Assembly: GCF_008122505.1 (NCBI RefSeq)
Contig: NZ_VSSB01000002.1
Location: 496,001 to 560,000 of the forward strand
Length of the DNA: 64,000 nt
Direction: 5' to 3'
Origin: Agromyces mariniharenae
Lineage (GTDB): Bacteria > Actinomycetota > Actinomycetes > Actinomycetales > Microbacteriaceae
This document shows positions 1-64,000 of this stretch, piece after piece. A program made the translations under genes and the position numbers. Below the pieces are notes generated by a model. It was given only the letters and a program-made list of their open reading frames with translations. It was not told the origin of the DNA and made no database searches. How positions within the stretch are numbered: position 1 is the first letter of the stretch; every line of letters starts with the position of its first letter.

Positions 1-377
1 TCGTGGAGAAGGACTTCGGAAGGCTGGCCGTCTCGATCGGCGATCAGCCCGAGATCTTCCCGATCAACTACACGACCGTCGAGGGCGGCGTGCTGCTGCG
101 CACCGCGGAGGGCACGAAGCTGTTCGGCGTGACGGTGAACAACAAGGTGGCCTTCGAGATCGACGACTACGGCGCGACCGACGGCTGGAGCGTCGTCATC
201 AAGGGTCGCGCCCGGGCGCTCGAGAGCGCGGACGAGATCGCCGAGGCGGAGGCGGCGTCGCTCGTGCCGTGGATCCCGACGGTGAAGCGCAACTTCATCC
301 GCATCGACGCCGACGTGATCAGCGGACGCCGCGTGACGTTCGGCCCCGAGCCCGAGGCCGGCCTCGACGCGAGCTGA
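1..377 (+). CDS. Pyridoxamine 5'-phosphate oxidase family protein, 5' end missing
   Basis: The frame is open from the first base of the window, so the true start lies upstream and this is a C-terminal fragment of about 124 residues. The visible part has the split-barrel flavin-binding pattern of the Pyridox_ox_2 family: FGRLAVSIGDQPEIFPINY, then a strand with LLRTAEGTKLF, then VAFEIDDYG and WSVVIKGRARAL. Such proteins usually bind FMN or F420 and act as small flavin oxidoreductases; the substrate cannot be read from sequence. The gene converges on the next one across a strong hairpin. The GTG at base 3 is probably an internal valine, not the start. Confidence 0.8.
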   Translation, partial: VEKDFGRLAVSIGDQPEIFPINYTTVEGGVLLRTAEGTKLFGVTVNNKVAFEIDDYGATDGWSVVIKGRARALESADEIAEAEAASLVPWIPTVKRNFIRIDADVISGRRVTFGPEPEAGLDAS

Positions 378-388
378 GGCGGAACGAG

Positions 389-430
389 GTCGGCCCTCCG
401 CATCCCCGGAGGCGTGTGCGGAGGGCCGAC
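389..430. terminator. Bidirectional terminator-like hairpin
   Basis: A perfect 14-bp inverted repeat (389-402 with 417-430, arms GTCGGCCCTCCGCA and its complement) encloses a 14-base loop. It lies between the stops of two convergent genes, the position expected for a shared terminator. There is no T-tract, as is usual in high-GC actinobacteria. Confidence 0.7.
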
Positions 431-447
431 GTCCGGGCCGTGTCGGG

Positions 448-729
448 TCAGCAGGAGTTGGGTGCGCCCTGGCTCGACGGCGGGTTGACCGTGCACTCGT
501 CCTCGAGCTCCTGCGGCTCAGGACTCGTGTTCGAGGTGTTGCCCTTGGTCTCCGTGGTCGACGTGGAGCCCACGCCGGCCTGGTTGTTGCCGGGGCCTTC
601 GAACGTCTCGCACGAGACCGTTCCGCGGTCCTTCGTACAGTTGTCGGGCAGCGGCGCCGCCATGGCGCCCATGGCGGGCGCGGTGACCAGCAGGCCGGCC
701 AGCGCGCAGGTCGCGAGGATCTTCCGCAT
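448..729 (-). CDS. Small secreted hypothetical protein with four mature cysteines
   Basis: The protein has 93 residues. The N-terminus MRKILATCALAGLLVTAP is a classic signal peptide, with likely cleavage after AMAA near residue 25. The mature part is about 68 residues, low in complexity, rich in Ser, Thr, Asn and Gly, and has four cysteines (about residues 31, 40, 79 and 93), the last being the C-terminal residue. Two disulfides are possible after export. The start is chosen because GAGGGGG lies just upstream of this ATG and the signal peptide begins there. I recognise no family. It stands alone, facing the PNPOx-family gene. Confidence 0.65.
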   Translation of the reverse strand: MRKILATCALAGLLVTAPAMGAMAAPLPDNCTKDRGTVSCETFEGPGNNQAGVGSTSTTETKGNTSNTSPEPQELEDECTVNPPSSQGAPNSC

Positions 730-938
730 GCTTCCCCCTCGGGATGCGGGGCACGTGGTGCCCACGTGGGAGGAGTGCCGGGTGGCACCCCTCGCCGCGC
801 CGCCGGAGGACGGCCGTTCGACTCGGGTGGGCTCGGTCCTCCGTAAGCGAGGATGTCTCAGGTTAGGTCGAGTGCCCACGATCGGACAATCCCCCGGGTC
901 AGGGGGTGCCGGAGGCAGCGGACCGCCGTGACGGCGGC

Positions 939-1445
939 TCAGCCGAGGGTCGCGTCGTCGACGTTCGTGCAGCCGCCTTCGGCGGGGATCGCCGAGACGG
1001 CCGACGAGAGGTCGGCGATCGCGGTCGTGCCCGAGACCACGTCGTTGTCGATGAGCACCTCGACCGCCGGCGTGCGCCCGAAGGTCGTGAACAGGTAGCG
1101 CGGGGCGTCCGACTCGTCGATGACCCAGTCGACGCCGTCGACGCTCACGCACCGGTCGGTCGTGGGACCGAGGGGCTCGACGCCGCAGCGCAGCAGCACC
1201 GATGCGGGGTTGCCCCACGCGCCCGTGCCCTGTGCGTTGGTCTCGCGCTCGGCCTGGCCGGCGACGACGTCGGGCAGGCGCACGATCACGGCGGCGCAGT
1301 CGGCGTCGGTCGCCTGCGGCGCGGGGGCGAACGGGACGGCCTGGCTGCAGCCGGCGAGCGCGATCGTCCCGGCGACGGCGAGGCCGAGGGCGAGCGCGAC
1401 GCGCCGCAGCCCGCGTCGGGTCAGGGGTGCTGTGGGGTGGGGCAT
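939..1445 (-). CDS. DUF3515 family lipoprotein
   Basis: The 168-residue protein begins with a basic N-terminus, a hydrophobic stretch and a lipobox ending ALAGC (Cys33), so it should be lipid-anchored outside the membrane. The mature region (DADCAAVIVRLPDVVAG, then SVDGVDWVIDESDAPRYLF and TFGRTPAVEVLID) matches the actinobacterial DUF3515 family, typically found next to thiL, as here. The function is unknown. The start is 8 bases downstream of a TAGCCT -10 box on the minus strand, consistent with leaderless expression. It is divergent from thiL with only 25 bases between the two start codons. Confidence 0.8.
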   Translation of the reverse strand: MPHPTAPLTRRGLRRVALALGLAVAGTIALAGCSQAVPFAPAPQATDADCAAVIVRLPDVVAGQAERETNAQGTGAWGNPASVLLRCGVEPLGPTTDRCVSVDGVDWVIDESDAPRYLFTTFGRTPAVEVLIDNDVVSGTTAIADLSSAVSAIPAEGGCTNVDDATLG

Positions 1446-1453
1446 CGCCGTTC

Positions 1454-1463
1454 AGGCTACCGT
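1454..1463. promoter_or_regulatory. Overlapping divergent -10 boxes for DUF3515 and thiL
   Basis: On the plus strand TACCGT (1458-1463) lies 7 bases before the thiL ATG. On the minus strand TAGCCT (1459-1454) lies 8 bases before the DUF3515 ATG. The two hexamers share two base pairs. Both spacings place transcription initiation at or next to the start codon, so both mRNAs look leaderless. The promoter assignment is inference from spacing. Confidence 0.5.
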
Positions 1464-1470
1464 GAGAGGC

Positions 1471-2469
1471 ATGGAACGACCTGCGCGCACCGAGTCGCCG
1501 ACGATCGGCGAACTGGGCGAGTCGCGCACGCTCGCGCGCATCCTGCCGCGACTCGCGTCGGGGGATGCGGCGCTGCTCGGCGCGGGCGACGACGCCGCGG
1601 TCGTGGCGGCCGCCGACGGCCGGTACGTCGTGACGACCGACCTGCTCGTGCACGGACCCGACTTCCGGCTCGCCTGGTCGACGCCGTTCGAGCTGGGCTG
1701 GAAGGCGGCGGCCACCAACCTGACCGACGTCGCGGCGATGGGCGCCCGGCCCACCGCGCTCGTCGTCGCCATCGCCGCCCCGCCGACGACGCCCGCCGCC
1801 GTGCTCGAGGGCATCGCCGACGGGCTGCACGAGGGCCTTGCGGCGCTCGCGCCGGGCGCCGGGGTGGTCGGCGGCGACCTCTCGGCGTCGACGGTGCTCA
1901 CGATCGCGGTGACGGCGTTCGGCGACCTCGAGGGCCGCGCGCCGGTCCTCCGCTCGGGCGCGCGCGTCGGCGACGTGCTGGCGCACGCGGGCGCCCGGGG
2001 CGACGCGGCCCGCGGCCTGGCGCTGCTCTTCGCCGAGGGCACGGATGCCGCGGGCGAGCCCGATCCCGAACGGGCCGCCGAGGTGCGCGCGCGGCATCCC
2101 GAGCTCGTGGCGGCCCAGCTGGCGCCGCACCCGCCCGTCGCGGCGGGCGTGGCGGCCGCTCGCGCGGGGGCGACCTCGATGCTCGACGTCTCCGACGGAC
2201 TCGCCCGCGACGCCCGGCGCATCGCCGAGGCGAGCGGCGTCGGCCTGGACTTCGACGGCGAGGCGCTCGGCGCCGACCTGCGCGTCGCGTTCGCCGGCGC
2301 GGAGGACCACGGCCTGCTCGCGACGTTCCCGCCGGGTGTCGAGCCGCCCGCGCCGTTCGAGGTCGTCGGCCGGATCGTGCCCGCCCCGGGCGAGGTGCTC
2401 ATCGACGGACGCGGGATCGACGCCGAGGGCTGGGACCCCTACTCCGGCTGGGACGGCCGCTCGGGCTGA
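1471..2469 (+). CDS. thiL: Thiamine-monophosphate kinase
   Basis: ThiL phosphorylates thiamine monophosphate to thiamine diphosphate with ATP in the cytoplasm, the last step of cofactor synthesis. The 332-residue protein has the AIRS/PurM-like fold motifs: LGAGDDAAVV near residues 36-45 (Mg-ATP aspartates), TNLTDVAAMGARP near 78-90, and MLDVSDGLARDARRI in the C-terminal half. The length is normal for the family. The ATG is chosen over an in-frame GTG nine bases upstream because the TACCGT box sits 7 bases before the ATG. The 3' end overlaps the convergent rsmD by 31 bp. Confidence 0.93.
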   Translation: MERPARTESPTIGELGESRTLARILPRLASGDAALLGAGDDAAVVAAADGRYVVTTDLLVHGPDFRLAWSTPFELGWKAAATNLTDVAAMGARPTALVVAIAAPPTTPAAVLEGIADGLHEGLAALAPGAGVVGGDLSASTVLTIAVTAFGDLEGRAPVLRSGARVGDVLAHAGARGDAARGLALLFAEGTDAAGEPDPERAAEVRARHPELVAAQLAPHPPVAAGVAAARAGATSMLDVSDGLARDARRIAEASGVGLDFDGEALGADLRVAFAGAEDHGLLATFPPGVEPPAPFEVVGRIVPAPGEVLIDGRGIDAEGWDPYSGWDGRSG

Positions 2470-3026
2470 GCCGCCGCCCACCACAGCGTGGTCTCGCCGT
2501 AGTCGCGGCGCCGCTCGGGCGCGATGCCGGCCGGCCACCGCGGCTCGGGCGACCGCGAGCTCCGCTCCACCACGACGACCGCGTCGGCCGCGAGCAGGGG
2601 CGACAGCAGCTCGAGGTCGTGCGCGAGCGCGGCCTCGCCGAGGTCGTACGGCGGGTCGATGAACACGAGGTCGAACGGCCCCGTCGCCGACTCGAGGTAC
2701 GACGCGACGCTGCGCATGGCCACCCGGATGCGCGGCCGATGGCCCCGCGCCGCGCGCGTCACCGCCTCGGCGTTCCGCCGGCAGATGTCGGCGGCCGGCT
2801 TCGCCTTCTCGACGAGCACGACCTCGGCCGCACCCCGGGACGCCGCCTCGAGGCCGAGCGCGCCAGATCCGGCGTAGAGGTCGAGCACCGCGACACCGTC
2901 GACGGCGTCACGTGCGTCGAGGGCCGAGAAGATCGCCTCGCGCACCCGGTCGCTCGTGGGACGCGTGCCCGAGCGCGGGACGGCGAGGGAGAGCGAGCCG
3001 GCGAATCCGGCGATGATGCGGGTCAT
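2439..3026 (-). CDS. rsmD: 16S rRNA (guanine(966)-N2)-methyltransferase
   Basis: RsmD uses S-adenosylmethionine to methylate G966 of 16S rRNA in the 30S subunit. The 195-residue protein starts MTRIIAGFAG, typical of the family. The SAM-binding loop LDLYAGSGALGLEAASRG is at residues 48-65 and the catalytic DPPY motif at 124-127. In many actinobacteria it precedes coaD; here recG and coaD lie close by on the other strand. The gene runs into the 3' end of thiL by 31 bp, a convergent overlap that leaves no room for a terminator. Confidence 0.93.
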   Translation of the reverse strand: MTRIIAGFAGSLSLAVPRSGTRPTSDRVREAIFSALDARDAVDGVAVLDLYAGSGALGLEAASRGAAEVVLVEKAKPAADICRRNAEAVTRAARGHRPRIRVAMRSVASYLESATGPFDLVFIDPPYDLGEAALAHDLELLSPLLAADAVVVVERSSRSPEPRWPAGIAPERRRDYGETTLWWAAAQPERPSQPE

Positions 3027-3104
3027 GCTTCCCGCAGCATATCCGCGCGGTTGCACGGTGTCATGCCGACGCGAGCACGTGCCCGGCGCTGCCATGATGG
3101 AGGG

Positions 3105-3926
3105 GTGGATGACTCGACAGACCAGGTGCCGGCCGAACCGTCCCGCCACCGGGGAGACGAACAGCAGTTGATCGACCGACTCTGGGACTTCGGCGACCCC
3201 GCCGCGAGCGAGGAGCGGTTCCGCGAGGCGGCCGACGACGACTCGCATCCGGCGCACGTGCGCGCCGTGCTGTCGACCCAGCTCGCGCGGGCCATCGGCA
3301 TCCAGGGCCGTGGCGACGAGGCGCTGGCGGTGCTCGACGAGGTGGCCGCCGCGGGCACCGCCCCCGACGAGCCGCAGCGCGACGCCGCCGAGGTGCGCGC
3401 CCGGGTCTCGATCGAGCGCGGGCGCATCCTCGCCGCCGCCGACCGCCGCGCCGAGGCCGTGCCCGAGCTCACGCGCGGCGTGCGGGAGGCGGCGCTCGCC
3501 GGCTCGAACTTCCTGGTGCTCGACGCGCTGCACATGCTCGCGCTCAACGACGCGGGCCATGAGGAGGAGTGGGCCGCCGAGGGCCTCGACGTGCTCGCCG
3601 GCTCGCGCGACCCGCGCGTGCTGCGCTGGGGCGTCGCCCTGCACAACAACCTGGGCTGGACGATGCACGACTCCGGTCGCGCCGAGGCGGCGCTCGCCGA
3701 GTTCCAGCAGGCCGTCGACGCGGCCGACCGCTACGGCACCACCGAACAGCAGCACGTCGCCCGCTGGTCGGTCGCCCGCTGCCTGCGCACGCTCGGCCGC
3801 ACCGACGAGGCGCTCGAGCTCCAGCGCGAGCTGGCCCGGGCGCGCCCCGACGACCCGTACGTGCAGTCCGAGCTCGCGGAGCTCACGAAGGACGAGTCGG
3901 CGGGGGAGCCTACGATCGAGGCATGA
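3105..3926 (+). CDS. Tetratricopeptide-repeat protein
   Basis: The roughly 273-residue protein is mostly helical and shows TPR-like repeats, for example RWGVALHNNLGWTMHDSGR, AEAALAEFQQAVDAADRY and a following unit ARWSVARCLRTLGRTDEALE. No signal peptide or catalytic motif is visible, so a cytoplasmic protein-protein interaction role is likely. The start is uncertain: GTG 3105 follows CATGAT by 6 bases, while ATG 3063 in the same frame would add 14 arginine-rich residues that look non-coding. The stop overlaps the recG start as ATGA, so the two are translationally coupled. Confidence 0.75.
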   Translation: MDDSTDQVPAEPSRHRGDEQQLIDRLWDFGDPAASEERFREAADDDSHPAHVRAVLSTQLARAIGIQGRGDEALAVLDEVAAAGTAPDEPQRDAAEVRARVSIERGRILAAADRRAEAVPELTRGVREAALAGSNFLVLDALHMLALNDAGHEEEWAAEGLDVLAGSRDPRVLRWGVALHNNLGWTMHDSGRAEAALAEFQQAVDAADRYGTTEQQHVARWSVARCLRTLGRTDEALELQRELARARPDDPYVQSELAELTKDESAGEPTIEA

Positions 3927-6115
3927 CGGCCGAAGGAGCGGATGCCGCGGGCGCCGGTCGGTTCACCCTCGACACCCGACTCTCCGGCGCGCTCGGCGGC
4001 CGCACCGCGCAGGCCGTCGAGCGGGCGTTCGGCTACCGCACGGTGGGCGAGCTGCTCGCGCACTACCCGCGCCGCTACGCGCTCCGCGGCGAGCTCACCG
4101 CCCTCGCGAGCCTCCCGCTCGACGAGAACGTCACGATCGTCGCCGAGGTGCTCGAGGTGCGCGTGCGCGAGATGCGCCAGCGCCGCGGGTCGATCCTCGA
4201 GGCGAAGATCTCCGACGGCACCGGCATCCTGACGCTCACCTTCTTCAACCAGAAGTGGCGCGAGAACGACCTTCGCCCGGGCCGTCGTGGCATCTTCGCG
4301 GGCAAGGTGGGCGACTACAAGGGCAACCGGCAGCTGGCGCATCCCGACTACGAGCTGTTCGACGACGCCGAGGTCGTCGCAACGGATGCCGCGAAGCGCT
4401 GGGTCGAGGCGCCCATCCCGATCTACCCGGCCACCGGCACCCTCGCGAGCTGGCAGCTCGCGAAGTCGGTCGCGCTGCTGCTCGACGGGCTCGGCCCCGT
4501 CGACGACCCGCTCCCCGAGCAGGTCCGCGGCGCCCGCTCGCTGCTCGACCACCGGCGCGCGCTCGAGCAGGTGCATCGGCCCGAGACCGAGGCCGAGTGG
4601 AAGGCCGCGCGCCGCACCCTGCGGTTCACCGAGGCGTTCGTGCTGCAGACCGCGCTGCTGCTGCGCCGGGCCGAGCTGCGCGAGCACTCCACGACCGCGC
4701 GGCCGCCGTCGCCCGAGGGCCTGCTCACGCGCTTCGACGCGTCGCTGCCGTTCACCCTCACCGACGACCAGCAGGAGGTGGGCGGCGAGATCGCCGACGA
4801 CCTCGGCCAGCCGGTGCCGATGAACCGGCTGGTGCAGGGCGAGGTGGGCTCGGGCAAGACCCTCGTCGCGCTGCGCGCCATGCTCGCCGTCGCCGACTCG
4901 GGCGGGCAGTCGGCGCTCCTCGCACCCACCGAGGTGCTCGCGGCGCAGCACGTGCGGTCGATCGCGCGCATGCTCGGCCCCGAGCTGTCGGCGTCGCTGA
5001 TGCCCACGCTGCTCACGGGCCAGCTGCCCACCGCCGAGCGCAAGAAGGCGCTGCTGCGGGCGGCCGCGGGCCAGTCCCGCATCGTCGTCGGCACGCACGC
5101 GCTCATCGGCGACGCCGTGTCGTTCGCCGACCTCGGGCTCGTCGTGGTCGACGAGCAGCACCGGTTCGGCGTCGACCAGCGCGAGGCGCTGCGCCTCAAG
5201 GGGCAGCATCCGCCGCACGTGCTCGTGCTCACGGCGACGCCCATCCCGCGCACGGTGGCCATGACGGTCTTCGGCGACCTCGACGTGTCCACGATCCGCG
5301 AGCTCCCCGCGGGCCGCGCGGGCATCGAGTCCTTCGTCGTGCCGCTCGCCGACCGTCCGGGGTGGCGGCCCCGGGTCTGGGAGCGGTTGGCCGAAGAGGT
5401 CGAGCTCGGCCGGCAGGGGTTCGTCGTCTGCCCGGCGATCGAGGCGAAGGTCGCGGAGGACGACGGCGAGCCGCTCGAGGGCGAGGTCGAGGGCGGGGCG
5501 CCCGCGGCATCCGTGACCTCGGTGCTCGCCGAGCTCGCGGCGCACCCGCGCTTCGCCGACAAGCGGGTCGCGCCCCTGCACGGCCGCATGAGCGCCGACG
5601 AGAAGGATGCCGCGATGCGGGCGTTCGCGGCGGGGGAGATCGACGTGCTCGTCGCCACGACCGTCATCGAGGTCGGCGTCGACGTGCCGAACGCGAGCGC
5701 GATGGTCGTCGTGGACGCCGACCGGTTCGGCGTCTCGCAGCTGCACCAGCTCCGCGGCCGGGTCGGCCGCGGGAGCGTGCCCGGCCTGTGCCTGCTCGTC
5801 ACGAACGCGGAGGCCGGGTCGCTGGCCCGCCAGCGCGTCGAGGCCGTCGCGGCGACGCTCGACGGGTTCGAGCTTGCGCGCGTCGACCTCGAGCTGCGCC
5901 AGGAGGGCGATGTGCTCGGGGCGAGCCAGTCGGGCGGTCGCTCGTCGCTGAAGCTCCTGCGAGTGGTGCGCGACGGCGACGTCATCTCGGACTCCCGCGA
6001 CCTCGCCGCCGAGGTGCTCGCCGAAGACCCCGGCCTGCGCCGGCACGCCGCGCTCGCGGCCGAGGTGCGCCGCCGGCTCGACGCCGAGACCAGCGGGTTC
6101 CTGAGCAAGGGCTGA
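3923..6115 (+). CDS. recG: ATP-dependent DNA helicase RecG
   Basis: RecG is a superfamily 2 helicase that regresses stalled replication forks and processes branched DNA. The 730-residue protein has an N-terminal OB wedge domain (IVAEVLEVRVREMRQRRGS region), Walker A GEVGSGKT near residue 306, the DEQH box at about 410-413, TATPIPRT as motif III, and TTVIEVGVDVPNA followed by QLHQLRGRVGRG as motifs V and VI. Length and motif order are normal. It overlaps the TPR gene by 4 bp. A 51-bp gap separates it from coaD, which has its own promoter. Confidence 0.96.
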   Translation: MTAEGADAAGAGRFTLDTRLSGALGGRTAQAVERAFGYRTVGELLAHYPRRYALRGELTALASLPLDENVTIVAEVLEVRVREMRQRRGSILEAKISDGTGILTLTFFNQKWRENDLRPGRRGIFAGKVGDYKGNRQLAHPDYELFDDAEVVATDAAKRWVEAPIPIYPATGTLASWQLAKSVALLLDGLGPVDDPLPEQVRGARSLLDHRRALEQVHRPETEAEWKAARRTLRFTEAFVLQTALLLRRAELREHSTTARPPSPEGLLTRFDASLPFTLTDDQQEVGGEIADDLGQPVPMNRLVQGEVGSGKTLVALRAMLAVADSGGQSALLAPTEVLAAQHVRSIARMLGPELSASLMPTLLTGQLPTAERKKALLRAAAGQSRIVVGTHALIGDAVSFADLGLVVVDEQHRFGVDQREALRLKGQHPPHVLVLTATPIPRTVAMTVFGDLDVSTIRELPAGRAGIESFVVPLADRPGWRPRVWERLAEEVELGRQGFVVCPAIEAKVAEDDGEPLEGEVEGGAPAASVTSVLAELAAHPRFADKRVAPLHGRMSADEKDAAMRAFAAGEIDVLVATTVIEVGVDVPNASAMVVVDADRFGVSQLHQLRGRVGRGSVPGLCLLVTNAEAGSLARQRVEAVAATLDGFELARVDLELRQEGDVLGASQSGGRSSLKLLRVVRDGDVISDSRDLAAEVLAEDPGLRRHAALAAEVRRRLDAETSGFLSKG

Positions 6116-6166
6116 GACTCTCCGACAGCGCTTCCAGCGCCGCGAGCGGGCACTACGCTGGTGCGT

Positions 6167-6658
6167 ATGCAGCGGATCGCCGTCGTCCCAGGCTCGTTCG
6201 ACCCCGTCACGCTCGGCCACCTCGACGTCATCGGGCGGGCCGCGGGGCTCTACGACGAGCTGCACGTCGTCGTGGTGCACAACCCCGACAAGACGGCGCT
6301 GCTGCCGATCGCGCAGCGGGTCGCGCTCATCGAGAAGTCGATCGCCGACGCCGGCATCGAGGGCCGCATCGTCGTGGCCTCGTGGAGCATGGGGCTCCTG
6401 GTCGACTACTGCACCGACGTGGGCGCCACGGTGCTCGTGAAGGGCATCCGCTCGCAGGTCGACGTCGCGTACGAGACGCCCATGGCGATCGTCAACCGGC
6501 ACCTCGCGGGCGTCGAGACCGTGTTCCTCCTGCCCGACCCGGCCAACGCCCACGTGTCGAGCTCGCTCGTGCGCCAGGTCGCGGCGCTCGGCGGCGACGT
6601 CTCGCCGTACGTGCCACTCGTCGTGGCCGACTACCTGCAGGGGGCGGTGACGGCGTGA
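6167..6658 (+). CDS. coaD: Phosphopantetheine adenylyltransferase
   Basis: CoaD transfers AMP from ATP to 4'-phosphopantetheine, the penultimate step of coenzyme A synthesis. The 163-residue protein has the nucleotidyltransferase signature [12 protein letters not shown] near residues 8-19 and a C-terminal HVSSSLVRQ motif. The ATG at 6167 is preferred over GTG 6161 because it lies 7 bases after TACGCT (6154-6159), a leaderless arrangement, and because the family begins directly with the hydrophobic strand before GSFDP. The stop overlaps the start of the next gene (GTGA). Confidence 0.95.
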
Positions 6659-7689
6659 GCGAGGCGGCGGTCACCATGGGCGGTCCCGGCGACGCGGGTC
6701 GCGCGGACCTCCCGCTGGGCATCGACGAGGTCGGCTCGCTGGCGGCGAGCATCGTGCAGAACGTCGAGACCGTCATCGCCGGCAAGCGCGAGGCCATCAC
6801 GGCCGCGCTCACCGTGCTGCTCGCCGAGGGGCACCTCCTCATCGAGGACGTCCCGGGCGTCGGCAAGACCATGCTCGCGAAGGCGCTGGCCCGGTCGGTC
6901 GACGCGAGCGTGAGCCGCATCCAGTTCACGCCCGACCTCCTCCCGAGCGACGTGACGGGCGTCAGCGTCTTCGACCAGTCGACCCGGCACTTCGAGTTCA
7001 AGCGCGGCCCCGTCTTCGCCAACCTCGTCATCGGCGACGAGATCAACCGCGCCAGCCCGAAGACCCAGTCGGCACTGCTCGAGTGCATGGAGGAGGGGCA
7101 GGTCACGGCCGACGGCACGACCTACGTGCTCGCGCAGCCGTTCACCGTCGTCGCGACGCAGAACCCGGTCGAGATGGAGGGCACCTACCCGCTCCCCGAG
7201 GCGCAGCGCGACCGGTTCATGGCCCGGGTCTCGATGGGGTACCCGTCGCCCGCCGACGAGATCGCGATGCTGTCCACGCGCGAGACCTCGAGCCCGCTCG
7301 ACCGGCTCGAGCCGGTGGTGTCGCTCGCCGAGCTCCGCGACATGATCCAGGCCGTGCAGCACGTCTTCACGTCGCAGCCGGTCAAGGAGTACGCGGTGCA
7401 GCTCGCCCGAGCCACCCGCGAAGACCGGCAGCTCCGTCTCGGCGCGAGCCCCAGGGCCACGCTGCAGCTCATCCGCGCGGCCAAGGCGCACGCCGCCATG
7501 CACGGCCGCGACTTCGTGCTGCCCGACGACGTCGACGCGCTCGCGGTGCCGGTGCTCGCGCATCGCCTCGTGCCGACGAGCCGTGCCATCGGCGCGCACG
7601 ACCGCGACAGCGGGCCGCTCATCGACGCCATCGTGCGCCGCATCGTGGGGGAGACGCCGGTTCCCGTCGGCAGTGCTCGAAGGAGCTGA
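6655..7689 (+). CDS. MoxR family AAA+ ATPase
   Basis: The 344-residue protein is a MoxR-type AAA+ ATPase. It has Walker [14 protein letters not shown] around residues 67-78, Walker B with [19 protein letters not shown] around 125-142, sensor motif VVATQNPVE, and a C-terminal lid. MoxR proteins act as chaperones that mature or activate partner proteins, commonly with a DUF58 protein and a transglutaminase encoded next to them, exactly as here. The GTG start overlaps the coaD stop by 4 bp; the next ATG is only seven codons in and remains possible. The partner's biological role is unknown. Confidence 0.9.
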
Positions 7690-7692
7690 ACC

Positions 7693-9075
7693 GTGTCCCG
7701 CCCCCGCCCCGTCCGCGTCTCCGCCTGGCCGCGACTGACGAGGCGCGGTGGAGCGCTCGTGGCGGTGGGCGTGCTGCTGCTCGCGGTGTCGCTCTGGTTC
7801 GACCTGCGCGACGTCATGCTGCTCGCCTTCGTCGGCATCGCGATGCCGCTCGCGGCGGCCGTGTTCGTGCTCGTGCGCACCCCGCGCCTGGCCGTGACGC
7901 GCACGTTCGCCCCGCCGGTCGTGCCGGCCGGCGGCTGGACCCGGGTCTCGCTCGTCGTGAAGAACCGCGGGCGCCGCACCTTCGACGGCGCGCACTGGCG
8001 CGACACCACGCCCGACGGGATCCAGGCGCCGCCCGAGGCGATCCTCCCGGGCATCGGACCCTACGAGAGCGTGCTCCCGTCGGGCGACGACACCGTGCGC
8101 CTCGAGTACCGGGTGCGGATGCCGCGGCGCGGCGTCCCGAGCATCGGCCCGCTGCGCGTGGCCGTCTTCGACCCGTTCGGCCTCGCGCGCATCGACCGCG
8201 ACGTCGGCACCGGGCACGAGCTCGTCGTGACGCCGCGGGTCACGGTGCTCGACGCCGCGCTGGGCAGCGCCGCGTCGATCGACGGCGTGGTGCACGGGCT
8301 GCAGCGGCGCACGCACCCGAACTCCGACGAGCTCATCGCCCGCGAGTACCGCTACGGCGACCCGCTCCGGCGCGTGCACTGGGCCGCGACCGCCCGGCGC
8401 GGCGAGCTCATGGTGCGCGAGGAGGAGCAGCGCGGCGACCCCGAGGCGCGCCTGCTGCTCGACACCACGCTCTCGGGCCGCCCGCGCGTGGCGTCGCTCC
8501 GCCGCGAGCACGACGACACCCCGCACTTCGGGTACGAGCTCGGCATCGAGCTCGCCGCGTCCATCGGCGTGCACCTGCTCGAGCGCGGCTTCCGGGTGCG
8601 GCTCACGCAGGTCGCCGATCCCGAGCGCGGCGTCACCACGGGGTCCGCCTACGACGGCGGCTACCGCATGCCGGGTGGCGACCGCACGCTGCTCGAGGAC
8701 CTCGCGAGGCTCGAGGAGCCCGCACGCACGATCGCGCACGCCGGCACGGAGTCCGGGGCATCCGAGGGCCGGCCGCGTGCCCGCGAGGCGCGTGCGCCCG
8801 GCTTCGCCGTGCTCGTCGACCCCGACGAGCAGGAGGCGCGCAACCTGGTGGCCCTGCGCTCGTCGCTCGAACCGGCGATCGCCTTCGCCGTCGAGGGCGT
8901 CTCGCGTCGCGTGCTCGACGAGCTCGAGGAGGCCGACTGGCGCATCATCCGGCTGCGGCGCTCCGCCGACATCGGCGAGGCGTGGGCCGGCATCACGGCG
9001 GCCGCGCGGCGCAGCGGCACGCTCGACGCGAGCAGCGACGACGAGCCGGGCGGGGAGGTGGGCGATGGACGCTGA
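7693..9075 (+). CDS. DUF58 domain membrane protein
   Basis: The 460-residue protein has two N-terminal membrane segments (about residues 19-34 and 37-56), then an extended beta-rich region and a DUF58 core. The core carries the signature REYRYGDPLRRVHWAATA around residues 217-234. DUF58 proteins resemble von Willebrand A folds and work with MoxR ATPases; the exact target is unknown. It starts at GTG 3 bases after the MoxR stop and overlaps the transglutaminase gene by 11 bp, so the three form one operon. The C-terminal 30 residues are acidic and probably disordered. Confidence 0.87.
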   Translation: MSRPRPVRVSAWPRLTRRGGALVAVGVLLLAVSLWFDLRDVMLLAFVGIAMPLAAAVFVLVRTPRLAVTRTFAPPVVPAGGWTRVSLVVKNRGRRTFDGAHWRDTTPDGIQAPPEAILPGIGPYESVLPSGDDTVRLEYRVRMPRRGVPSIGPLRVAVFDPFGLARIDRDVGTGHELVVTPRVTVLDAALGSAASIDGVVHGLQRRTHPNSDELIAREYRYGDPLRRVHWAATARRGELMVREEEQRGDPEARLLLDTTLSGRPRVASLRREHDDTPHFGYELGIELAASIGVHLLERGFRVRLTQVADPERGVTTGSAYDGGYRMPGGDRTLLEDLARLEEPARTIAHAGTESGASEGRPRAREARAPGFAVLVDPDEQEARNLVALRSSLEPAIAFAVEGVSRRVLDELEEADWRIIRLRRSADIGEAWAGITAAARRSGTLDASSDDEPGGEVGDGR

Positions 9076-11404
9076 CTCGGCACCCCTCACCCGCGCCCAG
9101 CGCCTCGCGCTCACCACCGCGTCGTTCCTGCTGCTCGCGGTGGCCACCATGGCGCTCGGGCCGCTGCTGTCGGGCAGCGGCTGGTGGTGGCTGTGCGCCT
9201 TCATCGCGGCGGGCACGCTCTTCTCGGGCTTCGGGCTCCGCGCCGTGCGCACGCCGCCGTCGCTCGTGCCCGTGCTCGAACTCGGCGTGCTCCTGCTCCT
9301 GCTCACCCTGCTGTTCGGCGGGGGCACGAGCATCGCACTGATCATCCCGACGCAGGGGACCTTCGAGACGTTCGGCGAGCTCTTCGTGGGCGCGCAGCGC
9401 ACCATCGAGCAGCAGTCGGTGCCCGCCCTCACCGTGCCGCCGCTGTCGTTCGCGCTGGCCCTCGGGATCGGCCTGCTCGCCGTCGTCACCGACATCCTCG
9501 TGCAGACCGTGCGCATGCCGGCGCTCGCCGCCGCGCCCGCGCTCGTGCCGATCCTCATCCCGGGCTTCATCATCGAGGCGGGCGCCGAACTGCCGACGCT
9601 CGTGCTCACCGCCGCGGCGTACCTGCTGCTCCTGCGGGTCGACGTGCGCGTGCGCCGCCGCGCCCGGCTCACGGCGGGCGAGGACCCGGCGGGCCAGAGC
9701 ACGGGGCAGGCCGCGACGGTGATCGCGCCGAAGCGCGTGCCCATCGTGTCGACGCTCGGCGCGTCGCTCGGGCTCGCGGCCGTGGGCCTGCTCGCGGCAT
9801 CCGTGCTGGCGGCGTCGACGCCGAGCATCTCGACGAGCCTGCTCCTCGGCTCGCCGTCGCAGGGCACCCTCTTCGCGCGCGGCGTGAGCCCGTTCATCGA
9901 CCTCGGACGCGACCTGCGCCGGCCCGAGGCCAGGGCCGCCTTCCACTACCTCGCACGCGACGGCGACCGGCCGTACTTCACCCTCCTCACGCTCGACCGG
10001 TTCGAGGGCGAGGTGTGGAGCGCGACCGAGCGCGCCGTCGACGGCGACAACACCGTCGACGCCATGCCGCGGCCCGACGGCCTCTCGCGCCGCGTGGCGG
10101 CGTCGGAGCATCCGATCGACGTCGTGATCGACGACGTGAGCACGACCTGGCTGCCGGTGCCGTACCCGACCGCGGCCATCGAGGGCCTCGACGGCTCGTG
10201 GTTCTGGGACGACGGTTCCCTGACGGTGCGCAGCGTCGACTCGAACACCGACGGGCAGCGCTACCGCGTGACGCGGCTCGAGGTCGAGCCGACGCCGGCG
10301 CAGCTGCGCGCCGCCGACAGCGTGCCGGCCCAGCTCGCCCCGTTCCTCGAGCTGCCCGACGATCTGCCCCAGCTCATCGCCGACACCGCGGCATCCGTCA
10401 CCTCCGGCGCAGCCTCGCAGTACGACGCGGCCGTCGCGATCCAGGCGTACCTGCGCGGACCCGACTTCGACTACTCGACCGAGGCGCCCGTCGAGGAGGG
10501 CTACGACGGCGGCGGCTTCGATGTCATCGCCCGGTTCCTCGAGACGAAGGCCGGCTACTGCGTGCACTTCGCCTCGACCATGGCCGTGCTCGCCCGGCAG
10601 ATCGGGATCCCGGCCCGCATCTCGATCGGCTACACGCAGGGCTCGCCCACCGAGGAGCGGGTCGACGGCGTGCAGCGCGTCGAGGTCGACTCGCACGACC
10701 TGCACTCCTGGCCCGAGCTGTACTTCGAGGGCGTCGGCTGGGTGCCGTTCGAGCCGACCCCGGGCAGAGGCCTCGTGCCCGACTACTCGCGCCCCAACGC
10801 GGGCGAGGAGCAGGGCCCGAACATCCCGAACGCCGCGACCTCGACGCCGGGCGCGAGCGGACGACCCGACCTCGACCCCGACCGCGGGCTCGCCGGACCC
10901 GGCGGCGGGCCGCTCGGCGCGGCCGGCGACCTCTGGCTGCGGGTCGGCGCGCTGCTGCTCGTCGCACTCGTGCTGCTGGTGACCCCCGCGGCGTTCCGCG
11001 CGAGCCAGCGGCTCAGTCGCATGGGTCGCATCCGGCGCGGCGAGCGACCGGCGGATGCCGCGTGGGACGAGCTCGTCGCCACGGCGCGCGACCTCGGCAC
11101 CGGGCTCGGCGACGTCGAGACCGCGCGCGCCTTCGCGTCGCGCATGGCCGAACGACCGGCGTTCGCGGAGGACGCGGTCACCCGCGGAGCGCTGCTGCGC
11201 CTGCGCGACGGCGTGGAGCGCGAGCGGTACGGCCCGGTCGGCCGTACGGCGGCTCCCGGGATCGCGGAGGACATCGTCACGGCCAGGACCGCGCTGCTCG
11301 CCGACGCGACCGCGGGGGAGCGCGCGCGGGCCGTGTTCGCACCGCGATCGCTCTTCGAGCGGGCCCGCCGGATGCTCGGCGATCGGCTCGCGCCCGGGGC
11401 GTAG
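9065..11404 (+). CDS. Transglutaminase-like membrane protein (TgpA type)
   Basis: The 779-residue protein has a cluster of N-terminal transmembrane helices (roughly residues 10-220), a large outer domain with a transglutaminase-like core, one further membrane helix near residues 622-645 and a cytoplasmic C-terminal tail. The catalytic Cys499 is in GYCVHFASTMAVLARQ and His547 in HDLHSWPELYF. The usual acidic third member appears as Glu in WVPFEPTPG instead of the more common Asp. This architecture matches TgpA/YebA-type proteins found with MoxR and DUF58. The function in actinobacteria is not established; an envelope protease or cross-linking role is possible. Confidence 0.88.
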   Translation: MDADSAPLTRAQRLALTTASFLLLAVATMALGPLLSGSGWWWLCAFIAAGTLFSGFGLRAVRTPPSLVPVLELGVLLLLLTLLFGGGTSIALIIPTQGTFETFGELFVGAQRTIEQQSVPALTVPPLSFALALGIGLLAVVTDILVQTVRMPALAAAPALVPILIPGFIIEAGAELPTLVLTAAAYLLLLRVDVRVRRRARLTAGEDPAGQSTGQAATVIAPKRVPIVSTLGASLGLAAVGLLAASVLAASTPSISTSLLLGSPSQGTLFARGVSPFIDLGRDLRRPEARAAFHYLARDGDRPYFTLLTLDRFEGEVWSATERAVDGDNTVDAMPRPDGLSRRVAASEHPIDVVIDDVSTTWLPVPYPTAAIEGLDGSWFWDDGSLTVRSVDSNTDGQRYRVTRLEVEPTPAQLRAADSVPAQLAPFLELPDDLPQLIADTAASVTSGAASQYDAAVAIQAYLRGPDFDYSTEAPVEEGYDGGGFDVIARFLETKAGYCVHFASTMAVLARQIGIPARISIGYTQGSPTEERVDGVQRVEVDSHDLHSWPELYFEGVGWVPFEPTPGRGLVPDYSRPNAGEEQGPNIPNAATSTPGASGRPDLDPDRGLAGPGGGPLGAAGDLWLRVGALLLVALVLLVTPAAFRASQRLSRMGRIRRGERPADAAWDELVATARDLGTGLGDVETARAFASRMAERPAFAEDAVTRGALLRLRDGVERERYGPVGRTAAPGIAEDIVTARTALLADATAGERARAVFAPRSLFERARRMLGDRLAPGA

Positions 11405-11415
11405 AATCGTCGATC

Positions 11416-11979
11416 GTGGCCACACAGCATTCGCCGTTCAGCGTGAACGTGCGCGACCTCGTGAACCGTCCCGGCGAGATGCGCGAGCAGCGCCTCGCGA
11501 TCCCCGTCGCCCAGCAGATGGGCGAGGGCCTCGTCTCCGTGCGCGAGGGTTCGGAGCTCGACCTCGACGTCCGGCTCGAGTCCGTGCACGAGGGGATCCT
11601 CGTCACCGCCGAGGTCGACGCGGTCGCCGAAGGCGAGTGCGGGCGCTGCCTCATCGACATCGCCCTGCCCGTCGAAGTCGAGTTCCAGGAGCTTTTCGCG
11701 TATCATTCTGGGGAAGCTTTCGAGTATGAGGTTCAAGACGACCACGTGGATCTTGAATCGCTCATCCGAGATGCGGTGGTGCTGGCACTGCCGTTCCAGC
11801 CGGTGTGCCGGCCTGACTGCCCGGGTCTCGACCCCGTGACCGGGCTCCGACTGGCCGATCATCCGGAACTCGTCACCCCTGAGCAGCGCGACCCGAGGTG
11901 GGACGCGCTCGCGGGGTTCAAGGCTTCCGAAGACCAAGGCACGGATGTCGCATCCGAGGCCGACCAGCAGAGAGATTGA
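11416..11979 (+). CDS. DUF177 (YceD family) protein upstream of rpmF
   Basis: YceD/DUF177 proteins are encoded immediately before rpmF in most bacteria and are linked to rRNA or ribosome maturation; plant relatives affect 23S rRNA processing. The 187-residue protein has two cysteine pairs, CGRC at residues 75-78 and CRPDC at 131-135, that could bind a metal. The GTG start lies 8 bases after TAGAAT (11402-11407), a -10 box that overlaps the stop codon of the transglutaminase gene, so expression is probably from an own leaderless promoter. rpmF follows 9 bp downstream. Confidence 0.87.
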   Translation: MATQHSPFSVNVRDLVNRPGEMREQRLAIPVAQQMGEGLVSVREGSELDLDVRLESVHEGILVTAEVDAVAEGECGRCLIDIALPVEVEFQELFAYHSGEAFEYEVQDDHVDLESLIRDAVVLALPFQPVCRPDCPGLDPVTGLRLADHPELVTPEQRDPRWDALAGFKASEDQGTDVASEADQQRD

Positions 11980-11988
11980 GAGAGAGTC

Positions 11989-12192
11989 ATGGCTGTTCCC
12001 AAGCGGAAGAAGTCACGCGCCAACACCCACGCGCGCCGTTCGCAGTGGAAGGCCGAGGCCCCCACGCTCGTCAAGACCGTCGAGAACGGCAAGGTCACCT
12101 ACAGCCTCCCGCACCGCGCGAAGGTCGTCGAGGACTCGGCGGGCACCCCGCTCTTCCTCGAGTACAAGGGCCGCAAGGTCGCCGACGTCTAG
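11989..12192 (+). CDS. rpmF: 50S ribosomal protein L32
   Basis: L32 is a small protein of the large ribosomal subunit. The 67-residue product begins [17 protein letters not shown], the conserved basic N-terminus of the family, and has no zinc-ribbon cysteines, so it is the cysteine-free form. The gene is preceded by GAGAGAGAG, a purine-rich ribosome binding region, and sits between DUF177 and rnc in the usual order. Confidence 0.97.
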
Positions 12193-12220
12193 TCGGCCGC
12201 AGGCACGCCACCGACCGGTC

Positions 12221-12931
12221 GTGACGCGAACGGAGCAGGCAGGGCACGGAGATCGCACGCTCGACGAGCTGCAGCGCACGCTGCAGGTCGAGGTCGATCC
12301 GGCCCTCCTCCAGCTCGCGCTCACGCACCGGTCGTTCGCGTACGAGAACGGCGGCATCCCCACCAACGAGCGCCTCGAGTTCCTCGGCGACTCGATCCTG
12401 GGCCAGGCCGTCACGGTCAAGCTGTTCCGCGACCACCCCGAGCTCGACGAGGGCGAGCTGGCCAAGCGGCGTGCGAGCCTCGTCTCGAGTGCCGCGCTCG
12501 CCGAGGTCGGCCGGTCGATCGGCGTCGGTCCGTACATCCGCCTCGGTCGCGGCGAGACCATGACCGGCGGCGCCGACAAGCCGTCGATCCTCGCCGACAC
12601 CGTCGAGGCGATCATCGGCGCGGTGTACCTCGACGCGGGCGGCGACGCGGCCACGGCGCTCGTGCTGCGCCTCGTCAGGCCGCTCCTCGCCGACCCCGAC
12701 CGGTTCGGCGCGGCCATGGACCCGAAGACGAGCCTGCAGGAGATCGCCGCGCGACGCAGCGCGCCGCCGCCCGTCTACACGGTCACCGAGTCGGGTCCCG
12801 ACCACAACAAGCACTTCGTCGCCACCGTGTCGGTCGGCGAGCTCGTGCAGGCGACCGGCGAGGGCTCCAGCAAGAAGCAGGCCGAGATGGCCGCCGCGCT
12901 CGAGGCCTGGACCGACCTGAACAGCCGCTGA
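12221..12931 (+). CDS. rnc: Ribonuclease III
   Basis: RNase III cleaves double-stranded RNA during rRNA and mRNA processing. The 236-residue protein has the catalytic signature [10 protein letters not shown] at residues 51-60, a second acidic motif ([18 protein letters not shown]), and a C-terminal double-stranded-RNA-binding domain (about 160-232) ending in [18 protein letters not shown] 12221 is taken as the start because the frame upstream overlaps rpmF and lacks family similarity. mutM follows after a single base. Confidence 0.95.
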
Positions 12932-12932
12932 C

Positions 12933-13865
12933 GTGCCCGAGCTTCCCGAGGTCGAGGTCGTCCGCGCGGGGCTCGCGCCCGCGGTCACCGGCGCGCGCAT
13001 CGCCGCCGTCGACGTGCTCGACACGCGCTCGCTGACCCGGCACGACGCGGCGTCCGGCGACTTCGAGGCGACCCTCACGGGCGCCCGCATCGAGGCCGCC
13101 GTGCGCCGCGGCAAGTTCCTCTGGCTGCCGATCTCGCCCGATCGAGCGATCGTCGGGCACCTCGGCATGAGCGGGCAGCTGCTGCTGCGCACGCCCGACC
13201 ACCCGGGCGACGACCGGCACGCGCGCATCCGTCTGCACCTCGAGCATCCCGAGCACGGCGAGCTCCGCGTCGACTTCGTCGACCAGCGCACGTTCGGCTC
13301 GCTCGCGGTCGACCGGCTGGTGCCCACGGCCGACGGCGAGGTCGCCGGGTTCTCCGCCGGCGTGACGGGACCGTGGGCGCGCAGCATCCCGGCCCAGGTC
13401 GCGCACATCGCCCGCGACCCGCTCGACCCCGCGTTCGACGACCGCGCCTTCCTCGACGCGTTCGGCCGGCGCTCGTCGGGCGTGAAGCGCGTGCTGCTCG
13501 ACCAGAACCTCGTGAGCGGCATCGGCAACATCTACGCCGACGAGTCGCTCTGGGCCGTGCGACTGCACGGCGAGCAGCCCGCATCGTCCATCCCGCGCCG
13601 TCGGGCCCGCGAGCTCCTCGCGGCGGTGCGCGAGGTGCTCGGCAAGGCGCTCGCCGAGGGCGGCACGAGCTTCGACGAGCAGTACGTCAACGTCAACGGA
13701 GCATCCGGCTACTTCGCCCACTCGCTCAACGCCTACGGGCGAGCCGGCCTGCCCTGCCCGCGCTGCGGCACGCCCATGGTGCGCGAGGCGTTCATGAACC
13801 GGTCGTCGCACCGGTGCCCGCGATGCCAGCGGCTCCGGATGCCGCGTCGGGCCGTCACCGGCTGA
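12933..13865 (+). CDS. mutM: Formamidopyrimidine-DNA glycosylase
   Basis: MutM removes 8-oxoguanine and formamidopyrimidines and nicks the abasic site. After the GTG-encoded initiator the protein continues [13 protein letters not shown], which supplies the catalytic Pro and Glu. The helix-two-turn-helix region includes [15 protein letters not shown], and a C-terminal zinc finger has CPRC and CPRC pairs. At 310 residues it is slightly longer than average. It follows rnc by one base, precedes smc as in many actinobacteria, and overlaps the convergent acetyltransferase gene by 11 bp. Confidence 0.95.
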
Positions 13866-14943
13866 ATCCCTCGCGCTGCCAGGCCGCCTCGAGGCCGCAG
13901 CGACGGAAGCCGAGCGCGATGTTGATCGCGAGCATGTGCTCGTTCTCGTCGGCGTTCCACGTGTAGACGACGTCGCGCTCGGGGGCCGCCTCGGCGAGCC
14001 GCACGAGGTTCGCGAGCTTGACGAGCATGCCGAGGCCGTGGCCGCGGTGCGCGCCGACCACGAGCGTGTCGTACTGGTAGGCGAAGGGCCTGTCGAGCGG
14101 GAGCAGGAGCTCCGTGTAGCCGGCGATCGCGCCGTCGTCGGTCACCGCGGCGGCGACGAGCACGCCCATGCCGCCGTCGAGCTGCTCCGACTCGTGCTCG
14201 CGCACGCGTGCGGCATCCCACCGCTCCTCGTCGATCGTGACGCCGCCCGCCGGCACGTCGAGGGCCATGCGGGCGCGCGCCGCGGCGTAGGCGTCGACGA
14301 GGCGCTCGGGGGTGCGGTCCGTCCAGAGCTCGAGCCGGTAGCCGAGGTCGGCCGCGCGGGTCGCGCGCCGAGCGAACTCCTCTCGGTATCCGTCGACGCG
14401 GCCCTCGACCGCGAGGCTGCTCACGCGCTCGAGCTGCTCGAGCGCGTAGCCGTGCGCGGCCGCGAACGCCGCGGCCGGTGCGGATGCCGCGAGCACCGCG
14501 TCACCGTCGGGTGCGCGCAGCACCGGCCCGTCGGGCGCCTCGCCGGTGTCGGGGTGATCGGAGTAGGCGACGACGATCGAGCGTCCGAGCCCGCGTGCGG
14601 TCTCCTCGGCGGCGGCGAGGAGCTGCGAGCCGACGCCGCGCCGCCGGTGCGCGGGCGCGACGCCGAGCGTGACCTCGATCGTGGCCGCGTCGTCGCCGCG
14701 CTCCCAGCCGATGCGGCTGCGACCCACGAGCGTCCTGCCGTCCCACGCGCCGAAGAGCCGCCGGCCGCGATGCACGTCGTTGCGGTGCAGCGCGTGCAGC
14801 TCGGCAGGCGTCTCGGCGAAGTGGTCGTGGCCCCAGTTCGCCCGCTCGAGCTCGAAGCCGAGTGCCGCGTAGGCCTCGAAGTCGGCGGCCTCGGGCGTGC
14901 CCAGCGCACGCGGGACCTCCACCGGTCGAACCTCGACGGTCAT
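13855..14943 (-). CDS. GNAT family N-acetyltransferase (two GNAT-like halves)
   Basis: The 362-residue protein has two GNAT-like regions. The first has the acetyl-CoA loop [20 protein letters not shown] around residues 96-115; the second, C-terminal, has [18 protein letters not shown] followed by [19 protein letters not shown]. Such double GNAT proteins acetylate small molecules or antibiotics; the substrate is unknown here. A GAGGTGAGGAG ribosome binding region precedes the ATG, and a TAGTCT box (minus strand, 14982-14977) is a likely -10. It is inserted on the opposite strand between mutM and smc. Confidence 0.85.
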
Positions 14944-15107
14944 CGTCGCTCCTCACCTCGGCGCAGGCAGCCGCCCAGACTAGCGCGGGCGCGAGGTCGG
15001 CGGCAAGGGCCGATCCGGCCGGGACGGCGCGCGAGGCGGGGCGCGAGGGCCCGACTCGGGTACGCTTCTCCGAGGCATCCGCACCATCGAGCCGAACCCG
15101 GGGGAGC

Positions 15108-18100
15108 ATGTACCTCAAGAGCCTGACGCTGAAGGGATTCAAGTCCTTCGCGCAGCCGACGACGTTCGCGTTCGAACCGGGCGTCACGTGCATCGTCGGC
15201 CCCAACGGCTCGGGCAAGTCCAACGTCGTCGACGCGCTCGCCTGGGTGATGGGCGAGCAGGGCGCGAAGACCCTGCGCGGCGGAAAGATGGAGGACGTCA
15301 TCTTCGCGGGCACGGCCACGCGCGGTCCGCTGGGCCGCGCGGAGGTCAGCCTCACCATCGACAACGCCGACGGCGCGCTGCCCATCGAGTACACCGAGGT
15401 GACGATCTCGCGCACGCTCTTCCGCAGCGGGCAGAGCGAGTACGCCATCAACGGCGAGACGTGCCGGCTCCTCGACGTGCAGGAGCTGCTCAGCGACTCG
15501 GGCCTCGGCCGCGAGATGCACGTCATCGTGGGGCAGGGCCAGCTCGACGCCGTGCTGCATGCGAGCGCCGAGGACCGCCGCGGCTTCATCGAGGAGGCCG
15601 CGGGCATCCTGAAGCACCGCCGGCGCAAGGAGAAGACGCTCCGCAAGCTCGACGCCATGCAGGCGAACCTCACGCGCCTCTCCGACCTCGCGGGCGAGAT
15701 CCGCCGGCAGCTGAAGCCGCTCGGGCGCCAGGCGGAGGTCGCCCGGGAGGCAGCCACGATCGCCGCGGTCGTGCGCGACGCACGCGCCCGCCTGCTCGCC
15801 GACGAGGTCGTCGGCCTGCGCCGCGCGCTCGAGGAGCACGGGCGCAGCGAGCACGAGCGCCACGGCGAGCGCCTCGTGCTGCAGGAGGAGCTCGAGCAGC
15901 ACCAGGCCAGGGTCGAGCGGCTCGAGGCGGCCTACCTCGGCGACGACGTCGATGCGGCGCGCTCGACCACGCACGCGCTCGAGTCGGCGCAGGAGCGCCT
16001 GCGCGCCCTCGACGCACTGGCCCGGCAGCGCATCGCCCTGCTCAGCGCCCAGGTCGAGCCGGCGGATGCCGCGCCGAGCGTCACCCGCGCGATGATCGAC
16101 GAGGCGACCGACGGCCTCGGCGGCTTCACCGCCGCTGTCGGCGAGGCGGCCTCCGCGCTCGAGTCCGCCGTGGTCGCGACCCGCGCCACGCGGGACGAGC
16201 TCGACGTGGTCGACGAGGGCATCGCGCTCCAGAGCGCGCAGGTCGCGGCCTACGACCTCGAGCTGTCGAAGCTCGCCGGCCAGGCCGACACCGCCGCGTC
16301 GAAGCTCGCCGCCGTGCGCGGCGAGGTGCTCCGGCACGCGAACGCCCTCGAGGCCGCCGCCGCCCGACGCGAGGCCGCCGGTGCCGAGCTCGCCCGAGTC
16401 GAGGCCGAGGCCGAGGCGGGCGGCGATGCCGAGACCGACCTCGACGAGGCGTACGAGCTCGCGCAGGCGGCCGTGTTCGAGGGCGAGGCCGAGATCGAGC
16501 GGATCCGCGATGAGCTGCACGCACGCGAACGCGAGCAGGGCGCGCTCGCCGCGCGCACGTCAGCCCTTTCGCTGGCGCTCGACCAGAAGGACGGCTCGGC
16601 GGCGCTCGTCGCCGCCAACGTCGACGGCGTGCGGGGCCTGCTCGCCGAGTCACTGCACGTCGAGCCCGGCTTCGAGGCGGCGATCGCCGCAGCCCTCGGC
16701 TCGCTCACCGACGCCGTGCTCGTCGACGACCGCGCGGCCGCCTGGCGTGCGCTCGACCACGCCGAGCGCGGCGAGCTCGGCCGGGTGGCGCTCGCGTTCG
16801 CCGACCCCGGCGTCGACCCGCGGGCGGGCGTGGCGGTCGACGGGCTCACCGCGGCATCCGACGTCGTCACCGCCCCCGCCGGCGTGACCGCACTGCTCGC
16901 CGAGGTGCTCATCGCCGACGACCTCGCCGCGGCGCGGGCGGCGGAGCCGGCGCTCGCGCGACTCGACGGACCCGCCACGGTGATCACGAAGGACGGCACG
17001 GTCGTCGGCCGCTACGTCGTGCGCGGCGGCACCGGACGCGAACAGAGCCGCATCGAGCTCATCGCCGAGCGCGATCGCGCCGGCGCCCGGCTCGAGGAGG
17101 TGCGCTCCGAGCTCGAGCGCAGCCGCTTCGAGCTCGCCGAGCAGCGCCAGCTCGTCGAGCGCTCGAAGGAGCAGGCGAAGGCGGCACTGGCCGCCCTGCG
17201 CGAGTACGACGCGCAGCTCGCCCAGCGCACCGAGCTGCTGAACCGCGCCCGTGTGCAGGTCGAGGCTGCCGACGCCGAGGCCGCACGACTCGAGCAGGCC
17301 GCCGCGAACGCGCAGGAGCGGGTCGCCGAGGCCGAGCGCGCCGCGGATGCCGCGAAGGCCGCGCACGAGGCGGCCCGCGCCCTGCCCCGTCCCGTGCTCG
17401 ACGCGACCGCCCGCGACGGCGCGGTGGCTTCGCTCGATCGCGCGCGAGAGCTCGAGGTCGAGGCGAGGCTTCGGGTCGAGACCGCCAAGGAGCGCGTGCG
17501 CGCCGAGGAGGCGCGCGTGCGCGCCATGGAGCGCCAGTTCGAGGCCGAGCAGCAGGCCGCAGCGGATGCCGCGCGGCGGGCCGTGCTGCGCCGGGCCCAG
17601 CTCGCGGCGGCGTCGAGGGTCGCGGAGTCGCTGCCCGCGGTGCTCGCGTCGGTCGACGCCTCGGTCGCCGAGGCGCGCGTCGCGCTCGGACGGGCGGAGG
17701 CGCAGCGCGCGAGCCGCAACGAGGAGCTGCAGCGCGTGCGCCGCCAGGAGGCGGCAGTCCGCGAGCGGCTGCACGCCGTGACCGAGGACGTGCACGGCCT
17801 CGAGCTGCGTATCTACGAGAAGAAGCTGCACGCGGCCGGGTTGGTCGAGCGCGCCGAGTCGGAGCTCGGGCTCACCGAGGACGTGCTCGTGGCCGAGTAC
17901 GGCCCCGAAGCCGAGGTGCCGCCCGAGTCGGAGGAGGCGGAGCCACGCCCGTTCGTGCGCGAGGAGCAGCAGCGCCGCCTCGTCGCGGCCGAGCGCAAGC
18001 TCGCCCAGCTCGGGCGCGTGAACCCGCTCGCGCTCGAGGAGTTCGCGGCGCTCGAGCAGCGGCACCAGTTCCTCACCGAGCAGCTCACCGACCTCGCGAA

Positions 18101-18626
18101 CACCCGCAAGGACCTCCTCACGATCATCGAGGAGATCGACGGCAAGATGGAGTCGATCTTCCGCGGCGCGTTCGAGGACACGCGCGCGGCGTTCGCCGAG
18201 GTGTTCCCGGTGCTCTTCCCGGGCGGCGAGGGGCGCATCGCGCTGACGGACCCCGACGACCTGCTCACGACCGGCATCGAGGTGTCGGTGAAGCCCGCCG
18301 GCAAGAAGATCGAGCGCCTCTCGCTGCTCTCGGGCGGCGAGCGGTCGCTTGCCGCGGTCGCGCTGCTCATCGCGATCTTCAAGGCGCGCCCGAGCCCGTT
18401 CTACATCATGGACGAGGTCGAGGCCGCGCTCGACGACGCCAACCTCGGGCGCCTGCTCACGACCCTCGAGGACCTGCGCGAGTCGAGCCAGCTCATCGTG
18501 ATCACGCACCAGAAGCGCACGATGGAGATCGCCGACGCGCTCTACGGCGTCTCGATGCGCCAGGACGGCGTCTCGGCGGTCGTCGGGCAGCGCGTGCGCG
18601 AGGAGCGCGAGGCGAAGGCGAGCTGA
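15108..18626 (+). CDS. smc: Chromosome segregation protein SMC
   Basis: SMC is the ATPase core of bacterial condensin and organises the chromosome together with ScpA and ScpB. The 1172-residue protein has Walker A GPNGSGKSN at residues 31-39, two long coiled-coil arms rich in Ala, Glu and Arg, a hinge domain around 500-640, the ABC signature LLSGGERSLAA near 1075, and Walker B FYIMDEVEAALDD near 1100. Length and order are normal. GGGGGAG precedes the ATG, and TACGCT (15061-15066) is a likely -10 box. In many relatives ftsY follows directly; here two minus-strand genes intervene. Confidence 0.97.
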   Translation: MYLKSLTLKGFKSFAQPTTFAFEPGVTCIVGPNGSGKSNVVDALAWVMGEQGAKTLRGGKMEDVIFAGTATRGPLGRAEVSLTIDNADGALPIEYTEVTISRTLFRSGQSEYAINGETCRLLDVQELLSDSGLGREMHVIVGQGQLDAVLHASAEDRRGFIEEAAGILKHRRRKEKTLRKLDAMQANLTRLSDLAGEIRRQLKPLGRQAEVAREAATIAAVVRDARARLLADEVVGLRRALEEHGRSEHERHGERLVLQEELEQHQARVERLEAAYLGDDVDAARSTTHALESAQERLRALDALARQRIALLSAQVEPADAAPSVTRAMIDEATDGLGGFTAAVGEAASALESAVVATRATRDELDVVDEGIALQSAQVAAYDLELSKLAGQADTAASKLAAVRGEVLRHANALEAAAARREAAGAELARVEAEAEAGGDAETDLDEAYELAQAAVFEGEAEIERIRDELHAREREQGALAARTSALSLALDQKDGSAALVAANVDGVRGLLAESLHVEPGFEAAIAAALGSLTDAVLVDDRAAAWRALDHAERGELGRVALAFADPGVDPRAGVAVDGLTAASDVVTAPAGVTALLAEVLIADDLAAARAAEPALARLDGPATVITKDGTVVGRYVVRGGTGREQSRIELIAERDRAGARLEEVRSELERSRFELAEQRQLVERSKEQAKAALAALREYDAQLAQRTELLNRARVQVEAADAEAARLEQAAANAQERVAEAERAADAAKAAHEAARALPRPVLDATARDGAVASLDRARELEVEARLRVETAKERVRAEEARVRAMERQFEAEQQAAADAARRAVLRRAQLAAASRVAESLPAVLASVDASVAEARVALGRAEAQRASRNEELQRVRRQEAAVRERLHAVTEDVHGLELRIYEKKLHAAGLVERAESELGLTEDVLVAEYGPEAEVPPESEEAEPRPFVREEQQRRLVAAERKLAQLGRVNPLALEEFAALEQRHQFLTEQLTDLANTRKDLLTIIEEIDGKMESIFRGAFEDTRAAFAEVFPVLFPGGEGRIALTDPDDLLTTGIEVSVKPAGKKIERLSLLSGGERSLAAVALLIAIFKARPSPFYIMDEVEAALDDANLGRLLTTLEDLRESSQLIVITHQKRTMEIADALYGVSMRQDGVSAVVGQRVREEREAKAS

Positions 18627-18656
18627 CGCCGGCGCGCGGCATCCGCTCGCCGTCGA

Positions 18657-20321
18657 TCAGGTGAGCCGGCGGTCGCGGGAGTCGACCGTGCGGAACCAGC
18701 GGTAGCCGTAGGCGCCCACCTCGACGTCGGCGCGGCCCTTGTCGTCGATCGGCACGACCGTGTCGGCGAGCAGGTCGGAGAGGCGTGCCTCCTCGGACAC
18801 GTCGCCGAGCGGGAGGCGCACGGTCACCGGGGTCGACGCGAAGTTGTGCACGGCGATGAAGCTGCCGACGTCGGCGACGATGCGGTGCGCGAGGATCGAC
18901 GGCTCGCCCGTGTCGAGCAGTTCCAGGCGGCCCCACCCGATCTCGGGGGAGCTGCGGTACCGGTGCGCGAACAGGCGGATCTTCGCGAGCAGCGACTCGG
19001 GATCGTGCATCTGCGATTCCACGTTGACGTGCTCGGGCGCGTAGCCGTCGGTGGGCGGCTTCGCCACGAGCTTGCGCGCGGGCGCGCGCGAGAACCCGCC
19101 GTTGGCCTCGGTCGACCACTGCATCGGCGAACGCACGGGCATGCGACCGCCGAGGTCGGGGTTCTCGCCCATGCCGATCTCCTCGCCGTAGAACAGCACG
19201 GGCGTGCCGGGGAGCGAGAACAGCAGGCTGTAGGCGAGCTCGATGCGTCGTGGATCGCCGCCGAGCATCGGCGGGAGCCGCCGCGCGATGCCCCGGCCGT
19301 AGATCCGCTGGGACTCCTCCGGGGCGAACGCGTCGAAGACCTCCTCGCGCTCCTCGTCGTTCAGCTTGTCGAGGGTCAGCTCGTCGTGGTTGCGCACGAA
19401 GTTCGCCCACTGCGCCTCGATGCGCAGCTCGGGGCGCGCGGCCAGCATCTCCGCGAGCGGGGTCGCATCCTCGCGCACGAACGACAGGTACATGCGCTGC
19501 ATCGCGGGGAAGTCGAACTGCAGCGTGAGCTCGGCGGGCGCGTCGAGGTGGCCGAAGAAGTCGAGCTGCCCCGCGTAGTCCAGGTTCACCTCGCCGAGCA
19601 GGATCGCGTCGCTCGAGCGACGCTGCAGGAACCGGCGGATGTCGCGGAGGAACTCGTGCGGATCGCCGACGTCGACGCCGGCGGGCGGCTCGATGAGGAA
19701 CGGCACGGCGTCGACGCGGAACCCCGAGACGCCGAGCTCGAGCCAGAAGCCGATGGTCTTCGCGATCTCGTCGCGCACGGCCGGGTTCGCGATGTTCAGG
19801 TCGGGCTGGTGGCGGTAGAAGCTGTGCAGGTAGTACTGGTCGGTGCGCTCGTCGTACTCCCAGACGCTCGTCTCCTCGCCGGGGAACACCACCTCGGGCT
19901 GCTGCTTCGGCGGCTCGTCGCGCCACACGTAGAAGTCGCGGAACCGCGAGTCGCGACTGCGGCGCGCGTCCAGGAACCACGGATGCCGGTCGGACGTGTG
20001 GTTCATGACGAAGTCGATGATGACCCGCATGCCCCGGTCCTTGGCGGTGCGCATGAACTCGACGAAGTCGCCCAGCGAGCCGACGCGCGGATCGATGGCC
20101 TGGAAGTCGGTGATGTCGTAGCCGTCGTCGCGGCGCGGCGACGGCTGGAACGGCATGAGCCAGAGGCAGCTGACGCCGAGCTCGGCGAGGTGGTCGAGCC
20201 GGTGCGCGAGGCCCTCGAAGTCGCCGATGCCGTCGTCGTTCCAGTCCAGGTACTTCTCGACGTCGAGGCAGTAGACCACCGCCGTCTTCCACCAGAGGTC
20301 GCTGCGGTCGGTGATCTTCAT
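18657..20321 (-). CDS. GH13 alpha-glucosidase-like enzyme, trehalose-synthase type
   Basis: The 554-residue protein is a glycoside hydrolase family 13 enzyme. The TIM barrel runs from about residue 13, with DFVMNHTS (103-110), nucleophile Asp204 in GFRVDAVPF, general acid Glu244 in LLGEVNLDY, and NHDELTLD from 311. The following LPGTPVLFYGEEIGMGENP and VRSPMQWS closely resemble trehalose synthase (maltose-trehalose isomerase). It lacks the maltokinase fusion. The start overlaps the stop of the upstream luciferase-like gene as ATGA, so both are co-translated. Interconversion of maltose and trehalose is the best guess; other glucosidase activity is possible. Confidence 0.85.
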   Translation of the reverse strand: MKITDRSDLWWKTAVVYCLDVEKYLDWNDDGIGDFEGLAHRLDHLAELGVSCLWLMPFQPSPRRDDGYDITDFQAIDPRVGSLGDFVEFMRTAKDRGMRVIIDFVMNHTSDRHPWFLDARRSRDSRFRDFYVWRDEPPKQQPEVVFPGEETSVWEYDERTDQYYLHSFYRHQPDLNIANPAVRDEIAKTIGFWLELGVSGFRVDAVPFLIEPPAGVDVGDPHEFLRDIRRFLQRRSSDAILLGEVNLDYAGQLDFFGHLDAPAELTLQFDFPAMQRMYLSFVREDATPLAEMLAARPELRIEAQWANFVRNHDELTLDKLNDEEREEVFDAFAPEESQRIYGRGIARRLPPMLGGDPRRIELAYSLLFSLPGTPVLFYGEEIGMGENPDLGGRMPVRSPMQWSTEANGGFSRAPARKLVAKPPTDGYAPEHVNVESQMHDPESLLAKIRLFAHRYRSSPEIGWGRLELLDTGEPSILAHRIVADVGSFIAVHNFASTPVTVRLPLGDVSEEARLSDLLADTVVPIDDKGRADVEVGAYGYRWFRTVDSRDRRLT

Positions 20322-21286
20322 CGGCCCACCACCTTCAGCTCGGGCACGACCTGCTCGCCGAAGACGTCGATGAACTCGTCCTGCGTCGTCCCGACGTGGT
20401 GCAGGAAGACGCGGTCGGCGCCGACGTCGAGGAGCTCGGCGAGCTTCGCGAGGTGGCGGGCGGGATCGCTCGAGACCTGCACCGTGCGCGCGACGTCGTC
20501 GGGCGAGGCATCCGCCGTGGCCGCGTCGAACGCCTCCGGGCGGTCGATCTCCCAGATCACGGGACCGGGCAGCACGCCCGTGCGCCACTGGTCGTGCGCG
20601 ATCGCGAGCGCCTCGTCGTCGGTGCGTGCCCAGCTGAGGTGCACCTGCACGGCGACCGGGCCGTGGCCGCCCGCGTCGCGGTAGGCGCCGATGACCTCGC
20701 GGAGCGCGTCGCGGGGTTGGTCGACCGTGATGAGGCCGTCGGCCCATTCGGCGCCCGAGCGCGCCGTCTCGGAGCTCACGGCCGCGACGTGCAGCGGCGG
20801 CGGCACCTGCGGCAGGCTCCAGACGCGCGCCCGGTCCATCCGCACGTGTCCGTCGGCGGAGACCTCCTCGCCGCGCAGCAGCCGCCGGATCGCGTCGACG
20901 GATTCGCGCAGGCGCTCATCGCGCTCGTCCTTCGGCGGGAACGGGTCGCCCGTGACGTGCTCGTTGAGCGCCTCGCCGCTGCCGAGCGCGGTCCAGAACC
21001 GGCCGGGGTACATCGACTCGAGCGTCGCCATGGCCTGCGCGGTGATCGCCGGATGGTAGCGCTGGCCAGGGGCCGTGACGACGCCGAGGGGGATGAGCGT
21101 CGCCTGCAGCACCGAGCCGAGCCAGCTCCAGGCGTAGCCGGACTCGCCCTGCCGGACGCTCCAGGGTTCGAGGTGATCCGAGCACATCGCGGCGTCGAAG
21201 CCGGCCTCCTCGGCGCGCTGCACGGCGTGCAGCAGGTGCGCCGGGGCGATCTGCTCGTGCGAGGCGTGGAATCCCACGATCGTCAT
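20318..21286 (-). CDS. Luciferase-like flavin oxidoreductase (LLM class)
   Basis: The 322-residue protein has the bacterial luciferase-like barrel: MTIVGFHASHEQ at the N-terminus, DAAMCSDHLEPW around residue 30, GVVTAPGQRYHPAITAQAMA around 70, and GRFWTALGSGEALNEH around 95. It resembles F420-dependent glucose-6-phosphate dehydrogenase relatives. I recall a TIGRFAM (TIGR03885) for a flavin-dependent subgroup next to trehalose-synthase-like genes, which would fit; a search should confirm. Cofactor (FMN or F420) and substrate are unknown. It is the first gene of a two-gene operon with the GH13 enzyme, overlapping by 4 bp. Confidence 0.82.
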   Translation of the reverse strand: MTIVGFHASHEQIAPAHLLHAVQRAEEAGFDAAMCSDHLEPWSVRQGESGYAWSWLGSVLQATLIPLGVVTAPGQRYHPAITAQAMATLESMYPGRFWTALGSGEALNEHVTGDPFPPKDERDERLRESVDAIRRLLRGEEVSADGHVRMDRARVWSLPQVPPPLHVAAVSSETARSGAEWADGLITVDQPRDALREVIGAYRDAGGHGPVAVQVHLSWARTDDEALAIAHDQWRTGVLPGPVIWEIDRPEAFDAATADASPDDVARTVQVSSDPARHLAKLAELLDVGADRVFLHHVGTTQDEFIDVFGEQVVPELKVVGR

Positions 21287-21362
21287 CCGCACTCCTTCCG
21301 TCACCCTCGACGCTTCCGTGGTCGTGCCGAGGCGGCAAGGCCTTGCAAATAGACTCGTTCGC

Positions 21363-22238
21363 ATGGCAGAACGCGCATCGTGGTCGCTCGGGGCGGCTCT
21401 CCGGGGGGTCTTCGGTGCGAAGACCATCGACGACGACACCTGGGACGACCTGGAGTCGGCCCTGATCCGGGCCGACTTCGGGCCGGCCGTCACCGAGGAG
21501 ATCGTCGACGCGATCAAGGCGCAGGTCGAGCGGTACCGCACGACCGACCCCCGCGACGTGCAGCGGATGCTGCGGGAGCTCATCGAGGAGCGGCTCTCGA
21601 AGTACGACCCCACGCTGAAGCTCACCGAGCGCCCCGCCGTCGTGCTCGTCGTCGGCGTGAACGGCGTCGGCAAGACCACCACGATCGGCAAGTTCGCCCG
21701 GTTCCTGCGCAGCTACGACCGCAGCGTCGTCGTCGGCGCCGCCGACACGTTCCGCGCGGCCGCGGTCGATCAGCTGGCGACGTGGGCGGCCCGCGCCGGC
21801 GTCGATGTCGTCCGCCCGGAGCGCGAAGGCCAGGACCCGGCATCCGTCGCGTTCCAGACCGTCGAGAAGGCGAAGCAGGACGGCATCGAGATCGTCATCA
21901 TCGACACCGCGGGCCGCCTGCACACCAAGGGCGGGCTCATGGACGAGCTGTCGAAGATCCGGCGCGTCGTCGAGAAGCAGGCGCCGATCAGCGAGGTGCT
22001 GCTCGTGCTCGACGCGACGACCGGTCAGAACGGCCTCGCGCAGGCCGACGCGTTCATCGAGCACGGCGGCGTGACCGGCCTCGTGCTCACGAAGCTCGAC
22101 GGCAGCGCGAAGGGCGGGTTCGTGCTGGCCGTGCAGGAGAAGACGGGCCTGCCGATCAAGCTCATCGGCCAGGGCGAGGGCATCGGCGACCTCACGGGCT
22201 TCACCCCGCACGTGTTCGCGCAGAAGCTCGTCGGCTAG
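21363..22238 (+). CDS. ftsY: Signal recognition particle receptor FtsY
   Basis: FtsY is the membrane-associated GTPase receptor for signal recognition particle. The 291-residue protein consists of the N and G domains only: N-domain helices to about residue 90, P-loop GVNGVGKTTT at 98-107, DTFRAAAVDQL, DTAGRLHTKG, TKLDGSAKGG and GQGEGIGDL. The acidic A domain found in longer FtsY proteins is absent. TAGACT (21350-21355) ends 7 bases before the ATG and there is no Shine-Dalgarno sequence, so the mRNA looks leaderless. Confidence 0.95.
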   Translation: MAERASWSLGAALRGVFGAKTIDDDTWDDLESALIRADFGPAVTEEIVDAIKAQVERYRTTDPRDVQRMLRELIEERLSKYDPTLKLTERPAVVLVVGVNGVGKTTTIGKFARFLRSYDRSVVVGAADTFRAAAVDQLATWAARAGVDVVRPEREGQDPASVAFQTVEKAKQDGIEIVIIDTAGRLHTKGGLMDELSKIRRVVEKQAPISEVLLVLDATTGQNGLAQADAFIEHGGVTGLVLTKLDGSAKGGFVLAVQEKTGLPIKLIGQGEGIGDLTGFTPHVFAQKLVG

Positions 22239-22252
22239 GCAGGGGAGGCATC

Positions 22253-22741
22253 ATGGCGACCGAGCACGACTACTTCGGCATCGTCGGCGACTACTGGTCG
22301 GAGATGATCGAGTACGGCGACCAGCGCGTCGAGGTCGTGCTCGACGCCGAGGACGAGGCCGTCGCCACGACCGCGCTGGATGCCGCGGCCGCTCTCGTGG
22401 GCGAGCTCGAACTCGTCGACGACGAGCTGCGGTCGGCGTTCGTCAGCCAGCTCGACTCGGGCAGCACGCCCGTCGTGCGCTTCCTCGACGTGCTGCTCGA
22501 CCCCGACCTCGAGCAGGCCGAGGAGATCGAGGACGCGATCGGCCGGGACTCGGGCGACCGCCAGCTCGACGCGCTGCGCTCGATGAGCCTCGTGCGCGTC
22601 GACCTCCGCCCCGAGGCCGACGGCGAGGGCGAGCCGTTCGCCGAGTTCGAGTACGCCCTCGCACCCGAGGAGACCGACGAGCGCCTCGTCGCGGTGATCG
22701 ACACCGGCCGCGAGATCGTCGACGTGCGCTTCGAGGGGTAG
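22253..22741 (+). CDS. DUF2004 family protein
   Basis: The 162-residue acidic protein begins MATEHDYFGIVGDYWSEMIE and contains a FLDVLLDPDLEQAEEIED stretch and VRVDLRPEADGEGEPFAEFE. It matches the DUF2004 family pattern. No catalytic motif, signal or membrane segment is visible. AGGGGAGG lies upstream of the ATG, and it follows ftsY by 14 bp, so it is probably expressed with it. The role is unknown. Confidence 0.72.
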   Translation: MATEHDYFGIVGDYWSEMIEYGDQRVEVVLDAEDEAVATTALDAAAALVGELELVDDELRSAFVSQLDSGSTPVVRFLDVLLDPDLEQAEEIEDAIGRDSGDRQLDALRSMSLVRVDLRPEADGEGEPFAEFEYALAPEETDERLVAVIDTGREIVDVRFEG

Positions 22742-22794
22742 TTCCCGCCCGCGAAGCGGGGAGGCATCCGCTCTCGCCTACAATCGAAGGCACC

Positions 22795-24387
22795 ATGGCT
22801 ACCTTCGGAAACCTGTCTGACCGCCTCGCCGAGACCTTCAAGAACCTCCGCACCAAGGGCAAGCTGTCGGCGGCCGACGTCGACGGCACCGTGCGCGAGA
22901 TCCGTCGCGCGCTGCTCGACGCCGACGTCTCGCTCGACGTGGTCAAGCAGTTCACGGCGCACGTGCGCGAGCGCGCGCTCGGCGACGAGGTCAACAAGGC
23001 GCTGAACCCCGCGCAGCAGGTCGTGCAGATCGTCAACGAGGAGCTCGTCGCGATCCTGGGCGGCCAGCAGCGCCGGCTGCAGTTCGCGAAGAACCCGCCG
23101 ACCGTCATCATGCTCGCGGGCCTCCAGGGCGCCGGCAAGACCACGCTCGCGGGCAAGCTCGCGAAGTGGCTCGTGAAGGACGGCCACACCCCGATGCTCG
23201 TCGCGGCCGACCTCCAGCGTCCGAACGCCGTGAACCAGCTCCAGGTCGTGGGCGGGCAGGCCGGCGTGCCGGTGTTCGCGCCCGAGCCCGGCAACGGCGT
23301 CGGCGACCCGGTCAAGGTCGCGAAGGACGCCGTGGCGCAGGCCGTGCGGTCGCAGCACGACGTGGTCATCGTCGACACCGCCGGCCGCCTCGGCGTCGAC
23401 GCCGAGATGATGAAGCAGGCCGCGAACATCCGCAAGGCGACGAACCCCGACGAAGTGCTGTTCGTCATCGACGCGATGATCGGCCAGGACGCCGTCACGA
23501 CGGCGAAGGCGTTCCAAGAGGGCGTGGACTTCACGGGCGTCGTGCTCTCGAAGCTCGACGGCGACGCGCGCGGCGGCGCTGCGCTCAGCGTGGCATCCGT
23601 CACCGGGCGCCCCATCATCTTCGCGTCCACGGGCGAGGGACTCGACGACTTCGAGCCGTTCCACCCCGACCGCATGGCGAGCCGCATCCTCGACCTCGGC
23701 GACATCCTCACCCTCATCGAGCAGGCGCAGCAGGCCTTCGACGAGGAGGAGGCGCTCAAGGTCGCCGAGAAGCTCGCGAGCGAGCAGTTCACGCTCGAGG
23801 ACTTCCTGCAGCAGATGCAGCAGCTCCGCGGCGCCGGCTCGATCAAGAAGATGCTCGGAATGCTGCCGGGCGCGGGCGGCATGAAGCAGCAGCTCGAGAA
23901 CTTCGACGAGCGCGAGATCGTGCGCACCGAGGCGATCATCCAGTCGATGACGGTCGCCGAGCGACGCAACCCCAAGCTCCTCAACGGCTCGCGGCGCCTG
24001 CGCATCGCGAAGGGCTCCGGCATGACCGTGACCGACGTGAACCAGCTCGTGCAGCGCTTCGAGCAGGCGGCGAAGATGATGAAGACCGTCGCGCGCGGCG
24101 GCGTGCCGCAGGTCCCCGGCATGGGCCCGATCCCGGGCGTCGGCACCTACGGCGGCGGCAAGCGGCAGGCCGCGAAGGGCAAGAAGAAGCCGTCGGGCTC
24201 GCGGTCGGGCAACCCCGCGAAACGCGCAGCCGAGAACGCCGCGATCGCATCGGGCGTCGCGCCGACCGGTCCGTCGTCGGCCCCCACGGGATCGGGCTTC
24301 GGCCTCGGAAGTGGCGGCGGTGGCGGCGCGAAGGGCGCCCCGAGCGAGGAGGAGCTCGCCGCCCTGCAGAAGTTCCTCGGCCGCTGA
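22795..24387 (+). CDS. ffh: Signal recognition particle protein Ffh
   Basis: Ffh binds signal sequences and the 4.5S RNA and delivers ribosomes to FtsY. The 530-residue protein has an N domain, P-loop GLQGAGKTTLAGKLA from residue 109, DTAGRLGVDAEMM, SKLDGDARGGAAL, and a methionine-rich M domain (about 300-440, with QQMQQLRGAGSIKKMLGMLP). A Gly/Lys/Ser-rich C-terminal extension of about 90 residues is low in complexity. TACAAT (22779-22784) ends 10 bases before the ATG and is a good -10 box. Confidence 0.97.
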   Translation: MATFGNLSDRLAETFKNLRTKGKLSAADVDGTVREIRRALLDADVSLDVVKQFTAHVRERALGDEVNKALNPAQQVVQIVNEELVAILGGQQRRLQFAKNPPTVIMLAGLQGAGKTTLAGKLAKWLVKDGHTPMLVAADLQRPNAVNQLQVVGGQAGVPVFAPEPGNGVGDPVKVAKDAVAQAVRSQHDVVIVDTAGRLGVDAEMMKQAANIRKATNPDEVLFVIDAMIGQDAVTTAKAFQEGVDFTGVVLSKLDGDARGGAALSVASVTGRPIIFASTGEGLDDFEPFHPDRMASRILDLGDILTLIEQAQQAFDEEEALKVAEKLASEQFTLEDFLQQMQQLRGAGSIKKMLGMLPGAGGMKQQLENFDEREIVRTEAIIQSMTVAERRNPKLLNGSRRLRIAKGSGMTVTDVNQLVQRFEQAAKMMKTVARGGVPQVPGMGPIPGVGTYGGGKRQAAKGKKKPSGSRSGNPAKRAAENAAIASGVAPTGPSSAPTGSGFGLGSGGGGGAKGAPSEEELAALQKFLGR

Positions 24388-24440
24388 CGGCCGCGGGCGG
24401 GTTCCGGCTCGCCTGAGCGTCGAGTCGCGCGTCGGGCGGG

Positions 24441-24506
24441 CGGATGCCGCGTGGTCGACGTCAGCCGGCCGGCCGGATGCCGCGTGGTCGACGTCAGCCG
24501 GCCGGC
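24441..24506. repeat. Perfect 33-bp tandem duplication
   Basis: Positions 24441-24473 and 24474-24506 are identical 33-bp units, each starting CGGATGCCGCGTGGTCGACG. Each carries one copy of the dispersed GGATGCCGC motif. The second copy includes the stop codon of the DUF305 gene, the first lies downstream of it, so the duplication extends the 3' flank without changing the protein. Confidence 0.9.
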
Positions 24507-25177
24507 AGCCTCGCCTCGACCTCGAGGAGCCGGTCGATCTCGAGCGCCTGGGCGGTCGCGATCGCGCGTGCCCAACGCGTGACCGCGGAGTCGCCGGGCT
24601 CTGCGAGCCGGGTCTCCGCCATCTCGATCGCGCCGCGGTGGTGCGGCACCATGGCCTCGATGAACAGGCGGTCGAACGCCGTGCCCTGCAGCTCCGAGGC
24701 CCGGTCGAGCGTCGAGCGGCTGATCGCGCCCGCCATGTCGTCGGCGTGGCCGTGCGCGTCGCCCGCATCGTCGCGGGTGCTCCGGCGCTCGAGCCAGGTG
24801 CGCATCTGCTCGGCCTCGTCGGCCTGCACGAGGGCGATCCGCTCGGCCAGGTCCGCGAGCTCCGCATCGTCGACCCGCCCGGGCGCGAGCTCCGCGAGCT
24901 CGACGGCCTGCTCGTGGTGCACGATCATCGCGGCGACGAAGTCGAGGTCCGCCTCGGTCGCCGACTGATCGGCAGGCGCGCCCGCCGCCGTGCCATCCGA
25001 CTCGGAGCCCGGCGGCGGGGCCGGCGTGACGAAGGTCGGCGTCGTCGCGGCCGTGCCGGTGCCGGCCGTGCAGCCCGCGACGCCGGCGACGAGCGCGAGC
25101 GCCAGCGCGAGGGCGGGAGCCGTGGCGAGCGCGGACCGTCGCGGCCCGGCGCCACGGGGGAGTCGCTCCACCGTCAT
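24494..25177 (-). CDS. DUF305 family secreted lipoprotein
   Basis: The 227-residue protein has a signal sequence with a lipobox ending GVAGC near residue 35, a Thr/Pro/Ala-rich linker, and a four-helix DUF305 domain. The two hallmark histidine motifs are present: FVAAMIVHHEQAVELAE and FIEAMVPHHRGAIEMAE. DUF305 proteins sit outside the membrane and have been linked to metal, often copper, handling; the biochemical role is not settled. A second His-rich stretch (DAGDAHGHADDM) could add metal ligands. The ATG overlaps the stop of the upstream LVIVD gene (ATGA). Confidence 0.85.
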   Translation of the reverse strand: MTVERLPRGAGPRRSALATAPALALALALVAGVAGCTAGTGTAATTPTFVTPAPPPGSESDGTAAGAPADQSATEADLDFVAAMIVHHEQAVELAELAPGRVDDAELADLAERIALVQADEAEQMRTWLERRSTRDDAGDAHGHADDMAGAISRSTLDRASELQGTAFDRLFIEAMVPHHRGAIEMAETRLAEPGDSAVTRWARAIATAQALEIDRLLEVEARLPAG

Positions 25178-27114
25178 CCGAGGGTCCGCCGGCGACGTCG
25201 GACGGCGAGTGCGACGTGGTAGGCCAGTGCGATGGCGAACGGGGCGAGCACGAGCAGCCACCATGCGTCGCCGCCGGGCGCCGCCGGCGCGGCATCCGCT
25301 GCCGGTGCGGCCGTGTGCTCGGCCACGACGACGCTCGCGAGCGCGAGCTTCGGCGCGGAGGCGTCGCCTCGCACGACGAGGTCGTACGTGCCGGCGACGA
25401 GCGGGCCGGGCAGGGCCACCTCGGTCGGCGCGAGCGCGCCGTCCTCGGCGGCGGTGACCGTGGCGAGCACCGCCTGCGTCGGCATCCACCACACGTCGGC
25501 CGTCTCGCCGGGTGCGAGCGACCCGGCCGGCAGCGACACCGTGACCGTCGCCGTGTCGGCCGGAACGAGCTCGGCCGGCTCCACCGCGAGCGTCTCGAGC
25601 GGTGCGCGTTCCTCGGGCGCGGTCGGCACCACGGGCGCCTCACGCCACACCCACGCATACGAGGGCTGCGTCTGCGGGTTCAGGCTCGCGTCGTCGTAGC
25701 GCGCGGCGTCGGCGAAGACCGGATCCGTGAGGCGCAGCACGTCGAGGCCCTCGTACATGTCGCTCGCGTAGAGGTGGCCGCGGTACGGGTACACCGCCCA
25801 GATGCCGGCCGTGTAGTCCATCGAGTAGCCGTAGGAGGGCCGGTCGAACCAGGCGAGCTCGACGGGCGCGGCGGGGTCGGTGAGGTCGACGACCGAGACC
25901 CCGCCCTCGAGCCACGCCTGCGCGATGATGAACCGCCCGGGCACCGGTACCAGGCCGCCCGAGTGGGCGACGCACTTCTCGAGGTCGGACTGCTCGCGCG
26001 GGAGCTTGTACGTGCCCGCCTTGACGAGCCCGTCGGGCTGGATGAGCCACACCGCGTCGGCGCCGCGATCGGCGCCGTAGGCCGGCGAGCACGTGTTGAT
26101 GAAGCCGTCGCCGAGCTCGTCCTGGAAGACGATGCGCGTCGCGTCGTTGTCGAAGATGCCCGAGTGCCAGAACGTCACGGCGGGGTCGCGCACGCGCTGC
26201 AGCACGACCGGGTTCAGCGGGTCGGCGATCGAGAGGAGCAGTCCGTCGCCCCTGCACGCCGCCACCGCGAGTCCCTTGGCCGGGTACGCCGTGATGTCGT
26301 GGCATCCGGTGGTCGAACGGGTCTCGGCGCCGCCCGCCACCCGGTCCTCGGGGCCGAATGCGGTCTCGTCGTCGAACAGGTCGAGCTCGCTGACGATCGC
26401 CGCCTCCTCGGGGGCGGCGAGCGGCACCTCGATGACCTGCAGCGGGTTGCGGCCGGTGCAGTTGAGCGACGCGCCCCGGCTGTAGGCGTTCATGTACACG
26501 AACACCCGGTCGGTGCTCCCCGGATCGGGCACGACCGTGTGCGTGTGCCCGCCGCAGCGGGTGCGCACGGCGGCGGCGTAGCGGGGCGCCGCCGGGTCGC
26601 TGATGTCGAAGATGCGCAGCCCCTCCCAGTTCTCCGCGGTCTCGGGCACGCGGCTCGCCGCGCAGGAGTCGTCGGACATCGTCTCGTCGATCGCGATGAG
26701 CACGAGGTTGCCGACCGTGCTGACGTCGCCCTGCCCGCCCGGACACGACACGGCGCTCACCAGTTCGGGCGAGGCCGGGTCGGCGATGTCCCAGATCGAG
26801 AAGCCCGCGTAGTTGCCCTGCACGAGGTAGTCGCCCGAGAAGGCGAGGTCGGAGTTGATGAAGTCGGCGTCGTCGCCCTGCCGGAAGGGGTTGTCACGGT
26901 GTGCGACCCACTCGATGCCGCCGCCCATCGAGGGCTCGCGGCCCGGCGGCGCGACGGGTGGCGCGGGTTCGGCGGGTGCGGGCTGCACCACCGACGCCTG
27001 CGGGCCCGTGGGCTGCGCGACCGCGGGCGCGCCCGCGGCGCCCCCGGCGAGCATGATCGCGAGGAGGCCGACCGCGAGGGTGCGCGCCCGCGACCACGCG
27101 CGACCGGCCGCCAT
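25174..27114 (-). CDS. LVIVD-repeat surface-anchored protein
   Basis: The 646-residue protein has a signal peptide (residues about 1-34, ending AVAQ), a Pro-rich linker, a beta-propeller-like body and a C-terminal membrane anchor (WWLLVLAPFAIALAYHVALA) followed by a basic tail. Repeats of the type GFSIWDIADPASPELVSAV, GLRIFDISDPAAPRYAAAV and GVSVVDLTDPAAPVELAWF are LVIVD repeats. Several paired cysteines suggest an oxidised, exported domain. A HTHTV motif and a GCHDI motif could bind metal. It is coupled to the DUF305 lipoprotein by ATGA overlap, and the spermidine-synthase-like gene ends 2 bp upstream. The function is unknown. Confidence 0.82.
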   Translation of the reverse strand: MAAGRAWSRARTLAVGLLAIMLAGGAAGAPAVAQPTGPQASVVQPAPAEPAPPVAPPGREPSMGGGIEWVAHRDNPFRQGDDADFINSDLAFSGDYLVQGNYAGFSIWDIADPASPELVSAVSCPGGQGDVSTVGNLVLIAIDETMSDDSCAASRVPETAENWEGLRIFDISDPAAPRYAAAVRTRCGGHTHTVVPDPGSTDRVFVYMNAYSRGASLNCTGRNPLQVIEVPLAAPEEAAIVSELDLFDDETAFGPEDRVAGGAETRSTTGCHDITAYPAKGLAVAACRGDGLLLSIADPLNPVVLQRVRDPAVTFWHSGIFDNDATRIVFQDELGDGFINTCSPAYGADRGADAVWLIQPDGLVKAGTYKLPREQSDLEKCVAHSGGLVPVPGRFIIAQAWLEGGVSVVDLTDPAAPVELAWFDRPSYGYSMDYTAGIWAVYPYRGHLYASDMYEGLDVLRLTDPVFADAARYDDASLNPQTQPSYAWVWREAPVVPTAPEERAPLETLAVEPAELVPADTATVTVSLPAGSLAPGETADVWWMPTQAVLATVTAAEDGALAPTEVALPGPLVAGTYDLVVRGDASAPKLALASVVVAEHTAAPAADAAPAAPGGDAWWLLVLAPFAIALAYHVALAVRRRRRTLG

Positions 27115-27116
27115 GC

Positions 27117-27929
27117 TCAGTCCACGGGATCGTCGTCGCGACGCACGGGCGCGTCGCCCACGAACGCGGTGAGGGCGCTGTCGCGCAGCACCTCGACGGG
27201 TCGCGGACCGGTGTCGGCGTTGCGGAGCATCTCGTCGCCCGCGAGGGGCTCCGACGACGCCGCGATGACGACGTTGCCGAGGCTCGTGCCCTCGACGACC
27301 GCCGGCGCCGCGAGCGCGAGCACGTCGTCGTACCGCGCGGCGAGCGTCGCGATGACCTCCCGGCTCATGTCGAGCCCCGCGGTCGCGAGGGTGTTCACCA
27401 CCACGACCCCGTCGGGCGCCAGGAGCTGGTCGAGCTGGCCGAAGAACTCGGCGGTCGACATGTGCCTGGGGGACACCGCGCCCGAGAACACGTCGACGAC
27501 CGCGATGTCCCAGCCGCCGCCCGTGCGTGCGGCCCGCTCGACGGCGACCCGCCCGTCGTCGAACTCGACCGTGAGCTCCACGTCGTCGTCGAGCGGCAGC
27601 ACGTCGAGCACGAACTCGAAGAGCTCGCGGTGCAGCTCGACCACGTGCTGCACCGACCCGGGTCGCGTCGCGCCGATGTACCGGGGGATCGTGAGGGCGC
27701 CCGCTCCGAGGTGCAGCACGCGGATGGGGACGCCGGGCTCGCGGCATCCGTCGATGATGCCGGCGACGAGCCGCGTGTACTCGAGCTGGAGGTCGAGCGG
27801 GTCGAGCGGATTCACGTGCGATTGCGTCGTGCCCTCGATGACGAGCGAGAAGCCGCCGTTCGTGCCGCGCTCGGGGAGGAGCCGTGCCGTGACGTGCTCG
27901 CCGTCGAGTTCCAGTCGGGGATCGCCCAT
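27117..27929 (-). CDS. Spermidine-synthase-like methyltransferase-fold protein
   Basis: The 270-residue protein has a Rossmann-like fold with VLHLGAGALTIPRYI near residues 90-104, an acidic loop VVELHRELFEF, and WDIAVVDVFSGAVSPRH where spermidine synthases have their catalytic Asp region. Polyamine synthase specificity cannot be assumed, because many actinobacterial relatives of this type have no demonstrated activity. The ATG lies 7 bases after TAGTGT on the minus strand (27942-27937), a leaderless arrangement. The gene leads an apparent three-gene operon with the LVIVD and DUF305 genes. Confidence 0.78.
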   Translation of the reverse strand: MGDPRLELDGEHVTARLLPERGTNGGFSLVIEGTTQSHVNPLDPLDLQLEYTRLVAGIIDGCREPGVPIRVLHLGAGALTIPRYIGATRPGSVQHVVELHRELFEFVLDVLPLDDDVELTVEFDDGRVAVERAARTGGGWDIAVVDVFSGAVSPRHMSTAEFFGQLDQLLAPDGVVVVNTLATAGLDMSREVIATLAARYDDVLALAAPAVVEGTSLGNVVIAASSEPLAGDEMLRNADTGPRPVEVLRDSALTAFVGDAPVRRDDDPVD

Positions 27930-28088
27930 GCCAACCACACTAGGTGGGGGTCCGGCGGTGGACCAGACGCCGTGACGACATCGGGATCTTCGGGGTGGAG
28001 TTCGCCGATCGGACCTGTGCGCCGCCTATGATGTGCGCCAAGGGACGTGGAACCCGAAGGCGGGCCCTGACGCCCCGGACCACGCCGG

Positions 28089-29129
28089 ATGGAGGGCATC
28101 GTGCAGGCGGCGCAGTCCCAGTCGCAGCAGGTCGCGGTCGCATGGGACGACCGGGTCCTCGCGACCCACTCCACGCCGCACTTCATGCAGTCGAGCACGT
28201 GGGAGGCCGTGCGCTCGCGGGGTCACTGGCACGTGCACCGGCGCGGCCTCGGCACCGATCGCGACTACCCGGTGCTCGTCTTCGAGCGGCTCGCCGAGGG
28301 CTTCGGCCTCTTCCAGCACCTGCCTCGCGTCAGCGGCCTGGAACCCGCCGACATCGGCGGCCTCACCGATCGGGTCCGCGCCGAGCGCGGCACCGCGTTC
28401 GCCACGAAGATCGAGGTGCACCAGCCCCGCGACGAGGCGCTCGTCGAGGCGTTCCTGGCGCACGGGTGGCTGCCGGCCAAGGCCTCGCAGTACCGGCACA
28501 CGGTCGTCGTCGACACCTCGACGAGCGAGGAGGAGATCCTCGCGAACATGAAGAAGCGCGCCCGCGCCGAGATCCGCGTCGCCGAGCGGCACGGGGTCGA
28601 GGTGCGACGCGCCGAGCTCGACGCCGCGAACCGCACCCGCATGATCGACCTCGTGCGCGAGACCGAGGAGCGCTCGGGGGCGTTCTTCCGCGGCGACGAC
28701 TACCTCGAGTCGGTGTGGGAGACGTTCGCCGCCGACGATCGCGGCCAGCTGTACTTCGCCCGCTACGGCGACGAGATCGTGGCCGGCGCGTTCATCGCCC
28801 GCTACGGGCCGAACGCCTGGTACAAGGACGGCGGCTCGACCCGCGAGCATCCGCAGGTCATGGCGTCCCGCCTGCTGCAGTGGCGCATCATCTGCGACCT
28901 GGCGTCCGACGGCGTCGCGCGGTACGAGCTCGGCCACGTCCCGCCGCCGGGCGAGCCCGACGCCCCGGGCCAGGGCATCCTCGTCTTCAAGAGCGCCTTC
29001 ACGCGCGACGTGCTCGAGTACATGCCCGCGTTCCAGCTCTCGCACGAGGAGCGCGGGGAGGCCTGGCGGGTGGGTGAGGGCGCGTTCCTCGCCGCGCATC
29101 GCGAGCGCACGGGCGATTACTGGTACTGA
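28089..29129 (+). CDS. FemX/FemAB-like peptidoglycan bridge aminoacyltransferase family protein
   Basis: The 346-residue protein has the double GNAT-like fold of Fem transferases: PHFMQSSTWEAVRSRGHW at the N-terminus, then SQYRHTVVVDTSTSEEEIL followed by NMKKRARAEIRVAERHGVEV, a typical FemAB segment, and GAFIARYGPNAWYKDGGST near residue 237. Fem proteins add amino acids from aminoacyl-tRNA to lipid II side chains. Its specificity is unknown. TATGAT (28027-28032) is a possible -10 box. An in-frame GTG four codons downstream of the chosen ATG is an alternative start. Confidence 0.82.
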   Translation: MEGIVQAAQSQSQQVAVAWDDRVLATHSTPHFMQSSTWEAVRSRGHWHVHRRGLGTDRDYPVLVFERLAEGFGLFQHLPRVSGLEPADIGGLTDRVRAERGTAFATKIEVHQPRDEALVEAFLAHGWLPAKASQYRHTVVVDTSTSEEEILANMKKRARAEIRVAERHGVEVRRAELDAANRTRMIDLVRETEERSGAFFRGDDYLESVWETFAADDRGQLYFARYGDEIVAGAFIARYGPNAWYKDGGSTREHPQVMASRLLQWRIICDLASDGVARYELGHVPPPGEPDAPGQGILVFKSAFTRDVLEYMPAFQLSHEERGEAWRVGEGAFLAAHRERTGDYWY

Positions 29130-29272
29130 GCTGGTGACGGCGCTGCGTCCGTTGCGAATGCTTACAGCGCGGTAAGTCGCGCGATCGGCCGACGCGCTAC
29201 AGTGAACGCGGCGGCAGGCCCGATGCCGCGAACGACCGGCGGATGCCGCGACACGACGACTGGAGCACCACC

Positions 29273-30706
29273 ATGACCACCGGCTCGGCCGACTACCGCG
29301 ACGCGGGTCTCGCATTCCCCGACGACTTCCTCTTCGGATCGGCCACGGCGTCGTACCAGATCGAGGGCGCAGCCGACGAGGACGGCCGCGGGCCGTCCAT
29401 CTGGGACACGTTCAGCCACACGCCCGGCAAGGTCTGGAACGGCGACACCGGCGACGTCGCCGACGACCACTACCACCGCTGGGAGCAGGACCTCGACCTC
29501 ATGGCGGAGCTCGGCCTCGAGGCGTACCGGTTCTCGATCGCGTGGCCGCGGATCCAGCCGACGGGGCGCGGGCCGGCGAACGAGGCCGGCCTGGCGTTCT
29601 ACGAACGGCTCGTCGACGGGCTCATCGCCCGCGGCATCCGGCCCATCGCGACGCTGTACCACTGGGACCTGCCGCAGGCGCTCGAAGACGAGGGCGGCTG
29701 GGCGAACCGCGCGACCGCCGAGGCGTTCGCCGACTACGCGCGCATCGTGGGGGAGCGCCTCGGCGACCGGATCGCCGTGTGGACGACCCTCAACGAGCCG
29801 TGGTGCAGCGCCTACCTCGGCTACGGCTCGGGCGCCCACGCGCCCGGCCTCCTCGACGGCGCCAAGGCGCTCGCCGCAGTGCACCACCTCAACCTCGCGC
29901 ACGGCCTGGCGATCGCGGCCCTCCGCGCGGTCGTGACGAACGACCCGGGCTACTCGATCACGCTCAACCTGCACGTGATCCGCCCGCACGGGCCGACCGG
30001 GGCCGAGGCCGCGCGACGCATCGACGGGCTCGCGAACCGAGTGTTCCTCGGGCCGCTCCTCGACGGCGAGTACCCCGCCGACGTCATCGCCGACACGGCC
30101 GAGGTCACGGACTGGTCGTTCGTGAAGCCCGGCGACCTCGAGCTCATCCGCCAGCCGATCTCGCTGCTCGGCGTGAACTACTACTCGACGGTCACCGTCG
30201 AGATGTGGGACGGGGTCTCGCCGCGCGTGAAGGCCGACGGCCACAAGGACATGGGCGGCACGCCCTGGCCGGGCTCCGAGCACGTGGAGTTCCTCGTGCA
30301 GCAGGGCCCGTACACCGCGATGGGCTGGAACATCGACCCGTCGGGCCTCGAGGACCTGCTCGTCGCGCTGCACGAGGCGTACCCGTCCTTGCCGCTCATG
30401 GTCACCGAGAACGGCGCCGCGTTCGACGACGAGGTGACCGACGAGCCCGACGGCCCCGCCGTGCACGACGTCGAGCGCGTCGACTACCTGCGCCGGCACT
30501 TCACCGCCGCCCACCGCGCGATGGCCCGCGGCGTCGACCTGCGCGGCTACCAGGTGTGGTCGCTCATGGACAACTTCGAGTGGGGCTACGGCTACTCCAA
30601 GCGCTTCGGCATCGTGCGCGTCGACTACGACACGCTCGAGCGGCTGCCGAAGGACAGCGCGAAGTGGTACGCCGAGCTCATCCGCACGAGGGCCATCCCG
30701 GCGTAG
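29273..30706 (+). CDS. GH1 family beta-glucosidase
   Basis: The 477-residue enzyme is a family 1 glycoside hydrolase that cleaves beta-glucosides in the cytoplasm. It has the N-terminal signature [20 protein letters not shown], the acid/base Glu175 in TTLNEPW, and the nucleophile Glu379 in MVTENGAAF. Length and motifs are normal. GGAG sits 7 bases before ATG 29273, which decides the start over an upstream in-frame ATG at 29243. The 143-bp upstream region has TACAGT (29198-29203) and an inverted repeat CTTAC-N6-GTAAG (29161-29176) that could be an operator. No sugar transporter is adjacent. Confidence 0.93.
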
Positions 30707-30761
30707 TCGAGCGGATGCCGCGGGGCGGCCCCTCCGGCCCGGGCGCTCAGACGGGCGGGGC

Positions 30762-31910
30762 TCACGCCTGCGGGTTCACGCCCTCGCGGAGCTCGCGCGC
30801 GAGGTGCGCGACGACGGCCGTGAGGTCGCCGCCCGCGGACTCCGCGACGCGAAGCTGCCGCTGGTAGCTCGCCCCGCCGTCGAGCATCGCGCGCACCTGC
30901 TGCAGCTCGGCCTGGCAGCCGAGCCGCTCGGCCACGGGCACGAGCGTCGTGAGCAGTTCGCGCAGGTCGTCGCCGACGAGCCGCTCGCTGCCCGCGACAT
31001 CCGTGATGATCTCGGCGTCCATGCCGTATCGGGCCGCCCGCCACTTGTTCTCGCGCACGTACCAGGGCTGCAGCACGGTCAGCGTCTCGCCGTCGTCGAG
31101 GCGCTGGCTCATCCACTCGACGAGGCACTGCACGAGCGCGCCGATCGCCGCGATCTCGGCGGCGGTCGAGACGCCGTCGCAGACGCGCACCTCGACCGTG
31201 CCCCAGCGCGGCGACGGGCGGATGTCCCAGCGGACCTCGGTGTGGTCCTCGATGACGCCCGTCCGCACGAGGTCGTCGACGTAGCGCTCGTACGCGGCCC
31301 AGTCGGCGAGCGGGTAGGGGAGTCCGGCGGTCGGGAGCTGCTGGAACATGAGCGCGCGGTTCGAGGCGTAGCCCGTCTCGACGCCCGCCCAGAACGGGCT
31401 CGAGGCGCTGAGCGCCTGCAGGTGCGGCATGTACGCGAGCAGCCCGTCGAGGATCGGCAGCGCCTTGTCGCGATCATCGACGCCGACGTGCACGTGGATG
31501 CCCCAGATCATCATGTTCCGCCCCCACCAGCGGGTCCGCTCGATGAGCTTGTGGTACCGCGGCTTGTCGGTGAGGCGCTGGTCGTACCACTGGCTGTAGG
31601 GATGCGACCCGCTGCAGATGAGCTCGTACTCGCCGAGCTCGTCGATCACCGCCCGCACCTCGGCGAGCTGGCCCTCGAGGTCGGCGACGGCGCCGGCGAC
31701 CCGCTCGTGCACGCCGCTCACGAGCTCGACCGTGTTCGTCAGCAGCTCCGACGTGATCGACGGATGCGTCCCGCCCTCGCTGCGCTCGTCGAGGAGTTCG
31801 AGTACGCGATCGGCGATGGACGCGAGCTCGCCCGTCGAACGGTCGACGATCGCGACCTCCCACTCGAGGCCGATCGTGGAACGCGGGGAACGTGCGAACT
31901 CGATCGGCAT
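30762..31910 (-). CDS. Carboxylate-amine ligase, YbdK type (glutamate-cysteine ligase family 2)
   Basis: The 382-residue protein belongs to the GCS2 family: IGLEWEVAIVDRSTGELA at the N-terminus, ICSGSHPYSQWYDQRLT, WWGRNMMIWGIHVHVGVDD near residue 135, and EVRWDIRPSPRWGTVEVRVCDG. Members ligate amino acids through gamma-carboxylates using ATP; YbdK itself has weak glutamate-cysteine ligase activity. The family in actinobacteria also includes EgtA and MshC-unrelated enzymes, so the product is uncertain. It is divergent from the GntR regulator and convergent with the beta-glucosidase. Confidence 0.87.
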   Translation of the reverse strand: MPIEFARSPRSTIGLEWEVAIVDRSTGELASIADRVLELLDERSEGGTHPSITSELLTNTVELVSGVHERVAGAVADLEGQLAEVRAVIDELGEYELICSGSHPYSQWYDQRLTDKPRYHKLIERTRWWGRNMMIWGIHVHVGVDDRDKALPILDGLLAYMPHLQALSASSPFWAGVETGYASNRALMFQQLPTAGLPYPLADWAAYERYVDDLVRTGVIEDHTEVRWDIRPSPRWGTVEVRVCDGVSTAAEIAAIGALVQCLVEWMSQRLDDGETLTVLQPWYVRENKWRAARYGMDAEIITDVAGSERLVGDDLRELLTTLVPVAERLGCQAELQQVRAMLDGGASYQRQLRVAESAGGDLTAVVAHLARELREGVNPQA

Positions 31911-32055
31911 GCGCGGCCTCCCTCGGGGCGTGCGGGAATCGTGCTCGCAATCATCGCACGGACCCGCCCGACGCGACGGGCGCGCGTCGGAACATGGCGC
32001 TCATGCGGGCGTCGAGTACGATGTGCCGCATGATGCGTCACCCGGGCAGGTTCCG

Positions 32056-32721
32056 ATGAGCGGCCAGCAGATGCGCGTGCTCGAGGTGCTGAGCCTGCGC
32101 GAGCAGGTCGAGCGCACGCTCTCGTCGCGCATCGTGACGGGCGAGTTCGCGCCGGGCACCGTGCTGACGGTGCCGACGCTGGCGGGCGAGTTCGGCGTGA
32201 GCGCGACGCCCGTGCGCGAGGCGATGCTCAACCTGGCCCGTCGGGGGTTCCTGAGTCCGCTCCGCAACCGCGGGTTCGAGGTGACCGAGGTCTCGGACGA
32301 CGAGCTGCGCGAGCTCGGGGAGATCCGGCGGCTCCTCGAGGCGCCGCCCATGCGATCGCTCGCAGGAGCGCTGCCCGACGAGACGGTCGAACGGCTGCGG
32401 CGCCTGGCCGACGAGATCGTCCGCGCCGGCCGCGAGGGCCGCTTCGAGGACTACCTCGAGGCGGACACGACCTTTCACCTGACGCTGCTCGAGCGGACGG
32501 GGAATCGGCACCTCGTGCGGCTCGTGTCGGAGCTCCGCCAGCAGACCCGGCTGGTGGGACTCGTGAACCTGGCCGATTCGGACGAGCTGGAGAGCTCGTC
32601 GCTCGAGCACGCCGAGCTCATCCGCCTGCTCGTCGAGGGCGACGGCGAGGGTGCCGAGGCCCTCATGCGCCGGCACATCGGCCACGTGGCCGGCCTCTGG
32701 AGCGGGCGCCGGGAGGCGTAG
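32056..32721 (+). CDS. GntR family (FCD) transcriptional regulator, candidate regulator of the hydroxyproline locus
   Basis: The 221-residue protein has an N-terminal winged helix (LREQVERTLSSRIVTGEFAP, then LAGEFGVSATPVREAMLNLA) and a C-terminal FCD domain with the usual metal-binding pattern: Asp and His in EADTTFHLTLLERTGN, and His in SSLEHAELIRLL and RRHIGHVAG. FCD-type GntR proteins typically respond to amino or organic acids. It lies directly before the ABC importer, whose promoter holds a 15-bp sequence found at two further promoters of the locus. ATG 32056 follows GGGCAGG by 5 bases; GTG 32023 in frame would add 11 residues. Confidence 0.87.
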   Translation: MSGQQMRVLEVLSLREQVERTLSSRIVTGEFAPGTVLTVPTLAGEFGVSATPVREAMLNLARRGFLSPLRNRGFEVTEVSDDELRELGEIRRLLEAPPMRSLAGALPDETVERLRRLADEIVRAGREGRFEDYLEADTTFHLTLLERTGNRHLVRLVSELRQQTRLVGLVNLADSDELESSSLEHAELIRLLVEGDGEGAEALMRRHIGHVAGLWSGRREA

Positions 32722-32779
32722 TCCAGCTCACCCTCGCCCGTCGCGGACGCGCGACGCCCGACGCCTTCCGCGTTCGAGG

Positions 32780-32845
32780 TTGCCAAACGCTTCGCCATGA
32801 GTAATATGTCACGTACCGCCCGTAGTGATATGTCACGCATGACAT
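32780..32845 (+). promoter_or_regulatory. Promoter and tandem operators of the ABC importer operon
   Basis: A -35 box TTGCCA (32780-32785) and a -10 box TAATAT (32802-32807) are 16 bp apart. GTAATATGTCACGTA (32801-32815) overlaps the -10 box. A near copy, GTGATATGTCACGCA (32825-32839), follows 24 bp later and forms the palindrome ATGTCA-N4-TGACAT (32830-32845). Binding here would block transcription, so a repressor role for the local GntR protein is inferred. Confidence 0.65.
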
Positions 32846-32884
32846 CGCAACGGATCCCTGCAACGTCGCACAGAGGAGAATCCC

Positions 32885-34069
32885 ATGTCGTATGGACCCC
32901 GGCGCCGCACGCGCCTCCTGCAGCTCGCCGCCGGCGCGAGCCTCCTGCTGGCCATGACCGGGTGTTCCGGCGGCCTGGCCGGCGGCGGCGGCGGCGGTGG
33001 CGATGACGGCGACGGACCGATCTCGTTCGGCATGCTGGCGCCGTTCTCGGGGAGCGAGTCCGCGTTCGGCGCGTACATGCAGAACGGCGCTCAGCTCGCG
33101 GTCGACGAGTTGAACGCCGACGGCGGGGTGCTCGGCCGGGAGCTGGAACTCGTCGTCGAGGACGACGCCTGCGATGCCACGACCGCGGTCGCCGGAGCGA
33201 ACAAGCTCGTGACCGAGGGCATCACGGCTTCGGTCGGGGGGTACTGCTCCGGCGCGACCCTGCCGACCCTCCCGATCTTCGACGAGGCCGGCATCCCCAT
33301 GGTGATCCCGGCCGCGAACTCTAACGAGCTCGTGCAGGGACTGCCCGGCGTCTTCCTCATCAACGGAACGGGCACCCAGCAGGCCGCGGCCGCGGTGCAG
33401 TACGCCGAGGAGATCGGCGCGACGACGGTCGCCGCGATCGACGACGCGACCTCGTACTCGGCCGACCTCGCCGCCTCGTTCGTCGAGCAGGCCGGCGACG
33501 CCGGCCTCGAGATCGCGTTCGAGGAGACCGTGACGCCGGGGGAGAACGACTACTCGGCCGTGGCGACCGAGCTCGCGAGCGTGCAGCCCGACCTCGTCTA
33601 CTGGACCGGCTACTACCAGGAGGGCGGCCTGATCGTCCGCCAGGCGACCGACGCAGGCTACACCGGCGCGTTCCTGGTCGGCGACGGGTCGGTCGACGCG
33701 AAGTTCGCCGAGATCGCCGGTCCCGGGTACACCGACAACGTCGTCGCGACGTTCACCCAGACGCCCGACATGATCGAGGGTGCCGACCAGTGGATCGCCG
33801 ACTACTCCGAGCTCGCGGGCGAGGCACCCGGACCGTACTCGACGCAGGCCTACGACGCGGTGCGCGTCATGGCGCAGGCGATCGAGGATGCCGGCAGCAC
33901 CGACTTCGACGCGGTCGTCGCCGGCCTCGAGGGTCTGGAGGGCTTCGACACGTTCGCGGGCCCGCTGACGTTCACCGACGACCACACCCTCTCGGGCGGC
34001 GGGTTCGTGATCGTCTCGATCGATCCCGCCACGAACGCGTTCGTGCTGAAGGACGACCTGCAGGGCTGA
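32885..34069 (+). CDS. LivK-type ABC transporter substrate-binding lipoprotein
   Basis: The 394-residue protein has a signal sequence with lipobox LLAMTGC (Cys27), a glycine-rich linker and a type I periplasmic-binding fold of the branched-chain amino acid class: FGMLAPFSGSESAFGAYMQN, ELNADGGVLGRELELVVEDD, VGGYCSGATLPTLPIFDEAG, and DLVYWTGYYQEGGLIVRQA. It captures the substrate outside the cell for the LIV-type permease that follows. Given the catabolic genes downstream, the ligand is probably hydroxyproline or proline betaine-like; this is inference. AGAGGAGA precedes the ATG. Confidence 0.92.
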   Translation: MSYGPRRRTRLLQLAAGASLLLAMTGCSGGLAGGGGGGGDDGDGPISFGMLAPFSGSESAFGAYMQNGAQLAVDELNADGGVLGRELELVVEDDACDATTAVAGANKLVTEGITASVGGYCSGATLPTLPIFDEAGIPMVIPAANSNELVQGLPGVFLINGTGTQQAAAAVQYAEEIGATTVAAIDDATSYSADLAASFVEQAGDAGLEIAFEETVTPGENDYSAVATELASVQPDLVYWTGYYQEGGLIVRQATDAGYTGAFLVGDGSVDAKFAEIAGPGYTDNVVATFTQTPDMIEGADQWIADYSELAGEAPGPYSTQAYDAVRVMAQAIEDAGSTDFDAVVAGLEGLEGFDTFAGPLTFTDDHTLSGGGFVIVSIDPATNAFVLKDDLQG

Positions 34070-34074
34070 GTCGC

Positions 34075-34106
34075 CCGGGACGGGCGGCGCTCGCCGCCCG
34101 TCCCGG
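34075..34106 (+). terminator. Strong intercistronic hairpin after the substrate-binding protein gene
   Basis: The sequence CCGGGACGGGCGGCG (34075-34089), two bases, then its perfect complement (34092-34106) gives a 15-bp stem in the 64-bp gap between the binding-protein gene and the permease gene. There is no T-run. It probably stabilises the upstream mRNA or reduces read-through, so that the binding protein is made in excess of the permease. Confidence 0.65.
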
Positions 34107-34133
34107 ACCGGCACCGGAAGGAGTCACCGCACC

Positions 34134-35024
34134 GTGATGCAACTCATCTGGAACGGCCTGATCGTGGGCTCGTTCTACGCCCTCGTCGCGCTCGGCTACA
34201 GCATGGTCTACGGGATCATCAAGCTGCTGAACTTCGCGCACGGCGACATCTACATGCTCGGCGCGTTCGTCGGGTTCTTCACGCTCTCCGCGTTCGGGAT
34301 CTCGAACGAGACCTCGATCCCGCTGCTCGTCGTGATCATGCTGCTCTCGATGGTCACGACCGGCCTGATCGGCGTCGGCATCGAGCGGATCGCGTACCGT
34401 CCGCTGCGCAAGAGCCCACGGCTCGCCGTGCTGATCACCGCGATCGGCGTGTCGTTCACGCTCGAGTACGGGGTGCGCCAGATCTTCGGTCCCAATCCCG
34501 AGGCGTTCCCGATCCGCCTGGAATCGAGCGGGTTCGATTTCGCGGGCATGCGCATCACGGCTTCGCAGCTCGTGCTGGTGATCATCGCGGCGGTGCTGAT
34601 GCTCGTGCTCGCGCACATCGTCGAACGCACCCGGGAGGGTCGCGCGATGCGTGCGATCGCGCTCGACCCGCAGGGCGCGCAGCTCATGGGCGTGAACGTG
34701 AACCGGGTCATCGCCACCGTGTTCTTCATCGGCTCCGCCCTCGCCGGGGCCGCGGGCGTGATGGCCGGCGCGTACTACGGGTCGATCGACTTCCTGATGG
34801 GATTCATCATCGGGCTCAAGGCGTTCACCGCCGCGGTCATCGGCGGCATCGGCAACCTCTACGGCGCGATGCTCGGCGGGCTCCTGCTCGGCCTGCTCGA
34901 ATCGTTCGGGGCCGCCTGGTTCGGCGGCGAGTGGCGCGACGTGTTCTCGTTCGCGTTCCTGATCCTGTTCCTCACGTTCAAGCCGACGGGCCTGCTCGGC
35001 GCCCGCGTCGTGGAGAGGATGTGA
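34134..35024 (+). CDS. LivH-type ABC transporter permease
   Basis: The 296-residue membrane protein has about eight hydrophobic helices and the LivH signature: NGLIVGSFYALVALGYSMVY at the N-terminus, then GIIKLLNFAHGDIYMLGAF, and a C-terminal FTAAVIGGIGNLYGAMLGG. It forms one half of the membrane channel with the next gene product. AAGGAG (34118-34123) lies 10 bases before GTG 34134; ATG 34137 is the next codon and is equally possible. The livM-type gene begins one base after its stop. Confidence 0.93.
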   Translation: MMQLIWNGLIVGSFYALVALGYSMVYGIIKLLNFAHGDIYMLGAFVGFFTLSAFGISNETSIPLLVVIMLLSMVTTGLIGVGIERIAYRPLRKSPRLAVLITAIGVSFTLEYGVRQIFGPNPEAFPIRLESSGFDFAGMRITASQLVLVIIAAVLMLVLAHIVERTREGRAMRAIALDPQGAQLMGVNVNRVIATVFFIGSALAGAAGVMAGAYYGSIDFLMGFIIGLKAFTAAVIGGIGNLYGAMLGGLLLGLLESFGAAWFGGEWRDVFSFAFLILFLTFKPTGLLGARVVERM

Positions 35025-35025
35025 C

Positions 35026-36225
35026 ATGGCCCGCGACCTCGACCTCGCGCTGAAGCACGCGCCCCTGCGCGCGCCGGCCCCGCTGTTCGACCGTCCCCGA
35101 CCCGCGACCGGTGTCTTCACCTCGCAGAGCGGGTTCCTCCGCGCACTCGGGACCCTGGCCGTGCTGCTGCTCGCCGCGCTGCCGTTCCTGGACGCGTCCC
35201 GGTACACGATGTCGATCGCGACGAGTGCGCTGATCTACGTGATGCTGTGCATGGGCCTGAACGTCGTCGTCGGGTACGCCGGACTCCTGGACCTCGGCTA
35301 CATCGCGTTCTTCGCCGTCGGCGCCTACGTCTCGGGCATCTTCACCACCGTGCTCGGGTTCCCGATGTGGCTCGCGCTGCCGGCCACGATCGCCGCCTGC
35401 ATCGTCGCGGGCATCCTCATCGGCGCCCCGACACTGCGGCTGCGCAGCGACTACCTCGCCATCGTCACGCTCGGGTTCGGCGAGATCATCCGGATCACGG
35501 CGAACAACCTCGAGATCACCGGCGGCCCGTCAGGGATCCACGGCATCCCTTCGTGGGACTTCGGCGGCTGGAGCTTCGACGACGGCTTCACGGTCGGCGG
35601 GCTCGCGTTCCCCGGCTACGTCGTCTTCTACTACTTCGTCGCGGCCGTCGTGGTCGTCGTCGGGGTGATCGGCGCCGGCCGCCTCGCGAAGGGGAAGATG
35701 GGCCGGGCCTGGAAGGCCGTCCGCGACGACGAGGACGCCGCCGAGGCCATGGGCATCAACACCTACGTCGCAAAGATCTCCGCGTACATCATCGGCGCCG
35801 TCTGGGCGGGCATGGCGGGCCAGCTCATGGCGACCCACCTCTCCGCGATCAGCCCGAACAGCTTCCAGTTCCTCTACTCCGCGCTGATCCTCATGGCGGT
35901 CGTGCTCGGCGGCATGGGCTCGACCCCAGGCGTGATCATCGGCGCCCTGTTCGTGTCGCTGGCTCCCGAGTTGCTGCGCGACTTCGCCGAGTGGCGCTAC
36001 CTCATCTTCGGCATCCTGCTCGTCGTCGTGATGCTGTTCCGACCGTCCGGACTGTGGCCCGCCACTGCGGTCCTCCCGTGGCTCAAGCGCACGAGACCGC
36101 AGCCTCCGCCGTTCACCTCGGCGGTCGGCGCGATCGACCAGGGCGTCCCCGACGTCGAACCCAGTGTCATGGAGTCCGTCGACGGCCTGCCCGCCGCCGA
36201 TGCCGAGGAAGGGAGGCAGGCATGA
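35026..36225 (+). CDS. LivM-type ABC transporter permease
   Basis: The 399-residue membrane protein has multiple helices and the LivM signatures MGLNVVVGYAGLLDLGYIAF, TLGFGEIIRITANNLEITGG and ALILMAVVLGGMGSTPGVI. An N-terminal cytoplasmic extension of about 40 residues and a hydrophilic C-terminal tail of about 40 residues flank the core. It pairs with the LivH-type permease. The stop overlaps the start of the LivG-type ATPase gene (ATGA). Confidence 0.93.
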   Translation: MARDLDLALKHAPLRAPAPLFDRPRPATGVFTSQSGFLRALGTLAVLLLAALPFLDASRYTMSIATSALIYVMLCMGLNVVVGYAGLLDLGYIAFFAVGAYVSGIFTTVLGFPMWLALPATIAACIVAGILIGAPTLRLRSDYLAIVTLGFGEIIRITANNLEITGGPSGIHGIPSWDFGGWSFDDGFTVGGLAFPGYVVFYYFVAAVVVVVGVIGAGRLAKGKMGRAWKAVRDDEDAAEAMGINTYVAKISAYIIGAVWAGMAGQLMATHLSAISPNSFQFLYSALILMAVVLGGMGSTPGVIIGALFVSLAPELLRDFAEWRYLIFGILLVVVMLFRPSGLWPATAVLPWLKRTRPQPPPFTSAVGAIDQGVPDVEPSVMESVDGLPAADAEEGRQA

Positions 36226-37175
36226 GCGCCCTGCTCGAGGTCCGGGACCTCCGCCTGCAGTTCGGCGGCGTGAAGGCCGTCGACGGTCTCAGCTTCGAGG
36301 TCCGCGAAGGCGAGATCCTCGCCGTCATCGGCCCGAACGGCGCGGGGAAGACGAGCGCGTTCAACTGCATCTCGGCGTTCTACCTGCCCACGTCCGGGTC
36401 GGTCGTGTTCGACGGGAAGCGCATCGTGCGCGAGGTGCCGGGCTTCTGGCGCGCGCTCCGGCTCGGGCACCTGCTGCAGAGCTTCGGCTTCTACCGGGTG
36501 CTCCCGTCACGCGTCACGAAGTGGGGCATGGCCCGCACCTTCCAGAACCTGCGGCTGTTCCGCGAGCTCAGCGTGCTCGACAACGTGAAGTCCGCGATGC
36601 ACTCGATCCTCCGCGAGGGGTTCTGGTCCACGCTGCTGCACACGCCCGGGTACCGGCGGGCCGAGGAGGCGTGCGCCCGCGAGGCACGCGGATGGCTCGA
36701 CTTCGTCGGCTTCGAGGACGACGAGGACCTCTACGTCGGGCAGCTGCCCTACGGCGAGCAGCGCCGCGTCGAGATCGCCCGCGCCCTCGCCACGAGCCCG
36801 AAGCTGCTGCTGCTCGACGAACCCGCCGCGGGCCTGAACCACAACGAGAAGCAGGCGCTCATGGAACTGATCCGCCGGATCCGCGACCTCGGTGTCGCGG
36901 TCGTGCTGATCGAGCACGACATGGGCCTCATCATGGAACTCGCCGAACGCATCGTCGTGCTCAACTACGGCAGGGAGATCGCCGACGGCACGCCTGCGCA
37001 GATCAAGGCCGATCCCCTGGTCATCGAGGCGTACCTCGGCGTCGACGAGGACGAGGAGGCGATCGACGCCACGCGTCTGCGCACCGGGACCGTCTCGGCC
37101 GACGCGATCGCGGACGCGTTCGGCGCGAGCGCCGTCGGCGCGGCATCCGATGGGAAGGACGGTGGGTCGCGATGA
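36222..37175 (+). CDS. LivG-type ABC transporter ATP-binding protein
   Basis: The 317-residue ATPase has Walker A GPNGAGKT at residues 37-44, Q-loop in ARTFQNLRLFRELSVLDNV, signature LPYGEQRRVEIARALA, Walker B LLLLDEPAAGLNHNE and the H-loop VLIEHDMG. It is longer than usual LivG proteins (about 255): about 25 extra residues (from EVPGFWRALRLGHLL to LPSRV) lie between the P-loop strand and the Q-loop, and about 45 acidic residues extend the C-terminus. It overlaps its neighbours on both sides by 4 bp. Confidence 0.92.
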   Translation: MSALLEVRDLRLQFGGVKAVDGLSFEVREGEILAVIGPNGAGKTSAFNCISAFYLPTSGSVVFDGKRIVREVPGFWRALRLGHLLQSFGFYRVLPSRVTKWGMARTFQNLRLFRELSVLDNVKSAMHSILREGFWSTLLHTPGYRRAEEACAREARGWLDFVGFEDDEDLYVGQLPYGEQRRVEIARALATSPKLLLLDEPAAGLNHNEKQALMELIRRIRDLGVAVVLIEHDMGLIMELAERIVVLNYGREIADGTPAQIKADPLVIEAYLGVDEDEEAIDATRLRTGTVSADAIADAFGASAVGAASDGKDGGSR

Positions 37176-37882
37176 CCGCGCTGGAGGTGCAGGACGTCGA
37201 CGTCTACTACGGCCGCGTGCACGCGCTGCGGCGGCTGAGCTTCTCCGTCGGCGACGGCGAGATCGTGTGCCTGCTCGGCAACAACGGCGCGGGCAAGTCG
37301 ACCACCATGAACCTGCTGTCGGGGCTCGTCCGCCCGAAGGACGGCGCGGTGCGGTGGAACGGCATGGACCTCGCGACGGCGAAGCCGTGGGACATCGTCT
37401 CGGCCGGGCTCATCCACGTGCCGGAGGGGCGCCGCATCTTCTCGACCATGACCGTGCACGAGAACCTGCTGCTCGGCGGGTATGCGGTCCGCGACCGGCG
37501 CGTCGTCGACCAACGCATCGCGCAGGTCTACGAGCTCATGCCGCGGCTGGCCGAGCGCCGGAAGCAGCAGGGCGGCACGCTCTCGGGCGGGGAGCAGCAG
37601 ATGGTCGCGATCGGCCGTGCGATCGTGGGCGGTCCGAAGCTGCTGCTGCTCGACGAGCCGTCGATGGGACTCGCCCCGCTGGTGGTCAAGCAGGTCATGG
37701 AGGTCATCGCCGCCGTGAACGCGCAGGGGACCACCGTCCTGCTCGTCGAGCAGAACGCCAGGGCCGCGCTGAAGATCGCGCACCGCGCCTACGTCGTCGA
37801 GACCGGGACCGTCACGCTGTCGGGATCGGCCGCCGAGCTCGCGCGGGACGCGCGCGTGGTCGAGGCCTACCTCGGGGCATGA
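37172..37882 (+). CDS. LivF-type ABC transporter ATP-binding protein
   Basis: The 236-residue ATPase has Walker A GNNGAGKST at residues 36-44, the LivF-specific PEGRRIFSTMTVHENLLLGG, signature LSGGEQQMVAIGRAIV, Walker B LLLLDEPSMGLAP and H-loop VLLVEQNA. Length is normal. It completes the five-gene importer. A terminator-like hairpin starts 10 bp after its stop. Confidence 0.94.
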   Translation: MTALEVQDVDVYYGRVHALRRLSFSVGDGEIVCLLGNNGAGKSTTMNLLSGLVRPKDGAVRWNGMDLATAKPWDIVSAGLIHVPEGRRIFSTMTVHENLLLGGYAVRDRRVVDQRIAQVYELMPRLAERRKQQGGTLSGGEQQMVAIGRAIVGGPKLLLLDEPSMGLAPLVVKQVMEVIAAVNAQGTTVLLVEQNARAALKIAHRAYVVETGTVTLSGSAAELARDARVVEAYLGA

Positions 37883-37891
37883 TGGCGGAAG

Positions 37892-37914
37892 GCACCCGCG
37901 GACGCCGCGGGTGC
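37892..37914 (+). terminator. Terminator-like hairpin after the ABC importer operon
   Basis: GCACCCGCGG (37892-37901), loop ACG, and the perfect complement CCGCGGGTGC (37905-37914) form a 10-bp stem just after the livF-type stop. It separates the importer operon from the promoter of the dehydrogenase operon, whose -10 box begins 20 bp further on. Confidence 0.65.
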
Positions 37915-37932
37915 GCTTCCGGTCGAGCATAG

Positions 37933-37947
37933 GTAATATGTCACGTA
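37933..37947 (+). promoter_or_regulatory. Operator and -10 box of the hydroxyproline catabolic operon
   Basis: GTAATATGTCACGTA is repeated exactly here, with TAATAT (37934-37939) in the -10 position relative to the ATG at 37967 and a GAGAGGAG ribosome binding site at 37952-37959. No clear -35 box is visible at 16-18 bp, where the right arm of the preceding terminator lies. The inner 13 bp (ATATGTCACGTAT) are nearly palindromic. Confidence 0.6.
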
Positions 37948-37966
37948 TCACTGAGAGGAGCCGGGC

Positions 37967-39124
37967 ATGCGCGTCGTCGTGATCGGTGCGGGCGCCATCG
38001 GCGCGTCCTGCGCGCTCGCGCTCGCCGAGGCCGGCGCCGAGGTCGTCGTCGCCGACCGCGCGGGCGTGGCGGCGGAGACCTCGAGTCGCTGCGAGGGCAA
38101 CATCCTCGTGTCCGACAAGGCGCCCGGCGCCGAGGCCGACCTGGCGATCGCCGCTCGCGAGGCCTGGCGCGACCTCGCCGCCCGGCTCGACGCCGACCGC
38201 GCGCCGGGGCAGCCCGCCACCGAGTTCGAGGCGAAGGGCGGCGTGGTCGTCGCCTTCGCGGGCGGCACCACCGCACTCGAGGCGTTCGCCGCGTCGCAGC
38301 GCGCGATCGGCATCCGCGCCGACGCGGTGTCCTCCGAGGACCTCGGTCGCCTCGAGCCCCACCTGAGCCCCGAGGTCGCGAGCGGCATCCACTACCCCGA
38401 GGACGCCCAGGTGCAGCCGAGCCTCGCCACCCAGGCGATGCTCGCCAGGGCGCGCCGCCTCGGCGCCGAGTTCCGCATCACCGAGGTCACGGGTCCCGTG
38501 CACGACGGCGATCGCCTGGCCGGCGTGGTCACGCCCGAGGGCGCGATCCTCGGCGACGCGGTCGTGAACTGCGCGGGCCCGTGGGCCGGCCGCGTCGCGG
38601 ACCTGCTCGGCGCACGCCTCGACATCCGACCCCGGCGGGGCGCCATCCTGGTCACCACTCCCATGCCGCAGCGGGTGTTCCACAAGGTGTACGACGCCGA
38701 CTACGTCGGTGCGGTCGGATCGAGCGACGCCGCGCTCCAGACCTCGACCGTCGTGGAGTCGACGCCGGCCGGCACCGTGCTGATCGGCTCGAGCCGCGAG
38801 CGCGTGGGCTTCTCGACGGCCCACACGCTCGCGCCGCTCGCCGAGATCGCGGCGAAGGCGACGCGGCTCTTCCCGTTCCTCGCCGACACGATGCTGCTGC
38901 GCAGCTACGTCGGCTTCCGGCCGTACACGCCCGACCACCTGCCGGCCATCGGCGCCGACGGCCGCGTGGGCGGGCTGTTCCACGCGGCCGGCCACGAGGG
39001 CGCCGGCATCGGCCTCGCCCCGACGACCGGCCAGCTCGTCGCGCACGCCGTGCTCGGCACGCCCGCACCGCTCGACCCCGCACCGTTCCTGCCCACCCGG
39101 GCGAGCCTCGAGGAGGCCGCGTGA
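37967..39124 (+). CDS. D-hydroxyproline dehydrogenase beta subunit (DadA-like FAD oxidoreductase)
   Basis: The 385-residue flavoprotein belongs to the glycine oxidase / D-amino acid dehydrogenase family, with the FAD motif VVIGAGAIGASCALAL at residues 4-19, RRGAILVTTPMP mid-protein, and GLFHAAGHEGAGIGLAPTTG near the C-terminus. With the small ferredoxin-like and the larger FAD/iron-sulfur proteins that follow, it matches the three-subunit dehydrogenases that oxidise cis-4-hydroxy-D-proline to pyrroline-4-hydroxy-2-carboxylate. Relatives act on cyanide-precursor glycine or opines, so the substrate rests on context. GTGA overlap couples it to the next gene. Confidence 0.85.
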   Translation: MRVVVIGAGAIGASCALALAEAGAEVVVADRAGVAAETSSRCEGNILVSDKAPGAEADLAIAAREAWRDLAARLDADRAPGQPATEFEAKGGVVVAFAGGTTALEAFAASQRAIGIRADAVSSEDLGRLEPHLSPEVASGIHYPEDAQVQPSLATQAMLARARRLGAEFRITEVTGPVHDGDRLAGVVTPEGAILGDAVVNCAGPWAGRVADLLGARLDIRPRRGAILVTTPMPQRVFHKVYDADYVGAVGSSDAALQTSTVVESTPAGTVLIGSSRERVGFSTAHTLAPLAEIAAKATRLFPFLADTMLLRSYVGFRPYTPDHLPAIGADGRVGGLFHAAGHEGAGIGLAPTTGQLVAHAVLGTPAPLDPAPFLPTRASLEEAA

Positions 39125-39363
39125 CCATCCGCATCGCGGTCGACGGCACCGAGCTCGAGGGGCGCGACGGCCAGACCATCGCCGGCGTGCTGATCGGCGC
39201 GGGCCGGCGCAGCTGGCGCTCGGCGGCCGGCGCGGAGCGCGGCGTCTTCTGCGGCATCGGCGTCTGCCAGGACTGCCTCGTCACCGTCAACGGCGTCGAG
39301 GGCGTCCGAGCCTGCCAGCGCACCGCCAGAGACGGCGACGTGATCGAGCGGGAGGCGCGATGA
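39121..39363 (+). CDS. D-hydroxyproline dehydrogenase gamma subunit, (2Fe-2S) protein
   Basis: The 80-residue protein is a small ferredoxin-like electron carrier. Four cysteines, Cys44, Cys49, Cys52 (FCGIGVCQDC) and Cys65 (RACQR), match the plant-type [2Fe-2S] pattern of the gamma subunits of hydroxyproline, opine and HcnABC-type dehydrogenases. The GTG start overlaps the beta-subunit stop, and the stop overlaps the alpha-subunit ATG, so all three subunits are translationally coupled. Confidence 0.87.
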   Translation: MTIRIAVDGTELEGRDGQTIAGVLIGAGRRSWRSAAGAERGVFCGIGVCQDCLVTVNGVEGVRACQRTARDGDVIEREAR

Positions 39364-40736
39364 GCCGGCGCGTCGTCATCCTCGGTGCGGGCCCCGCGGG
39401 CCTCGCCGCCGCACAGGCCGCGATCGCGCACGGTGCGGACGTCACCGTGCTCGACGAGGGGGAGCGTCCTGGCGGCCAGTTCTGGCGCCACCACGATGCA
39501 CTCACCGATCCGCGCATGCAGCACCAGTGGCCGCGCTTCGAGCGACTCCGAGGAGCCCTCGACCGGGCCGAGGTACACGCACAGGCGAGCGTCTGGCACG
39601 TCGAGACCGACGGAGGCCTGCGCATGCACGCGCTCGTCGGCCCCGCCGACGCGGCCGGCCGCACGGCCCTCACGGTCGAGGCCGATGCGCTCGTCCTCGC
39701 CACGGGTGCGCACGACCGTGCCCTGCCCGTGCCCGGGTGGACCCTCCCCGGCGTGATCACCGCCGGCGCCGCGCAGGCGCTCGCGAAGCGCGACGGCGTC
39801 GCCCCCGGGCGTCGGACCGTCGTCGCGGGCGCCGGGCCGTTCCTGCTGCCGGTCGCCGCGAGCATCGGCCTCGCCGGCGGCAGCGTCGCCGAGGTCGTCG
39901 AGGCCGTGGGCGTCGGCGCGATCGCGCGCGGCTGGGGCCGCAGCCCGTGGCGACTCGCGGGTGCGGCAGGCAAGGCGGGCGAGCTCACGGAGTACCTCGG
40001 CGACCTGATCCGCCACCGGACGCCCTACCGTTTCGGCAGCGCTGTCACGCGCATCCACGGGGTCGGTACGGTCGAGGGAGCGACCATCCAGCGCGTCGAC
40101 GCCGACTGGCGTCCGATCCCGGGAACCGAGCGCGTCGTCGAATGCGACTCGGTCGCCCTCGGCCACGGCTTCACCCCCCGCCTCGAGGCGGCGATCCAGG
40201 CCGGATGCGCGATCTCGCCCGACCGGTTCGTCGAGGTCGACGGGCGACAGGCCACCTCGGTGCCCGGCGTCTTCGCGGCGGGCGAGGTCACCGGCATCGC
40301 CGGCGCCGACGCGGCCCTCGCCGAGGGCGCGGTCGCCGGATTCCTCGCCGCCGGCGGCGAGCTCGGCGACCCGCGACTGCGCCGTGTCGTCGACGCGCGG
40401 CGTCGGATGCACGCCTTCGCGGAACGACTCGCCACCCACGCCATCCGATCGGGATGGACGGCCTGGCTCGACGACGACACGATCGTCTGCCGCTGCGAGT
40501 CCGTCACGCGTGCGCGCATCGCCGAGTACGCCGACGCCTCGAGCCGTGGCGTGCGCCTCGCGACCCGTGCCGGCCTCGGCGCGTGCCAGGGTCGCACCTG
40601 CGGCCGCAGCGTCGAGGCGCTCGTCGCGGCATCCGTCGACTACGACCAGCGGCCGGTGCTCTCCTCGATCCGCATCGGGGAGCTCGCCGGCCTCCACCAC
40701 ACCCCAGACCGAATCAAGCACCAGGAGCAGGAATGA
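39360..40736 (+). CDS. D-hydroxyproline dehydrogenase alpha subunit (FAD and BFD-like iron-sulfur)
   Basis: The 458-residue protein has an N-terminal dinucleotide-binding motif VVILGAGPAGLAAAQAAI, a GGQFWR flavin segment, and a second nucleotide-binding region (VVAGAGPFLLPVAASIGLAG). The C-terminal domain is BFD-like, with four cysteines at 377, 379, 409 and 414 (CRC and GACQGRTCG) for a [2Fe-2S] cluster. This is the domain order of HcnB / LhpB-type subunits, which pass electrons from the beta subunit onward. It overlaps the DapA-like gene by 4 bp. Confidence 0.87.
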   Translation: MSRRVVILGAGPAGLAAAQAAIAHGADVTVLDEGERPGGQFWRHHDALTDPRMQHQWPRFERLRGALDRAEVHAQASVWHVETDGGLRMHALVGPADAAGRTALTVEADALVLATGAHDRALPVPGWTLPGVITAGAAQALAKRDGVAPGRRTVVAGAGPFLLPVAASIGLAGGSVAEVVEAVGVGAIARGWGRSPWRLAGAAGKAGELTEYLGDLIRHRTPYRFGSAVTRIHGVGTVEGATIQRVDADWRPIPGTERVVECDSVALGHGFTPRLEAAIQAGCAISPDRFVEVDGRQATSVPGVFAAGEVTGIAGADAALAEGAVAGFLAAGGELGDPRLRRVVDARRRMHAFAERLATHAIRSGWTAWLDDDTIVCRCESVTRARIAEYADASSRGVRLATRAGLGACQGRTCGRSVEALVAASVDYDQRPVLSSIRIGELAGLHHTPDRIKHQEQE

Positions 40737-41653
40737 CCGAGCAGAACATGGACCTCGGCGGCGTCGTCGTCGCCACCGCCCTCGCCTTCAAGGAGGACCC
40801 GTCGGCCCCGGCCGGCCTCGCCGTCGACTACGACCGGTTCGCCGAGCACGTCGACTTCCTCATGTCGAACGGATGCCGCGGCGTCGGCCCGAACGGATCG
40901 CTCGGCGAGTACTCGTCCCTCACCGACGAGGAGCGACGGAAGGTGATCCAGGTCGCCGTCGAGGCGGTCGACGGGCGCGGCATCGTCATCGCCGGCGCGC
41001 ACGGCGTCGGCAGCCACCAGGCGCGCAAATGGGCGGAGCTCGCTCGCGAGGACGGCGCCGACGGCGTGCTGCTGCTACCGCCGACCATGTACCGGGCCAA
41101 CGAGGGCGAGGTCATCGCGCACTTCGAGGAGGTCGCCAAGGTCGGCCTGCCGATCATGGCCTACAACAACCCGTTCGACACGAAGGTCGACCTCGTGCCC
41201 TCGATGGTCGCGAAGCTCGCCGAGATCCCCGAGGTCGTGGCCATCAAGGAGTTCTCGGGCGACGTGCGTCGCGTCTACGAGATCAAGGAGCTGTGCGACA
41301 TCGACATCATCGCCGGTGCCGACGACGTGCTCTTCGAGCTCATGGTGAACGGCGCGGTCGGCTGGTTCGCCGGCTACCCGAACGCGTTCCCCCGCGAGGC
41401 GGTCGAGCTCTACGACCTCTGCGCCGACGGCAAGTGGCACGAGGCGAAGGCGCTCTACGAGCAGCTCGTCGCGGTGTTCCGCTGGGACTCGCGCACCGAG
41501 TTCGTGCAGGCCATCAAGCTCTCGATGGACATCTGCGGCAACTCGTACGGCGGCCCGACGCGTCCGCCGCGCGGCCCGCTCTCGGCGGAGCAGCGCGCGC
41601 AGGTGACCGCCGACACCGAGCGCGCGCTCGCGGCACTCGCGGCGGCCCGCTGA
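40733..41653 (+). CDS. DapA-family enzyme, likely pyrroline-4-hydroxy-2-carboxylate deaminase
   Basis: The 306-residue protein has the dihydrodipicolinate synthase / N-acetylneuraminate lyase barrel. The Schiff-base Lys172 is in VVAIKEFSGD and the catalytic Tyr144 in MAYNNPFD; the substrate-binding GPNGSLGEYSSLT replaces the GTTGE loop of true DapA. In hydroxyproline pathways this paralogue deaminates pyrroline-4-hydroxy-2-carboxylate to 2-oxoglutarate semialdehyde. The assignment depends on its place between the dehydrogenase and the semialdehyde dehydrogenase. Its stop and the next ATG share one base (TGATG). Confidence 0.85.
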   Translation: MTEQNMDLGGVVVATALAFKEDPSAPAGLAVDYDRFAEHVDFLMSNGCRGVGPNGSLGEYSSLTDEERRKVIQVAVEAVDGRGIVIAGAHGVGSHQARKWAELAREDGADGVLLLPPTMYRANEGEVIAHFEEVAKVGLPIMAYNNPFDTKVDLVPSMVAKLAEIPEVVAIKEFSGDVRRVYEIKELCDIDIIAGADDVLFELMVNGAVGWFAGYPNAFPREAVELYDLCADGKWHEAKALYEQLVAVFRWDSRTEFVQAIKLSMDICGNSYGGPTRPPRGPLSAEQRAQVTADTERALAALAAAR

Positions 41654-42654
41654 TGCGCACCCGTCGGGTCGTCTCGGCCGTCGACTCGCACACCGAGGGC
41701 ATGCCGACCCGCGTCGTCACGGGCGGCGTCGGACGGATCCCCGGCTCGACGATGAACGAGCGGCGGCTGTGGGCGATCGAGCACCTCGACGGCCTGCGCG
41801 GGTTCCTCATGAACGAGCCGCGCGGCCACGCCGCCATGTCGGGCGCGCTGCTGCAGCCGCCCGCGCGCGACGACGCCGACTGGGGCGTGGTGTTCGTCGA
41901 GGCGAGCGGCTTCCTGCCGATGTGCGGGCACGGCACGATCGGCGTGGCCACGGTGCTCGTCGAGACGGGCATGGTCGAGGTGACCGAGCCGGTCACCGAG
42001 ATCCGGCTCGACGTGCCCGCCGGCCTCGTCGTCGCGCGCGTCGAGGTCGAAGGCGGTCGCGCGAAGCGCGTCACGATCGAGAACGTGCCGAGCTTCGTCG
42101 AGCGCATCGACGAGACGATCGAGGTGCCGGGCTACGGCGAGGTGCCGTACTCGATCGCGTTCGGGGGCAACTTCTACGCGCTCGTCGACCTCGACGACGT
42201 CGGGCTGCCGTTCGACCGGGAGCGACAGGACGACATCCTGCGGGCCGGACTCGCGATCATGGACGCGATCAACGAGCAGAAGCCGCCGAAGCATCCCGAG
42301 CTCTCGGGGGCCGATCACGTGCACCACGTCGAGTTCATCGCGCCGGGTTCCGATGCGGTCCGCTCGCGGCACGCGATGGCGATCCATCCCGGATGGTTCG
42401 ACCGCTCGCCGTGCGGCACCGGCACGAGCGCGCGCATGGCCGAGCTCCATGCTCGCGGCGAGCTCGCGCTCGAGACCGACTTCGTGAACGAGTCGTTCAT
42501 CGGCAGCGAGTTCACCGGTCGCCTGCTGCGCGAGACCGAGGTCGGTGGCGTGCCCGCGGTCGTGCCGACCATCTCGGGCCGTGCCTGGGTCACCGGCATG
42601 GGCCAGTACCTCCTCGACGAGGACGACCCCTTCCCCGAGGGCTTCGTCTTCTGA
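41653..42654 (+). CDS. 4-hydroxyproline 2-epimerase (proline racemase family)
   Basis: The 333-residue protein is a cofactor-independent proline-racemase-family enzyme with both catalytic cysteines: Cys91 in PMCGHGTIG and Cys254 in SPCGTGTSARMA. Two cysteines mean racemase or epimerase chemistry, not dehydration. The N-terminus VVSAVDSHTEGMPTRVV is typical of 4-hydroxyproline epimerases. It would convert trans-4-hydroxy-L-proline to cis-4-hydroxy-D-proline, the substrate of the dehydrogenase encoded upstream. Proline racemase activity cannot be excluded. Confidence 0.87.
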   Translation: MRTRRVVSAVDSHTEGMPTRVVTGGVGRIPGSTMNERRLWAIEHLDGLRGFLMNEPRGHAAMSGALLQPPARDDADWGVVFVEASGFLPMCGHGTIGVATVLVETGMVEVTEPVTEIRLDVPAGLVVARVEVEGGRAKRVTIENVPSFVERIDETIEVPGYGEVPYSIAFGGNFYALVDLDDVGLPFDRERQDDILRAGLAIMDAINEQKPPKHPELSGADHVHHVEFIAPGSDAVRSRHAMAIHPGWFDRSPCGTGTSARMAELHARGELALETDFVNESFIGSEFTGRLLRETEVGGVPAVVPTISGRAWVTGMGQYLLDEDDPFPEGFVF

Positions 42655-42685
42655 CCGACCACCCACGCCGACCCCAGGAGCATCG

Positions 42686-44167
42686 ATGGACACCGACCGG
42701 ATCGCCGCGGACGCGGCGCGCGCTGCACGACCCTTCGCCGAGACCGAACCCCGCGCACGGGCGCAGGCGCTCGTCGCCGTGGCCGACGCGCTCGACGCCG
42801 CCTCCGACGAGCTCATCGCCATCGCGACGCGTGAGACCGGGCTGGCCCAGGGCCGGCTGGTGGGGGAGGTGCGCCGCACCACCAACCAGCTGCGACTCTT
42901 CGCCGAGGTCATCGTCGACGGCGCCTACCTCGACGCCCGCATCGACGCCGCCGACCCCGACTACGTGATCGGACCGCGGCCCGACGTGCGCCGCGTGCTC
43001 GAGCCCGTCGGGCCGGTGCTCAACTTCGCCGCGTCGAACTTCCCGTTCGCGTTCTCCGTCGCGGGCGGCGATTCGGCGGCCGCCCTCGCCGCGGGGTGCC
43101 CGGTCGTCGTGAAGGCGCACTCCGGCCATCCCGAGCTCTCCCGCCGCACGGCGGAGGTCGTCACGGCGGCCCTCGCCGCGGCGGGCATGCCCGACGGCGT
43201 CTTCCAGCTCGTCGAGGGCCAGGAGCGCGGCGTCGCGCTCCTGCGCGACGACCGCATCCGCGCAGGGGCGTTCACCGGCTCGACGCACGTGGGACGCCTG
43301 CTCGCGGACATCGCGGCGTCGCGCCCGCGCCCCATCCCGTTCTACGGCGAGCTCGGCAGCGTGAACCCCGTGTACGCGACCACGGGCGCGGTGGCCGCCG
43401 ACCCCGGGCTGCTGCAGGGCTTCCTCGGCTCGGTCTCCGGCTCGGCCGGGCAGCTCTGCACGAAGCCCGGCTTCCTGTTCGTCCCGGCCGACGCCGAGCT
43501 CGAACCGGTGGCGGATGCCGCGGCGGCCGTGCCCGAGCATCGCCTGCTCAATCCCGGCATCGGCCGAGCCTTCGAGGAGCGCCGCAGCGCGGTCCTCGGG
43601 GCTCCGGGAGTGACCGTCCTCGCCGAGGGAGCGGTCCGGGTCGACGAGGCCGACCAGCGCTTCGCGACGCCCACCGTCGTCGAGGTGGACGTGGACACGC
43701 TGCTCGCGCACCGCGACGAGCTGCTCGAGGAGTCCTTCGGGCCCTTGTCGATCCTCGTGCGCTACGACGATGCCGACGTGCTGCCGGAACTGCACCGCGA
43801 GCTGTTCCCGGGCAACCTCACCTCGACCGTGCACGCGAACGACCTCGAGCTCGCCGACGGTCGGCTCGCGGACTTGGTCGACGCGCTGGCCGAGACGAGC
43901 GGGCGCGTGCTGTTCGGCGGTTGGCCGACGGGCGTGTCGGTGACGAGCGCCATGCAGCACGGCGGCCCGTTCCCGGCGACGACGACGGATGCCACGAGCG
44001 TCGGCACCGCGGCCATCACCCGATTCCTGCGCGGCGTCGCCTACCAGGGCGCGCCGCAGTCGCTGCTCCCGCCGCCCCTGCGCGACGACAATCCGTGGGG
44101 CGTGCCGCAGCGCCGCAGCGACGCCGGCCGCTCCGCCGGGTGGGGGAGCCTCGCGGGCGAGTACTGA
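42686..44167 (+). CDS. Aldehyde dehydrogenase, likely 2-oxoglutarate semialdehyde dehydrogenase
   Basis: The 493-residue NAD(P)-dependent aldehyde dehydrogenase has the nucleophile Cys258 in AGQLCTKPG and the general base Glu222 in GELGSVNPVY, a pattern of the 2-oxoglutarate semialdehyde dehydrogenase branch. VLNFAASNFPFAFSVAGGD near residue 113 is also typical. It would oxidise the product of the DapA-like enzyme to 2-oxoglutarate, feeding the citric acid cycle. It lies 31 bp after the epimerase with CCAGGAG as ribosome binding site, and ends at a strong shared terminator. Confidence 0.9.
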   Translation: MDTDRIAADAARAARPFAETEPRARAQALVAVADALDAASDELIAIATRETGLAQGRLVGEVRRTTNQLRLFAEVIVDGAYLDARIDAADPDYVIGPRPDVRRVLEPVGPVLNFAASNFPFAFSVAGGDSAAALAAGCPVVVKAHSGHPELSRRTAEVVTAALAAAGMPDGVFQLVEGQERGVALLRDDRIRAGAFTGSTHVGRLLADIAASRPRPIPFYGELGSVNPVYATTGAVAADPGLLQGFLGSVSGSAGQLCTKPGFLFVPADAELEPVADAAAAVPEHRLLNPGIGRAFEERRSAVLGAPGVTVLAEGAVRVDEADQRFATPTVVEVDVDTLLAHRDELLEESFGPLSILVRYDDADVLPELHRELFPGNLTSTVHANDLELADGRLADLVDALAETSGRVLFGGWPTGVSVTSAMQHGGPFPATTTDATSVGTAAITRFLRGVAYQGAPQSLLPPPLRDDNPWGVPQRRSDAGRSAGWGSLAGEY

Positions 44168-44180
44168 GCGGACGGATGCC

Positions 44181-44215
44181 GCGTGGTGCTCCGGGCGACG
44201 ACCGGGGCACCACGC
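44181..44215. terminator. Bidirectional terminator between the two hydroxyproline operons
   Basis: GCGTGGTGC (44181-44189) pairs perfectly with GCACCACGC (44207-44215). Inside, CCGG (44191-44194) pairs with CCGG (44202-44205) around a 7-base loop, with one mismatched pair between the stems. It sits in the 50-bp gap between convergent stops. Confidence 0.75.
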
Positions 44216-44217
44216 AC

Positions 44218-45201
44218 TCACCGCAGCGAGAAGCCGTCGGCGAGCGGGTCGCCCTCGTCGAGCTCGAACTCGCAGCGACCGACCCGGTACGCCTGGCCCG
44301 TCACCTCGGGGATCACGCCGACTGCGGTGCGCTCGGCGACGCGTGCGAGGAAGCGGGTCCCGATGATCGAGTCGTGCGTGAGGACCTCGCCCTCGCCGAG
44401 CACGGCGGTGTGCGCGAGCAGTGCGACGCGCGCCGCGGTGCCCGATCCGCAGGGGCTGCGGTCGACCTCGCCATCGGCGAAGACGGTCACGTTGCGCTGC
44501 CACGGTCCGGACTCGGTGCGACCCAGGTCGTCGACCCAGATCGTGCCGTAGACGCCCGACAGGCGTTCGTCGTCGACCTGCGCTGCCGGGTGCTCGTCCA
44601 ACGCCCACTTGATCTCGCGTCCGAGCCGGATGAGCTCGCTCGTGTGCTCGGGCGCGACCGACAGGCCGACGGCAGCGGCCGGCAGGGTCGCGTACACGGC
44701 GCCGCCGAAGACGAGGTCCACGTCGACCTCGCCTCGGCTCGTCTCCAGGCGGATGCCGCGCTCGAGCACGCGCGACTCGACGTTGCGGAACACGACGCCG
44801 GTCGTGCGACCGCCCTCGCGCTGCACCCGTGCCTGCACGCGGCCGCTGGGGACGTCGATCGTCACGACGGCCTCGCCGTCGTCGGGCGCCGAGACGCGGC
44901 CGGTGCGCACCGCCCACGCGCCGAGCGCGATGGTGCCGTGCCCGCAGGCGGTCGAGAAGCCGTCCTTGTGCCAGAACAGCACGCCGAACTCGGCTCCGTC
45001 GTCGTCGGGCGGGGTCAGGAACCCGCCGTACATGTCGTCGTGCCCGCGGGGTTCCAGGCAGAGGAATCGGCGCACCGCATCGGCCTCGCCCGTCATCGCG
45101 TGCACGCGCCGCTCGGCGACGGTCGCCCCCTCGGTCGCGACGCCGTCGACGATGCGGAACGGCTCGCCCGCGGTGTGCCAGTCCTCGGTGCTCCAGCGCA
45201 T
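44218..45201 (-). CDS. Second proline-racemase-family enzyme
   Basis: The 327-residue protein is distinct from the epimerase on the other strand. Its N-terminus STEDWHTAGEPFRIV resembles the trans-3-hydroxy-L-proline dehydratase branch. However both catalytic positions are cysteine: Cys86 in STACGHGTIAL and Cys251 in SPCGSGTAARV, which normally indicates racemase or epimerase activity; dehydratases replace one of them. It is coupled to an ornithine-cyclodeaminase-family gene (TGATG), the usual partner for dehydratase-generated pyrroline-2-carboxylate. The activity therefore remains open: a second epimerase or a dehydratase that kept both cysteines. Confidence 0.85.
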   Translation of the reverse strand: MRWSTEDWHTAGEPFRIVDGVATEGATVAERRVHAMTGEADAVRRFLCLEPRGHDDMYGGFLTPPDDDGAEFGVLFWHKDGFSTACGHGTIALGAWAVRTGRVSAPDDGEAVVTIDVPSGRVQARVQREGGRTTGVVFRNVESRVLERGIRLETSRGEVDVDLVFGGAVYATLPAAAVGLSVAPEHTSELIRLGREIKWALDEHPAAQVDDERLSGVYGTIWVDDLGRTESGPWQRNVTVFADGEVDRSPCGSGTAARVALLAHTAVLGEGEVLTHDSIIGTRFLARVAERTAVGVIPEVTGQAYRVGRCEFELDEGDPLADGFSLR

Positions 45202-46163
45202 CAGTCCGTCCCTCCGGCGCCCCCGGCGCCCGTCTCGAGTGCGAGCCTCGCCACCACGAGGTCCTGCCACCCCATGCCGCAGGTCTTGAACACGCGCGGC
45301 CGATCGAAGCGCACGGGGACGCGGCCGTCGAGGATGCGCGCCATCGGCACGACGGCGTCCGCGGAGAGGTGCCCCTCGGCGACCGCCATGATGACGTCGC
45401 CCGCCTCCGCACGGGCGATCCGCTCGGTCTCGACGATGACCTGGGCGCGCGCGAGCAGGGCGCCCGGGAGCTCCCGCCGGTCGGGCTCGTGGGAGCCGAC
45501 GGCGACGATCGCGGCGCGGTCGGCGACGAGGTCGGCGGAGAAGAGCGGCTCGGCCGCCGTGGTGGCGCACACGACGAGGTCGGCGTCGGCGACGTCGGCC
45601 GCAGTGCCCACGTCGATCTCCGCCATGGGGGCGTAGGCGCGGGCGGCCTCGACGGCGCGCCCGGCCTTCGCGCGGTCACGGCCGACGAAGCGCACGCGAC
45701 GCAGTCCGCGGATGGCGGCGATCGCCTCCACGTGGCGGACGCCCTGCGGGCCCGTGCCGAACACGACGAGCGACGAGGCGTCGGGCGTCGCGGCGACGTC
45801 GAGCACCGCCGCCGAGACCGCGGGCGTGCGCAGGCTCGTGAGCGCCGTGCCGTCGACGAGCGCGATCGGGGCCAGCGTGTCGCCGTCGAGCACGACGTAG
45901 ACCGCCTGGATGCGCTCGAGGCCGCGCGCGGGATTGCCGGGGGCGACGGTCGCGAGCTTCTGGCCGGCGAGGCCGTCGATCGCGGAGGGCATGAGCAGCA
46001 GCTGGCCGTTCGGCACGTCGACGATGGCGCGCGCCGGATCGTGATCGGGATCGAAGCCGTCGCGTACCAGCTGCCGGATGGCGCGGATGGCGGCGCGCAT
46101 CGTGACGCGGCGCCTGAGGGTGTCGCCGTCGATGAGCTGGATGGAGTCGAGCACGCCGGACAT
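45201..46163 (-). CDS. Ornithine cyclodeaminase / mu-crystallin family, likely pyrroline-2-carboxylate reductase
   Basis: The 320-residue protein has the OCD-family Rossmann domain with VVFGTGPQGVRHVEAIAAI around residue 128, the substrate-binding DVPNGQLLLMPSAIDGLAGQ near 48-68, and GSHEPDRRELPG. Bacterial members next to hydroxyproline genes reduce pyrroline-2-carboxylate to L-proline with NAD(P)H. It is the first gene of a two-gene minus-strand operon. TAGACT ends 6 bases before the ATG, with no ribosome binding site, so the message is probably leaderless. Confidence 0.85.
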   Translation of the reverse strand: MSGVLDSIQLIDGDTLRRRVTMRAAIRAIRQLVRDGFDPDHDPARAIVDVPNGQLLLMPSAIDGLAGQKLATVAPGNPARGLERIQAVYVVLDGDTLAPIALVDGTALTSLRTPAVSAAVLDVAATPDASSLVVFGTGPQGVRHVEAIAAIRGLRRVRFVGRDRAKAGRAVEAARAYAPMAEIDVGTAADVADADLVVCATTAAEPLFSADLVADRAAIVAVGSHEPDRRELPGALLARAQVIVETERIARAEAGDVIMAVAEGHLSADAVVPMARILDGRVPVRFDRPRVFKTCGMGWQDLVVARLALETGAGGAGGTD

Positions 46164-46169
46164 GAGTGC

Positions 46170-46201
46170 AGTCTAGGGAGTAATGTGTAATATGTCACGT
46201 A
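46170..46201 (-). promoter_or_regulatory. Promoter and operator of the OCD/racemase operon
   Basis: On the minus strand, -35 GTGACA (46198-46193) is followed by 17 bp and -10 TAGACT (46175-46170), then 6 bases to the ATG. The third exact copy of GTAATATGTCACGTA (46187-46201, inverted relative to this operon) covers the -35 box. This ties the operon to the same regulator as the importer and the dehydrogenase operon. Confidence 0.65.
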
Positions 46202-46261
46202 GCACCCGTGCTCCTGATCATGGACCGGTCGACGCAGGCGTGACCATCGACGTCCGGCGGA

Positions 46262-46291
46262 TTGGCGGGGCATCCGCGAATCTGCAAGAAT
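46262..46291 (+). promoter_or_regulatory. Promoter of rpsP with a long leader
   Basis: TTGGCG (46262-46267) and AAGAAT (46286-46291) are 18 bp apart. Initiation near 46298 would give an untranslated leader of about 120 bases before the rpsP GTG at 46419. The same TTGGCG-18 bp spacing recurs before rplS. Confidence 0.45.
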
Positions 46292-46418
46292 GGTCAGTCG
46301 AGTTCTGTACCGCCCGACCCTCTATCCGGCGCGCAGAGCCTCATCAGAGCTTCCGCCGAGTGTGCACCCCACGCTCACGGCTGTCAGTTCGCCCACCTCA
46401 CAACATTTCAGGAGAATT

Positions 46419-46841
46419 GTGGCTGTCAAGATCCGCCTCAAGCGCCTCGGCAAGATCCGGGCGCCGTACTACCGCATCGTCGTCGCCGACTCGCGCACCA
46501 AGCGCGACGGTCGTGTGATCGAGGAGATCGGCAAGTACCACCCCACCGAGAACCCCTCGTTCATCGAGGTCGACTCGGACCGCGCCCAGTACTGGCTCTC
46601 CGTCGGCGCCCAGCCGACCGAGCAGGTCACCGCGATCCTCAAGCTCACGGGCGACTGGGGCAAGTTCAAGGGCGACAAGGACGCGAAGTCCACCGTCCAG
46701 GTCGCCGAGGCCAAGGCCGCGTTCGTCGCCGACGAGTCGAAGAAGCCGGTCCTCAAGCCCAAGGCCGAGAAGCCCGCGAAGGCCGAGGAGGCCCCCGCCG
46801 AGGCTGCCGACGCCGACGAGACCACGACGGACGAGGCGTAG
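46419..46841 (+). CDS. rpsP: 30S ribosomal protein S16
   Basis: S16 is a small-subunit assembly protein. The 140-residue product starts [20 protein letters not shown] and contains [20 protein letters not shown]. The first about 85 residues are the conserved S16 fold; the remaining 55 are an Ala/Glu/Lys-rich tail common in actinobacteria. AGGAG lies 6 bases before the GTG. It heads the rpsP-khpA-rimM-trmD operon. Confidence 0.96.
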
Positions 46842-46844
46842 GCC

Positions 46845-47081
46845 TTGCTCCAGTCCGCGCTCGAACACCTCGTCAAGGGGATCGTCGATCATCCTGACGA
46901 CGTGAAGGTCGTCACCGCGTCGAGCGCACGCGGCGAGGTCCTCGAGGTTCACGTGAACCCCGAGGACCTCGGTCGCGTGATCGGCCGCGCCGGGCGCACG
47001 GCGAAGGCGCTGCGCACCCTGGTGACCGCGCTCGCCGACGGTCGCCGCGTGCGGGTCGACGTCGTCGACACCGACGACTGA
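46845..47081 (+). CDS. khpA: KH-domain RNA-binding protein KhpA
   Basis: The 78-residue protein consists of one KH domain with the RNA-binding GRVIGRAGRTAKALRTLV loop near residues 43-60. KhpA proteins bind RNA, often with KhpB, and are encoded between rpsP and rimM in most Gram-positive bacteria, as here. The start appears to be TTG 46845, three bases after the rpsP stop; no ATG or GTG fits the family start. Confidence 0.9.
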   Translation: MLQSALEHLVKGIVDHPDDVKVVTASSARGEVLEVHVNPEDLGRVIGRAGRTAKALRTLVTALADGRRVRVDVVDTDD

Positions 47082-47082
47082 C

Positions 47083-47745
47083 GTGGCGCGCGCACCTCGC
47101 ACGCAGCTCAGGGTCGGCCGTCTCACCAAGGCCCACGGCCTCAAGGGCGCCATCAAGCTCGAGCTCTACACCGACGACCCCGAGCGCCGCTTCGTGCCGG
47201 GCGCGGAGTTCTCGCTGCAGGTGCCCGAGTCGTCGCCGTGGCACGGCAAGCACCTCACGCTCCGCGAGCTCCGCTGGTACAACGGCCACCCGGTCGGCTT
47301 CTTCGAGGGCGTCGACGACCGCACCGCGGCCGAGGGCCTCGTGAAGGCCATCCTCTGGGTCGAGCACGTCGACGACGAGGCGCCCGAGGACGACGCCTGG
47401 TACGACCACCAGCTCGTGGGTCTCGCCGTCATGCGCGACGGCGTCAAGGTCGGCGAGGTCGTGCACGTCGACCACCTTCCCGCCCAAGACCTGCTCATCG
47501 TGAAGGCCCACGGCCGCGAGGTCATGGTGCCGTTCGTGTCGGCCATCGTGCCCGAGGTCGACATCGCCGCAGGCACGCTCACCGTGACGCCGCCCGCCGG
47601 GCTGTTCGAGGAGCTCCCGGAGGAGCCCGAGGCGCCCGCCGAGGGGGAGGGCGAGACGTCCGACGCCGAGGCGAGCGCACCTGACGCGTCGGCCGCCGAC
47701 GGCGACGCCGAGGCATCCGACCGCGCCGACGACCCCGCCGAGTAG
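47083..47745 (+). CDS. rimM: Ribosome maturation factor RimM
   Basis: RimM assists 30S subunit maturation by binding S19. The 220-residue protein has the N-terminal domain LRVGRLTKAHGLKGAIKLEL, a linker, and a PRC-barrel domain with DHQLVGLAVMRDGVKVGEVV and VPFVSAIVPEVDIAAGTLTV. The last 45 residues are acidic and low in complexity. It starts at GTG one base after the khpA stop. Confidence 0.94.
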   Translation: MARAPRTQLRVGRLTKAHGLKGAIKLELYTDDPERRFVPGAEFSLQVPESSPWHGKHLTLRELRWYNGHPVGFFEGVDDRTAAEGLVKAILWVEHVDDEAPEDDAWYDHQLVGLAVMRDGVKVGEVVHVDHLPAQDLLIVKAHGREVMVPFVSAIVPEVDIAAGTLTVTPPAGLFEELPEEPEAPAEGEGETSDAEASAPDASAADGDAEASDRADDPAE

Positions 47746-47754
47746 GGTCGGCCC

Positions 47755-48444
47755 ATGCGGATCGACATCGTCACGATCTTCCCGTCGTTCTTCGACGTGC
47801 TCGACCTGTCGCTGCTCGGCAAGGCGCGGCAGTCGGGGCTGATCGACGTCCGCACGCACGACCTCCGCGAGCACACGCACGACCGGCACCGCACGGTCGA
47901 CGACACGCCGTACGGCGGCGGTGCGGGCATGGTCATGAAGCCCGAGCCGTGGGGCGAGGCGCTCGACGAGATCGTGGGCGACGGGGCATCCGATGCGCTG
48001 CTCGTCGTACCATCGCCCGCCGGCGAGCCGTTCACGCAGGCGACCGCACGCGAGCTCGCCGCCGAGGCGCACCTCGTGTTCGCATGCGGCCGCTACGAGG
48101 GGATCGACCAGCGCGTCGTCGACCACTACGGCGAGCGGATGCGCGTGCGCCTCATCAGCCTCGGCGACTACGTGCTGAACGGCGGCGAGGTGGCCGTCAT
48201 GGCCATGATCGAGGCGGCGGGCCGGCTCGTGCCCGGCGTCGTCGGCAATCCCGAGAGCCTCGTCGAGGAGTCGCACGAGGACGGGCTGCTCGAGTACCCG
48301 AGCTACACCAAGCCCGCGTCGTGGCGCGGACTCGAGGTGCCGCCCGTGCTGCTCTCGGGCAACCACGGCGCGATCGCCGCGTGGCGGCACGAGCAGCAGG
48401 TCGAGCGCACCCGGCGCGTGCGGCCCGAGCTGCTCGACGACTGA
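47755..48444 (+). CDS. trmD: tRNA (guanine(37)-N1)-methyltransferase
   Basis: TrmD methylates G37 of tRNAs to prevent frameshifting. The 229-residue protein has the trefoil-knot SAM-binding signatures [18 protein letters not shown] and [20 protein letters not shown], and starts [16 protein letters not shown]. Length is normal. It is 9 bp after rimM. rplS, which usually follows, is 13 kb away in this genome. Confidence 0.96.
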
Positions 48445-48537
48445 CACCACACGGTCGCGATCGGATGCCGCGTCGGCGCGCCTGCGCCCCGCCGGCCCGC
48501 CCGACGCGCAGCCGCCCAGCGCGGCCGTGAGGCAGTC

Positions 48538-48591
48538 TTCACGTCCCGGAAACACGCGGGCCCCGCCTGCGAAACACGCCGTGCATAGCGT
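48538..48591 (+). promoter_or_regulatory. GlnR-type operator and -10 box of the sirohydrochlorin chelatase gene
   Basis: Four half-sites at 11-bp steps are visible: TTCAC (48538), GAAAC (48549), GCCCC (48560, degenerate) and GAAAC (48571). TAGCGT (48586-48591) follows the last GAAAC by 10 bp. A further GAAAC lies at 48593. The pattern fits the actinobacterial GlnR consensus GTnAC-N6-GaAAC repeated twice. GlnR itself is not encoded in this window. Confidence 0.7.
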
Positions 48592-48639
48592 CGAAACCGG
48601 CGGCGAGACCGGATTCCGCCGGGAAGCGCGGGGCGGGAC

Positions 48640-49401
48640 ATGGTCGGGACGAGCGGTGCGGACGTGCCGGCGGACATACCCGGCATCCACCCCCTCCGGC
48701 TCGTCGCGGTCACGCACGGCGCCCCCTCGGCGGAGAACCGCGAGGCCGTGATCCGGCTCGTCGACGCCGTCGCCTCCGAGCGGCCCGAGCTCGACGTGTC
48801 GATCAGCTTCGTGGATGCCGCGAACCGCGACGTCGCGGCATCCCTCGCGGCCGCCGCCGAGCCCGACGCGGTCATCGTGCCGCTCGTGCTCTCCGCCGGC
48901 TTCCACGTGCGCACCGGCTTGTCGCTCGGCCTCGACCGCCTCGGCGGCGGCGCACAGCTCGCCGACGAGCTCGGGCCCGACGACCGCATCGTCGCCGTGC
49001 TCGCGCGACGCCTCCGCGACCTGGGGCTCGACGAGGAGGACACGGTCGTGCTCGCGGCCGCCGGGTCCAACGACCCGCGCGCGGTGCGCGAGTGCTTCGA
49101 GACCGCGCGGCGGCTGGCCCAGCGCCTCGGCCGACCCGTGACGGTCGGGTTCATCGCCGCAGCGATCCCGCGGCTGCCCGACGCGATCGAGATGATCCGC
49201 GAGGTGCACCCGGGCACGCGCGTCGTCGTCGGCGCCTACCTGCTCGCGCCGGGCACGTTCTACGACGCGGCTGCGGGTGCCGGGGGAGACCTCATCGCCG
49301 AGCCGCTGCTGCTGCCCGACCGCCCCGCCCCGCACGAGCTCGTCGAGCTCGTGCTCGAGCGCTACGCAGCGGTCGACGCGAACGACTGGGAGCCCGTCTG
49401 A
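48640..49401 (+). CDS. Sirohydrochlorin chelatase (CbiX family)
   Basis: The 253-residue protein has two CbiX-like halves: LVAVTHGAPSAENREAVIRL near the N-terminus and VVLAAAGSNDPRAVRECFE in the middle, both with the metal-handling HG or GS loop, then VVVGAYLLAPGTFYDAAAGA. Such proteins insert Fe2+ into sirohydrochlorin to make siroheme, or Co2+ for cobalamin. Location in the nitrite-reduction block, with cobA and the siroheme enzyme nirB, points to siroheme. It is transcribed alone from a GlnR-type promoter with a leader of about 42 bases. Confidence 0.87.
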   Translation: MVGTSGADVPADIPGIHPLRLVAVTHGAPSAENREAVIRLVDAVASERPELDVSISFVDAANRDVAASLAAAAEPDAVIVPLVLSAGFHVRTGLSLGLDRLGGGAQLADELGPDDRIVAVLARRLRDLGLDEEDTVVLAAAGSNDPRAVRECFETARRLAQRLGRPVTVGFIAAAIPRLPDAIEMIREVHPGTRVVVGAYLLAPGTFYDAAAGAGGDLIAEPLLLPDRPAPHELVELVLERYAAVDANDWEPV

Positions 49402-49462
49402 GGGACTGAGCGGTCGCGCTCTCGGCCGCTCGAGGCACTGCCGATACCGCTGGCACAGTCGG

Positions 49463-51088
49463 TCACGCCGTGAGGCTCGGCGTCCCGTCCGCCTCCGCGA
49501 CGCGCCCGAGCACGTCGGCGATCCGGGTCTTGCACCCGCCGCAGCCCGTGCCCGCGCGGGTGTCGCGGCCGACGCACTCCACGGTCGTGTTGCCGCACGC
49601 GGCCGACTCCTCGATGCGGCCCACGGTGACGCCGTTGCACCAGCACACGGTCGTCGCGGGCGCGAACGCGTCGGCGTCCTCGCTCGGGTCGTAGTCGGGC
49701 CCGTCGAAGCGCAGGAGCAGCGAGCGGTCGGCCGGGAGCTCGCCGCGGCGCTCGAACAGCAGCGTGAGCTCGGCGGCCGTGCGCGGCATCCCGACGCTCA
49801 CGAATCCAGTGAGGGCGCCGTCCTCGGTGACCATCTTCACGTAGCGCAGGTGCTCGGGATCGGCCCACTGCGAGACGCGGCGGCGCGGGTGCAGCGCGTC
49901 GTCGTCCCACGGGTCGGCCGAGATGTCGCCGACCGCGACGACGTCGATGTGCTCGGCCTTGAGCATGACGATCGGGTCGCGCTCGGCGGGCACGGCGCCG
50001 GTGGCGCCGCCTGCGCCGTCGCCGGCGCGTCCCGCGGCCTCGGTCGCGAACGCCTCGGCGAGCCATGCGGCCTGGCGCCATCCCGGGCCGATGAGCCCCG
50101 ACGGCGCGCCGGGGAGCACGCGCTGCCCGGCGAGCTCCTCGGTGCGCTCGACGACTTGGGCGCAGTCCCCGATCGCGTACACGTCGGGGTCGCTCCACGA
50201 CTGCAGTCGCGGACTCACGACGATGCCGACGGCGGTGCGCAGGCCCGCGAGCGTCGCGAGCTCGTTGCGCGGGCTCACGCCGCACGAGAGCACGAGCAGG
50301 TCGCCGCGGAGCTGCTTGCCGTCGGCCGTCACGAGCATGTCGAACCGGCGCCGGCCCTCGTCGTCGGTGCGGAACGCCACCGCCTCGGCGCGGCTGTGCG
50401 CGATGACCGTGATGCCCGTGCGGCGCAGCGCGGCCCGAAGCACCTGCCCGCCGCCCCGGTCGAGGTTGCGCGGCATCGGGTGCGGCCCGTGGTGCACGAC
50501 GCACACCTGCGCACCCGCGTGGGCCGCCGCGAGGGCGAGCTCGAGGCCGAGCACGCCGGCGCCGAGCACGATGATGCGGCGTCGCTCGCGCACGGCCTCG
50601 AGCACCCGCTCGGCGTCGGCGAGGTCGCGCAGCGCGGTGACGCCGGCGGGCAGGTCGTCGTCACGGGCCACGAGCTGCCTCGCGTACTTCCCGAGCGACG
50701 CGAGGTCGCGGCGATGGCGCTCGACCCCGTCGAGCGTCGGGACGTTCGCTCGCGATCCGGTGGCGAGGACGAGCCGGTCGTAGGCGAGCTCCTCGCCCGT
50801 GCTGAGCCGCACGAGGTGCGCGGCCCGGTCGATCGCGGTCGCGGCGACCCCGAGCAGCACGCGGGCGCCGGCCTCCTCGGCCGCCTCGCGGTCGCCGACG
50901 AGCATGGCGTCGAGGTCGGTGTTGCCGACCGCGTACTCGGCGACGAGCACGCGATTGTAGGCCTCGACGTCCTCACCGGCCACGACCGTGAGCTCGACGG
51001 CGCCGCTGCGCACCGACGGCAGCAGCTCCTCCACGAAGCGGGCGCCGACCGGCCCGTAGCCGACGAGGACGATCCTGAGCGCGCTCAT
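49463..51088 (-). CDS. NAD(P)/FAD-dependent reductase with C-terminal BFD domain (nitrate reductase electron donor)
   Basis: The 541-residue flavoprotein resembles the N-terminal half of NirB / NasB: VLVGYGPVGARFVEELLPSV at the start, LVLATGSRANVP near residue 110, IIVLGAGVLGLELALAAAHA near 173, and DVYAIGDCAQVVERTEELAG near 303. The last 70 residues form a BFD-like [2Fe-2S] domain with CWCNGVT and GTGCGGCK cysteine pairs. It has no siroheme domain, so it is not a nitrite reductase. It overlaps the nitrate reductase gene by 4 bp and probably delivers NAD(P)H electrons to it. Confidence 0.87.
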   Translation of the reverse strand: MSALRIVLVGYGPVGARFVEELLPSVRSGAVELTVVAGEDVEAYNRVLVAEYAVGNTDLDAMLVGDREAAEEAGARVLLGVAATAIDRAAHLVRLSTGEELAYDRLVLATGSRANVPTLDGVERHRRDLASLGKYARQLVARDDDLPAGVTALRDLADAERVLEAVRERRRIIVLGAGVLGLELALAAAHAGAQVCVVHHGPHPMPRNLDRGGGQVLRAALRRTGITVIAHSRAEAVAFRTDDEGRRRFDMLVTADGKQLRGDLLVLSCGVSPRNELATLAGLRTAVGIVVSPRLQSWSDPDVYAIGDCAQVVERTEELAGQRVLPGAPSGLIGPGWRQAAWLAEAFATEAAGRAGDGAGGATGAVPAERDPIVMLKAEHIDVVAVGDISADPWDDDALHPRRRVSQWADPEHLRYVKMVTEDGALTGFVSVGMPRTAAELTLLFERRGELPADRSLLLRFDGPDYDPSEDADAFAPATTVCWCNGVTVGRIEESAACGNTTVECVGRDTRAGTGCGGCKTRIADVLGRVAEADGTPSLTA

Positions 51089-53226
51089 GCGTGGACCTCG
51101 GCTTCCGTGCGGCGAGCGGCGCTCGCGGGGCTCGTGATGCGCGTGACGCGCACGACGTTGGTCTTGAACTCGGGCATCGCCGAGACCGGGTCCACCGCGT
51201 CGGAGGTGAGCAGGTTCGCGGCCTGCGCGTCGCCGTAGTGGAACGGGAGGAACACCGCGTCGGGCCGGATGTCGGTCGTGAGCCGTGCCCGCACGTGCAC
51301 CGCGCCGCGGTGGTTCGCGACCTCGAGGTCGTCCCCGTCGGCGATGCCGAGCCGATCGGCGGTGGCCGGATGCAGCGAGGCGAGGGCCTCGGGCTGGGCG
51401 TCGAGCAGCTCGGGCACCCGCCGGGTCTGCGCGCCGCTCTGGTAGTGCTCGAGCAGCCGCCCGGTGACGAGGGTCACCTCGTCGTCGCCCGGCCGCGGGC
51501 GCGCCGACTCGCGCACCGACACGGCCACGAGGCGGGCGAGCCCGTCGGGGTGCGCGAACCGCTCGGCGAAGAGGCGAGGGGTCCCGGCGCTGCCGCGCGG
51601 GTATGGCCAGTACGCGGCGTCGCCGCGGTCGAGCATCGCGTAGTCGATGCCCGAGTAGTCGGCGATGCCGCCCTCGGATGCGAGGCGCAGCTCCTCGAAG
51701 ACCCGCTCGGGGTCGGTGTCGAACGCGGCGACGCAGTCGAGGCGCCCTGCGAGCTCCGCGAGGATCCAGAGCTCGTCGCGCACGCCCGTGGGCGGCGTGA
51801 TCGCCCGGCGGCGACGGATGACCCGTCCCTCCAGGTTCGTCATCGTGCCCTCCTCCTCGGCCCACTGCGTGATCGGCAGCACGACGTCGGCGAGGGCCGC
51901 GGTCTCGGAGAGGAAGAAGTCGCACACCACGAGCAGGTCGAGCCGCTCGAGGCCGGCGCGGACGGCGTCGACGTTCGGCGACGACACCACGAGGTTCGAT
52001 CCGTGCACCATGAGCGCGCGCACGCCGCCCGACTGCCCGAGCAGCTGCAGCAGCTCGACCGCGGGGACGCCTGGTCCGGGGATGTCGTCGGGGTCGACGC
52101 CCCAGACTCGGGCGACATGCGCGCGGGCCTCGGGGTCGACGATCTTGCGGTAGCCGGGCAGCTGGTCGCACTTCTGGCCGTGCTCGCGGCCGCCCTGGCC
52201 GTTGCCCTGACCGGTCAGGGTGCCGTAGCCGCTGCCGGGGCGTCCCGGCAGGCCGAGCAGCAGCGCCAGGTTGATCGCGGCCGTCGCGGTGTCGGTGCCG
52301 TCGACGTGCTGCTCGACGCCCCGGCCGGTGAGGATGTAGGTGCCGGCTCCCGAGGCGAGCCGTCGCGCGAGCCGGCGCAGCGTGAGCGCCGCCACGCCCG
52401 TGACCGACTGCACGCGCTCGGGCCACCACGACGCCACGCTGCGGCGGAGGCGGTCGAAGCCGACCGTGCGCGCACCGATGTAGGCCTCGTCGACGAGCCG
52501 CTCGGCGATCACGACGTGGATGAGGCCGAGCAGCAGCGCCAGGTCGGTGCCGGGCGCCGGCTGCACGTGCATTCCCTTCCCCTCGTCGGTGAGCCGCGCG
52601 GTCGCGGTGCGGCGCGGGTCCACGACGACCAGGCCGCCGGCCGCCTGGGCGCCCGCGAGGTGCCCGATGAACGGCGGCATCGTCTCGGCCACGTTCGTGC
52701 CGAGCAGCAGGATCGTGGACGCCCCGTCGAGGTCCTCGAGCGGGAACGGCAGTCCGCGATCGACGCCGAACGCGCGATTGCCGGCCGCCGCGGCCGACGA
52801 CATGCAGTACCGACCGTTGTAGTCGATCCGGCTCGTGCCGAGCGCGAGCCGGGCGAACTTGCCGAGCAGGTAGGCCTTCTCGTTCGTGAGGCCGCCGCCG
52901 CCGAACACGCCGACGGCGTCTGCGCCGTGCGCCGAGCGGATGCCGCGCAGCCGCGTCGCGACGAGGTCGAGCGCCTCGTCCCAGCTGGCCTCGTGCAACG
53001 CGCCGTCGGCGCCCCGCAGGAGCGGGGCGCCGAGGCGAGCGGGTGCGCGGAGCAGTTCCGCCGAGGTCCAGCCCTTCTTGCACAGGCCGCCCCGGTTCGT
53101 CGGGAAGTCGCGGCCGGCGACCGTCACGGGCGGGGTCGCGGCATCCGCTGCGGCATCCGTCGGGGTGAGGGTCATCGCGCACTGCAGGGCGCAGTACGGG
53201 CAGTGCGAGTCGGCGGGGCGGGTCAT
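51085..53226 (-). CDS. Assimilatory nitrate reductase, molybdopterin catalytic subunit
   Basis: The 713-residue enzyme belongs to the molybdopterin-guanine-dinucleotide oxidoreductase family of cytoplasmic assimilatory nitrate reductases (NasA/NasC/NarB). A [4Fe-4S] cluster is bound by Cys9, Cys12, Cys16 and Cys49 (HCPYCALQC and GGLCKKG). Further signatures are YNGRYCMSSAAAAGNRAFG, TGRGVEQHVDGTDTATAAIN and GQGNGQGGREHGQKCDQLPG, and a C-terminal molydopterin-dinucleotide-binding domain (VTGRLLEHYQSGAQTRR). There is no twin-arginine signal. It lies between the narK transporter and its reductase gene. Confidence 0.93.
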   Translation of the reverse strand: MTRPADSHCPYCALQCAMTLTPTDAAADAATPPVTVAGRDFPTNRGGLCKKGWTSAELLRAPARLGAPLLRGADGALHEASWDEALDLVATRLRGIRSAHGADAVGVFGGGGLTNEKAYLLGKFARLALGTSRIDYNGRYCMSSAAAAGNRAFGVDRGLPFPLEDLDGASTILLLGTNVAETMPPFIGHLAGAQAAGGLVVVDPRRTATARLTDEGKGMHVQPAPGTDLALLLGLIHVVIAERLVDEAYIGARTVGFDRLRRSVASWWPERVQSVTGVAALTLRRLARRLASGAGTYILTGRGVEQHVDGTDTATAAINLALLLGLPGRPGSGYGTLTGQGNGQGGREHGQKCDQLPGYRKIVDPEARAHVARVWGVDPDDIPGPGVPAVELLQLLGQSGGVRALMVHGSNLVVSSPNVDAVRAGLERLDLLVVCDFFLSETAALADVVLPITQWAEEEGTMTNLEGRVIRRRRAITPPTGVRDELWILAELAGRLDCVAAFDTDPERVFEELRLASEGGIADYSGIDYAMLDRGDAAYWPYPRGSAGTPRLFAERFAHPDGLARLVAVSVRESARPRPGDDEVTLVTGRLLEHYQSGAQTRRVPELLDAQPEALASLHPATADRLGIADGDDLEVANHRGAVHVRARLTTDIRPDAVFLPFHYGDAQAANLLTSDAVDPVSAMPEFKTNVVRVTRITSPASAARRTEAEVHA

Positions 53227-53237
53227 GCGGCCTCGAT

Positions 53238-54638
53238 TCAGATCTTGTGCGCGCCCATGCGGCCCGACCGCACGTAGACGACGTAGGTGAGCACGAGGAG
53301 CACGGCGTAGCCGACCACGAACCCGAGGAAGGCGCCGGCGTAGCCCCCCGTGGCCTGGAACGACAGGTTCAGCGCCTGCGGGATGAGGAAGCCGCCGTAC
53401 GCGCCGATCGCGGAGATGAGGCCGAGGGCCGCCGCCGCCTTGCGCTGGGTGGACACGTCGCCGGTGCCGCCACCGCGGACTGCGAAGACCACTGGCACCA
53501 TGCGGTAGGTCGAGCCGTTGCCGATGCCCGCCGCCGCGAAGAGCAGGAGGAACAGGCCCAGGAAGAGCCAGAAGTTGCCGAGCGGCAGCGTGAGCAGCAC
53601 GCCGACCGTGATGGTGCCCATCGCCGCGAAGGCGAGCATCGTGATGCGGGCGCCGCCGAACCGGTCGGAGAGCCGGCCGCCGTAGGGGCGGGCGAGCGAC
53701 CCGACGAGCGCGCCGAGGAACGCGAGCGAGACCGCCGTGCCCCCGACCGCGATGGTCGAGAACTCGGGGAACTGGTCGGCGATGAGCTTCGGGAACACGC
53801 TCGCGAAGCCGATGAAGGAGCCGAACGTGCCGATGTAGAGCAGCGAGAGCAGCCAGAGGTGCGGCTCCTTGAGCGCAGCGGCCGAGCCCGCGAGGTCGGC
53901 CTTCGCGTTCGAGAGGTTGTCCATGTACCGGGCGGCGCCGAACATCGCGACGAGGATGAACGGGATCCAGATCCAGCCGGCGACCGGAAGGTTGAGGGTC
54001 GCGGCCGCGCCGACGGTGATCACGATGGGCACGACGAACTGCGCGACGGATGCCCCGAGGTTGCCGCCTGCGGCGTTGAGGCCGAGCGCCCAGCCCTTCT
54101 CGCGCTGCGGGTAGAAGTAGGTGATGTTCGACATCGAGCTGGCGAAGTTGCCGCCGCCGAATCCGGCCAGGGCCGCGGCCGCGAGCAGCACGCCGAACGG
54201 CGTCTCGGGGTTCGACACGCACAGGGCGAGGGCGATGGTCGGCAGGAGCAGGAGCGCGGCCGAGATGATCGTCCAGTTGCGGCCGCCGAACTTCGGCACG
54301 AGGAACGAGTAGGGGATGCGCAGCGTCGCCCCGACGAGGCTCGGGATCGAGATGAGCCAGAAGATCTCGCCGGTGCCGAGGTCGAACCCGGCCGCCGGGA
54401 GGGTCACGGCGACGATGCTCCAGAGCTGCCAGACGACGAAGCCGAGGAACTCGGCGAAGATCGACCAGTTCAGGTTGCGTCGCGCGATCGCGCGGCCCTG
54501 GGAGGACCACTGCGCGGTGTCCTCGGGGTTCCAGTTGTCGATCCAGCGGCCCGGCCGGGTGGCGAGGGCGGGCGCGGTGGACTCGGGGGCCTGCGTCGGT
54601 GCGCCGTGCGGGGGAGCGGCGCTCAGGGTCTCGGTCAT
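53238..54638 (-). CDS. narK: Nitrate/nitrite transporter of the NarK (NNP) family
   Basis: The 466-residue major facilitator protein has about 12 membrane helices and the NNP motifs LAGFGGGNFASSMSNITYFY and GLNAAGGNLGASVAQFVVP, then AAGIGNGSTYRMVPVVF in the C-terminal half. It imports nitrate, or exchanges nitrate and nitrite. The N-terminal about 35 residues are Pro/Ala-rich and cytoplasmic. It is the first gene of the narK, nitrate reductase, reductase operon, driven by a GlnR-type promoter. GGAGG precedes the ATG. Confidence 0.93.
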   Translation of the reverse strand: MTETLSAAPPHGAPTQAPESTAPALATRPGRWIDNWNPEDTAQWSSQGRAIARRNLNWSIFAEFLGFVVWQLWSIVAVTLPAAGFDLGTGEIFWLISIPSLVGATLRIPYSFLVPKFGGRNWTIISAALLLLPTIALALCVSNPETPFGVLLAAAALAGFGGGNFASSMSNITYFYPQREKGWALGLNAAGGNLGASVAQFVVPIVITVGAAATLNLPVAGWIWIPFILVAMFGAARYMDNLSNAKADLAGSAAALKEPHLWLLSLLYIGTFGSFIGFASVFPKLIADQFPEFSTIAVGGTAVSLAFLGALVGSLARPYGGRLSDRFGGARITMLAFAAMGTITVGVLLTLPLGNFWLFLGLFLLLFAAAGIGNGSTYRMVPVVFAVRGGGTGDVSTQRKAAAALGLISAIGAYGGFLIPQALNLSFQATGGYAGAFLGFVVGYAVLLVLTYVVYVRSGRMGAHKI

Positions 54639-54684
54639 CGGTGCCTCCGGGGGGTGTCGTCACGTGGTGGAACTCGTGCAGCCG

Positions 54685-54738
54685 ACGCTATGGGCGACGT
54701 GTTTCCTCGGATCGGTCCGGTGGTAAACCCTGCGTCTC
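54685..54738 (-). promoter_or_regulatory. GlnR-type operator and -10 box of the narK operon
   Basis: Read on the minus strand, half-sites at 11-bp steps are GAGAC (54738-54734), TTTAC (54727-54723), ACCGA (54716-54712, poor) and GAAAC (54705-54701). TAGCGT (54690-54685) follows GAAAC by exactly 10 bp, as at the other three nitrogen promoters. Initiation near 54679 gives a leader of about 40 bases. Confidence 0.6.
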
Positions 54739-54778
54739 CACCTGCTCACCCGGGACGGGCGTCCGTGTGAGGTCGTGG

Positions 54779-55909
54779 TCAGACATCGATGCGGTACCCG
54801 CGCTTGACGACGGTGGCGATGAGCCCGGGCACCCCGAGGGTCTGCCGCAGGCGACTGAGGGCCACCTCGAGGGCGTGCTCGTCGTTCGTGCCCGGCAGGC
54901 CCGACGCGAGCCGGTCGCGGCCCACGACCGAGCCCCGGGCCTGCACGAGCGTGCGGAGGATCATGAGCGCGACCGGGGCGAGTGAGACCCGTCGTTCGTC
55001 GACGTCGACGACCGAGCCGCGCAGCGCGAGCGGCCCGTGCCGTGTGTCGAGCCGGAGGACGCGCGTCGACTCCAGGTGTTCGCAGACGAGCCGGATGAGG
55101 GCGCCCATGCGGAAGCGCTCGGGCTGGATGGGCACGATGCCCGCGGCGACGAGCGGCTGCGCGGTGACGGGGCCGACGGCCGCGGCGACCACGGGCCCGC
55201 ACATCGCGTCGACGAGGTCGTCGTACCGGCCGCGCGCCTCCGCGGCGCCGAACAGCGCGTGCACGGCGGGCGCGCTCGTGAACGTGATGCAGTCCAGGCC
55301 GCCGGTGCAGGCCGCCTCGATGAGCCGGTCGACGCGGTCGTCGCCGTCGTCGGGCTGCACCCACCGGTACGGCTCGACCGTGAGCACGCGGTCGTGCGCG
55401 TCGCGCAGCCGGTCGAGCTGCGACGGGTTGAGGAACCCGTGCAGCTGCACCGCGACCGTGAGTCCCGCGGGGTAGTTCGCGAGCACCTCGTCGATGAGGG
55501 ACTCGGTGGTCTCCTCCGCGCTCATGCCCACGTCGTTGAGGCCGGCGGCTCGCACGCCGCCGCGTGCCTTGGGCCCGCGCACGAGGATGGCCGTGTCGGC
55601 GAGCGCGTCGACGAGGTCCTCGCCCAGCCCCGCGGCATCCGCGACCTCGAACCAGCGGCGCACGCCGTAGGCGGTCGTCGCGAGGAGCACGTCGGGCCGC
55701 GCCGCGATGATCGCGCGCGTGTCGGCGATGACGGGGTCGTCGGAGAGCGCGTTCGTCATGCGCAGCGTCGGCGCGTGCACGACCTGCGCGCCGCGTCGGG
55801 CGAGCGCGTCGATGAGGTCGGCGGAGCGCCGGTCGCTCGTGACGCCGATGCGGAATCCGGCGAGCTGGTCGGGCCGGAACCCCGGCGCGCACTCGATGAC
55901 GTCGGTCAC
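54779..55909 (-). CDS. nnaR: NnaR-like regulator: HemD-like domain fused to winged helix
   Basis: The 376-residue protein has a uroporphyrinogen-III-synthase-like domain (about residues 1-260; LAGFRIGVTSDRRSADLIDA, LLATTAYGVRRWFEVADAAG, CITFTSAPAVHALF) joined to an OmpR-type winged helix (about 285-376; LAPVALMILRTLVQARGSVV, ending LIATVVKRGYRID). This fusion matches NnaR of Streptomyces and mycobacteria, which works with GlnR to activate nitrate assimilation genes. It may also retain HemD activity. It is last in the nirB-cobA-nnaR operon; its GTG overlaps the cobA stop by 4 bp. Confidence 0.87.
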   Translation of the reverse strand: MTDVIECAPGFRPDQLAGFRIGVTSDRRSADLIDALARRGAQVVHAPTLRMTNALSDDPVIADTRAIIAARPDVLLATTAYGVRRWFEVADAAGLGEDLVDALADTAILVRGPKARGGVRAAGLNDVGMSAEETTESLIDEVLANYPAGLTVAVQLHGFLNPSQLDRLRDAHDRVLTVEPYRWVQPDDGDDRVDRLIEAACTGGLDCITFTSAPAVHALFGAAEARGRYDDLVDAMCGPVVAAAVGPVTAQPLVAAGIVPIQPERFRMGALIRLVCEHLESTRVLRLDTRHGPLALRGSVVDVDERRVSLAPVALMILRTLVQARGSVVGRDRLASGLPGTNDEHALEVALSRLRQTLGVPGLIATVVKRGYRIDV

Positions 55910-56682
55910 GCGGCCACCGCCGCGTAGCCCGCCGCGCGTTCCATGAGCTCGGATGCCGCGGCGTCGCCGTCGTGGGCCAGGCGCACGACCTCGCCGACCA
56001 CGACCACGGCCGGCGACGAGACGCGCGCGCGCCCAGCCGCCCAGACGATGTCGGAGAGGTCGCCGACGGTCGTGCGCTGGTCGGCGCTGAAGCCGCGCTC
56101 GATGATCGCGACGGGCATCCCGGCGGGCATGCCGGCGCGCGCGAGACCCGCGGTGAGCGAGGGCAGCGAGTTGACGCCCATCAGCACGACGATCGTGCCG
56201 CCGAGGCCCGCGAGGTGCTCGAGCTCCGCGTCGGTGAGCGGGGCGTGGCCCGACACGACCGTGAAGAGGTGGCTCACGCCGCGGTGCGTCAGCGGGATGC
56301 CGGCGGCGCCCGGCACGGCGACGGCGCTCGTCACGCCGGGGACGACCTCGACCGGCACGCCGGCGCGGTGGCACGCGAGCACCTCCTCGCCGCCGCGGCC
56401 GAGGACGTACGGGTCGCCGCCCTTGAGGCGCACGGTGTGCCGCCCGGCGAGGGCGTGCGACACGAGGAGCGCCTCGATCTCGTGCTGGGGGATGGCGTGG
56501 TGCCCGGGTCGCTTGCCGACGTCGACGAGCTCGGCGTGCGGCGCGAGCTCGGCCAGGCCCTCGTGCGGGGCGAGCCGGTCGTAGAGCACGACGTCGGCGG
56601 CCGCGAGCGCCCGCACCGCGGCGAGCGTGAGCAGGTCCTCGCGGCCGGGGCCGCCGCCGACGAGGGTCACCCGGCCGGTCAT
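55906..56682 (-). CDS. cobA: Uroporphyrinogen-III C-methyltransferase
   Basis: CobA/SUMT methylates uroporphyrinogen III twice with SAM to give precorrin-2, the branch point to siroheme. The 258-residue protein has GRVTLVGGGPGREDLLTLAA, DVVLYDRLAPHEGL, VRLKGGDPYVLGRGGEEVLA and VEVVPGVTSAVAVPGAAGIP. It has no CysG-type dehydrogenase/ferrochelatase fusion; the separate chelatase gene lies at 48640. It overlaps nirB and nnaR by 4 bp each. Confidence 0.94.
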   Translation of the reverse strand: MTGRVTLVGGGPGREDLLTLAAVRALAAADVVLYDRLAPHEGLAELAPHAELVDVGKRPGHHAIPQHEIEALLVSHALAGRHTVRLKGGDPYVLGRGGEEVLACHRAGVPVEVVPGVTSAVAVPGAAGIPLTHRGVSHLFTVVSGHAPLTDAELEHLAGLGGTIVVLMGVNSLPSLTAGLARAGMPAGMPVAIIERGFSADQRTTVGDLSDIVWAAGRARVSSPAVVVVGEVVRLAHDGDAAASELMERAAGYAAVAA

Positions 56683-59285
56683 GCGTCGGCCCCCCGAACC
56701 GGGATCGTGGCGCCGGCGACGAGCACGGCCTCGCCGCGCTCCCGCTCCTCGGCGGTGGCCGGGCGGAACTGGCCGCGCTCGGGGACGCGTGCGACCGACG
56801 GATCGGGCGTGCCGGGTGCGTTCACGAACGAGCGGAACCGTCGGAGCCGCTCGGGATCGGCGAGGGTCGCCGCCCACTCGTCCTCGTAGGTGTCGACGTG
56901 CTTGGCCATCGCCGCCTCGAGCTCCTCGGCCAGGCCGAGCGAGTCCTCGACGACGACCTCTCGCACGTGATCGAGGCCGCCCTCCAGGTCCTCCATCCAG
57001 CGCGCGGTGCGCTGCAGCCGGTCGGCGGTGCGGATGTAGTACATCATGTAGCGGTCGATGTAGCGGATGAGCGTCTCGTCGTCGAGGTCGCTCGCGAGCA
57101 GCTGCGCGTGCGCCGGCTGGAACCCGCCGTTGCCGCCGACGTAGAGGTTCCAGCCCTGGTCGGTGGCGATGACGCCGACGTCCTTGCCGCGGGCCTCCGC
57201 GCACTCGCGCGCGCAGCCCGAGACGCCGAACTTCAGCTTGTGCGGCGAGCGGAGCCCGCGGTAGCGCAGCTCGAGCTTGATCGCCATCGCGACCGAGTCC
57301 TGCACGCCGTAGCGGCACCAGGTCGAGCCGACGCAGCTCTTCACGTTGCGCAGCGACTTGCCGTAGGCCTGGCCCGACTCGAACCCGGCGTCCACGAGGA
57401 TCCTCCAGATGTCGGGCAGCTGGTCGAGCCGGGCGCCGAACAGGTCGATGCGCTGGCCGCCCGTGATCTTCGTGTAGAGCCCGAACTCCATCGCGACCTG
57501 CGCGATGACCGCGAGCTTCTCGGGCGTGACCTCGCCGGCCGGGATGCGCGGGACGACCGAGTACGTGCCGTCCTTCTGCATGTTCGCCATGGCGCGGTCG
57601 TTGGTGTCCTGCAGGCCGCCGCGGCCGCCGTCGAGGATGTACGAGCCGTGCTGCGACGCGAGGATGGAGCCGACGACCGGCTTGCAGACGTCGCACCCGC
57701 GGCCGGTGCCGAGCCGGCCGATGATCTCCTCGAACGAGGTGAGCTCGAGCACGCGCACGCTCTCGAAGAGCTCCTGGCGCGAGAGCTCGAAGTGCTCGCA
57801 CAGCGCGTGCGAGATGGCCTGGCCCGACTTCGTGAGCTCGGACTCGAGCAGCTTCTTCACGAGCGGCACGCACGAGCCGCACTGGGTGCCCGCCCGGGTG
57901 CACGTCTTCAGGGCGCCGAGCTCGGTGCAGCCCTCCTCGTGGCCGACGCCGTTCACCGCATCGCGGATCGTGCCGGCGGTGACGTTGTTGCATGCGCAGA
58001 CGAGCGCGGCCGCGGGGAGCTCGTCGCCCGCCGGCGCCTCCATGCCCGAGGCCGACAGGTAGGCGGCGGGCTCCGCCGACAGCTCGGTGCCGAGCATCGG
58101 GCGCAGCGAAGCGTACGGCGACGCGTCGCCCACGAAGATGCCGCCCAGGAGCGTCTTCGCGTCGTCGGTCATGACGAGCTTCTGGTAGAGGCCGCGAGCC
58201 GGGTCGGCGTAGACGATCTCGAGCGCCTGCTCGGTGCGGGCGAGCGCGTCGCCGAAGCTCGCGACGTCGACGCCCGAGAGCTTCAGCTTCGTGGCGTCGT
58301 CGACGCTCGTGAACTCCGCAGCGCCGCCGAGCAGTCGGTCGGCCACGACCTCGGCCATGGCGTTCGCGGGCGCGACGAGACCGGTGCAGCGGCCCTCGAA
58401 GCTCGCGACCTCGCCGATGGCCCAGATGTTCGCGACGGATGCCGCGCAGGAGGTGTCGATCGCGACGCCGCCGCGCGGGCCGAGCTCGAGCCCGAGGTCG
58501 CGCGCCAGCTCGTCGCGCGGGCTGATGCCGATCGCGAAGACGATGAGGTCGCACGCGATGAGGCGCCCGTTGGTGAGCTGGACGGCCACGACCGCGCCGT
58601 CCTCGACGACGACCTCGGCCGGCCGCGTGCCGAGGTGCAGGCCGATGCCCTGTCCGGCGATGATCCGGCCGAGCGCGCGTCCGGCGCCCTCGTCGAGCTG
58701 GGCCGACATGAGCCAGCCGCCCGAGTGCACCACGGCGGCGTGCGCGCCGAGCTTCGCGAGGCCGCCGGCCGCCTCGAGGCCGAGGAGCCCGCCGCCGGCG
58801 ACGACGACCTGCGCGGGCCGTCCGTGGCGCGCGGCGAGCTCCTGCGTCTCGGCGACGAGCGCGTCGACGTCGTCGATCGTGCGGTAGACGCGGGCGTGAT
58901 CGCGCCCCGGCAGGTCGGGTACCGGCGCGCTCGAGCCCGTGGCGAGCACGAGCTCGTCCCACGGCAGCACCTGTCCGCTCGACGTGGTCGCGGTGCGCGC
59001 GGCCGCGTCGACGGCGACGACGCGCTCGCCGGTGACGAGCCGGGTGTGCCCCTCGTCCCACATCGCGGTGGGCTCGAGCGTGAGGTCGGCCGCGGCATCC
59101 GCCAGTCTCGTGCTGAGCGCCACGCGGTCGTAGGGGCGGTGCAGCTCCTCGCCGACGACGGTCACGCGCAGGGTGCGCTCCTCGTCGCGGGCGTGCAGGC
59201 TGTCCGCGAGGCGGTGCGCGGCGGGTCCGCCGCCGACGATGACGACGTCGCGGACCCCGGCGGGGGTGTGGGTGGTCTCGGTCAT
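56679..59285 (-). CDS. nirB: Nitrite reductase [NAD(P)H] large subunit
   Basis: NirB reduces nitrite to ammonium with NAD(P)H. The 868-residue protein has an N-terminal FAD/NAD domain (VVIVGGGPAAHRLADSL; VVVAGGGLLGLEAAGGLAKL), a BFD-like [2Fe-2S] region (VCACNNVTAGTIRDAV; AGTQCGSCVP), a second cysteine motif GRGCDVCKPVVGSIL, and the siroheme/[4Fe-4S] region with SCVGSTWCRYG and GVSGCARECAEARGKDVG. Length is normal. GGAGG lies 5 bases before ATG 59285, preferred over an in-frame ATG 12 bases upstream. It leads the nirB-cobA-nnaR operon. Confidence 0.95.
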   Translation of the reverse strand: MTETTHTPAGVRDVVIVGGGPAAHRLADSLHARDEERTLRVTVVGEELHRPYDRVALSTRLADAAADLTLEPTAMWDEGHTRLVTGERVVAVDAAARTATTSSGQVLPWDELVLATGSSAPVPDLPGRDHARVYRTIDDVDALVAETQELAARHGRPAQVVVAGGGLLGLEAAGGLAKLGAHAAVVHSGGWLMSAQLDEGAGRALGRIIAGQGIGLHLGTRPAEVVVEDGAVVAVQLTNGRLIACDLIVFAIGISPRDELARDLGLELGPRGGVAIDTSCAASVANIWAIGEVASFEGRCTGLVAPANAMAEVVADRLLGGAAEFTSVDDATKLKLSGVDVASFGDALARTEQALEIVYADPARGLYQKLVMTDDAKTLLGGIFVGDASPYASLRPMLGTELSAEPAAYLSASGMEAPAGDELPAAALVCACNNVTAGTIRDAVNGVGHEEGCTELGALKTCTRAGTQCGSCVPLVKKLLESELTKSGQAISHALCEHFELSRQELFESVRVLELTSFEEIIGRLGTGRGCDVCKPVVGSILASQHGSYILDGGRGGLQDTNDRAMANMQKDGTYSVVPRIPAGEVTPEKLAVIAQVAMEFGLYTKITGGQRIDLFGARLDQLPDIWRILVDAGFESGQAYGKSLRNVKSCVGSTWCRYGVQDSVAMAIKLELRYRGLRSPHKLKFGVSGCARECAEARGKDVGVIATDQGWNLYVGGNGGFQPAHAQLLASDLDDETLIRYIDRYMMYYIRTADRLQRTARWMEDLEGGLDHVREVVVEDSLGLAEELEAAMAKHVDTYEDEWAATLADPERLRRFRSFVNAPGTPDPSVARVPERGQFRPATAEERERGEAVLVAGATIPVRGADA

Positions 59286-59314
59286 GGGGGCCTCCATGGC
59301 TGGGAATGCAGGCG

Positions 59315-59368
59315 ACGTTACGACCGGCCCGTTTCCGCCCTGTTACGGCGACGTAACCGCGTGGGCAC
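59315..59368 (-). promoter_or_regulatory. GlnR-type operator and -10 box of the nirB operon
   Basis: On the minus strand the half-sites GTGCC (59368-59364), GTTAC (59357-59353), GTAAC (59346-59342) and GAAAC (59335-59331) lie at exact 11-bp steps. TAACGT (59320-59315) follows by 10 bp. This is the best full four-part GlnR-type site of the four. The middle two half-sites form the perfect palindrome GTTACG-N4-CGTAAC. Confidence 0.75.
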
Positions 59369-59406
59369 GCATCCGCACATGCGATGGGTGCCGATGTGAG
59401 GGGAGT

Positions 59407-59460
59407 TTCACGTCGAGGTAACACCCGGATGCCGCGGGGGAAACACCCCGGACCTAGCGT
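59407..59460 (+). promoter_or_regulatory. GlnR-type operator and -10 box of nirD
   Basis: Half-sites TTCAC (59407), GTAAC (59418), ATGCC (59429) and GAAAC (59440) lie at 11-bp steps, then TAGCGT (59455-59460) follows the last by 10 bp. nirD begins at 59487, giving a leader of about 20 bases. This operator is back to back with that of nirB, 39 bp apart. Confidence 0.7.
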
Positions 59461-59486
59461 CGTCGGCAGGACGAGGGGAGACCGCC

Positions 59487-59837
59487 ATGGTGCCGACGAT
59501 CGAGATGACGACCACCTGGGAGCGCACGTGCGAGCTCGACGACCTGGAGCCCGGCTGGGGCGAGGTCGCGCTGCTCGGCGCCCGCCAGGTCGCGCTCGTG
59601 CGCGTGGGCGGCGAGGAGGTCTACGCCGTCGACCACCACGATCCGCACACGGGAGCGCCCGTGATGGCCCGTGGCATCGTCGGCTCGCGCGGCGACCGGC
59701 CGACGATCGCCTCGCCGCTGCACAAGCAGGTCTACGACCTCGGCACCGGCGCGTGCTTCACCGACGCGTCGCTCGCGCTCCGCACCTATCGCACGCGCGT
59801 GGTGGGCGGCATGATCGAGGTCGAGCTCGACGCCTGA
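59487..59837 (+). CDS. nirD: Nitrite reductase [NAD(P)H] small subunit
   Basis: The 116-residue protein is a Rieske-like NirD: WERTCELDDLEPGWGEVALL, VYAVDHHDPHTGAPVMARGI and ASPLHKQVYDLGTGACF. Like other NirD small subunits it lacks the Cys-His cluster ligands of true Rieske proteins. It assembles with NirB. Unusually, it is divergent from nirB rather than downstream of it, each with its own GlnR-type promoter. GAGGGGAG precedes the ATG. Its stop lies 4 bp from the convergent map stop. Confidence 0.92.
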   Translation: MVPTIEMTTTWERTCELDDLEPGWGEVALLGARQVALVRVGGEEVYAVDHHDPHTGAPVMARGIVGSRGDRPTIASPLHKQVYDLGTGACFTDASLALRTYRTRVVGGMIEVELDA

Positions 59838-59841
59838 CGGC

Positions 59842-60609
59842 TCAGCCGCGCTGCGTGAGCACGATCGGGTCGCCCTCTGTGACCGCGATGGTGTGCTCGG
59901 AGTGGGCGCCGCGGGAGCCGTCGGCGCTCCGGAGGGTCCACCCGTCGGGGTCGGTGAAGATGCGGTCGGTCGTCTCGAGGAACCACGGCTCGATCGCGAC
60001 GACGAGTCCCGGCTTCAACGGCAGTCCGCGTCCGGGGCGTCCGTTGTTCGGCACGTGCGGGTCGCCGTGCATGGTGCGGCCGACGCCGTGGCCGCCGAAG
60101 TCCGTGTTGATCGAGTAGCCCTCGGCCTTCGCGACATCCGCGATCGCCCGCGAGATGTCGCCGATCCGGTTGCCGGGGCGCGCGGCGGCGATGCCGGCGT
60201 CGAGCGCCCGACGAGTCGTGTCGATGAGGCGCAGGTCCTCGTCGCGCGGAGTGCCGACCACGATGGAGACGGCCGAGTCGGAGACCCAGCCGTCCACGGC
60301 GGCCGCGAAGTCGAGGCTGAGCAGGTCGCCGTCGCGCAGCTTGTAGTCGTGGGGGAGGCCGTGGAGCACGGCGTCGTTCACCGACGTGCAGAGGACCTTG
60401 CCGAACGGGCTCGCGCCGAACGAGGGGTGGTAGTCGATGTAGCAGCTCTCGGCGCCGGCCTTCCGGATCATCTCGTGCGCGAGTGCGTCGAGTTCCAGCA
60501 GATTCACGCCGACGGCCGCGGCCTGCGCCGTCGCCTCCAGCACGCTGGCCACGAAGCGGCCGGCCGGACGCATCTGCTCGATCTCGGCCGGGGTCCTCAG
60601 TTCGATCAC
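59842..60609 (-). CDS. map: Methionine aminopeptidase, type I
   Basis: MetAP removes the initiator methionine from nascent proteins using two metal ions. The 255-residue enzyme has SVNDAVLHGLP, DLLSLDFAAAVDGWVSDSAV (two metal-binding aspartates), DFGGHGVGRTMHGDPHVPN (His ligand), VVAIEPWF and HSEHTIAV (glutamate ligands). The GTG start is followed by IELRTPAEIEQM, the usual type I N-terminus, and is preceded by GGGAAGAG. Many actinobacteria place map near ribosomal protein operons. Confidence 0.95.
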   Translation of the reverse strand: MIELRTPAEIEQMRPAGRFVASVLEATAQAAAVGVNLLELDALAHEMIRKAGAESCYIDYHPSFGASPFGKVLCTSVNDAVLHGLPHDYKLRDGDLLSLDFAAAVDGWVSDSAVSIVVGTPRDEDLRLIDTTRRALDAGIAAARPGNRIGDISRAIADVAKAEGYSINTDFGGHGVGRTMHGDPHVPNNGRPGRGLPLKPGLVVAIEPWFLETTDRIFTDPDGWTLRSADGSRGAHSEHTIAVTEGDPIVLTQRG

Positions 60610-60696
60610 GCTCTTCCCTTTCCGCCCTCCATTCTGTCGGGTCCGCCCTGAGTGAACACCCGGCCGACGCGCAGGGAGCGGCGATACGCTTCTCGC

Positions 60697-61215
60697 ATGC
60701 TCATCCGGCGGGCGTTCCTCAGGTGGCTGGTCGCAGCCGTCGTCGTGCTGCCCGTCTGGCTCGGCGTCGGCTGGGCGATCTACGGCGGGGGCGGCTGGGG
60801 CACGCTGGGCCTCATCATCACGGTGCCCGTCGCGTTCATCTCGCTCGGCATCATCGCGCTGCTCGTGTGGGCGCGCCCCACCGTCCGCGCCGAGCGCGCC
60901 GTGTCGTGGGTCGACGTCGCCGTCGTCGGTGCCTGGCACCTCTCGATCATCGGGGTCGGCTTCTACGGTGAGACCGCAGCGATCCTCAGCGTGCTCGCGA
61001 TCCTGCTGGCGATCGGCGCGTTCTGGAGCAGTATCTGGCAGCTCGTGTCCGATGGGGCGCGTCGCGTGCAGGCGAGCATGGCCGAGTTCGAGCGGCTCGC
61101 CGCGCAGCAGTCCGGTGCGTCCGGCGCGGATGCCGCGGGCGGTCCGTCGGCGCGACGCCCGCCGTACGGCGACGACGGCGACGACGTCATCATCATCCAC
61201 GAGGTCCGCGACTGA
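60697..61215 (+). CDS. Small membrane protein of unknown function
   Basis: The 172-residue protein has about four hydrophobic segments (roughly residues 8-28, 35-58, 70-90 and 92-110), then a hydrophilic C-terminal tail of about 60 residues ending in an acidic stretch (DDGDDVIIIHEVRD). No catalytic motif is visible and I do not recognise a family. TACGCT (60685-60690) ends 6 bases before the ATG and there is no ribosome binding site, so the mRNA looks leaderless. Confidence 0.7.
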   Translation: MLIRRAFLRWLVAAVVVLPVWLGVGWAIYGGGGWGTLGLIITVPVAFISLGIIALLVWARPTVRAERAVSWVDVAVVGAWHLSIIGVGFYGETAAILSVLAILLAIGAFWSSIWQLVSDGARRVQASMAEFERLAAQQSGASGADAAGGPSARRPPYGDDGDDVIIIHEVRD

Positions 61216-61251
61216 TCGCAGGCGGCGGGCGGCGGCATCCGTCGGCCCGCT

Positions 61252-61294
61252 TTGGCGTGCGGCGCCGCGACATGGCACAATAGAGGATTGTGCC
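61252..61294 (+). promoter_or_regulatory. rplS promoter with a palindrome across the -10 and start region
   Basis: TTGGCG (61252-61257) and CACAAT (61276-61281) are 18 bp apart. A perfect 8-bp inverted repeat, GGCACAAT and ATTGTGCC around AGAGG (61274-61294), covers the -10 box and the expected initiation site. Because initiation would fall inside it, it is more likely a DNA operator than an RNA hairpin. The leader to the rplS ATG would be about 125 bases. Confidence 0.5.
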
Positions 61295-61412
61295 GCCGCA
61301 GGACTCTGCCTCCGGGGAGCACGCACAGCGCGAGAGATCGCGCGGGCGGCACCAGACACTTCCAATCCATGATCCGCGTTCGACCGGTGGCGGGCGCAGA
61401 GAGCGAACCATC

Positions 61413-61760
61413 ATGCACATCCTCGACCACGTCGACGCCGCGAGCCTGAAGTCGGACATCCCCGACTTCCGCCCCGGCGACACCGTCAAGGTGCACGTCA
61501 ACATCGTCGAAGGCAACCGTTCGCGCATCCAGGTCTTCCAGGGCGTCGTCATCGGCCGTTCGGGCGAGGGCGTGCGCGAGACCTTCACGGTCCGCAAGGT
61601 CAGCTTCCAGGTCGGCGTCGAGCGCAAGTTCCCGGTGCACTCGCCGATCATCGACCACATCGAGATCGTCACCCGCGGTGACGTCCGCCGCGCGAAGCTC
61701 TACTACCTGCGCAAGCTCCGCGGCAAGAAGGCGAAGATCAAGGAGAAGCGCGACAGCTGA
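61413..61760 (+). CDS. rplS: 50S ribosomal protein L19
   Basis: L19 sits at the subunit interface of the ribosome. The 115-residue product has [39 protein letters not shown] and the basic C-terminus [18 protein letters not shown]. The ATG is chosen because the in-frame sequence upstream (from 61290) is the promoter and leader. It is normally next to trmD. Confidence 0.96.
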
Positions 61761-61803
61761 TCCGTCGCATCCGTCCGCGCGTCGCGGGCCATCGCGTCAT
61801 TTC

Positions 61804-61842
61804 CCCGAGCTCCCCACCCCTAGACTGGGTGGGGAGCTCGGG
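61804..61842. terminator. Very strong hairpin between rplS and lepB, with a -10-like box in the loop
   Basis: CCCGAGCTCCCCACCC (61804-61819) pairs perfectly with 61827-61842 around the 7-base loop CTAGACT. The 16-bp stem should terminate rplS transcription. The loop carries TAGACT (61821-61826), the same -10 hexamer used by ftsY and the OCD operon, so the element may also start lepB transcription. Confidence 0.7.
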
Positions 61843-61849
61843 CGGTTAA

Positions 61850-62596
61850 ATGACAGAAGAAATCAGCACCACGCGGATCGACCGCGCGGGCTCGACATCG
61901 GCACGCAGGAAGAAGAGCACGCTGCTCTTCCTGCGAGACCTGCTCGTCATCTTCCTGGTGGCGGTGCTCGTCTCGTTCCTCATCAAGACGTTCCTCATCA
62001 GGTCGTTCTTCATCCCATCGCAGTCGATGGAGGAGACCCTGGTCATGGACGACCGCATCATCGTGAACCAGCTGGTGCCCGAGGTGACGCCGATCGAGCA
62101 CGGCGACGTCGTCGTGTTCAAGGACCCGGGCGGCTGGCTGCCGGCCCGCGCAGAGACCGAGCAGCCGCCGCTCATCGCCGCGGTCGACTGGTTCCTCGCG
62201 TTCGTGGGCCTGTCGGCGCCCGACTCGAACGACCACCTCGTGAAGCGGGTCATCGGCCTGCCCGGCGACCACGTCATCTGCTGCAACGCGCTCGGCCAGA
62301 TGAGCGTCAACGGCGTGCCCCTCGACGAGCCCTACGTGGCGCTGCCGCCAGGCGAGACCAAGGTCTCGCGCGACGACTTCGACGTCACGGTGCCCGACGA
62401 CTCCCTGTGGGTCATGGGCGACAACCGCTACAACTCCAAGGACTCGCGCTACAACACCGAGACGCCGCTCAAGGGCTTCGTGCCGATCGACAACGTCGTG
62501 GGCCGGGCGTTCGTGGTGAGCTGGCCGATCGACCACTGGGCGTGGCTCGGCAACTACCCCGAGGTGTTCGCGGGCGTCGACGAGGGGGCCGGCTGA
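61850..62596 (+). CDS. lepB: Signal peptidase I
   Basis: LepB cleaves signal peptides at the outer face of the membrane. The 248-residue protein has one N-terminal membrane helix (about residues 25-46), the nucleophile Ser59 in IPSQSMEETL, the general base Lys132 in HLVKRVIGLPGDHV, and the conserved MGDNRYNSKDSR near the C-terminus. It precedes rnhB by one base. Only 7 bp separate the ATG from the preceding hairpin. Confidence 0.95.
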   Translation: MTEEISTTRIDRAGSTSARRKKSTLLFLRDLLVIFLVAVLVSFLIKTFLIRSFFIPSQSMEETLVMDDRIIVNQLVPEVTPIEHGDVVVFKDPGGWLPARAETEQPPLIAAVDWFLAFVGLSAPDSNDHLVKRVIGLPGDHVICCNALGQMSVNGVPLDEPYVALPPGETKVSRDDFDVTVPDDSLWVMGDNRYNSKDSRYNTETPLKGFVPIDNVVGRAFVVSWPIDHWAWLGNYPEVFAGVDEGAG

Positions 62597-62597
62597 G

Positions 62598-63284
62598 ATG
62601 AGCCCGTCGGCGATCCCGAACCTCAAGGTCGAGCGCGAGCTCTTCGACACGGGCGCCGGACTGGTGCTCGCGTGCGACGAGGTCGGGCGGGGGGCGATCG
62701 CCGGACCAGTCACGGTCGGGCTCGTGCTCATCGATCCGACGGTGCGACGCATGCCCGCGGGGCTCCGCGACTCGAAGCTGCTCGCCGAGCCCAAGCGAGA
62801 GGCCATGGCGCCGCGCGCCGCGGCGTGGGTGCGAGGCTGGGCGGTTGGCGAGGCATCCGCCGCGGAGATCGACGAGCTCGGCATCATGGCGTGCCTCGGA
62901 CTCGCCGGCGCCCGGGCGTTCGCGGCGCTGACCGCGGCGGAGGAGATCGCCTTCGGCACGCCGCTGCTGCTCGACGGCAACTACGACTGGCTGAGCGCCT
63001 CGGTCGAGCACCGGGTGCAGGTGTCGACGCGCATCAAGGCCGACCGCGACTGCGCGTCGGTGGCCGCGGCATCCGTCATCGCCAAGGTGCATCGCGATCG
63101 CGGCATGCGACGGTCCCACGACGAGCTGCCGCTGTACGGCTGGAACGAGAACAAGGGGTACTCGAGCCGCGGCCATTTCGCCGCCCTCGACGAGCACGGG
63201 CCGAGCGACCTGCACCGCCACACCTGGCTGCACGAGCGCCCCGCGGAGGCGGAGCCGGCGCTGTTCGAGCTCGGCGTAGGATGA
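62598..63284 (+). CDS. rnhB: Ribonuclease HII
   Basis: RNase HII removes ribonucleotides from DNA and RNA-DNA hybrids. The 228-residue protein has the catalytic ACDEVGRGAIAGPV (Asp27, Glu28), LRDSKLLAEPKREAM, LLLDGNYDW and ADRDCASVAAASVIAKVHRD motifs. The C-terminus ends with NKGYSSRGHFAALDEHGPSD. Order lepB-rnhB-DUF2469 is the standard actinobacterial arrangement. Confidence 0.95.
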   Translation: MSPSAIPNLKVERELFDTGAGLVLACDEVGRGAIAGPVTVGLVLIDPTVRRMPAGLRDSKLLAEPKREAMAPRAAAWVRGWAVGEASAAEIDELGIMACLGLAGARAFAALTAAEEIAFGTPLLLDGNYDWLSASVEHRVQVSTRIKADRDCASVAAASVIAKVHRDRGMRRSHDELPLYGWNENKGYSSRGHFAALDEHGPSDLHRHTWLHERPAEAEPALFELGVG

Positions 63285-63290
63285 TCCACG

Positions 63291-63614
63291 ATGGATGAGG
63301 ACGAGTTCGAAGACTACGACCGAGAGGTCGAGCTGGCCCTGTACCGGGAGTACCGCGACATCGTGTCGCAGTTCCAGTACGTGGTCGAGACGGAGCGGCG
63401 TTTCTACCTCGCGAACGAGGTGGAGCTGGTGCGCCGCGACACCGAGCACGACTTCTACTTCGAGCTCAACATGAAGGACGTCTGGGTCTGGGACGTCTAC
63501 CGCGCCGACCGGTTCGTGAAGTCCGTGCGCGTGCTCACGTTCAAGGACGTGAACGTCGAGGAGCTCGCGACGCGCGAGTTCGAGTTGCCCAAGGAGCTCG
63601 CGCTCGACGAGTGA
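63291..63614 (+). CDS. DUF2469 family protein
   Basis: The 107-residue acidic protein is highly conserved in actinobacteria: it begins MDEDEFEDYDREVELALYRE and contains FQYVVETERRFYLANEVEL and VRRDTEHDFYFEL. No function is established. It follows rnhB by 6 bp, presumably in the same operon. Confidence 0.92.
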   Translation: MDEDEFEDYDREVELALYREYRDIVSQFQYVVETERRFYLANEVELVRRDTEHDFYFELNMKDVWVWDVYRADRFVKSVRVLTFKDVNVEELATREFELPKELALDE

Positions 63615-63694
63615 GCTGCGGGTTTCGCGGGCGAATCGTCGGGTCGTCGATGTCGTCCTCGGCCGGGGCCTCGTGTTCGCCGAATGGCCTCCGT

Positions 63695-63712
63695 GTCCTC
63701 CGAAAGGAGGAC
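63695..63712 (+). terminator. GNRA-loop hairpin after DUF2469
   Basis: GTCCTCC (63695-63701), loop GAAA, and GGAGGAC (63706-63712) form a perfect 7-bp stem with a stable tetraloop, 80 bp after the DUF2469 stop. It may end the rplS-side operon. It lies in the 325-bp gap before yraN, which otherwise holds only the tRNA-like element and an A-rich stretch with TAACAT (63737-63742). Confidence 0.5.
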
Positions 63713-63750
63713 TCGCGGCGAAAGATAACGAAAAGGTAACATCGCCGCAT

Positions 63751-63821
63751 CGCGACGTTCCGGGTGGACCGGGGCACATGCTCTATCGGGTGCGTCGCGG
63801 GTTCGAATCCCGCCGTCGCGT
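63751..63821 (+). ncRNA. tRNA-like element, possibly a tRNA pseudogene or tRNA mimic
   Basis: The acceptor arms CGCGACG (63751-63757) and CGTCGCG (63814-63820) pair perfectly over 7 bp. A perfect T arm, GCGGG-TTCGAAT-CCCGC (63797-63813), and a 4-bp D-arm-like hairpin CCGG-GTGGA-CCGG (63760-63772) are present. The anticodon arm is wrong: the region 63774-63793 gives GCAC/GTGC with a 12-base interior and no normal 7-base loop, and no CCA is encoded. The overall length of 71 is near that of a tRNA. A functional tRNA therefore seems unlikely; a degenerate gene or a tRNA-like RNA is possible. Confidence 0.45.
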
Positions 63822-63939
63822 CGATTGATCCGCACTCGTCCTCGACAATCGAGGGCCTCCCGAGTTCCGTCTGACCTGCGCGTCGAACCTCGGTTCCGTG
63901 CGCCCGCTCGCCGCCACGCTGGTCGCGGAGGTGGTGCGG

Positions 63940-64000
63940 ATGGCCCACAACGCGGAACTCGGTCGGCGCGGCGAACAGCTCGCGGTCGACCACCTGCTCG
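63940..64000 (+). CDS. yraN: YraN/UPF0102 family protein, 3' end beyond the window
   Basis: Only the first 20 codons are present: MAHNAELGRRGEQLAVDHLL. The LGRRGE motif followed by an A..HL helix is the conserved N-terminus of UPF0102 (YraN), a predicted endonuclease-fold protein usually encoded after rnhB and DUF2469 and before the comM-like magnesium chelatase gene. GGAGGTG (63927-63933) lies 6 bases before the ATG. Confidence 0.8.
   Translation, partial: MAHNAELGRRGEQLAVDHLL

Follow-up and report, generated by a model that had tools for sequence, protein, structure and literature searches.

A 19-bp inverted repeat with a one-base spacer as the probable operator of a HypR-type repressor at a hydroxyproline locus of Agromyces mariniharenae

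The 15-bp sequence repeated at a hydroxyproline locus of Agromyces mariniharenae, in the 64-kb stretch of DNA that we refer to as the window, very probably serves as the operator for an actinobacterial repressor of the HypR type, the product of the gene at 32056-32721, which would shut three units: an ABC importer, an operon for D-hydroxyproline dehydrogenase, deaminase, epimerase and semialdehyde dehydrogenase, and an OCD/racemase-2 side unit. The target of a HypR dimer is most likely a 19-bp inverted repeat, GTAATATGT-N-ACATATTAC, in which GT and AC are separated by a one-base spacer, and the protein, once bound, would sit over the core promoter or the start region and so exclude RNA polymerase. 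Release would come from a hydroxyproline-derived small acid, probably coordinated by the metal of the FCD pocket. The original prediction had named cis/trans-hydroxyproline as the ligand; this is now doubtful, because neither L-Hyp nor D-Hyp altered DNA binding by Streptomyces coelicolor HypR in EMSA (PMC6608401). The kind of repressor system is not new, since the S. coelicolor HypR was described in 2019. The features of the locus are these:

32016-32034, + strand: weak candidate autoregulatory site before gntR, GTACGATGTGCCGCATGAT; symmetric PWM score 7.3
32056-32721, + strand: HypR-type regulator, GntR winged helix (PF00392, 55.2 bits) plus FCD (PF07729, 85.7 bits); start codon chosen by us
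32801-32819, + strand: predicted HypR operator O1, importer operon, GTAATATGT-C-ACGTACCGC; left arm 9/9 and right arm 5/9 of the ideal, symmetric PWM score 24.5
32825-32843, + strand: predicted operator O2, weaker tandem copy, GTGATATGT-C-ACGCATGAC; arms 8/9 and 6/9, symmetric PWM score 21.8
32885-34069, + strand: importer substrate-binding protein, branched-chain amino-acid type (Peripla_BP_6, profile match)
34134-37882, + strand: importer permease/ATPase ORFs, LivH-like (34134-35024), LivM-like (35026-36225), LivG-like (frame ending 37175) and LivF-like (ending 37882)
37933-37951, + strand: predicted HypR operator O3, dehydrogenase/catabolic operon, GTAATATGT-C-ACGTATCAC; arms 9/9 and 7/9, PWM score 31.9
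37967-39124, + strand: FAD (DAO) subunit of a probable three-subunit D-hydroxyproline dehydrogenase (profile match; order as SCO6289-6291)
39085-39363, + strand: [2Fe-2S] subunit (Fer2_4, profile match); the frame as translated opens at 39085, which is not a chosen start codon
39360-40736, + strand: pyridine nucleotide-disulphide/BFD subunit (profile match)
40736-41653, + strand: DapA-family protein (PF00701), probable Pyr4H2C deaminase, counterpart of SCO6292
41656-42654, + strand: proline racemase family protein with a Cys/Cys pair (profile match), probable 4-hydroxyproline 2-epimerase, counterpart of SCO6293
42683-44167, + strand: aldehyde dehydrogenase (PF00171), probable alpha-ketoglutaric semialdehyde dehydrogenase
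44218-45213, - strand: second proline racemase family protein with a Cys/Cys pair (profile match)
45201-46163, - strand: OCD/mu-crystallin family protein, possibly a pyrroline-2-carboxylate reductase (best NCBIfam score 180 bits, cut-off 322)
46187-46205, + strand: predicted HypR operator O4, leftward OCD/racemase-2 unit, GTAATATGT-C-ACGTAGCAC; arms 9/9 and 6/9, PWM score 28.0

A scan of the window returned the 15-mer exactly on the + strand at 32801-32815, 37933-37947 and 46187-46201, with a 13/15 copy (two mismatches) at 32825-32839, as had been reported, and the accompanying claim of no further copy in the window extends to the whole genome at up to two mismatches. Allowing three mismatches, the four matches in the window compare with 0.04 expected (100 shuffles, largest count 1); the expectation for exact copies is 1.8e-6 per 64 kb. 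Genome-wide at this tolerance, three additional matches, each with three mismatches, accompany the window's four, and the reversed control pattern gives four. The shorter 12-mer GTAATATGTCAC has nine matches in the genome at up to two mismatches, three exact and one with a single mismatch at the locus and five with two mismatches elsewhere, against five for its reversed control. Matches outside the locus are thus about as frequent as in the controls (3 vs 4 for the 15-mer, 5 vs 5 for the 12-mer) and identify no extra regulon members, and the ORFs around the five extra 12-mer matches gave no ground to promote any of them. In other words, the motif is not scattered apart from hydroxyproline genes in this genome, and the three units of the window make up a clean local regulon to which pattern search added no other strong site in the genome.

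All four sites contain ATATGTCAC. The centres of O1 and O2 lie 24 bp apart, and the tandem may be used cooperatively; a second copy ahead of the importer gene is also present in one related locus (L107) and is absent in two others (L109 and L111). O3 ends 15 bp before the start codon, and O4 has an overlapping second register from 46180 (PWM score 22.9). We also asked whether an additional half-site 7 bp upstream, like that at 46180, is a general feature and dropped the idea, as the flank columns of the 35 sites described below give it no support.

Comparison across relatives defines the operator as a 19-bp inverted repeat, GTAATATGT-C-ACATATTAC, with a single central base. Across 35 non-redundant exact 12-mer sites, the most frequent base at every one of the seven columns beyond the searched 12-mer (+3 to +9; A T A T T A C) is the mirrored one; in an earlier set of 37 sites this held for six of the seven. 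The near-palindrome around GT-C-AC that was first pointed out, and set apart there from GT-N3-AC, is therefore real and longer than claimed. With one base between GT and AC, the operator fits neither the classical FadR-type arrangement (GT-N3-AC) nor that of the proteobacterial HypR (GT-N2-AC). We considered whether the true symmetry might instead be a shorter 12-bp repeat, GTRAYA|TRTYAC, inside GTAATATGTCAC (GT-N8-AC), with the half-sites of the dimer further apart. This was attractive at first, since by eye GTAATATGTCAC is 8/12 self-complementary and the second copy, GTGATATGTCAC, is 10/12. A search for the centre over the same 35 sites rejected it: centring on C gives an excess of 0.368, against 0.156 for the next best centre, and symmetry does not spread outward from the GT-N8-AC centre, while the flanks agree with a repeat centred on C. 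Some relatives also carry near-perfect C-centred repeats, such as GTAATATGTTACATATTAG in L068 and a site scoring 40.1 in L111, and we regard the 12-bp alternative as very unlikely.

The original prediction also placed the repeated sequence over promoter boxes at all three units. The importer box pair (TTGCCA-16-TAATAT, at 32780) and the divergent pair (GTGACA-17-TAGACT, 46198-46170 on the minus strand) do exist, and they would suit a reading of the conserved sequence as a promoter element common to the units, with TAATAT as -10 and TGTCAC/GTGACA as -35, serving a dedicated sigma factor or generic promoters and not a repressor. At the dehydrogenase site, however, none of the five hexamers 15-19 bp before TAATAT (GCGCTT, TGCGCT, GTGCGC, GGTGCG and GGGTGC) is recognisable as a -35 box, and the boxes are largely made of operator letters: TAATAT and GTGACA both belong to the conserved operator and therefore count for little as independent evidence of promoters. 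The conserved unit is moreover a 19-bp inverted repeat, occurs in both orientations relative to its target gene and tracks the FCD regulator, and HypR footprints a related sequence in S. coelicolor (PMC6608401). A promoter element is thus highly improbable as an explanation, and we retain the repressor operator.

The gene that had been noted beside the first copy as GntR/FCD does encode both Pfam domains, and comparison of its product with published residues supports its assignment to the characterised S. coelicolor HypR type. Residues N72, R92, E96, D138, F141, H142, E185, H186 and H208 of that protein are kept at the same spacing (numbered here from the codon at 32053, immediately ahead of the chosen start codon) and I replaces L at 209, so that eight of the nine metal and pocket residues (R92, E96, D138, F141, H142, E185, H186, H208 and L209) are identical; D138, H142, H186 and H208 are invariant in all 24 aligned sequences. 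A sequence search of the PDB listed 11 sequences, headed by 7xp0 and followed by the TM0439-type 3fms and 3sxy. Kinship was judged from residues quoted in PMC6608401 and from Streptomyces loci; SCO6294 itself is not among the 80 regulator loci kept of 592. Of 28 Streptomyces/Kitasatospora loci, 20 have the S. coelicolor footprint sequence TACAATGTCAC ahead of the orthologous gene and five have TACGATGTCAC. The candidate at 32016-32034, before gntR itself, scores no higher than the best chance values of the 64-kb null and is similar to GTACGATGTCAC, which stands upstream of gntR in some Streptomyces; in two close relatives the site before gntR is better (L108, 21.7; L112, 25.1).

Linkage of site and regulator extends well beyond this genome. 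Among 296 class genomes, 20 have the exact 12-mer (0 the reversed pattern), 64 the regulator (E<=1e-40) and 17 both (Fisher p 5e-10); of 29 exact sites, 25 are no more than 15 kb from the regulator gene. The exact 12-mer is absent from 47 of the 64 genomes with a regulator match, perhaps owing to variant sites or non-HypR paralogues. Around 120 regulator genes, a matrix trained on the loci that it scored finds 191 sites scoring at least 19, against one in the reversed sequences, with a site in 105 loci and none in 15. A hold-out matrix built from L067-L106 only finds sites in 62 of 80 other loci (2/80 reversed), among which L118, L136 and L183 duplicate training regions and L130 partly overlaps one. 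Looser matches are not specific: at up to two mismatches the 15-mer is found in 66 of 199 family genomes (reversed control, 40/199), 32 of them among the 44 that bear the regulator and 34 without it, and the 12-mer at up to one mismatch in at least 95 of 199. Where flanking ORFs were available, 160 of 218 sites adjoin a homologue of a hyp gene of the window, and the operator stands upstream of the same gene kinds in several genera, which upholds the predicted importer, catabolic and side-branch regulon.

These data bear on whether a different transcription factor is the main binder of a genuine operator, with the product of the adjacent gntR controlling something else. Binding of the window regulator to O1-O4 is a prediction; three class genomes (G215, G366 and G387) have the exact 12-mer without a regulator match, and one genome of the same genus (G079) carries a pair of HypR-type regulators, both with sites no more than about 10 kb away. 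Against this stand the linkage across class genomes and regulator-centred loci, the footprint identity upstream of the Streptomyces orthologues and the single regulator match at E<=1e-30 in the A. mariniharenae genome (14 of 25 candidates scored). Another binder is accordingly quite unlikely, and co-occurrence and co-location with its relatives support binding by the GntR/FCD protein, as proposed.

By gene family and order, the targets are L-Hyp catabolic genes, and the five window genes from 37967 on equal SCO6289-6293 in content and order. The LivH/M/G/F-like names were recognised by eye from ORF translations; relatives of LivH, LivM and LivF adjoin the substrate-binding protein in other loci. 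The two racemase genes are the only ones in the genome above the cut-off in a PF05544 family search, a search that matched three control genomes, none of them Streptomyces. A locus for proline or another imino acid would be compatible with the first racemase falling under curated NCBIfam cut-offs (360 of 556 bits for proline racemase, 327 of 376 for 4-Hyp epimerase). The correspondence with the L-Hyp operon argues otherwise, as deletion of the epimerase of SCO6289-6293 abolished growth on L-Hyp and not on proline (PMC6608401). The operator also precedes predicted GH127 genes in relatives, and characterised HypBA1 members of GH127 release arabinose from Ara-Hyp. We consider a substrate other than 4-hydroxyproline unlikely.

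The GH127 beta-L-arabinofuranosidase genes hint at a wider regulon. An operator lies within 600 bp upstream of 13 of 16 HypR-linked GH127 genes (the exceptions being in G179, G101 and G021) and of one of 13 unlinked controls (G043:C4:349149), which were hand-picked from 118 unlinked genes, not drawn at random. The 16 represent fewer independent cases, because related genomes recur (G043/G115; G050/G120/G175; G034/G109/G166; G085/G148). For the A. mariniharenae GH127 gene itself (G000:C1:2220755), the 600-bp range contains no operator. Some peptidase and importer genes in relatives are also preceded by the operator, as judged from a Pfam scan of 20 of 38 listed candidate downstream ORFs, picked by a simple length and distance rule, and of 10 ORFs of L086. 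Together these sites hint at a predicted regulon for hydroxyproline-rich proteins, and no report linking GH127, peptidase or importer genes to HypR operators was found in the literature searched. We give about even chances to a broader model in which HypR is, across the Actinomycetota, the switch for scavenging such proteins, one 19-bp GT-N1-AC operator tying GH127, X-Pro/X-Hyp peptidases, and peptide and amino-acid importers to hydroxyproline breakdown, with the window as its importer-plus-catabolism branch. Plant-associated members would then sense the imino acid, not the arabinose, of extensin-type proteins. The candidate targets (GH127, aminopeptidase P, X-Pro peptidase and peptide importers) would thereby couple the sensing of hydroxyproline to the use of hydroxyproline-rich glycoproteins from plants.

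The closest known system is that of S. coelicolor A3(2), where HypR (SCO6294), a FadR-subfamily GntR protein with the same metal and pocket residues, represses SCO6289-6293 and is autoregulated (PMC6608401). Its core ATGTCAC with GT-N1-AC is shared by O1-O4, genes for the three-subunit D-Hyp dehydrogenase, the deaminase and the epimerase are among those it controls, and some of its sites cover the -10 or transcription start (PMC6608401). The published logo, CTNTGC(A/C)ATGTCAC, was described as of unclear symmetry, whereas the window operator is a defined 19-bp repeat; the window adds the ABC importer, an in-operon semialdehyde dehydrogenase and the OCD/racemase unit, its gntR promoter lacks a good operator, and pattern search of its genome found no further site, while a collagenase and a 2-oxoglutarate dehydrogenase gene are targets in S. 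coelicolor (PMC6608401). The proteobacterial HypR likewise exerts GntR-family control of hydroxyproline genes, with ornithine cyclodeaminase genes as predicted members in some species (PMC5343134), but its GT-AC spacing is 2 (FadR-subfamily survey, PMC4494728). In Bifidobacterium, BauR1 and BauR2 control hypBA1 and the uptake of beta-arabino-oligosaccharides from hydroxyproline-rich glycoproteins, yet they are LacI-family proteins (PMC5928203), whereas the GH127 genes of the relatives are tied to a hydroxyproline-type GntR operator. Classical FadR-subfamily operators, TKGT-N3-ACMA, share the AT-rich inverted repeat, the central GT and AC and the FCD regulator; their GT and AC are three bases apart in most of the groups and two in several, and one is not among the spacings named in the part of that survey drawn on here (PMC4494728). 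The unclear logo of one Streptomyces regulator thus becomes a defined, one-base-spacer operator searchable in many genomes, and a spacing shorter than those named raises the structural question of how the FCD dimer sits on its DNA.

The 15-mer GTAATATGTCACGTA occurs exactly at window positions 32801, 37933 and 46187, with a 13/15 copy at 32825, as originally noted; 1.8 × 10^-6 exact copies are expected by chance in 64 kb. A scan of the 4.08-Mb, three-contig source genome (window G+C 72.7%) with up to two mismatches returned no copy outside these four, and at three mismatches gave three further matches versus four for the reversed control. The observation is correct, and its interpretation as a shared operator of hydroxyproline genes is supported.

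Features of the hydroxyproline locus (Pfam and NCBIfam assignments unless stated)
32056-32721: GntR/FCD regulator (gntR)
32801-32819 and 32825-32843: putative operators O1 and O2, before the importer operon
32885-34069: branched-chain-type substrate-binding protein (SBP)
after the SBP gene: ABC permease and ATPase ORFs (names assigned by eye)
37933-37951: putative operator O3, before the dehydrogenase operon
DAO, Fer2_4 and Pyr_redox_2/BFD proteins: probable D-hydroxyproline dehydrogenase subunits
DapA-family protein, proline racemase family protein and aldehyde dehydrogenase
44218-45213 (-): second proline racemase family protein; the OCD protein is also on the opposite strand
46187-46205: putative operator O4, before the leftward OCD unit

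The top NCBIfam match of the second racemase is 3-hydroxyproline (3-Hyp) dehydratase, at 280.8 bits against a cut-off of 540. Because the protein keeps the Cys90/Cys253 pair, we do not assign it the dehydratase substrate: a Cys/Cys pair is tied to characterised racemases and epimerases, and Cys/Thr and Ser/Thr pairs are reported for 3-Hyp dehydratases (PMC4113996). O4 also stands ahead of a rightward gene that by eye is rpsP-like (ribosomal protein S16), with slightly more than 200 bp between the two (46187-46434).

Base conservation extends past GTAATATGTCAC, a 12-mer inside the operator, in 37 non-redundant sites with at most one mismatch to it, collected from the window and 40 stretches around family orthologues (one just 3.6 kb). 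The mirrored base is the commonest in six of seven outer columns, the exception being +4, with C (21) ahead of T (15). In a second set from 120 loci and the window, which after removal of redundancy leaves 35 of 71 exact 12-mer sites, the left-arm mirror base is the commonest in every column from +3 to +9, none of which was used for selection (A 0.66, T 0.51, A 0.71, T 0.66, T 0.54, A 0.57, C 0.51). The central C is the best symmetry centre (excess 0.368; next centre 0.156), in agreement with the predicted near-palindrome around GT-C-AC. Since the flanking columns mirror the left arm and the symmetry centres on C, the predicted operator is an inverted repeat of 19 bp, GTAATATGT-C-ACATATTAC, strict in one arm and relaxed in the other. 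O1, O2, O3 and O4 match 9, 8, 9 and 9 of the nine left-arm positions and 5, 6, 7 and 6 of the nine on the right, and near-perfect repeats occur in some relatives (e.g. locus L111, score 40.1). Overlapping registers, GTAATGTGT then GTAATATGTCAC at a 7-bp offset, lie at 46180-46205, and a similar layout is seen between the dehydrogenase and dapA genes of relatives' loci L107 and L109.

The operator travels with the regulator. Among 296 genomes drawn evenly from the class (regulator threshold E<=1e-40), the exact 12-mer is present in 20 and the reversed pattern in none; the regulator is present in 64, and both in 17 (Fisher p = 5 × 10^-10), leaving 47 regulator-bearing genomes lacking the exact 12-mer. 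Of the 29 exact sites, 25 are no more than 15 kb away from a regulator gene. In the family sample (199 genomes), the 15-mer with no more than one mismatch occurs 17 times, and 14 of these occurrences are linked to the regulator. With up to two mismatches, 66 genomes match, including 32 of the 44 with a regulator (p = 1 × 10^-9), versus 40 matching genomes, five having a regulator, for the reversed control (p = 0.14). The 12-mer with at most one mismatch is present in 95 genomes; such looser 15-mer and 12-mer matches are noisy.

A symmetric matrix run over 120 regulator-centred loci (2.30 Mb) found 191 sites scoring at least 19, versus one in reversed sequences. Such sites occur in 105 loci, the 15 others including short contigs and Streptomyces loci with the GTACAATGTCAC form. 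A matrix built from L067-L106 alone found sites in 62 of the 80 other loci versus 2 of 80 reversed, three of these 80 duplicating training regions and a fourth overlapping one partly. Of 218 sites that have flanking ORFs in L067-L186 and L196-L213 (some loci overlapping), 160 adjoin a gene homologous to one of the window's hyp genes, with first labels HypO_C 55, GntR 28, DapA 24, SBP 21, Fer2 15, Rac2 7, Rac1 4, ALDH 3, HypO_B 2 and OCD 1.

In the mechanism we propose, a dimer of the hydroxyproline repressor HypR would occupy O1/O2, O3 and O4 and thereby prevent transcription initiation. O3 ends 15 bp from the dehydrogenase start codon, and O4 lies 23 bp from that of OCD. Promoter boxes had been predicted at all three places: TTGCCA-16-TAATAT at O1 and GTGACA-17-TAGACT at O4 exist, and O3 has no -35 box. 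The promoter reading is tentative, because TAATAT and GTGACA are themselves operator letters and O3 lacks a -35. A hydroxyproline metabolite would then relieve repression. For Streptomyces coelicolor HypR, L-Hyp induces the controlled genes in vivo, binding in vitro is unchanged by L-Hyp, D-Hyp or L-Pro, and the authors suspect a zinc-bound organic ligand (PMC6608401). Directly before gntR, the weak operator-like GTACGATGTGCCGCATGAT (32016-32034, score 7.3) may serve autoregulation, as a site that is weak or has decayed.

The strongest new lead, from comparative evidence, is the operator's apparent tie to the scavenging of hydroxyproline-rich proteins in relatives. Pfam scans of 20 of the 38 candidate ORFs at the remaining sites and one same-genus locus (two of the 20 without a Pfam match) placed at operator-like sites GH127 beta-L-arabinofuranosidase (L086, L121, L196, L204, L205), aminopeptidase P (M24; L079 at 8053, L092 at 5220), X-Pro dipeptidyl peptidase (L211 at 8376, away from gntR), peptide-type SBP_bac_5 (L079, L120, L141), hydantoinase/oxoprolinase (L070, L206), Peripla_BP_4 (L070, L126, L206), a sodium:alanine symporter (L200), an MFS transporter (L203) and an MR/MLE enzyme (L127). 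These genes are undescribed for HypR in the portions of the literature consulted. GH127 enzymes of the HypBA1 type cleave arabinose off the Ara-Hyp found in extensin-type proteins (PMC6085000); for the relatives' genes the activity is predicted by family alone.

The family sample has 134 GH127 genes, of which 16, several of them closely related, are no more than 15 kb from a HypR-type gene, where about 0.45 would be expected. Thirteen of these 16 have an operator with a score above 21 in the 600 bp upstream, versus one of 13 hand-picked unlinked controls. HypR-type operators, often in tandem, precede GH127 genes in L086, L121, L196-L198, L204, L205 and L214-L219, mostly about 10 kb from the HypR-type gntR (less than 1 kb in L121). 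The arrangement suggests HypR-type control of extensin-type glycoprotein use. A GH127 gene unlinked to gntR (G043:C4:349149, L233) has a strong operator (score 23.7) and may be a distant target there; the GH127 gene of the window genome itself has none within 600 bp. A search of the literature consulted found no paper combining GH127, hydroxyproline and GntR, and among the matches listed in wider searches none presents such a regulon, as judged from titles and the opening of abstracts. In Bifidobacterium, hypBA1 is reported under the LacI-type BauR (PMC5928203).

G079, a genome of the same genus, carries two HypR-type regulators (L067 and L086; 76% and 54% identical to the window's), each having exact 12-mer operators no more than about 10 kb away, and cross-regulation between them is possible. 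Among the 80 named loci retained from 592 relatives, the one nearest to the window regulator is from Agromyces lapidis (83% identity), making Agromyces a likely genus for the window.

S. coelicolor HypR (SCO6294) is a zinc-binding FadR-subfamily GntR protein that represses the L-Hyp operon (PMC6608401). Kinship with it is judged from residues given in that paper and from Streptomyces/Kitasatospora orthologue loci. The window regulator keeps N72, R92, E96, D138, F141, H142, E185, H186 and H208 at identical spacing, with I at position 209 where HypR has L. The five window genes that begin with DAO and end with the first racemase match SCO6289-SCO6293 in content and order. The HypR footprint contains TACAATGTCAC (PMC6608401), which lies about 260 bp or less upstream of the orthologue's aligned start in 20 of the 28 Streptomyces/Kitasatospora loci among the 80 named ones, as does TACGATGTCAC in five. 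In operators of the FadR subfamily, GT and AC are mostly separated by three bases, or by two in several groups, proteobacterial HypR among them (PMC4494728); the predicted window operator has one. The seven-site HypR logo, CTNTGC(A/C)ATGTCAC, has a symmetry that its authors term not clear (PMC6608401). By its sequence, the window system is most likely a further actinobacterial member of the known HypR kind, with a sharper definition of the predicted operator.
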